Virus record (IMG/VR): IMGVR_UViG_3300024346_000438
Location: 1-26,450 of that record
Reading direction: 5' to 3' (one strand)
Source: a virus
Length of the DNA stretch: 26,450 nucleotides
Shown: piece by piece, positions 1 to 26,450 of the stretch
Layout: the number at the start of each line of letters is the position of its first letter
Position numbering within the stretch: the stretch's first letter is position 1
Notes under the pieces: model-generated
Told to the model about the DNA's origin: nothing
The model's input: only the letters and a program-made list of their open reading frames with translations
Database searches by the model: none
Program-made: the position numbers and the translations under genes

Positions 1-1
1 C

Positions 2-706
2 CCATACAGCGCACTGTACACAACACAACGCACCGGCTTCACATACATACTACCCTACATGTCAGACACATGGGCTGAAACCAATTCTAGTTTTGGAGGA
101 GAAGGACATCAAACATCCGGATTCACTGCCGGTATTTCCAAAATGTTGCAAGGCATCACATCAGATATACAAAATTTAGGGTTAGGCATGCTGACACCTG
201 GAGTGTTTTCAGAACAGTCACAATTTTTCAACTTCTCCGGGAGAGAGAGACAATACACGGTCAAATTTCCGTTGTTCAACACAAAATCATATGCAGAAGT
301 GATCCGCAACTGGCAGTTTTTGTTTTTGTTGCAATACCAATGTTTACCCAACCGGGTCAACAAGGTGGCGATTGACCCGCCTTGTATTTATGAAGCGTAT
401 ATACCTGGTGTGTGGTACAGCAAATACACCGCGTTGTCCAACCTCAAGATAGACTTCAAAGGAGCTCGTCGAGAGATGGAGATACCAATAACTTTTCTAG
501 ATTTGGCTGACACCAGCGCCGGCTCACAAGGTGGTTCAGGTAAATGGTTACAGCAAATGAGAAAGATAATCACAATAATCCCGGATGCATATGAAGTGAC
601 CATCACGTTGAGTGAATTGTTTGGTGACTCACAGAACTCCAAATATCAGTTGATGAGAGAATCAATGAATCAAAAAATACAGACAGGTAGTGTACCATTG
701 ACTTGA
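2..706 (+). CDS. gp48/gp54-like baseplate tail-tube cap/initiator protein, 5' partial
   Basis: This is the C-terminal part of a T4 gp48/gp54-type protein, which sits on the baseplate centre and starts or caps the tail tube. The frame is open to the left edge. A start at the ATG at 59 is possible, but no ribosome site precedes it, and the residues before it (including a GFTYILPY stretch) read as normal protein, so I treat the gene as entering the window already in progress. Visible family traits are the phrase FSGRERQYTVKFPLFNT in the middle, a central aromatic-rich NWQFLFLLQYQ segment, and a C-terminal strand IIPDAYEVTITLSELF typical of the tube-like fold. T4 gp48 and gp54 exceed 300 residues, so roughly a third is probably missing. 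It is followed by gp53 with a TGATG overlap. Family assignment is from motif memory; gp48 and gp54 cannot be told apart here. Confidence 0.72.
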   Translation, partial: PYSALYTTQRTGFTYILPYMSDTWAETNSSFGGEGHQTSGFTAGISKMLQGITSDIQNLGLGMLTPGVFSEQSQFFNFSGRERQYTVKFPLFNTKSYAEVIRNWQFLFLLQYQCLPNRVNKVAIDPPCIYEAYIPGVWYSKYTALSNLKIDFKGARREMEIPITFLDLADTSAGSQGGSGKWLQQMRKIITIIPDAYEVTITLSELFGDSQNSKYQLMRESMNQKIQTGSVPLT

Positions 707-1086
707 TGGAAGAACCAACAAAATACAACAAATACGAGGTCCAATCGCTCCTCAAATTAGATTCCAAGAGTGAATTCAAACTGGAACGCATTTTCAATGT
801 GTACAAGCAGCACGGTGGTAAATATTTTTATTATGACCTATTAAACACGATAAACTTCTCTGGAGAAGTGGACAATGATGCTTACGAGACATACTACACA
901 CAGGCTGACGAGCCGTGGACCACCATGTCTTATAAATTCTATCAACGTATCGACTTGTGGTGGATGATAGCGTGTCTCAACAAGATAGATGACACCTTCA
1001 CGCCATTACCAGCTGGTTACAAGCTGATGATACCCAAATCAGAGGTGATCAGAACCATAATAGATGAAATTAAACTAACAAGATGA
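706..1086 (+). CDS. gp53: gp53-like baseplate wedge protein
   Basis: The product of 126 residues resembles T4 gp53, a small LysM-like wedge component that helps join baseplate wedges around the hub. The second half carries the family pattern: a YYTQADEPWTTMSYKFY segment, then DLWWMIACLNKI, then PLPAGYKLMIP and a final helix EVIRTIIDEI. I chose the ATG at 706, which shares its A with the upstream TGA (TGATG). A TTG at 703 is in frame but unnecessary. The end overlaps the next gene through ATGA, so the gene is coupled on both sides. The length is shorter than T4 gp53 (about 196 residues), but similar small versions are common in marine T4-like phages. No Shine-Dalgarno is visible. Confidence 0.82.
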   Translation: MEEPTKYNKYEVQSLLKLDSKSEFKLERIFNVYKQHGGKYFYYDLLNTINFSGEVDNDAYETYYTQADEPWTTMSYKFYQRIDLWWMIACLNKIDDTFTPLPAGYKLMIPKSEVIRTIIDEIKLTR

Positions 1087-2714
1087 ACAAAACAGTTGAA
1101 TTTTTTGACAATATTGTCAAGGGTCTCAATATCGATCCTGGTAATCCGCAGTCAATTGAAATGTTTGGAGATCGACGTTTTCATTTCAACGTGTTTTTAA
1201 TAAATGCAGACGGTGACATGTTCAAAATAGCGCGCACATCCATTGATGAATTGTATATTGTTGATGACATAGCTGATTGGTTCCATTACGGTCATCTGAC
1301 ATTCACCAATCCAAAGGACGTGCTGGAGCGTGGAGTTAAGGCATTCAGTCCGGATGGTAAGGAGATCGCACTAGAGCCATTCCGGTTTCGTAATGATGGT
1401 CGAGACTTTGTGTACATTTCGATGGACCCAGCCATGAGTGATGGTAATGATAACACTCCAGTTGAGCCGATGGAGAGTATAGTACATTCCATGCGGTTCT
1501 TGTTTGCTGTTTACGGTATGGAGGATGTTGCCGCACCAGATGGGTCGAACAACAAAAAACAAAAATTGTATTTGAGAGATTATCGACTACAAAATCTGTT
1601 AGAAAAAAATTTATATTACAGCACAGCCAAGACACCATTGAAATTGGGTCAGAACACCAATGTCGGTACAAATACCAAGCAACAAAACAACAGTGATCGG
1701 AGCAAAACCACCGGTGAGGTGATACAGGACATACTTGTGGCATGTCTACAAGAATCAGACACAAAAAATCTCTTCTCTAGAAATTGGGAGTTCGGAGACC
1801 AACAAATATTTTACACATCACCAGCAAATCACAAAGCTTTTGATGACTTGAGTTATGTGTTAGACAGACACGTGAGCTCTGAAGAACATAATCATGAACC
1901 ATGCATTTTTCGATTGCAAAGATATTCGGATCGTTGGGAGCTACTACCTTTGTCTAAGTTTTTTGAAAGATCACATCAAGGCAATCTACCAGGACCATAT
2001 CAGTCAGAAAAATTCCTACTAACAATGGACTTTGACACTCACGCGGGCGGAGTACCACCCGCGTCTAAAACGTATGATGCTGGTAATGTGATGATAAACT
2101 ATCATTATCCAGATTTGTCCATCATAAATGACTACACGTTCACCGAGATGAACGGTGCTGATTGTCAATCGATATTGAACAGCACAATAGTGCATCGTTA
2201 TGATGAAGATGCCAAGACGTTTTATGTTGATTTGGTGGAATCCAACATAAAACATGTACATGATATGTTTCAAGAAAAATATGTGTCACACATGAAAGGT
2301 TCTTCTGGAGAAGGTTTCACTGCATGGTTGACGGACACATCTAGAGAGCAAAACAGAAACATAAGTGTTGTGGAAAGCTGGACACCTAACAGTATTTTGA
2401 GTTTGAGATCACGTAACAAAAAGTTGATGGCTGGAATGTTGTTAGGTAACGGCATACAGTTCGAGGCAAAGGGACACACATCACGTCGATCCGGGGTGTG
2501 GATGTCACTGGACATGGACATGCCGTATGAAGAAACGGCGTATGATAAAAAAGTGCTTGGGCAGTATTTCACTGTACGAACAACTCATCGTATCACATCA
2601 ACAGAATATAATAACAACATAACTGCTGTGAAACCATATTATTTTGAAGATCCTGGATTCAATAATGGTGATATATTTTTCAAAGAAACAGAAAAACTAT
2701 TTGAATCAAAATGA
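1083..2714 (+). CDS. gp27-like baseplate hub protein
   Basis: The product of 543 residues is probably the central baseplate hub (gp27/gpD-type), the trimer that connects the tail tube to the central spike. An N-terminal beta-rich part contains a hub-like segment IDELYIVDDIADWFHYGHLT (about residues 51-70). The C-terminal part has a typical hub ending: a GIQFEAKGHTSRRSGVW strand pair, then GQYFTVRTTHRIT (about 493-505) followed by EYNNNITAVKPY, matching the common pattern of a G-Y-V strand, a histidine and a closing lysine strand. Residues about 180-215 are Asn/Gln/Thr/Lys-rich and look like a linker. It starts by ATGA overlap with gp53 and ends by ATGA overlap with the next gene. T4 gp27 is 391 residues, so this is an enlarged version. 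No lysozyme motif was seen. Confidence 0.6.
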   Translation: MNKTVEFFDNIVKGLNIDPGNPQSIEMFGDRRFHFNVFLINADGDMFKIARTSIDELYIVDDIADWFHYGHLTFTNPKDVLERGVKAFSPDGKEIALEPFRFRNDGRDFVYISMDPAMSDGNDNTPVEPMESIVHSMRFLFAVYGMEDVAAPDGSNNKKQKLYLRDYRLQNLLEKNLYYSTAKTPLKLGQNTNVGTNTKQQNNSDRSKTTGEVIQDILVACLQESDTKNLFSRNWEFGDQQIFYTSPANHKAFDDLSYVLDRHVSSEEHNHEPCIFRLQRYSDRWELLPLSKFFERSHQGNLPGPYQSEKFLLTMDFDTHAGGVPPASKTYDAGNVMINYHYPDLSIINDYTFTEMNGADCQSILNSTIVHRYDEDAKTFYVDLVESNIKHVHDMFQEKYVSHMKGSSGEGFTAWLTDTSREQNRNISVVESWTPNSILSLRSRNKKLMAGMLLGNGIQFEAKGHTSRRSGVWMSLDMDMPYEETAYDKKVLGQYFTVRTTHRITSTEYNNNITAVKPYYFEDPGFNNGDIFFKETEKLFESK

Positions 2715-4048
2715 CAATGCAAACACTAGATCCGTTTTATGTTGATGTCAACATAGCAACTTCAGCAGAGTTTCAAGCCCGCTTGACCGATTATGTTGAC
2801 TTGGTGACTTCATTCCCGGACGAGACAGCAATATGTAACATTTACAGACACACTGATGCGCATAGTGATCCCATAACAAGCAAAATAGAATTTTTCAAAA
2901 ACTTTGCTACTGGAAATTTAAATTTACAAACACCAGATGGTGGTAAGCCAGAATTATTGGAGCGAAAAGAACTGATTAACAAAAATTACAGAGATCAACT
3001 AGAGCACGACGAACAACCCATCACAGACAAGGGTGGTACATATGATAATTTTGAGGCAAGTGGTGGTTCTGTATCAGTGGAGAAAAAAATTATTGAACGC
3101 AAATGGGTACCGGAGAGTGACAATGCAGATGAAATCACTGGTAATGGTAAATGGGAGAATGAAGAAACCACCAAAAGGTTGGCACGTACAGTTACCGAGC
3201 CATTGGACATACAAAAGAGAGAATTGGATGTGAGTGAAACATACGATCCAACCACCGCCGGGAAATGGTTTCTGTCTTGCTGGCTGGAGAAATTCCGAAC
3301 AGCTCACCCAGTGGTTCAACGTGATGTGAAAGCCGCATTGGGTGGCAACAACATGTTCTTTCGTGATTTTAGTGAGAGTATAGGTCAACTTAAAAATGTG
3401 ATGAACTATTGGGACACATCAACACTACCCATGTGGGATACAGATGTGGACGCGCTCGGTGAACAATATTCCACTCCTAACACGGTGTCACCGGTAGCCA
3501 ATTATATTGTGAAATCGGAGGCCAAGGTAATGAACATGCATCTAGCTAGACAGACCAACCGAGTGTTCAGATCAAATCTACAAGGTATGATTGATGATGC
3601 TTATTATGATGGTGTCAAGCAATTCGCCCCAGGAGTCCCCAATCAAATGCCTGCTCATGGTTCCAATTTTGTAGTGGATTCCAGTCACGCTAATCTGATG
3701 ACAGGAATGATTGGCACAATAATATCGATAGTACAAGCACACACATTGGTGTTGTATGGTGTGCTTGACATGTTGAGCAATCGTGAAAATTACATGCAAT
3801 CACAAGTACCAAAACAAATTCTCACCAAAGTTGAAGAGTTTACAGTTGCAGTCGATCTGTTGAAAAACCGAATCAAGTTGTACAACATGCCAGACACTGC
3901 TAGTACACCGAACACATTGTTTGGTAAAGCCACAGCTTACAACACCAACATGAGAAATGATGAGATTTTAATGTCTGACAAGGCCGCAAAAGAAAAGAAA
4001 CAAGCTGAAGAGTCATCCGGCAGGTCCCTCGGAGACTTTTTCAATTAA
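2711..4048 (+). CDS. unrecognised structural protein of the baseplate operon
   Basis: The product of 445 residues is not one I recognise. It is coupled to the hub gene by an ATGA overlap, so it is likely a virion or baseplate-assembly protein made in step with the hub. The N-terminal 75 residues look globular (YVDVNIATSAEFQARL...). Residues about 75-165 are very charged and carry many Lys, Glu and Thr, suggesting an extended or flexible section. The region from about 180 to 400 is predicted helical by eye, including a hydrophobic stretch near MTGMIGTIISIVQAHTLVLY that could be a buried helix. The tail is Lys/Glu-rich and ends GRSLGDFFN. No catalytic motif was found. Hub-associated chaperone, tape-measure accessory or hub-spike partner are all possible, and none is supported by a specific motif. 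Confidence 0.72.
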   Translation: MTMQTLDPFYVDVNIATSAEFQARLTDYVDLVTSFPDETAICNIYRHTDAHSDPITSKIEFFKNFATGNLNLQTPDGGKPELLERKELINKNYRDQLEHDEQPITDKGGTYDNFEASGGSVSVEKKIIERKWVPESDNADEITGNGKWENEETTKRLARTVTEPLDIQKRELDVSETYDPTTAGKWFLSCWLEKFRTAHPVVQRDVKAALGGNNMFFRDFSESIGQLKNVMNYWDTSTLPMWDTDVDALGEQYSTPNTVSPVANYIVKSEAKVMNMHLARQTNRVFRSNLQGMIDDAYYDGVKQFAPGVPNQMPAHGSNFVVDSSHANLMTGMIGTIISIVQAHTLVLYGVLDMLSNRENYMQSQVPKQILTKVEEFTVAVDLLKNRIKLYNMPDTASTPNTLFGKATAYNTNMRNDEILMSDKAAKEKKQAEESSGRSLGDFFN

Positions 4049-4506
4049 TCTTCTTCTAGTAAATCGGCCGGTTCTGTTTCTATAATATCACCTTTGTTGA
4101 TAAGCTCTTTGAAGATCTCTTCTCTAGTGAAAGTGATTTTTTTGTCGTCATTTTTGGCCAGTTGTTGTTTGGCTTGTATATCCATTGTTTTGATAGCCAC
4201 TTGTGTGTTGGACTTCTGTTGTTGTAATAACAATTTGTTGAGTGCCTCAATGGCACCAGTGCTTGCTTTGTATAGTTCAGCGAGAGAGTGTACATCTTCT
4301 GGTTCTGGAGCGTTTGTCACGTATTGTTTTATGTCATCTATGGTGTCCATGCTGTCTCTTATCAACTTACCGGCACTGTTCAGGATGAATTGCTCCAGAT
4401 CTTCTTTGGGTAGATTGAATTGTTCGGCTGGTGGCTTTTTTGCTACTGTGGTAACATCTTTGAGCTGATCAATCAGTGTTTTAATATCATCATCCTCTTC
4501 TGGCAT
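4045..4506 (-). CDS. probable gp16-like small terminase subunit
   Basis: The product of 153 residues is mostly helical. The central pattern LIRDSMDTIDDIKQY, then a short gap, then SLAELYKASTGAIEALNKLL and a run of Gln/Lys helix with MDIQAKQQL, resembles the central helices of T4-type gp16 (small terminase) in marine T4-like phages, where this part forms the oligomer ring that regulates packaging. The N-terminus is acidic (PEEDDD). I chose the ATG at 4506 because a late-promoter-like ATAAATA ends five bases before it; an upstream in-frame TTG at 4539 would start inside that promoter. It faces the preceding baseplate operon, and the two stop codons share a TTAA. The large terminase is not in this window. 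The family call is moderate; another helical phage protein remains possible. Confidence 0.55.
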   Translation of the reverse strand: MPEEDDDIKTLIDQLKDVTTVAKKPPAEQFNLPKEDLEQFILNSAGKLIRDSMDTIDDIKQYVTNAPEPEDVHSLAELYKASTGAIEALNKLLLQQQKSNTQVAIKTMDIQAKQQLAKNDDKKITFTREEIFKELINKGDIIETEPADLLEED

Positions 4507-4511
4507 GTAAA

Positions 4512-4518
4512 TATTTAT
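4512..4518 (-). promoter_or_regulatory. late-promoter-like ATAAATA for the small terminase gene
   Basis: On the minus strand the order is ACATAAATATTTAC then ATG. The ATAAATA core resembles the T4 late promoter TATAAATA. The gap to the ATG is five bases, which by T4 geometry puts the transcription start at the A of the ATG. Inferred from sequence only. Confidence 0.5.
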
Positions 4519-4527
4519 GTTATGTAG

Positions 4528-4556
4528 TTGATAATCCAACTTGTTGATGTTATAAT
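4528..4556 (+). promoter_or_regulatory. sigma70-type promoter of the early island
   Basis: TTGATA (4528-4533), a spacer of exactly 17 bases, and a perfect TATAAT (4551-4556). This is the best vegetative-type promoter seen in the window. The expected transcription start, seven bases past the -10, falls on 4563, the A of the first ATG of the downstream operon, so the message would be leaderless. The location between divergent genes and ahead of replication genes fits an early or middle phage promoter. Confidence 0.7.
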
Positions 4557-4562
4557 AGTGTT

Positions 4563-4712
4563 ATGATAACAGTAGAAGTACAAGGCCATGGCAAATTTGT
4601 CATACATGCTGATAAGTTGAATGAGTTGCTGATGTGGTTACGAAACAATTCCATGCCAGTCGAAGCTAATATTAGACCACTAAACGAGGATGATACATTG
4701 TTGAACGGATGA
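4563..4712 (+). CDS. small conserved-looking phage protein (49 aa)
   Basis: The product of 49 residues starts MITVEVQGHGKFVIHADKLN and ends with an acidic DDTLLNG. It reads as two beta strands followed by a helix (ELLMWLRNNS). The gene lies directly after a strong sigma70-like promoter and joins the dUTPase gene by an ATGA overlap (4709-4712). That placement and coupling make it a real gene despite its size. Function unknown. The alternative that this stretch is a 5' leader of the dUTPase gene is less likely, because the frame is open exactly from the predicted transcription start to the overlap. Confidence 0.72.
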   Translation: MITVEVQGHGKFVIHADKLNELLMWLRNNSMPVEANIRPLNEDDTLLNG

Positions 4713-5179
4713 AGATCAAACTGATAAAGACACATGAAGATGCTGTGCTACCCACAGCAAATAACAAGGAGCCTGGTACAGGTGACACCGGATTTGATTT
4801 AGTAGCAGTCGAATCCGCAACAATCCAACATCGCGATTCTGTTGTGGTGCCTGTAGGCTTGACAGTGGCGGATATAACACCGGGCTTTTGGTTCAGAATT
4901 GAGCCTAGAAGTGGTTTAGGGTTCAAACACAACATTCAACCACATTTGGGTGTTATTGACAATGGTTATCGTGGCGATCTAGGTGTAAAGCTGTATAACT
5001 TTGGAGAGAATACGTACACAGTGAATAAAGGTGATAAGATCGCACAGTTGGTTGTGTATCCGTTGTTACAACCTGTATTCGAGTTTACAGATACGGTGAC
5101 TGAGTCGAAGCGTGGTGAAAAAGGTTTCGGGTCATCAGACACGTCACCTGATACTCCAGATTGTACTAGTGATGTTTGA
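4709..5179 (+). CDS. dut: dUTPase (dUTP diphosphatase)
   Basis: The product of 156 residues hydrolyses dUTP to dUMP and pyrophosphate, keeping uracil out of phage DNA and feeding dTMP synthesis. All five motifs of the trimeric dUTPase family are visible: I as GDTGFDLVA (25-33), II as PRSGLG (66-71), III as GVIDNGYRGDLG (81-92, with the catalytic Asp 84 and the Tyr 87 that stacks on uracil), IV as GDKIAQLV (108-115), and V as RGEKGFGSS (135-143, the P-loop-like tail that closes the active site). About 13 residues follow motif V. It starts by ATGA overlap with the 49-residue gene and overlaps the clamp-loader start by eight bases, so the three are one operon. The enzyme appears complete and active. 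Confidence 0.96.
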   Translation: MKIKLIKTHEDAVLPTANNKEPGTGDTGFDLVAVESATIQHRDSVVVPVGLTVADITPGFWFRIEPRSGLGFKHNIQPHLGVIDNGYRGDLGVKLYNFGENTYTVNKGDKIAQLVVYPLLQPVFEFTDTVTESKRGEKGFGSSDTSPDTPDCTSDV

Positions 5180-6092
5180 GAATTTATGGGTTGAGAAGTA
5201 TCGTCCTCAGGTATTGGATGAGATGGTATTGTCAGACAAAAACAAATCTGTGTTTAACAAATTTAAACAACAAGAAGGTATACCCAATCTGCTATTTGCT
5301 GGTCCTGCTGGTATAGGTAAAACAAGTCTAGCAAAAATATTATGCAATAATATTTTACAATGTCAATACCTGTACATAAATGCGAGTGATGAGAATGGTA
5401 TCGACACCATCCGATCAAAAGTTACCAATTTTTCTAGAACAAAGAGTTTCGATGGTAAAATAAAATGTATAATTTTAGATGAAACTGATGGATTGACTGT
5501 AGACGCTCAACGAGCATTGAGAAACACAATGGAAGAGCATGCAGCCATCACGAGATTCATCTTAACTGCAAATTACAATCACCGAGTGATACCACCATTA
5601 CAAAGCCGGTGTCAATCATTCGACTTGACCCCACCAGTTGATCGCTGTGTTGATAGAGTGATGCACATACTGTCAACTGAAAATATTAAATTGGCAGACA
5701 AGGACAAATTGCACAAATTTGTTAAAACGTGTTACCCTGATTTGCGTAAATGTATAAATGAAATACAGAAAAATATAATTGACGGGGAACTACAATTAGA
5801 TAATCTGATCAAAGTCAAGGATGCTTTTGTAGAAGCATTGTACAAGATAACAACTCAAGGGTTGTCACTAAAGGCACGTAAAAAGGTTATTGAGAACGAG
5901 CATGTGTTTGGTGGTGACTACACAGAGTTGCTACGCGCAATGTTCAATTACATACACGATGAGCATACGATAGATGATGTGACCAAAGCTGAGCAGTTAG
6001 TCATGGTATCAGAACACATGTACAGAGCTGCGTTCGTGATGGACCCGGAGATCAATTTTTACACTTGCTTGCTAAATCTATCAAAAAAATGA
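5172..6092 (+). CDS. gp44: gp44/RFC-type sliding-clamp loader ATPase subunit
   Basis: The product of 306 residues is an AAA+ ATPase that loads the sliding clamp at primer ends during phage replication. N-terminal LWVEKYRP (5-12) is the classic RFC/gp44 box. Walker A is GPAGIGKT (44-51), Walker B is IILDETD (100-106), sensor 1 centres on TAN (132-134), and the SRC arginine finger is at 145-147. A helical collar domain fills the C-terminal third. The length is close to T4 gp44 (319). I chose the ATG at 5172, because an in-frame start at 5112 adds 20 residues ahead of the conserved box and lies deep in the dUTPase gene. The Walker B reads DETD rather than DEAD or DECD, an acceptable variant. No gp62-like small subunit or gp45 clamp gene is beside it. 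Its 3' end overlaps the convergent AT-hook gene. Confidence 0.94.
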   Translation: MFENLWVEKYRPQVLDEMVLSDKNKSVFNKFKQQEGIPNLLFAGPAGIGKTSLAKILCNNILQCQYLYINASDENGIDTIRSKVTNFSRTKSFDGKIKCIILDETDGLTVDAQRALRNTMEEHAAITRFILTANYNHRVIPPLQSRCQSFDLTPPVDRCVDRVMHILSTENIKLADKDKLHKFVKTCYPDLRKCINEIQKNIIDGELQLDNLIKVKDAFVEALYKITTQGLSLKARKKVIENEHVFGGDYTELLRAMFNYIHDEHTIDDVTKAEQLVMVSEHMYRAAFVMDPEINFYTCLLNLSKK

Positions 6093-6266
6093 ACGTATTC
6101 GGCTCCAACATCTAGACAAAAACGTGCAAATACAAAATTTGTCACAACATTTAGGTTGTTGCTCGACTGATTTTTTACTAGCAGGTTTTTTAGTTGCTGG
6201 TTTTTTAGTTGTGTTTTTCCGAGGCCTACCTCTACGAGGTTTTGATTTTGTAGGTTTATCTGTCAT
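6081..6266 (-). CDS. small basic AT-hook protein with Cys-rich tail
   Basis: The product of 61 residues probably binds DNA. Residues 8-18 hold an AT-hook core (KPRRGRPRK, with the central GRP that inserts in the minor groove of A/T DNA). Then come lysine/proline/alanine repeats (KKPATKKPASKK) like the tail of histone H1. The last third is unusual: CCDKFCICTFLSRC has five cysteines in 14 residues, followed by an aromatic basic end WSRIRSFF. It starts by a TAATG overlap with the upstream gene, so it is translationally coupled, and its end overlaps the clamp-loader gene by 12 bases. It may act as a DNA-packing or transcription factor. The role is inferred from composition; partner and target are unknown. 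Confidence 0.65.
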   Translation of the reverse strand: MTDKPTKSKPRRGRPRKNTTKKPATKKPASKKSVEQQPKCCDKFCICTFLSRCWSRIRSFF

Positions 6267-6814
6267 TAACTTAAATATTGTGATGTGTAACTCACTGCCG
6301 CAGTCGCTCCTGGGAGTGTTGTGTTATCTTTGGGTAAGTTGTGGGCCTCTGGAGATCCAACTGGTGTAAAATCAGATGTTTCTGTGTCTTGTAATGTAAT
6401 CTCTTCTGGTTTGACGTTCACGTTGTCTTGTCTTCTGAGAGAATCTGGAATCTCCGGTGGTGCACCATTTGTGTCTAACATTTCCACAATTTCTTGTGGT
6501 ACGGTAATGAAATTACCATTGTAGAACCCTGGTGCTGTTTCTTGAGTTACGTCTAGATGAAAATTATCCACCCCTGATGCTTGATCAATGCTAGAATTGA
6601 CTGAGGGTCTCAACGCCTTGACACTACTAACTCTCAAGACGAGATCAGAACCAGCCAGTTCTTTGATTTTCTCAATTACTTGTGCTGGTGCTTTTTTAGA
6701 CCACTCGTCAGACTCCCAACCTTCTTTAAATTTAATCACATCACCAGTCAGAAAACCTCCTCCGCTGAATCTGTTGAAGTTACTCTCAAATATTGTGTCG
6801 AATTTACTTTGCAT
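6266..6814 (-). CDS. conserved-looking T4-like phage protein of unknown function
   Basis: The product of 182 residues begins MQSKFDTIFESNFNRFSGGG, then FLTGDVIKFKEGWESDEW, and continues with an alternating helix/strand region to about residue 115 (a VLRVSSVKALRPSVN strand and an ITVPQEIVEML helix). The last 60 residues are polar, Pro/Thr/Asp-rich and probably flexible. This start resembles a family I associate with marine T4-like phages that has no assigned job. The ATG at 6814 is fixed by a late-promoter-like ATAAATA six bases upstream, implying late expression, perhaps as a virion or assembly protein. It is divergent from gp25 and coupled to the AT-hook gene. No enzyme motif was seen. Confidence 0.75.
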   Translation of the reverse strand: MQSKFDTIFESNFNRFSGGGFLTGDVIKFKEGWESDEWSKKAPAQVIEKIKELAGSDLVLRVSSVKALRPSVNSSIDQASGVDNFHLDVTQETAPGFYNGNFITVPQEIVEMLDTNGAPPEIPDSLRRQDNVNVKPEEITLQDTETSDFTPVGSPEAHNLPKDNTTLPGATAAVSYTSQYLS

Positions 6815-6820
6815 CCTAAT

Positions 6821-6827
6821 TATTTAT
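6821..6827 (-). promoter_or_regulatory. late-promoter-like ATAAATA for the 182-aa gene
   Basis: On the minus strand this reads TTATAATAAATAATTAGG then ATG. The core ends six bases before the start codon. The 16-mer TTATAATAAATAATTA is identical to the sequence ahead of the portal gene. It forms one arm of a perfect inverted repeat with the gp25 promoter. Confidence 0.6.
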
Positions 6828-6867
6828 TATAATAAGGAGATTTTCCACGCGTATTCAGTATCTATGG

Positions 6868-6874
6868 ATAAATA
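6868..6874 (+). promoter_or_regulatory. late-promoter-like ATAAATA for the gp25-gp6 operon
   Basis: GGATAAATAATTAGGTA followed by ATG. The core ends eight bases before the gp25 start codon, so a T4-type start would leave about a three-base leader. Same extended ATAAATAATTA as three other sites. Confidence 0.6.
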
Positions 6875-6882
6875 ATTAGGTA

Positions 6883-7377
6883 ATGTCGATTAATATAACA
6901 AGCTTGCAAGCGCGTTCCACAGAGCAGACAGAGTCACGATTCAAATACAAAGATATTGTGTTCGATTTAGTTGAAGATGAGCGGCCAAACACTGATTCAC
7001 TGTATAGTAAGGTAACAAATACAGATATAAGATACACTATAGATGAGGGTGCGATCATGAACAGCATAAAAAATATATTCACCACCAAACCAGGTGAAAA
7101 GTTGCTCAACCCCACGTTCGGTTTAGATTTATCTAGATGGTTGTTTGAACCTATTGATGAATTCAGGGCTCAAGAGATTGGCGAAACAATATATTCCGGA
7201 ATCGAGAGATATGAACCACGTGTTACATTGAAAAATGTTACAGTATTAACCGACCCAGAGAATAATGCTTATAGAATAACCATGGCAATATTGATACCTA
7301 AATTAAATATTAATACAAACCTGGATGCGGTGCTGAACTCTCCAGGATTTGATTTTATAACAAGAACAAAGGATTAA
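6883..7377 (+). CDS. gp25: gp25-like baseplate wedge protein
   Basis: The product of 164 residues is a T4 gp25/GpW-family wedge protein, a piece of the inner baseplate that also nucleates sheath assembly. The core from about residue 55 has the family order: an IMNSIKNIFTTKPGEKLLNP helix-turn, FGLDLSRWLFEP, then a helix EIGETIYSGIERYEPRVTL leading to strands KNVTVL and YRITMAILIP. The N-terminal 50 residues extend beyond the core, making it slightly longer than T4 gp25 (132). It is the first gene after a divergent late-type promoter. The gp6 gene starts two bases after its stop codon. Confidence 0.92.
   Translation: MSINITSLQARSTEQTESRFKYKDIVFDLVEDERPNTDSLYSKVTNTDIRYTIDEGAIMNSIKNIFTTKPGEKLLNPTFGLDLSRWLFEPIDEFRAQEIGETIYSGIERYEPRVTLKNVTVLTDPENNAYRITMAILIPKLNINTNLDAVLNSPGFDFITRTKD
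7368..7373 (+). promoter_or_regulatory. Shine-Dalgarno-like site of gp6
   Basis: AAAGGA five bases before the ATG at 7379. It is the only convincing Shine-Dalgarno sequence I found before any gene here, and it precedes an internal, non-overlapping gene. Confidence 0.45.
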
Positions 7378-7378
7378 A

Positions 7379-9184
7379 ATGGCAGAACAAGACATAACAG
7401 AGTATACATTACCGGAATCCGCGTACATGACGTTTGATGCGGAGAGTCTCAAATCCATGATATTGCAACGAATGCAGGATCAGGGAATGTTCACAGACCA
7501 GATATACGAGGGTAGTAACCTATCTTCATTTATAGATATCATAGCATACAGTTATCATGTGTTGATGTTTTATTTGAACCGGACATCTAGTGAGAGTGTT
7601 TTCACACAGACAACATTGTATGAGAACATGAACCGAATTGTCAAGCTGTTGAACTACAGTCCATTGGGGTACCAGACAAGCGCGCTCACGTTCAGAACAT
7701 TTGCAACCGAAGAATTGCTACCAGGATCGTACACGATACCTAGATACACATTTATAAACAGCAATGGTATTGTGTATTCCACAGACACTGATATATCATT
7801 TACAAAAACAACAACTTCAACTGAACAAATAGATGTGATAGGCTCAAGCTATCTGTTATACCAAGGCAAGTGGGTTGAAAACGCGGCTATCAAAGCGATT
7901 GGTAACCCATTTGAGGTGGTGTTGTTGAACCCTGGTGCAGACACAAAAATCTCACACTTTCATGTACATGTGTATGTAAAAGAGGTCACCACCGGTAAAT
8001 ACCACCAGTTCACCGAGACACAATCCATGTATTTACACGGTCCAGAGGATCTTGTGTTCGAGAAACGCTTGAATGAAAATATGGCATACGAGTTGAAGTT
8101 TGGTAACAACATCAACGGCAAAAGACTGACCGCTGGAGACGAGATACAGATATATTATATACAATCAGCTGGTGAAGAGGGTGTTGTTGGTCCAAACTTT
8201 CTGGATGACACAAAATTGACATTGTACGGTACAACAAAGTTCACACAAATAAAGAATGATGTACGAGCACAGAACATAAGATATATCACATTTGACAACC
8301 TGGAAGCACTGTACATGTCGAACAATGCTGGATCAACTGCACCACAAGACCGTGAGAGTGTTGATCAAATCCGAGAAAAAGCCCCGGTACATTTTGCTAG
8401 CAGGGATCGGTTAGTGACTTTGACAGACTATGAATCATTCATGTCCAGGAACTATAACAAAATACTCTCATCTACTCATGTTGTTGACAATCAAACATTT
8501 TTGGATGGTCACTTCCGATACATGTTAGAGGATGTAGGTATAGACAACCCTAATCTCGAGAGCAGAATAATGTTCAATCACCTGGACGTTGCATCATCCA
8601 ACACATTCAACAACATTTATGTATACAGTGTACCCAACGTGTCTCAAAACACATCAGTTCAACCCATGACAAATTTTCTGGGGAACGCTCAAAAAACAAT
8701 CATTCTCAACAACATGAATCAGCAAAAGATGGTGTCACATGAAATAATAATGATGGATCCGGTGTATGTTGCGGTAAATATAGCCACAAGAGGAGCAGGT
8801 GAAGTAGAGGACCCAGTGCTTTCTGATAGCACCGTGCTCCAAGTGAAGAGAGCACCTAGTGTGTTGAGAGATGATGACGCAATCAAAGACGAGCTGGTCA
8901 ATATTTTCAACAATTACTTCAGCTCTACAAATGCCGAGCTCGGACAAGCCATAAGCACCGCAGATTTGAGCGTCGAGATGCTGGCGGTCGCTGGTGTTGA
9001 GCAGATCTCAACTGTACGTACAGACACCGGGCAATCCACACCAGGTTTGAGCTTGGTTATTTGGAACCCGGTGTATGTGTCTGACACCACCATCACCACA
9101 CAAAATGTCAAGTTACCATACTTTAAATACCCGTATGTGCATGATGCATTCAATCTGTACAACAAGATTGAAATAGTAGCATAA
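7379..9184 (+). CDS. gp6: gp6-like baseplate wedge protein
   Basis: The product of 601 residues is a T4 gp6-type wedge protein (gpJ-like fold). In T4, two copies per wedge form the iris-like ring of the baseplate. The N-terminus has the family pattern: a helix SLKSMILQRM, then SSFIDIIAYSYHVLMFYLNR, then SVFTQTTLYENMNRIVKLLNYSPLGYQT. A middle segment ASRDRLVTLTDYESFM is the typical linker into the C-terminal domain, which includes VYVAVNI and a helix DDAIKDELVNIFNNYF. T4 gp6 is 660 residues, so the length fits. It follows gp25 as in many T4-like phages, and the next gene starts two bases after its stop codon. Confidence 0.92.
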   Translation: MAEQDITEYTLPESAYMTFDAESLKSMILQRMQDQGMFTDQIYEGSNLSSFIDIIAYSYHVLMFYLNRTSSESVFTQTTLYENMNRIVKLLNYSPLGYQTSALTFRTFATEELLPGSYTIPRYTFINSNGIVYSTDTDISFTKTTTSTEQIDVIGSSYLLYQGKWVENAAIKAIGNPFEVVLLNPGADTKISHFHVHVYVKEVTTGKYHQFTETQSMYLHGPEDLVFEKRLNENMAYELKFGNNINGKRLTAGDEIQIYYIQSAGEEGVVGPNFLDDTKLTLYGTTKFTQIKNDVRAQNIRYITFDNLEALYMSNNAGSTAPQDRESVDQIREKAPVHFASRDRLVTLTDYESFMSRNYNKILSSTHVVDNQTFLDGHFRYMLEDVGIDNPNLESRIMFNHLDVASSNTFNNIYVYSVPNVSQNTSVQPMTNFLGNAQKTIILNNMNQQKMVSHEIIMMDPVYVAVNIATRGAGEVEDPVLSDSTVLQVKRAPSVLRDDDAIKDELVNIFNNYFSSTNAELGQAISTADLSVEMLAVAGVEQISTVRTDTGQSTPGLSLVIWNPVYVSDTTITTQNVKLPYFKYPYVHDAFNLYNKIEIVA

Positions 9185-9185
9185 C

Positions 9186-12100
9186 ATGGCAACGTACGAA
9201 CAACTGGCTGGAACAAGCTTCAACGATGTTGTTGTACCATTTTTATCTGAAAATGGTTTAGGCGAAGAAGACACGTGCACTCAGATACTCACAGGTTACA
9301 CATTAGGTGTCACACCATTCACCTTCACTGCTGATATATCCGCTTTAGAGTCAACATATCTAGGTCCAAGTTTGAGCCGGTTGATCTGGGACATGGGAGA
9401 TGGATCCACCATGACTGGAGTGAGTGTTACCAAACAATACATGTATCCTGGTACATATCAGATAACGACTATATTCACAGATCAAAACGGTAAAACTCAC
9501 AAAAACTTACTCACACAGACAATTAAGGTATACAATTATATACCAGATTCACTGGTGTGGTACACTCCAGGTATTGCAGATCCCATGGGCGGAAAACCAG
9601 AACGTGTGTTGACTGGTCAACCAAGTGAAGATTTAACTATATACAGATACAACAGCTGGCAATCATGGGCGACTGTGTCTGGTGACGGTGGTTATTACAT
9701 CAACCTGTATGCACAAGGTAGTAAATCTCGTCCGTTGACACAAGACCAGTATTGGAAAAACCCAGACACTCATTTTATACCCAGTTGGCGTTTTGTAGAG
9801 AATAAAGACAGCACAGTGCCGGTTGAACGTGTACAAACAGACGACAACGAATACATTTATGTAAAGAATGAAAATGGAGTTGTTGTCCGGACTGATCCAT
9901 CAGACAGCTCTGCATTTTTTGCTGGTACATCTGGACTAAAAACTGTCAATTACATAGATGACAACTCCAACAGATTGACCAGCGCTAGGACTAATGAGAA
10001 AACCGGGAGCAGTCGAGCCGTGTATGACAACACCAATGTGTCTAGTGATGCCGAATTTGATTTGCTAGGCAAAACTGATGAGAACAAAGACATTATACTG
10101 TTCGCTTCATTTGATACCAGCAAATTCCCAGGCACGGTGTATGATCATGAACTGGACAAATACGAAAACTTTAAGAAAGAATATTTTCAGATATATGAAA
10201 CACAAAAGGTTGGCTTGCCCATGCAAGTCAAATTGGAAACTCCTAGATATCTAGATATAACAGCAAACGGTCTCAAAGAGTTCCCTATTAGTGACAAGAA
10301 ATACCTAGGATCACCTTTTGCAATTGCGGTGAGAACGCATGGTGATGATGCAGTGGTGTGTACGGACGATTTGGTGCCGCTGAGCTCCAGATGGTCAGCT
10401 AGCTCCACAGCCTTTTCAGCAAACGACATAACAACTGATTTGATAACACAACAAGCGTATGTAACTACATATTTGAGTGGAGCCGGTACCACGTTTGAAC
10501 GTATCACAGAGCCGTTCAAATCTGAAATAGACTTTAAAACATGGGATGTTGGTATGGTGAAAGCTAACAACGTATACAACAGTCACGTAATAATATTGTT
10601 GTCTGATTACAATGGCGCTTCTCCATCACAATACAATGAACCCAACGGAAAAAAGGTCACGTTGCTGTTGACAGAGTTGATTGAATCACAACAGAACTTG
10701 TTGAGGGATGCTGATCGAATTGATGTTGAATGGAATGTTGATAGTGATGCCCCACCCAGGATGTGGAAGACCAAAGCCGGGTTAGAGTATTATGGGTACA
10801 TATCACCACAATCTAGATACAAGCCAGGTGATGCGATAGACATGACATTGCTAGAGGTCAAGGAATCATTTGACACGCCCGGATCGTATTTGACATTTGT
10901 TGATCTGGATGCTCCATGGGAGGTTGTTAGCAAGAACAACAAGTATAGACTGGTAACTGAAACATTAATAGACCCGCCTACATACTTCAACAACGAGGTG
11001 TTGTATTATTATCTTGCTAACCCATCAAATGACACAGTAACACAGGTGAAACCAGTGTATTACCGTGAGTATTCATATGGACCTAACGGGTACACACAGA
11101 CATACACACCACCAGTGACAACAATTTCTCCAGGTAACAGTGGCATGTACGGTTTTGCCACAGATCCAGAGGGTGGTACTATAACAGTTGATAGTGACAC
11201 AGACAAAGTCATTAGATTTTACAGAAATTTAGGAACACAGGCAGAATATCACATCAAAGACTTGTTTCCACAAGAGGTACAAGCGCAGCATTTCCCGGGA
11301 GATCCTGATGCATATGGGTATAGTCCCAGTTGTGTGAGTTTGGACAAGAATTTAGATTATTGGATCACTTTATATGACACGGTATCCACAGTGAAGGTAG
11401 ATGGTATTACCAATAAAATAATAGCATGCGCGGTACCTGATGAAGTGAACCCACTGGTTGATAGCCGTACTACTGACCCGTCGGATATGTGGTCAGCAGA
11501 CGCTGAGTATAGACTAAACACCGTGAATGGTCGTCCTGGTGAGTATGGTGAGCAACTGATCAACCCCACGTATGTTGAGACTTGTAAAAATAATGATATC
11601 ATTGTGACATACACCAACACATTGTGTAGTTTTGTTGTCAGATTTGACCCCACCGGGAGAGTCAAGCACAAATATGAATTGCCGGGTGAGGACAGGTATT
11701 TCCCTGGTGACATTTGCGTTGATGTAAATGACCACGCCTGGGTTGTGGTGGAATCTACTGGTTTGAGTGTAGATGGTTCAGTTGATATGAATCCAATACG
11801 CAGTGAACTGCATGAGCTAGATGAAGAGTTCGAAGTTATAACAATCATAGACAGTGTGAAGGGTACTGAGTATACAGACATGATGCTACCGGCTCCGCAT
11901 ATGCCGGAAACTGAGGAACTTTCATTCACAATGGATCTGGAATTCAACTGGCAGCGTCAAGAGTATGATGAAGTCGCTTTAATTTTGGAAGATCTTGTAT
12001 CATATGAACCAAATCCACGATTGACATTTGAAGAGACAAACACTTACATAATAAAAAACAAATTTTGGAATGGCGGTGAACATCAATTTGAATTCCGGAA

Positions 12101-14807
12101 TGTTGTCCGGGATGATGAGGAAAGAAATTTAGACGACCCTGCCACCATGTGGTCTCGAGAAGGTGATTTGATAACACAAGATGAAAATAACATCACTGGT
12201 TATGGTACGGACACTCTCACGATCACAATAACAAAAGACACTCCCCCGGTGTTTTTGATGGTGGATGTGTTAAACCCTGGAATTCAATGTGTTATAAATG
12301 TTATAAAGAAACCTGTAATCGAGAGAAGATTGGGTGAAACGTTTGATATAATAAACAACATGAGTTTTGTGATCCCGGATAACAATAACAACATCTGGTT
12401 CGCGTGGGGCTCCCGATATTGCTCCAGATATCATGTGAGAAACAAAACCATAGACAAGACCATAGGTCTAGGTAGACCTTTTGAGGACAAAAGATATCAC
12501 CCACTTCGCCCAGAAACATACGATCGTAGAGACAACGCCGGTCGCCGGAGTGCTTTAGAGGCATTATCATTTGACACAGCTAACAATCTGCTGGCAATGA
12601 ACAATCAGGACAAACGCTTGTATTGTATCAATTCAGATAACATAGCGTTGAGTGCATTCATCAACATAGAGAGTTATCAACAACCACCTGAGGATTTCAC
12701 ATGGATACAATCAATCTGTAGCACCAAACTAGCACAAGAAGATGACTTCATGTTGTATCCTGACTCGTATATGACAAAAGAACAAATACAGGTGTTTTTG
12801 CGTAATGTCAACCATGGCGAGAATGTAGCATATATTGATGATACAGCCGGTGAGGGTAATTTAGAGGTCAAGAGTTTACGAGGCAATGCACCAGTGGAGC
12901 AAGAGCAATTCACTGGAGAGAACGAGCAACTGGCTCGTGCATATCAATCGTACAAAAACATACTTGACACAAATAACGGCAATGAACTGACTTTTAGAAC
13001 AAATCATGGTGCAAATCCTGTACAACCAACTGGTTTAGAGGAAGAAGTCCGGGCGATAGGTGACTGGACCGGGTGGAGGTGGATAAACAAGTACGACATA
13101 CGAGCAGTCGAGACAGATGAAACAACCGGATTTATCAGTTTGACTGGAGCAAGCAACGAGTTCGAACTGGTACCAGCCAGAGGATTGCATGAATTGATCA
13201 AAATTAATGAAACAAGCGATTTTGCCGGGGTGTTGCGTAGTTATATCAAGCAACCGGTGTTACGAAACAGTCCTAAATTGTATGAAGAGTTGTTAGATTC
13301 GGTGTTCGGTACAAACACAAGCGATCCAAACACTTTGGGAAAGCGTGTGTATGAGAAAATCGCCAACTTCCTACAAAATCATAAAGATGTAGACACATGT
13401 ACCATCGAGGCTCTTGAAGGTTTGGCTAAGATGGTGAATTACAACTTGTTACAAGTAGCACCTGATCTACCAACAGAGATTCAACGACTTGTGGATATGT
13501 TGTCAGTAAATTTCAGTCATTTACGTGGAGTCATGACTGACAATCAGACGAGCTTTGAGGATGGCAAGAATTTAGGTTCAGAGATACTGATGATTTACCC
13601 ATGGCGACCACAACACTCATATGACAGAGGAGATTATGTACAGTTTGGACAAGATGCTGATGGTAGCAAGAGATACTACCAAGCGATCGAGCCAATACCA
13701 TATGAAGAGACACATGTGAATGAGATTCCACCAACCAGGAGCAGCAACTGGATAGAATGGCCAGACGGTAAAGTACGTAGTCGACACATGTCCAGTGTGG
13801 ATCGATCATATCAAGGTAAAACTCCAGAATGGCGATCGGAATTTTACAACAATTTGCCAGTCAGAATACAATTGGTTGATAAATTGCATGTGGAACTGGG
13901 CAATAAATTTGTGTTGTTGGAAGAGCACACAAACAAATACACCCTGATCGATCCGATGATTGTTGGAGTTGAAGATGGTAAAACATACAGTATCAACTTC
14001 ACAGAGGATCGATTCACAGTGGAGGATCCAAACACACGTTCTAGACAATCCCCAGAATTCATGGGAACTATAGGTTTCACTGACGGTTTGATAACCATAG
14101 TGGATGAGATGGTCACCATGATAGGCACTCCGTTGAGTAACAATCCTACCATAACACTATTTAGAGACAAAGTGTATAAATTCCAAATAGATAGTCCAGG
14201 TCATCCGATCAGATTCACATATGAGCCTGGTTCGGATGCTCAACTTATCAGAAATTATGTCAGCAAACAGGATGTTGAGTTCACCGCGGATGTCGGTGAG
14301 GTGATCCTGCGTACAGACACACACCCAGTAGATGGACCGATACCGAGTACAATATACTATCAGAGTGCCACTGATCCATCAATTGTTGGAGCTATCAAAA
14401 TCGTTGATATACAAGGTATTGATAGTTACTCATCTTTACTTGGTGGGGTCACAGCGTATGATGTGACACTTGACTCATCTGTGCATGGTGTTGTAGATAA
14501 ATATGGATGGGGTATGTCGTTTCCAGAACAAGCAAACGCTTGGCAATTCTATAAATTATTTGAGTACATACCAGATGGTAATGATGATCAACAGATAATA
14601 AACAGCGTGATTGATTGGACACCAGCTGATGATCCACTGATCAGTAGGGGGAAAACAACTGTTTCATACAATTTGAGCTCGTATGATGATTGGACCCGTG
14701 ATTATGGCTTGATGGACACTATGTTTGAAAAGGCCATTCGAGAAGGTCTAGAGTTTTTTGATGGTGTTGACTCGATCACCAACTATTTAAACCTGGATGA
14801 TGAGTAA
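9186..14807 (+). CDS. giant multidomain baseplate/adhesin-like virion protein (1873 aa)
   Basis: The product lies directly after gp6, where T4-like phages place gp7 and other outer wedge proteins, so it is probably a baseplate-attached virion protein. Visible parts: a PKD-like beta-sandwich near 43-117 (WDMGDG at 68-73, then YPGTYQITTIF); a propeller-like section near 650-860 with repeated motifs such as GMYGFATDPEGGTITV and ICVDVNDHAWVVV; more propeller-like strands near 1065-1150 (NNIWFAWGSRYCSRY, LYCIN); a helical DVDTCTIEALEGLAKMVNYN segment near 1400; a short carbohydrate-binding-like motif near 1470-1500 (YDRGDYVQF ... YYQAIEP); and a cupredoxin-like domain near 1652-1745 (NPTITLFRDKVYKFQIDSPG, ending YYQSATDPSIVGAIKI). 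No Shine-Dalgarno precedes the ATG. Domain calls are by eye; a gp7 equivalence is only positional. Confidence 0.75.
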   Translation: MATYEQLAGTSFNDVVVPFLSENGLGEEDTCTQILTGYTLGVTPFTFTADISALESTYLGPSLSRLIWDMGDGSTMTGVSVTKQYMYPGTYQITTIFTDQNGKTHKNLLTQTIKVYNYIPDSLVWYTPGIADPMGGKPERVLTGQPSEDLTIYRYNSWQSWATVSGDGGYYINLYAQGSKSRPLTQDQYWKNPDTHFIPSWRFVENKDSTVPVERVQTDDNEYIYVKNENGVVVRTDPSDSSAFFAGTSGLKTVNYIDDNSNRLTSARTNEKTGSSRAVYDNTNVSSDAEFDLLGKTDENKDIILFASFDTSKFPGTVYDHELDKYENFKKEYFQIYETQKVGLPMQVKLETPRYLDITANGLKEFPISDKKYLGSPFAIAVRTHGDDAVVCTDDLVPLSSRWSASSTAFSANDITTDLITQQAYVTTYLSGAGTTFERITEPFKSEIDFKTWDVGMVKANNVYNSHVIILLSDYNGASPSQYNEPNGKKVTLLLTELIESQQNLLRDADRIDVEWNVDSDAPPRMWKTKAGLEYYGYISPQSRYKPGDAIDMTLLEVKESFDTPGSYLTFVDLDAPWEVVSKNNKYRLVTETLIDPPTYFNNEVLYYYLANPSNDTVTQVKPVYYREYSYGPNGYTQTYTPPVTTISPGNSGMYGFATDPEGGTITVDSDTDKVIRFYRNLGTQAEYHIKDLFPQEVQAQHFPGDPDAYGYSPSCVSLDKNLDYWITLYDTVSTVKVDGITNKIIACAVPDEVNPLVDSRTTDPSDMWSADAEYRLNTVNGRPGEYGEQLINPTYVETCKNNDIIVTYTNTLCSFVVRFDPTGRVKHKYELPGEDRYFPGDICVDVNDHAWVVVESTGLSVDGSVDMNPIRSELHELDEEFEVITIIDSVKGTEYTDMMLPAPHMPETEELSFTMDLEFNWQRQEYDEVALILEDLVSYEPNPRLTFEETNTYIIKNKFWNGGEHQFEFRNVVRDDEERNLDDPATMWSREGDLITQDENNITGYGTDTLTITITKDTPPVFLMVDVLNPGIQCVINVIKKPVIERRLGETFDIINNMSFVIPDNNNNIWFAWGSRYCSRYHVRNKTIDKTIGLGRPFEDKRYHPLRPETYDRRDNAGRRSALEALSFDTANNLLAMNNQDKRLYCINSDNIALSAFINIESYQQPPEDFTWIQSICSTKLAQEDDFMLYPDSYMTKEQIQVFLRNVNHGENVAYIDDTAGEGNLEVKSLRGNAPVEQEQFTGENEQLARAYQSYKNILDTNNGNELTFRTNHGANPVQPTGLEEEVRAIGDWTGWRWINKYDIRAVETDETTGFISLTGASNEFELVPARGLHELIKINETSDFAGVLRSYIKQPVLRNSPKLYEELLDSVFGTNTSDPNTLGKRVYEKIANFLQNHKDVDTCTIEALEGLAKMVNYNLLQVAPDLPTEIQRLVDMLSVNFSHLRGVMTDNQTSFEDGKNLGSEILMIYPWRPQHSYDRGDYVQFGQDADGSKRYYQAIEPIPYEETHVNEIPPTRSSNWIEWPDGKVRSRHMSSVDRSYQGKTPEWRSEFYNNLPVRIQLVDKLHVELGNKFVLLEEHTNKYTLIDPMIVGVEDGKTYSINFTEDRFTVEDPNTRSRQSPEFMGTIGFTDGLITIVDEMVTMIGTPLSNNPTITLFRDKVYKFQIDSPGHPIRFTYEPGSDAQLIRNYVSKQDVEFTADVGEVILRTDTHPVDGPIPSTIYYQSATDPSIVGAIKIVDIQGIDSYSSLLGGVTAYDVTLDSSVHGVVDKYGWGMSFPEQANAWQFYKLFEYIPDGNDDQQIINSVIDWTPADDPLISRGKTTVSYNLSSYDDWTRDYGLMDTMFEKAIREGLEFFDGVDSITNYLNLDDE

Positions 14808-14810
14808 ATA
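14804..14810 (+). promoter_or_regulatory. variant late-promoter-like GTAAATA for the second giant gene
   Basis: GAGTAAATATTGTAT then ATG at 14817. The core differs from ATAAATA at the first base and overlaps the stop codon of the upstream gene. Spacing to the ATG is six bases. It is weaker evidence than the sites with ATAAATAATTA. Confidence 0.35.
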
Positions 14811-14816
14811 TTGTAT

Positions 14817-17800
14817 ATGGCAATTGATTTAGACACAACAAGATTTTTCATGCCTGTTAACAGTGTTGTTGACAGTAAGATTGACATCAAAAATGCTGAT
14901 GACAATGTTGTACCTTTCACATACACGGATTGGTTGGACAGATCCAACCTGTCCACTAGTAAGACCAGAGAAGATTACTCACAGCAATACAATGCATATC
15001 TACGTAAATGGCGTGAAGTGTTTGATGATGCAAACCGGTCACAAAAGCAGCATGTAATACAAAAATACAAAACAGCGTTAAAAAATATCGCAGTAAACTT
15101 CACAACTGACGAACAGAAGAGATTTTTATCAACACTAGATTACAAGAACCCTCGGCATGTGGAGTCTGCAATTGCCTTGTTCGCTCAGAAGCTCAAGGAA
15201 ATTTCTGTTTATTACGCAACCGAGAGACAAAACACCAAGCAACAGAGAACAGATGCTGGTAACACTGGTACAACTGAACAGTTTGAACGTTTTGTAAAGA
15301 ATGTAGTCCCCCGACTCGCGAGGCAACGTGAGATAGTGACTGGTGATTTACGCAATGATAAATTGGTTGTAGATTCTGATGACTCACGTGTGGTGGTCAA
15401 GGTGGTGGAGCTGTACGATATAGGTGAATCAAATCCAAAAACTGGAGCTATAGAGTATGACGCCAATTTGTATTTAGATTACGAGCAAGCCGTGAGGCAG
15501 TTGCTTGTTGAGTGTACACCAATATTGAATTTGACAGCAGATGGTAGTGTGAGCTTGACAGCCAGCAACGTGTCCATAGATGACCAAAGTGTCTCGTTGC
15601 TGGATTACAGCAATTTTGAAGATTACATCAAAGATGAATCCGGTCTGAACATCAAAAATATACAGGAGTATATACCTAAATTGTTGGGCAGTGACATCAT
15701 GTATCTATCGGCAGGTGAAACGTACCAGTTGATCGAGGCCACACACCCGTGGCGAAACATGTTCAACCGCTACCTGCCAGCAATAAACAACACCAAAGAA
15801 ACTGTGTATCGCACCAAGGCACAGATTGGCGATTTGTACATTCCCTCGAATCTAGGTATAATGACTTTCTTCAGTCACAACCCAGTTTTGACTGTCACAG
15901 ATGCTGATTACACCGGTAAATTACCGGACCCGTCAAAATTTGGACCAAGTCCATACACGGGTAGTAACGATATACCAATATCATTACAAGGTGATGTGAC
16001 TTGGTTGAAGGCTGATGTTTCGAATGACAAGCTCGCGGGAGATATTGTAGTGCCTAAGCATACACCGAAATTCTACGCGTATAGGTCAGATGAAGAGACA
16101 AAAAATTACGCTAGGTATGGTGTGAGTAGGTGGCAAGACCCCACTGGGTTCTTCGATGGTGATGGCAACAGAAACTGGGCCAATCCTGACGTTTTTCCGC
16201 CACGTGCACACAACATATATGATATAGATTCCCGACAAGAAACCTTGATGGTGAATGACAAAACCGCCACTGAGTGGAGCACAGATATACATGGTAATGA
16301 GTATGTGACCATCAAGCAAATCAAATCAACCCGCGCGCCACTAGAGTTTGGTTTTGGAGAAGGGGAGGATGACGCAGAGCCTGAGGTGAGATGCATAACA
16401 ATTGATGGTGGTGACACTTTGGAGAAACAATTGGAGTGGTTTGAAGCAGGTGACGAGCCATACAACATTTATGATGGTGGTCGTCATCCAGGTATTGACC
16501 CCAAAATTGAACAAGCACCTAGACTGCTACCTTTTCCGGATTTGCGAGTGAACAAAAAATATCGGAACGAAGATGGTACGTTTCGTGAAGCTCTAGAACC
16601 AACAAATGCATTTTATTATGGACCAAATGCTGACGGTTCACAAATGTTGTTACAGTCAATAACATACAAGGGATTCACACCCACACCGTTTTATGATTAT
16701 CAAGCATATTGTGGGTTGTTTACAGATGAAGCGTGTGGTGTCACTGATCCATCTGCTTTGGATTGTAATGTCTTTGATGGTTATGCGTTTGGTACATATT
16801 CTGATGGAGTGAGCAGCTCTGGTGATGACAATCTGTACATGTCTCTTGATCGAGGAATAGTGGATCTACTGGCCGGAGAAAACGTGGCTGTGGATGGTAA
16901 GACAGCCACTGTGACTCGTGATCATGACATGCCTGCCAGATACACTGAATCGTATGACAATACCACCACAATTTCTGCATCAGCCTACGTCACGATGGTG
17001 GTATACGATCACCAACCTAGTGATGCGGTCAAGTCGAGTTTCAACTCCACATCTGTACCTCTAGTAGGTTCAGGTGACCCTGTCGGTACAGTGAGCATGC
17101 AATCAGTTTCTGCTGGTCGAGGCAACGAGATCACAATAACAGGAGACGGAGTAAGAAAACTAGATCAACTTGTGTCAATATACAATTCAAACAACACTGT
17201 TAAAATAGACACAGAGTCTGTCGTGGGTGGTGATCTGTATATCAAAGAAGATGTTGAGATGAAACTTACAGGCAGCAAAGACATAATTGTGACGAGTGAT
17301 TGTGAATTGACATTGTATGACACAGCATTAGATCACGTTAAATTTATAGCTGATGTGTCGTCTGCAGATGATCAAATCACCCGGAACAGTTCCACACAAT
17401 ACACGTTCGGAGTGTTAGGTGTGAACGACCCGGAGAAGATGACACAGGTGTTGACCAACGTGATAAACACTGCAAACAGCAACGGTGATCTGCAGATTAT
17501 GGCAAGCAGATACATGGTTGATGGTTATATTGATGGTTTGAGATTGATGCAAAAATCTCCTGGTCCTGGTGGTAACACACCTCTCATGGGCAGCATGCTA
17601 ACTGGTTCACAGAGATTTTTACGCACCATCGACATAATAGAAACGGTGGAATACACACGAGATCAATTCGGTTACCTCACTGGTCCCATCAACAAGACGA
17701 CGTTTTCAGCGGCCGCTTCTGGTGACAGCTTTGTCAATGGGTCATCAACCAACATAACAACAACTCAACACATTGAACTGCTAGCAGAAACACCAGGGCC

Positions 17801-19874
17801 TACCGGTAACAATATAGTTGTAACAGGTGACGGTGTCACGCAATTGTGGTATCTTGCTGAGCAGTGGAACGAGCAAAACTCAACTAACCGTGTCAAGGTG
17901 ATACGTGGAGCAGAAGAAGTGATACAGCAAAACAAAACATTACAACTAACTGGTGGCCATCAAACACAATCTTTCAATTTCCGAGCAGGGTCGATACAAG
18001 AAGCTTACACCAATTATGTGAACAGAGGTTTTGACTATTATGATTATGACATTGGCTTCAGTCGTCACGGCCAACCACAAGATGTGGAAATTGTCCGTGG
18101 ACCAGTGGTTGATGCAGCTGATTTTCTCACCGGTGTGTGTGCGGAAGAAGATGCTGAATTTGAGTATGAAACTGATCGAACCATCGCGTTGTATGATGAT
18201 CTGTTACCAGTTGCAGAGACACAATATGCCGAATATACAGCGCAAGACGCTGGTGTGGAGGAGTTGACACTATATGAACAAAACATGTCTGCTATTGGTG
18301 ATACTATTTTCAGATCATACAATAGTGGCAAGATTGAATATTTGTCAGAGACTGTGGATCGCTTGATTGCTGGTTTCAGTTTGTTTGAGGGTAGCGATTT
18401 TGACCAATTTAGAGAAGAATTCACGCAAGGTAAGGTGAGATCCTCTCAAGTTTTTGTGGATGTGTTGTACGTTGAAACGGAATCTTTTGTGTTTGTAATG
18501 AAATTGAACTTCAATACACAAACAACAGAGTTTGACGCCTCAACCGCTCCGGTGGTCATCCTGAGAAGCTTTGATGAAAAACACCCTGACCTGGGTTTGA
18601 CTATTCAACCGTATTACAATAGCAAACAACACACATTGATGGTTGGGTTCATTAGAAGTTTTGAACAAGACAACAATGTGTATGCATCACCACGACTTTT
18701 CAATATCAATCTGAACACCATGCATTTCTATCAATTGTTTCCAAACAATGATTATCCAGAAAGCGCTGCAGATTACATCCTCACCGACCAACTGGAAGGA
18801 TACACATATAGAAGTGTGGACAGACCTATATTGTCATACAATGACACAATCGACATGTACACAATGACATTCTCTTGTGTGTTAGAGAAAATAACACATG
18901 ATGAAAATAATGTTGTGACATCACACATGATAACACATGGTGTGTGCATTTCTGATTTTGAATTCAGAGCTTACAACTTACGCTTGACAGACGTGTACAT
19001 GCACCACACCAACCCGGTGAAAAAGTTTGAAAGACCCACACCAGCTTGGGTGCCACGTACATACGAGAAAACAATAAGATTGTGGCCAGACGATGAACTG
19101 ATCCCGGTGGACGACCACACAAGCTACGCGTTCTCATTATCTTCAATGGAATCCACAGCGTTGAGTTCTTATGAATTTGATCTAGAGATAGACACCAAAA
19201 CCATTCCTACAAGTTCAGGTGCTGGTTACAGAGTGAATCGAATGTTGTTTGATCCAGGTGATGGTTCTGATATCGAGGTGGTGGATCGGGTGATCGCATC
19301 CGGATTAGAAGCGCTGGATTTTGATGTGTCAGAACTACCGGATCAGAGTGATTTGTACGATCCCAGAAGATTGGGATTCAAACACAAGTATAGATTCAGT
19401 GATTTCACCAGCAGTGTAACAACAGCCACTGTGACTGCGGTGTTCAGCAATTTCAAAAACATCGTTTACAATATCAACATCGAGACAGCCCCATTCACAA
19501 TCGAATCCGGGTTTGAGGATGTCAAGTTGCTGGACTCTCGAGTGTATATGACCGATGACAGCAAGTGCAAACAACTGTTGCTTCTCGAGACACAGAATCC
19601 ACGATATGTTTCTCAAGTTGTGTTAGATAGAGACAAATACACTAATGCTAATGTTATGGGATATGTAAATGGTGAAAGATATGCTGGGCCGTGGCATGCT
19701 ATGTCCAATGGTGTGCTGATGACTGGGGCTGAACACACACCTGGTTCACAAGTGATCAGTTTGACCAGAGACGAGTCTCTCAACGCCACCACTGCAGTGG
19801 TTAATGAGATACCCACATTGTTCAATAACACCGACCCCACATACACAGGTGTTATAAATAATGCTGGTTATTGA
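14817..19874 (+). CDS. second giant virion protein with internal repeats and a PKD-like domain (1685 aa)
   Basis: I do not recognise this as a named T4 protein. Its place between a giant baseplate protein and the portal, and its make-up, suggest a large baseplate or tail-surface component. Residues about 40-150 are charged and helix-rich. Two related segments, 762-822 and 988-1048, share the plan G-N-x-I-x-TGDGV, then L...YN or WN..N, then V-K-V or V-K-I, ending in LTG. Near 1200-1400 there are propeller-like strands. A PKD-like fold near 1465-1550 has FDPGDGSD (1478-1485) and HKYRF (1523-1527). I chose the ATG at 14817; a TTG at 14811 is in frame but lies right after the promoter core. Paralogy to the upstream giant protein is limited to the shared PKD-like domain. 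Confidence 0.72.
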   Translation: MAIDLDTTRFFMPVNSVVDSKIDIKNADDNVVPFTYTDWLDRSNLSTSKTREDYSQQYNAYLRKWREVFDDANRSQKQHVIQKYKTALKNIAVNFTTDEQKRFLSTLDYKNPRHVESAIALFAQKLKEISVYYATERQNTKQQRTDAGNTGTTEQFERFVKNVVPRLARQREIVTGDLRNDKLVVDSDDSRVVVKVVELYDIGESNPKTGAIEYDANLYLDYEQAVRQLLVECTPILNLTADGSVSLTASNVSIDDQSVSLLDYSNFEDYIKDESGLNIKNIQEYIPKLLGSDIMYLSAGETYQLIEATHPWRNMFNRYLPAINNTKETVYRTKAQIGDLYIPSNLGIMTFFSHNPVLTVTDADYTGKLPDPSKFGPSPYTGSNDIPISLQGDVTWLKADVSNDKLAGDIVVPKHTPKFYAYRSDEETKNYARYGVSRWQDPTGFFDGDGNRNWANPDVFPPRAHNIYDIDSRQETLMVNDKTATEWSTDIHGNEYVTIKQIKSTRAPLEFGFGEGEDDAEPEVRCITIDGGDTLEKQLEWFEAGDEPYNIYDGGRHPGIDPKIEQAPRLLPFPDLRVNKKYRNEDGTFREALEPTNAFYYGPNADGSQMLLQSITYKGFTPTPFYDYQAYCGLFTDEACGVTDPSALDCNVFDGYAFGTYSDGVSSSGDDNLYMSLDRGIVDLLAGENVAVDGKTATVTRDHDMPARYTESYDNTTTISASAYVTMVVYDHQPSDAVKSSFNSTSVPLVGSGDPVGTVSMQSVSAGRGNEITITGDGVRKLDQLVSIYNSNNTVKIDTESVVGGDLYIKEDVEMKLTGSKDIIVTSDCELTLYDTALDHVKFIADVSSADDQITRNSSTQYTFGVLGVNDPEKMTQVLTNVINTANSNGDLQIMASRYMVDGYIDGLRLMQKSPGPGGNTPLMGSMLTGSQRFLRTIDIIETVEYTRDQFGYLTGPINKTTFSAAASGDSFVNGSSTNITTTQHIELLAETPGPTGNNIVVTGDGVTQLWYLAEQWNEQNSTNRVKVIRGAEEVIQQNKTLQLTGGHQTQSFNFRAGSIQEAYTNYVNRGFDYYDYDIGFSRHGQPQDVEIVRGPVVDAADFLTGVCAEEDAEFEYETDRTIALYDDLLPVAETQYAEYTAQDAGVEELTLYEQNMSAIGDTIFRSYNSGKIEYLSETVDRLIAGFSLFEGSDFDQFREEFTQGKVRSSQVFVDVLYVETESFVFVMKLNFNTQTTEFDASTAPVVILRSFDEKHPDLGLTIQPYYNSKQHTLMVGFIRSFEQDNNVYASPRLFNINLNTMHFYQLFPNNDYPESAADYILTDQLEGYTYRSVDRPILSYNDTIDMYTMTFSCVLEKITHDENNVVTSHMITHGVCISDFEFRAYNLRLTDVYMHHTNPVKKFERPTPAWVPRTYEKTIRLWPDDELIPVDDHTSYAFSLSSMESTALSSYEFDLEIDTKTIPTSSGAGYRVNRMLFDPGDGSDIEVVDRVIASGLEALDFDVSELPDQSDLYDPRRLGFKHKYRFSDFTSSVTTATVTAVFSNFKNIVYNINIETAPFTIESGFEDVKLLDSRVYMTDDSKCKQLLLLETQNPRYVSQVVLDRDKYTNANVMGYVNGERYAGPWHAMSNGVLMTGAEHTPGSQVISLTRDESLNATTAVVNEIPTLFNNTDPTYTGVINNAGY
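17100..17961 (+). repeat. two degenerate ~60-residue repeats in the second giant protein
   Basis: Copy 1 is encoded at about 17100-17281 and copy 2 at about 17778-17961. Both contain TGDGV, a helix with L...YN or L...WN, and an ending LTG followed by a new strand. They are similar at protein level but diverged in DNA, so an old duplication. Confidence 0.6.
19853..19860 (+). promoter_or_regulatory. perfect T4-type late promoter TATAAATA upstream of portal
   Basis: TATAAATA exactly, inside the last codons of the upstream gene and 43 bases before the portal ATG. A start from here would give a leader of about 38 bases, unlike the closer copy at 19892. It may be a second start or chance. Confidence 0.4.
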
Positions 19875-19891
19875 TAATAATGTATGTTATA

Positions 19892-19898
19892 ATAAATA
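19892..19898 (+). promoter_or_regulatory. late-promoter-like ATAAATA for the portal gene
   Basis: TTATAATAAATAATTAA followed by ATG at 19904. The core ends five bases before the ATG, predicting a start at the ATG itself. The 16-mer TTATAATAAATAATTA also occurs before the 182-residue minus-strand gene. Confidence 0.6.
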
Positions 19899-19903
19899 AT
19901 TAA

Positions 19904-21679
19904 ATGGCACAACATCAACAAAATCATGGTTCTCGTTCTACTTTTGGTAGAAACTTCATGCAATATGTAGCATCAAAGTTACCTTATAATCAGAGCTACA
20001 TAATGGATAATGTGCAAGAATTGAACCCCAAGTTCAAGCATTTTTACGACACTGGTACCAAAAAAGATGTGGCTCTCGCACAGCACAGTATATCACAACA
20101 AGTGGTGAGCTGGGACCAGGGTGTAGGAGCAGTGGCGATTGACAAGAACTATCATCAGTTCATGTATGCCAATGTGGATCTAGACAAAGAGAAGCGATTG
20201 AAGGATTATCGTGTGATGGCCGCATATGCAGAGGTGGGTGATGCATTGGATGAGATATGTGATGATGTGATCAACATAAACGAGGACACTGGCAATGCTG
20301 TGAATGTGACGTTCAAAGATTCAGACTTGTCAGAATCTGCAAAAACTGAACTAACCAAGGAATTCAACAACATTGTCAAGTATTTTGATTTTGAGAACAA
20401 GGGATGGGAATATTTCCGGGCCATGATGGTCGATTCAGAGGTGTACTTCGAGCATATAATACATGAAGATCATCCGGAACGTGGTATTTTAGGTGTGTTG
20501 CTGGTACCCACAGAGTTGGTTGATCCAATATATGACAATGTACAAAACACATTGATCAAAGGCTATTTATTCCGGCAACCCATACTCAACCCCAAAACAC
20601 AACAAGTTGAGAAATACGAGTATATCCCAATGGAGAAGAGCCAGATAACCTATGTGCACAGTGGTATATGGAATGAGGATAAAACCATGAGATTACCGTT
20701 CATTGAGAATGCTAGACGTGCATATAGACAATTGACAATGATTGAAGATAGCATCGTGGTGTATCGACTGGTCAGAGCCCCGGAAAAACTTGTGTTCAAT
20801 GTGGATGTGGGCAACATGCCACCACCAAAAGCGGAAGCATATCTTAAAAAGTTGATGCACAACTACTGGAATCGAAAGACTTTCGACAACAATCAATCCG
20901 GGCAAGTTAACGCATTCAATCCGCAGAGCATGCTGGATAGTTTTTGGTTTGCAAAGCGTGCTGGTAACAACGGCACTGAAGTCACACAGTTAGCAGGCGG
21001 TCAAAACCTGGGAGAGTTGACAGATTTGATGTATTTTGTCAAAAAGCTATACAAAGCACTCAAAGTGCCGAGTAACAGACTAGAAGCAGAAGCTAGCTAC
21101 AGTGATGGTACAGAAATACTGCGTGAGGAATTGAAATTTGCCAAATTCATCATGAGACAACATCAACGTTTCGCAGATGGTATCAAGAGCATGTTCATAA
21201 CACAATTGAAAATGAAGAATTTGTGGAAAGAGTACGGTTTGAAGGAGGATCACATACAAGTGAAGTTCAATCCACCAAGCAGTTTCTATGCATTGAGAGA
21301 GCAACAGATATTTGAGATAAAAAGCGGTAATTTCCAAAACATGAGTGGTAACGACCTGGTGTCCAACACATATTGTCAGAAAAAATATCTGGACTGGACG
21401 GATCAAGATGTGGTAGCTAATCGTGGTTTCCTCAAGAAAGACAAAGAATTGCAATGGGAGCTAGCTCAAATCGAGGCTAGTGGCCCTAACTGGAGAGAAG
21501 CACTACAATCCGGTGAGAGTGAAGGTGATGACATGGGTGGTGTGGGTGGATTAGGTGGAGGTTCAGCATTACCCGCAGGAGACACGGGAGCTCCACCTGA
21601 CTTTGGTCCTCCACCAGATGCTGCTACAGATGATACAGCCCCGGAACCAGATGCCCCGGCTCCTCCAGAGTTAGACTAG
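19904..21679 (+). CDS. gp20: gp20-like portal protein
   Basis: The product of 591 residues is the T4 gp20-type portal, the dodecamer at the unique capsid vertex through which DNA enters and to which the neck attaches. It carries the strongly conserved portal core: ALDEICDDVININ near 111-123, a clip/wing region, then RLVRAPEKLVFNVDVGNMPP (about 288-307), KAEAYLKKLMHNYWNRKTFD, a TEVTQLAGGQNLGELTDLMY segment, and ALKVPSNRLEAEAS before the stem and crown helices. T4 gp20 is 524 residues; the extra length is a C-terminal tail (about 535-591) of Gly, then Pro, Ala and Asp (GGVGGLGGG, PAPPELD). Start fixed by a late-type promoter five bases upstream. Confidence 0.95.
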   Translation: MAQHQQNHGSRSTFGRNFMQYVASKLPYNQSYIMDNVQELNPKFKHFYDTGTKKDVALAQHSISQQVVSWDQGVGAVAIDKNYHQFMYANVDLDKEKRLKDYRVMAAYAEVGDALDEICDDVININEDTGNAVNVTFKDSDLSESAKTELTKEFNNIVKYFDFENKGWEYFRAMMVDSEVYFEHIIHEDHPERGILGVLLVPTELVDPIYDNVQNTLIKGYLFRQPILNPKTQQVEKYEYIPMEKSQITYVHSGIWNEDKTMRLPFIENARRAYRQLTMIEDSIVVYRLVRAPEKLVFNVDVGNMPPPKAEAYLKKLMHNYWNRKTFDNNQSGQVNAFNPQSMLDSFWFAKRAGNNGTEVTQLAGGQNLGELTDLMYFVKKLYKALKVPSNRLEAEASYSDGTEILREELKFAKFIMRQHQRFADGIKSMFITQLKMKNLWKEYGLKEDHIQVKFNPPSSFYALREQQIFEIKSGNFQNMSGNDLVSNTYCQKKYLDWTDQDVVANRGFLKKDKELQWELAQIEASGPNWREALQSGESEGDDMGGVGGLGGGSALPAGDTGAPPDFGPPPDAATDDTAPEPDAPAPPELD

Positions 21680-21706
21680 AATACAGTAGTTTTACCCGGT
21701 GTTGAC

Positions 21707-21713
21707 ATAAATA
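21707..21713 (+). promoter_or_regulatory. late-promoter-like ATAAATA for the fibre gene
   Basis: GACATAAATAATTAAGAC followed by ATG at 21722. The core ends eight bases before the start codon, predicting about a three-base leader. Same ATAAATAATTA 11-mer as at three other genes. Confidence 0.6.
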
Positions 21714-21721
21714 ATTAAGAC

Positions 21722-24700
21722 ATGTCACATCAATATCAGCCAACTAGTTATTATGATTGGCCCAACAGAACTCATGGGCTATTTTTACAGGATGGTGTGT
21801 ATAAATATGTCCACTATGATTATTATGGTGGAGATGAATTGCACACCCAAAATGTTGTTTTCCGTAACTCACAATATGTTACGCATGACAACACACACGT
21901 TAGATTTTTAAACAAATCTGATTTGCACCTGTATGACACTACAGATATCAAGATACATGACAGTGGTACATTCACGATGTACACGAGTGCCTCACCGTCT
22001 GCACGTAAATTTGTTGTTGATGAGATTGGTCGTGTGGGTATCGGGCTAGATCATGATAACGAGCATAAAAATAGAGGTGAACAGCCTAGCTTTGATCTTG
22101 ATGTTAGAGGTCAGGTGGGTGTTGAGGATTACATCTATCACAATGATGATGTCGATACATACATGTTGTTTGGATCCGACCTCACTGGGCATTATGTGAA
22201 CACAACTGGTGATATACACGATTTGTATCCGGATGATCAGGACGAGATCAATTTCAGAGTTGGTGGTATAGACATACTACAAATGCAAACGCGAGATGTA
22301 GCACATTTAGAAAGTGGCACACAACCCACAGGTGCTCAGGATCACATGACCATAAACAAATATCAATCTGACGTTGATGTGGTGATTCGTACTGTGGATG
22401 AACCAAACATGGTGTTTGTGGATGGACTCAACAACCGAGTGAGTATTGGTGATAGTGAAGATGCTCCTCAAGCCACACTAGAAGTAAAAAACCACCCGGA
22501 TGCTGGTGCATTTGATGTACCATTGGTACAATTAAACAACAAGGACACAGACAAACAATTGTTGGACATTAACGCTGACAACATCGATGCTGATGTGATC
22601 AGCGTGAGCGCTGACATGCTGGTGAGCGCTGATGTGATCACATTGACCGCGGACAGCATGACCACCGGGGATGTTCTTAACGCCACAGCAGACAGTCTCA
22701 CCACCGGTAGCTTGATACACATGACCCACACTGGTAGTGACAAATCAGAAGTATCGTTGGTACATTTTGAAAGCACTGGTGACCGTGGAGATGATACCAA
22801 TCAGACTGTGTTGCTGGATTTAAATTTTGACACAACTTCCGGCACAGGGGCTCGTGCGTTGAGAATCGATAGTGAACAAACAACAGGTACTGTTGTTGAG
22901 GTAGACACTACAAAACTCACATCTGGAAAAGGTTTACATATACACACTGACGATAGAACCACAGGTGAATTGTTACATCTCCACGACGTGAGCACTGCTG
23001 ATAGCGCTGGAGCGCTTGTGAAGATTGAACAAGACGGCGACCGCGCAGGATCCGCTGCTAGTGTTGGTATAGATGTCAACTTTGACACAACTGCCAATCC
23101 AAACGCCAGAACGTTGAGAATTGATTCAGAACAGACTGACGGGACTGTTATAGAAGTTGACGCAACCGAGATCACATCCGGTAGAGTGTTGGCAATAGAT
23201 GCTGACAAATTAACCACAGGTAAGGGTATCGAGCTGTTGATGGACACACGTACAACCGGCACCGGGTTGCACATACATGATGACAGCACGGCTGATAGCG
23301 CGGGTGCACTTGTGAAGATTGAACAAGACGGTGATCGCTCCGGATCCGCTGCTAGTGTTGGTATAGATGTCAACTTTGACACAACTACTAATCCAAACGC
23401 CAGAACGTTGAGAATTGATTCAGAACAGACTGACGGTATCGTTGTTGAGGTAGACACTACAAAACTCACATCTGGAAAAGGTTTACACATACACACTGAC
23501 GATAGAACCACAGGTGAATTGTTACATCTCCATGATGACAGCACGGCTGATAGCGCTGGAGCGCTTGTGAAGATTGAACAAAACGGCGACCGCTCCGGAG
23601 CAGCTGCAAGTATTGGTATAGATGTCAACTTTGACACAACTACTAATCCAAACGCCAGAACGTTGAGAATTGATTCAGAACAGACTGACGGTATCGTTGT
23701 GGAGCTGGACGCGAGGAGAATAACGAGTGGCACCGGTGTTTCATTGAGTGCTACAGATTTGAGCACAGGTATTGGTATGGACATGCTGTTTGACAATCGT
23801 ACCACTGGTACCGGTCTGCACATACAAGACACACATGATAGTGACCATGCTGGAGCACTTGTGAAGATTGAACAAGACGGTGATCGCTCCGGATCCGGTG
23901 CTAGTGTTGGTATAGATGTCAACTTTGACACAACTGCCAACGCAAACGCGCGTGCGTTGAGAATTGATTCAGAACAAACAACAGGTACTGTTGTTGAGGT
24001 AGACACTACAAAACTCACATCTGGAAAAGGTTTACACATACACACTGACGATAGAACCACAGGTGAATTGTTACATCTCCATGATGACAGCACGGCTGAT
24101 AACGCCGGTGCACTTGTGAAAATTGAACAAGCCGGTGACCGCTCCGGAGAAGCTGCAAGTATTGGGGTGGATATCAATTTCGATACAACTGCCAACGCAA
24201 ACGCCCGAGCATTAAGAATCGATTCAGAACAAACAACCGGTAAAGTGGTGCAGATTGATGCTGATGAGATCACCTCTGGTGAGGTGATTAGAGTGGATGC
24301 TGACAAGATAACCACTGGGAGCATATTGCATCTAGAGAGTAATTCTAACAGTACCGGTACACGATCGTTGTTTAAATTGAACAACGATAACACAGCTGCA
24401 ACCAAAACGACGCTGGCACATGTACGTAATGATGCGATTGCTGATGGTATAGAGACTGTATTGATTGAATCTACCGCCAAAGACCCGAATCCTGTGCTGG
24501 AGCTGAGAAACAGCAATGCTGGTGTGGACGACAACACAACACACAAAGGATTTCCCGCAACATTGAATTTCAATCGATCCAGCAACACCACTGCAGACGA
24601 CATGGGACTGGGCTTGATTACGTTCCAAGGTAAAAACTCCGAGGATGAGGAGATAACATATGCTGACATGCTGGTGAGAGCAACTGACCAGGCAGACACA

Positions 24701-26450
24701 ACTGAAGCCGGGCAGATAACCTTCAGAACACAAGCAACAGACAGTCCTTCACAATTGAGAAACGTTTTAACTTTGGGTGGTCAATCCAATGGTGCTTCTG
24801 CAGAATCAGTTTTCAATGAAGACGCTTTTGATATCAATTTCCGAGTTGAATCGAACGCCAGTGATCCGCAGGAAAACGTAACTGACACTGGCACAGCAGG
24901 TGATCCTGTTGAACATCTTGCTCATGACTCACAATATGCGTTGTTTGTAGATGGCGAGAACGGTAGAGTGGGACTGGGCACCGGTACACCAGACACCACA
25001 TTGCATGTGGCTGGTAGTGCTCATATCGAGGGAGATTTGTGGGTCAAAGGACAGGTGAACCGCATGGACACATATGTGTACGCAACTAGTGCTGTTGATA
25101 TAACCAACGTTGGTACAGGCCCGGCACTCACAGTGACTCAAACTGGCAGTCAACCGATTGTGACATTTATGGACGATGAATTGCCAGCGTTGCATATAGA
25201 AGATGGTGGTACTAATAGAGCAGGTTTTGTTGGTTTAGGGTTGAGTGACCCGACACAAAATTTACATGTACATCGAGTGGGTACAACCGTGACTGACCAT
25301 TCATACATACAATTCACAACAGGAGACACTGGTGCTACTGCAAGTGATGGTTTGCATGTGGGTTATGATGCTTCAAATAAAGCCATAATCAGCAACAAAG
25401 AAGCGACCAATCTAGAGATCAAAACCGATAATAACATGGCGTTGGCCGTGGACGGGAGCAACCAACATGTTGCAGTTGGTCCTAACAGTCGTACATACAC
25501 CACACTGTATGTTGAGGCGACTGACGGTTTGCGAGTACCGGTGGGTAACATAGCGCAAAGACCTACCAAAACTGACTATGGTATAACACAAGAATCTCCA
25601 ACAGACGCGCAATTTGAACCCATGCACGGTACAATCCGGTACAACAAAGCGATAAGAACATTTGAAGGATTTGGAGCTGGTAACACCTGGGGCAGCTTGG
25701 GTGGTGTGATCGACCCGGACCGGGACACATACTGGACTGCTGTTAACGACCTGGACGACTTGCATGATCCAGGACAAACTGATGATATTGCCGGTCAGTA
25801 TGGAACAGACGAATTTGATGACACTGATTATCCTGGTGATGTAGATTATCTCCGCGCTTTCACACGTGGTGTGAAGCGATTCGCCATCGCGAGCAATGGA
25901 GACAGCCGATGGTACCACAAAAGCAGTGGTGCTGGTACAGAGGGTGACCCGTATGTGTATTCCAACATGCTGCAGATACAACCAAAAGCAGCTGGTGTGA
26001 ACATCAACAGTCAAACAGAAGGTAAAAGTATTGACATATCCACCAAGGATACCGCCGCAACAACTGAGACGGATGCTGGTGACATCACCATAGTTGGTGG
26101 CTCTGCACTAGACAGAACAACAGCTGGTGGTGGAGGCGCCGGTGCGGATATTGTGTTGACAGCTGGTAGTGGTGCCAATCGCAAAACCAGTGGCAATGGA
26201 GGCAAAGGTGGTGACATAACATTGACTTCCGGAGCACAAGGAACTGGTGGTACCGCTGGTGCACGTGGTAAGATCATTTTAGACAGTAAAGGTGCGATTG
26301 ATGTTGATGCGGTTGATAGTTTCACAGTAGACGCCACCGGCATATCATTAGATTCAGATGCTGCAAGTAATTTCACCACAAGTGTTGGAGCGTTGACATT
26401 CAGCGGTGCTACAGGTGTAAATATCAACGGAACTGGTCAAGAGGTTGATA
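21722..26450 (+). CDS. very large repetitive fibre-like virion protein, 3' partial (at least 1576 aa)
   Basis: The frame runs from the ATG at 21722, eight bases after a late-type promoter, to the right edge with no stop; I read it through codon by codon. An N-terminal section to about residue 180 has phage-fibre phrases such as FVVDEIGRVGIGLD and an FDLDVRGQVGVEDYIYHNDD turn. Residues about 290-870 hold regular ADxxTTGxxLxxx modules inside alternating 98- and 85-residue repeats. Later come GRVGLGTGTPDTTLHVAG, then YNKAIRTFEGFGAGNTW and SLGGVIDPDRDTYW, a pattern I associate with fibre or structural proteins of marine T4-like phages, and a Gly-rich GGDITLTSG-type block near the edge. Probably a trimeric, beta-helical tail or head fibre used for host contact. 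The function is inferred; no chaperone or cleavage domain is in view because the C-terminus is missing. Confidence 0.85.
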   Translation, partial: MSHQYQPTSYYDWPNRTHGLFLQDGVYKYVHYDYYGGDELHTQNVVFRNSQYVTHDNTHVRFLNKSDLHLYDTTDIKIHDSGTFTMYTSASPSARKFVVDEIGRVGIGLDHDNEHKNRGEQPSFDLDVRGQVGVEDYIYHNDDVDTYMLFGSDLTGHYVNTTGDIHDLYPDDQDEINFRVGGIDILQMQTRDVAHLESGTQPTGAQDHMTINKYQSDVDVVIRTVDEPNMVFVDGLNNRVSIGDSEDAPQATLEVKNHPDAGAFDVPLVQLNNKDTDKQLLDINADNIDADVISVSADMLVSADVITLTADSMTTGDVLNATADSLTTGSLIHMTHTGSDKSEVSLVHFESTGDRGDDTNQTVLLDLNFDTTSGTGARALRIDSEQTTGTVVEVDTTKLTSGKGLHIHTDDRTTGELLHLHDVSTADSAGALVKIEQDGDRAGSAASVGIDVNFDTTANPNARTLRIDSEQTDGTVIEVDATEITSGRVLAIDADKLTTGKGIELLMDTRTTGTGLHIHDDSTADSAGALVKIEQDGDRSGSAASVGIDVNFDTTTNPNARTLRIDSEQTDGIVVEVDTTKLTSGKGLHIHTDDRTTGELLHLHDDSTADSAGALVKIEQNGDRSGAAASIGIDVNFDTTTNPNARTLRIDSEQTDGIVVELDARRITSGTGVSLSATDLSTGIGMDMLFDNRTTGTGLHIQDTHDSDHAGALVKIEQDGDRSGSGASVGIDVNFDTTANANARALRIDSEQTTGTVVEVDTTKLTSGKGLHIHTDDRTTGELLHLHDDSTADNAGALVKIEQAGDRSGEAASIGVDINFDTTANANARALRIDSEQTTGKVVQIDADEITSGEVIRVDADKITTGSILHLESNSNSTGTRSLFKLNNDNTAATKTTLAHVRNDAIADGIETVLIESTAKDPNPVLELRNSNAGVDDNTTHKGFPATLNFNRSSNTTADDMGLGLITFQGKNSEDEEITYADMLVRATDQADTTEAGQITFRTQATDSPSQLRNVLTLGGQSNGASAESVFNEDAFDINFRVESNASDPQENVTDTGTAGDPVEHLAHDSQYALFVDGENGRVGLGTGTPDTTLHVAGSAHIEGDLWVKGQVNRMDTYVYATSAVDITNVGTGPALTVTQTGSQPIVTFMDDELPALHIEDGGTNRAGFVGLGLSDPTQNLHVHRVGTTVTDHSYIQFTTGDTGATASDGLHVGYDASNKAIISNKEATNLEIKTDNNMALAVDGSNQHVAVGPNSRTYTTLYVEATDGLRVPVGNIAQRPTKTDYGITQESPTDAQFEPMHGTIRYNKAIRTFEGFGAGNTWGSLGGVIDPDRDTYWTAVNDLDDLHDPGQTDDIAGQYGTDEFDDTDYPGDVDYLRAFTRGVKRFAIASNGDSRWYHKSSGAGTEGDPYVYSNMLQIQPKAAGVNINSQTEGKSIDISTKDTAATTETDAGDITIVGGSALDRTTAGGGGAGADIVLTAGSGANRKTSGNGGKGGDITLTSGAQGTGGTAGARGKIILDSKGAIDVDAVDSFTVDATGISLDSDAASNFTTSVGALTFSGATGVNINGTGQEVD
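22902..24300 (+). repeat. 549-bp tandem super-repeats in the fibre gene
   Basis: Copies start at 22902, 23451 and 24000 (exact 549-base steps, marked by TAGACACTACAAAACTCACA). The third fades after about half a unit. A finer landmark, CTTGTGAA within the ALVKIEQ coding, falls at 23015, 23309, 23564, 23858 and 24113, giving steps of 294, 255, 294 and 255 bases (98 and 85 codons). Copies two and three share about 110 identical bases (23441-23552 and 23990-24101). All steps keep the frame. Confidence 0.93.
26080..26275 (+). repeat. Gly-rich low-complexity block in the fibre protein
   Basis: The encoded segment has GGxDIVLTAGSG, GNGGKGGDITLTSG and GTGGTAGARG, a series of short Gly-rich turns with GD-I-L-T-G strands. 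It probably forms a glycine-rich beta or polyglycine-like rod section. Confidence 0.6.

Follow-up and report, generated by a model that had tools for sequence, protein, structure and literature searches.

Late transcription in bacteriophage T4 is a textbook system, in which promoters are drawn well upstream of a leader carrying a Shine-Dalgarno site. The last base of the T4 late box, TATAAATA, lies at -6, and the -10 hexamer of sigma70 promoters ends at -7. The -10 position of the T4 late box has been confirmed, the phage proteins gp55, gp33 and gp45 act there with the host RNA polymerase, and the T4 promoters are AT-rich downstream of the core (PMC2988020). A similar late promoter, NATAAATA, was described in the cyanomyophages S-PM2 and Syn9 (PMC2984593). 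For pelagimyophages, a published late-promoter search was unsuccessful (PMC7029224). For the Methylophilales phage Melnitz, 15 late promoters were listed, and their spacing went unremarked in the sections that bear on them (PMC9004378). In bacteria, leaderless genes are recognized by a TA-rich -10 box lying about 10 bp ahead of the ATG, and their share of all genes is about 20% in Actinobacteria and 40% in Deinococcus-Thermus (PMC3160421). Single leaderless phage messages, such as lambda cI, are also known (PMC9031893). For leaderless programmes in phages, the open literature that we searched gave only single genes and remarks, and it held no report of the promoter arrangement described below.

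The stretch analysed here (the window), a fragment of 26.45 kb from IMG/VR, belongs to an uncultured T4-like myovirus, an assignment whose criteria it fulfils with T4-type genes for the portal, the baseplate wedge and the clamp loader (Table 1). By portal, the annotated phages closest to it are cyanomyophages, with an identity of about 34%; thus, the window belongs to no cultured genus that could be found. Nearer relatives are environmental contigs only (21 loci, 58-86% portal identity), and a portal profile matched more than 560 environmental contigs, some of them 199-217 kb long. Clade statistics were drawn from 13 contigs of up to 217 kb with 1,068 genes, whose starts were taken as the longest ATG frame without a trained gene finder.

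Table 1. Promoter elements and genes of the window; leader lengths and the sigma70-type promoter are predictions.
Feature	Position	Strand	Arrangement	Spacing to ATG	Predicted leader (nt)	Profile match or remark
Late core, gene 4506	4512-4518	-	ATAAATA-tttac-ATG	5	0	
Late core, gene 6814	6817-6827	-	ATAAATAATTA, ATAAATA-attagg-ATG	6	1	
Late core, gene 6883 (gp25)	6868-6878	+	ATAAATAATTA, ATAAATA-attaggta-ATG	8	3	
Late core, gene 14817	14804-14810	+	GTAAATA-ttgtat-ATG	6	1	
Late core, gene 19904 (gp20 portal)	19892-19902	+	ATAAATAATTA, ATAAATA-attaa-ATG	5	0	
Late core, gene 21722	21707-21717	+	ATAAATAATTA, ATAAATA-attaagac-ATG	8	3	
Sigma70-type early promoter	4528-4562	+	TTGATA (4528)-N17-TATAAT (4551)-N6-ATG (4563)	6		predicted leaderless
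49-aa ORF	4563-4712	+				opens early operon into dUTPase (ATGA overlap), then gp44
gp53-like wedge protein	703					
dUTPase	4709	+				PHROGs
gp44 clamp loader	5172	+				PHROGs, 6e-76
gp25 baseplate wedge	6883	+				PHROGs, 3e-30
gp6 baseplate wedge	7379					PHROGs, 1e-40
gp20 portal	19904	+				phrog_213, 6e-112

The initial annotation had placed late-type cores 5, 6, 8, 6, 5 and 8 bases before six ATGs of the window, with an 11-mer common to four of them. We confirmed all six spacings and found that the four copies match exactly. The window contains 17 copies of RTAAATA, compared to 7.5 +/- 2.7 in shuffled sequences, and none of 100 shuffles reached 17. We estimate that 17 random sites would give 0.02 matches in the 56 positions lying 5-8 bases before about 14 starts, against the 6 seen. 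The core at 14804 overlaps the stop codon of the preceding gene, and the gene at 21722 encodes a large, repetitive, fibre-like protein. Two of the cores also carry a -35-like hexamer 22 bases upstream of TAAATA: TTGGAT at the 4506(-) gene and TTGATA at the portal gene.

To follow the cores through diverged relatives, we counted distinct start regions of orthologues with a core 5-14 bases before the ATG. The late core was kept in 71 of 74 start regions of the portal gene and in 10 of 11 of the 4506(-) gene. All 11 orthologues of the 6814(-) gene keep it, nearly all at spacing 6, and all 11 of the 14817 gene keep TAAATA, with a spacing of 5-9 in those listed. The five orthologues of the 21722 gene have it at exactly 8 bases. 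For gp25 it was found in 7 of 13 start regions, of which at least 2 are cut by contig ends, with orthologue spacings of 5-8. In some portal relatives TAAGTA replaces TAAATA, as read by eye. The spacing is thus often specific to the gene across orthologues. Since the core is kept while the DNA around it has diverged, its placement is not due to chance.

The same placement was found throughout the clade. Across the 1,068 genes, TAAATA was found 0, 81, 67, 33, 22 and 28 times at gaps of 4 to 9 bases before the ATG, and TATAAT was found 1, 2, 35, 13, 15 and 4 times, with a permutation mean of about 3. Given the last bases of the two promoter types at -6 and -7, transcription starting on the A of the ATG requires gaps of 5 and 6, respectively. 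The observed lower edges fall at 5 for TAAATA and 6 for TATAAT, one base apart as predicted, and therefore the early genes look leaderless too. Based on this calibrated geometry, transcription is predicted to start on the ATG where the gap is 5, and 1-7 bases ahead of it at gaps 6-12. The proposal that late transcription is near-leaderless is supported by this gap spectrum with its edge at 5, with start sites inferred and no 5' ends mapped. It needs one correction, in that with the geometry of T4 a strictly leaderless message results from spacing 5 alone, and spacings of 6-8 would leave 1-3 nt. Spacing 5 accounts for only about 31% of the late sites.

We also found that the full ATAAATA motif is concentrated before start codons. 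In ten contigs it lies 33 times at gap 5, 16 at 6, 18 at 7, 16 at 8, 11 at 9 and once at 4. In these contigs 112 of its 207 sites are located 3-12 bases before an ATG, compared to 4-28 sites for same-letter permutations that do not overlap the motif. In each of the eight larger contigs tested, it ranks first or second among the 7-mers that precede starts (an example contig has 33 copies where 0.4 are expected). The initial annotation would have been refuted if the motif had been no commoner before genes than inside them, and this is clearly not the case. Only about one gene in four has the late core, its spacing varies from 5 to 12, and genes without it show only weak A enrichment.

The bases around the late core are also constrained. 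T precedes ATAAATA in about a third of sites. After the core, T is found at +2 in 71-76% and at +3 in about 60%, A at +4 in about 55%, and a purine at +6 in about 80%; these preferences are absent from other TAAATA sites. The suggested extra ATTA element therefore held as a base preference. The +6 purine is found in about 80% of sites at gaps of at least 6 and in 82% at gaps of at least 8, compared to 53% of other TAAATA sites. It thus holds when the ATG lies further on, which suggests a start-site signal independent of the ATG. In the window's sublineage, about 36% of late sites have TTG 21-24 bases upstream of TAAATA, while in the larger contigs G011-G015 this is near background. One possible reading of these TTG elements is that early and late promoters overlap.

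Furthermore, the window contains a sigma70-type promoter, at 4528-4563, that the initial annotation had missed. It lies back to back with the divergent late promoter of the 4506(-) gene. The 49-aa ORF behind it is kept at 67-98% identity in relatives, and the same -35/-10/ATG arrangement precedes its orthologue in L028, G001, G002, G004 and G010, with 6 bases from -10 to ATG in four of these and 5 in one. Across the clade, 48 of 63 TATAAT sites located 6-8 bases before an ATG have TTG 22 or 23 bases upstream. Conversely, TTG-N19/20-TATAAT occurs 199 times, and in 45 of these cases an ATG follows exactly 6 bases past the box. The motif and its -35 spacing show that the clade TATAAT sites with TTG are real sigma70 promoters, although no 5' ends have been mapped. 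Since these early promoters are placed likewise, the programme is not only late.

The two promoter types mark different genes. Among structural homologues, 53 have a late core, none a sigma70 box and 45 no motif; among replication homologues, 15 have a sigma70 box, 8 a late core (6 of them phoH) and 69 no motif. Late cores thus mark virion genes, and sigma70 boxes mark replication genes. Among co-directional genes, only 26% of those with a motif are separated from the gene before them by 10 nt or less, compared to 66% of those without, indicating that motif genes stand at transcription-unit starts. We also searched for the phage factors of late transcription, as the initial annotation had proposed. 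Of 10 large relatives, 8 encode a gp55-type sigma factor with 42-50% identity to HTVC008M gp55; the 26-kb window fragment itself contains none. The gp45 clamp gave weak matches in four contigs (E 6e-6 to 2e-4), and a profile search of the clade contigs for the gp33 coactivator gave nothing convincing.

Compared with T4, the clade shares the ATAAATA core, the AT-rich stretch downstream, the position before virion genes and, in relatives, a gp55 homologue; its core agrees with the TATAAATA/NATAAATA late promoter consensus. However, T4 cores lie 12-35 bases before the ATG, most with a Shine-Dalgarno site between, as had been assumed, whereas those of the clade lie at 5-12 with none between. T4 also lacks the -35-like TTG that about a third of the late sites have in the sublineage of the window. 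Variant cores such as TAAGTA are found in the clade as well. Cyanomyophages have the same core and gp55, but their gaps (S-SSM4, Syn9, P-SSM4) are mostly 10-45, with almost none at 5-9. At gap 5, no ATAAATA site was found in T4, S-SSM4 or Syn9, and one was found in P-SSM4. Like the leaderless genes of bacteria, motif genes of the clade show a -10 box close to the ATG; unlike them, they belong to a phage, in which two classes of promoter share this placement.

A milder form of leaderless-type spacing, also missed initially, occurs in cultured phages. The Pelagibacter phages HTVC008M and Mosig and the phage Melnitz, all with an annotated gp55, have 9, 6 and 3 ATAAATA sites, respectively, at a gap of exactly 5 without a Shine-Dalgarno site. 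In HTVC008M these precede, at annotated starts, the genes for the gp48 cap, gp25, gp2 and the tape measure, among others. Unlike the clade, the three phages have a second subset at spacing 15-32 with Shine-Dalgarno sites (gaps 18-27 in HTVC008M; Mosig likewise shows two classes), and Shine-Dalgarno sites in almost half of their genes without the motif.

In the first set of clade genes analysed, a Shine-Dalgarno tetramer precedes one motif gene out of 63 and 17 of the 252 genes without the motif (background 6.7%); in eight contigs such tetramers precede 3-11% of starts (background 4-8%). The claim that the arrangement is genome-wide held only in part. The tail tube genes of G001 and G010 have leaders of the TAAATA-attAGGAGGacaaattt-ATG type, the sheath gene has a late core at gap 19, and the major capsid gene is preceded by AAGGAG in G008, G009 and L018, while in G006 and L017 its gap is 22-27. 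Capsid, sheath and some tube genes therefore keep leaders, some with Shine-Dalgarno sites, and are exceptions to a genome-wide rule. A bolder reading is that the clade made leaderless initiation its default for early and late genes, with the promoter-to-start distance acting as a dose switch. In this reading, the low-copy portal, wedge, protease and tape measure would be leaderless, and the high-copy capsid, sheath and some tubes leadered, often with a Shine-Dalgarno site. We lean slightly against it. The tube gene of G004 lacks such a leader, and some sheath and capsid homologues of larger contigs score near-motif, so the dose switch is a suggestion and not a result.

Taken together, these data make it very likely (probability about 0.86) that the clade uses T4-type late promoters read with gp55, and host sigma70 promoters, in a mostly leaderless programme. 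The motif, its spacing and conservation, the gene classes and gp55 are shown. The transcription start sites and leaderless translation are inferred, as there are no transcript data for the clade. In the proposed mechanism, host RNA polymerase carrying the phage gp55-type sigma would read the six motifs of the window, and the first transcribed base would be the A of the ATG or lie 1-3 bases upstream. With starts at or near the ATG, ribosomes would have to initiate on leaderless or nearly leaderless messages. Across the clade, near-ATG placement would be the rule for late genes through gp55 and for many early genes through host sigma70; with both classes sharing it, the whole programme would be largely leaderless. 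Operon-internal genes probably start by translational coupling. Full leaderlessness is opposed by the spacings of 6-12, which imply leaders of 1-7 nt, or else a start site shifted onto the ATG.

Could the motif instead be a translation signal, an A/T-rich, Kozak-like enhancer of a host without Shine-Dalgarno initiation, on messages with ordinary leaders? Shine-Dalgarno sites are indeed missing almost throughout the clade, and adenines before the start codon aid initiation in Flavobacterium (PMC6847099). However, the motif is the T4 late consensus, is found at about a quarter of genes, and stands at unit starts and virion genes. Its spacing varies from 5 to 12 and yet has a sharp lower edge, a TTG-N19/20-TATAAT promoter substitutes for it at matching spacing before replication genes, and genes without it are only weakly enriched in A. 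We consider this explanation very unlikely.

Also very unlikely is that the late promoters are real but the true start codons lie downstream in frame, leaving normal leaders inside the called genes. Start codons were indeed called from sequence only. Against this, portal homology begins at residue 1 in several relatives, the spacing is conserved gene by gene (8 in 5/5 for 21722; 6 in nearly all for 6814), and the HTVC008M annotators picked the same gap-5 ATGs. Finally, the sites might be no functional element but merely AT-rich spacers, TAA stops and ATG context, since ATAAATA includes the stop TAA and one core of the window overlaps a stop. The excess of ATAAATA near ATGs over its unrelated permutations refutes this, and the core is conserved across portals only 50-60% identical, so that this alternative is all but excluded.

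The host of the clade was also considered. A search via the portal revealed no relative in 84,980 GTDB genomes. The missing Shine-Dalgarno sites and reports of phage bS21 (PMC9723584) suggested a Bacteroidota host, but that group's promoter TAnnTTTG is missing upstream of starts, whereas a strong TATAAT with TTG is present there. For the bS21 of the clade member G012, at least 80 relatives lie in Verrucomicrobiota, and almost all of these carry the label Opitutae or that of one of its orders. This host is not settled either, as in stretches of two such genomes there is no Shine-Dalgarno signal, but no leaderless -10 peak either. Phage tRNA-Met genes, considered as a source of extra initiator tRNA, were by eye not of the initiator type.

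The leaderless-type placement may explain the earlier failure to find usable late promoters in pelagimyophages. The cultured HTVC008M and Mosig have leaderless-type and leadered late genes side by side. Furthermore, the placement of the motif pinpoints gene starts in many phage genomes from the environment.

About 36% of the late sites in the window's sublineage were found to carry a -35-like TTG(A) element 21-24 bases upstream of TAAATA. This element was seen at late sites of the environmental contigs G001, G002, G004, G006, G007, G009, and G010, as well as in the window; its frequency at this distance was near background in the larger contigs G011-G015. We also observed that the -35-like parts of the divergent late and sigma70 promoters overlap in the window, with TTGATAATCCAA readable in both directions.

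Frames of at least 80 aa beginning exactly 5 bases after TAAATA in the clade contigs were opened by ATG (n=103) or GTG (n=32). It is possible that some of these GTG codons are genuine leaderless starts.

An inverted repeat (AGGTT...AACCT), followed by GAGT, is conserved upstream of the major capsid gene gp23 in G009 and in the loci L017 and L018, surrounding the presumed promoter of this gene. AAGGAG lies downstream of the repeat in G009 and L018. The conserved protein adjoining the gp45-like (clamp) gene (GYTFDGTPI...AHNQQEADSL...NKF) has no assigned family, and the fibre-like ORF contains numerous near-identical internal repeats (TSGKGLHIHTDDRTTGELLHLHD).

Coordinates of features in the window and related environmental contigs
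Feature	Sequence	Position	Strand	Remark
Late and sigma70 promoters, divergent	window	4507-4562	both	separating late operon from early operon
Fibre-like ORF, very long	window	21722-26449		truncated at window end
~110-aa protein adjoining gp45-like gene	G012	132418
~110-aa protein adjoining gp45-like gene	G013	88954
~110-aa protein adjoining gp45-like gene	G014	52019
~110-aa protein adjoining gp45-like gene	G015	55975
Ribosomal protein bS21, phage-encoded	G012	~167040-167222		locus L159
Ribosomal protein bS21, phage-encoded	G014	~48800

The listed GTDB relatives of the G012 bS21 fall in Verrucomicrobiota, nearly all of them in Opitutae. This kinship may hint at the host.
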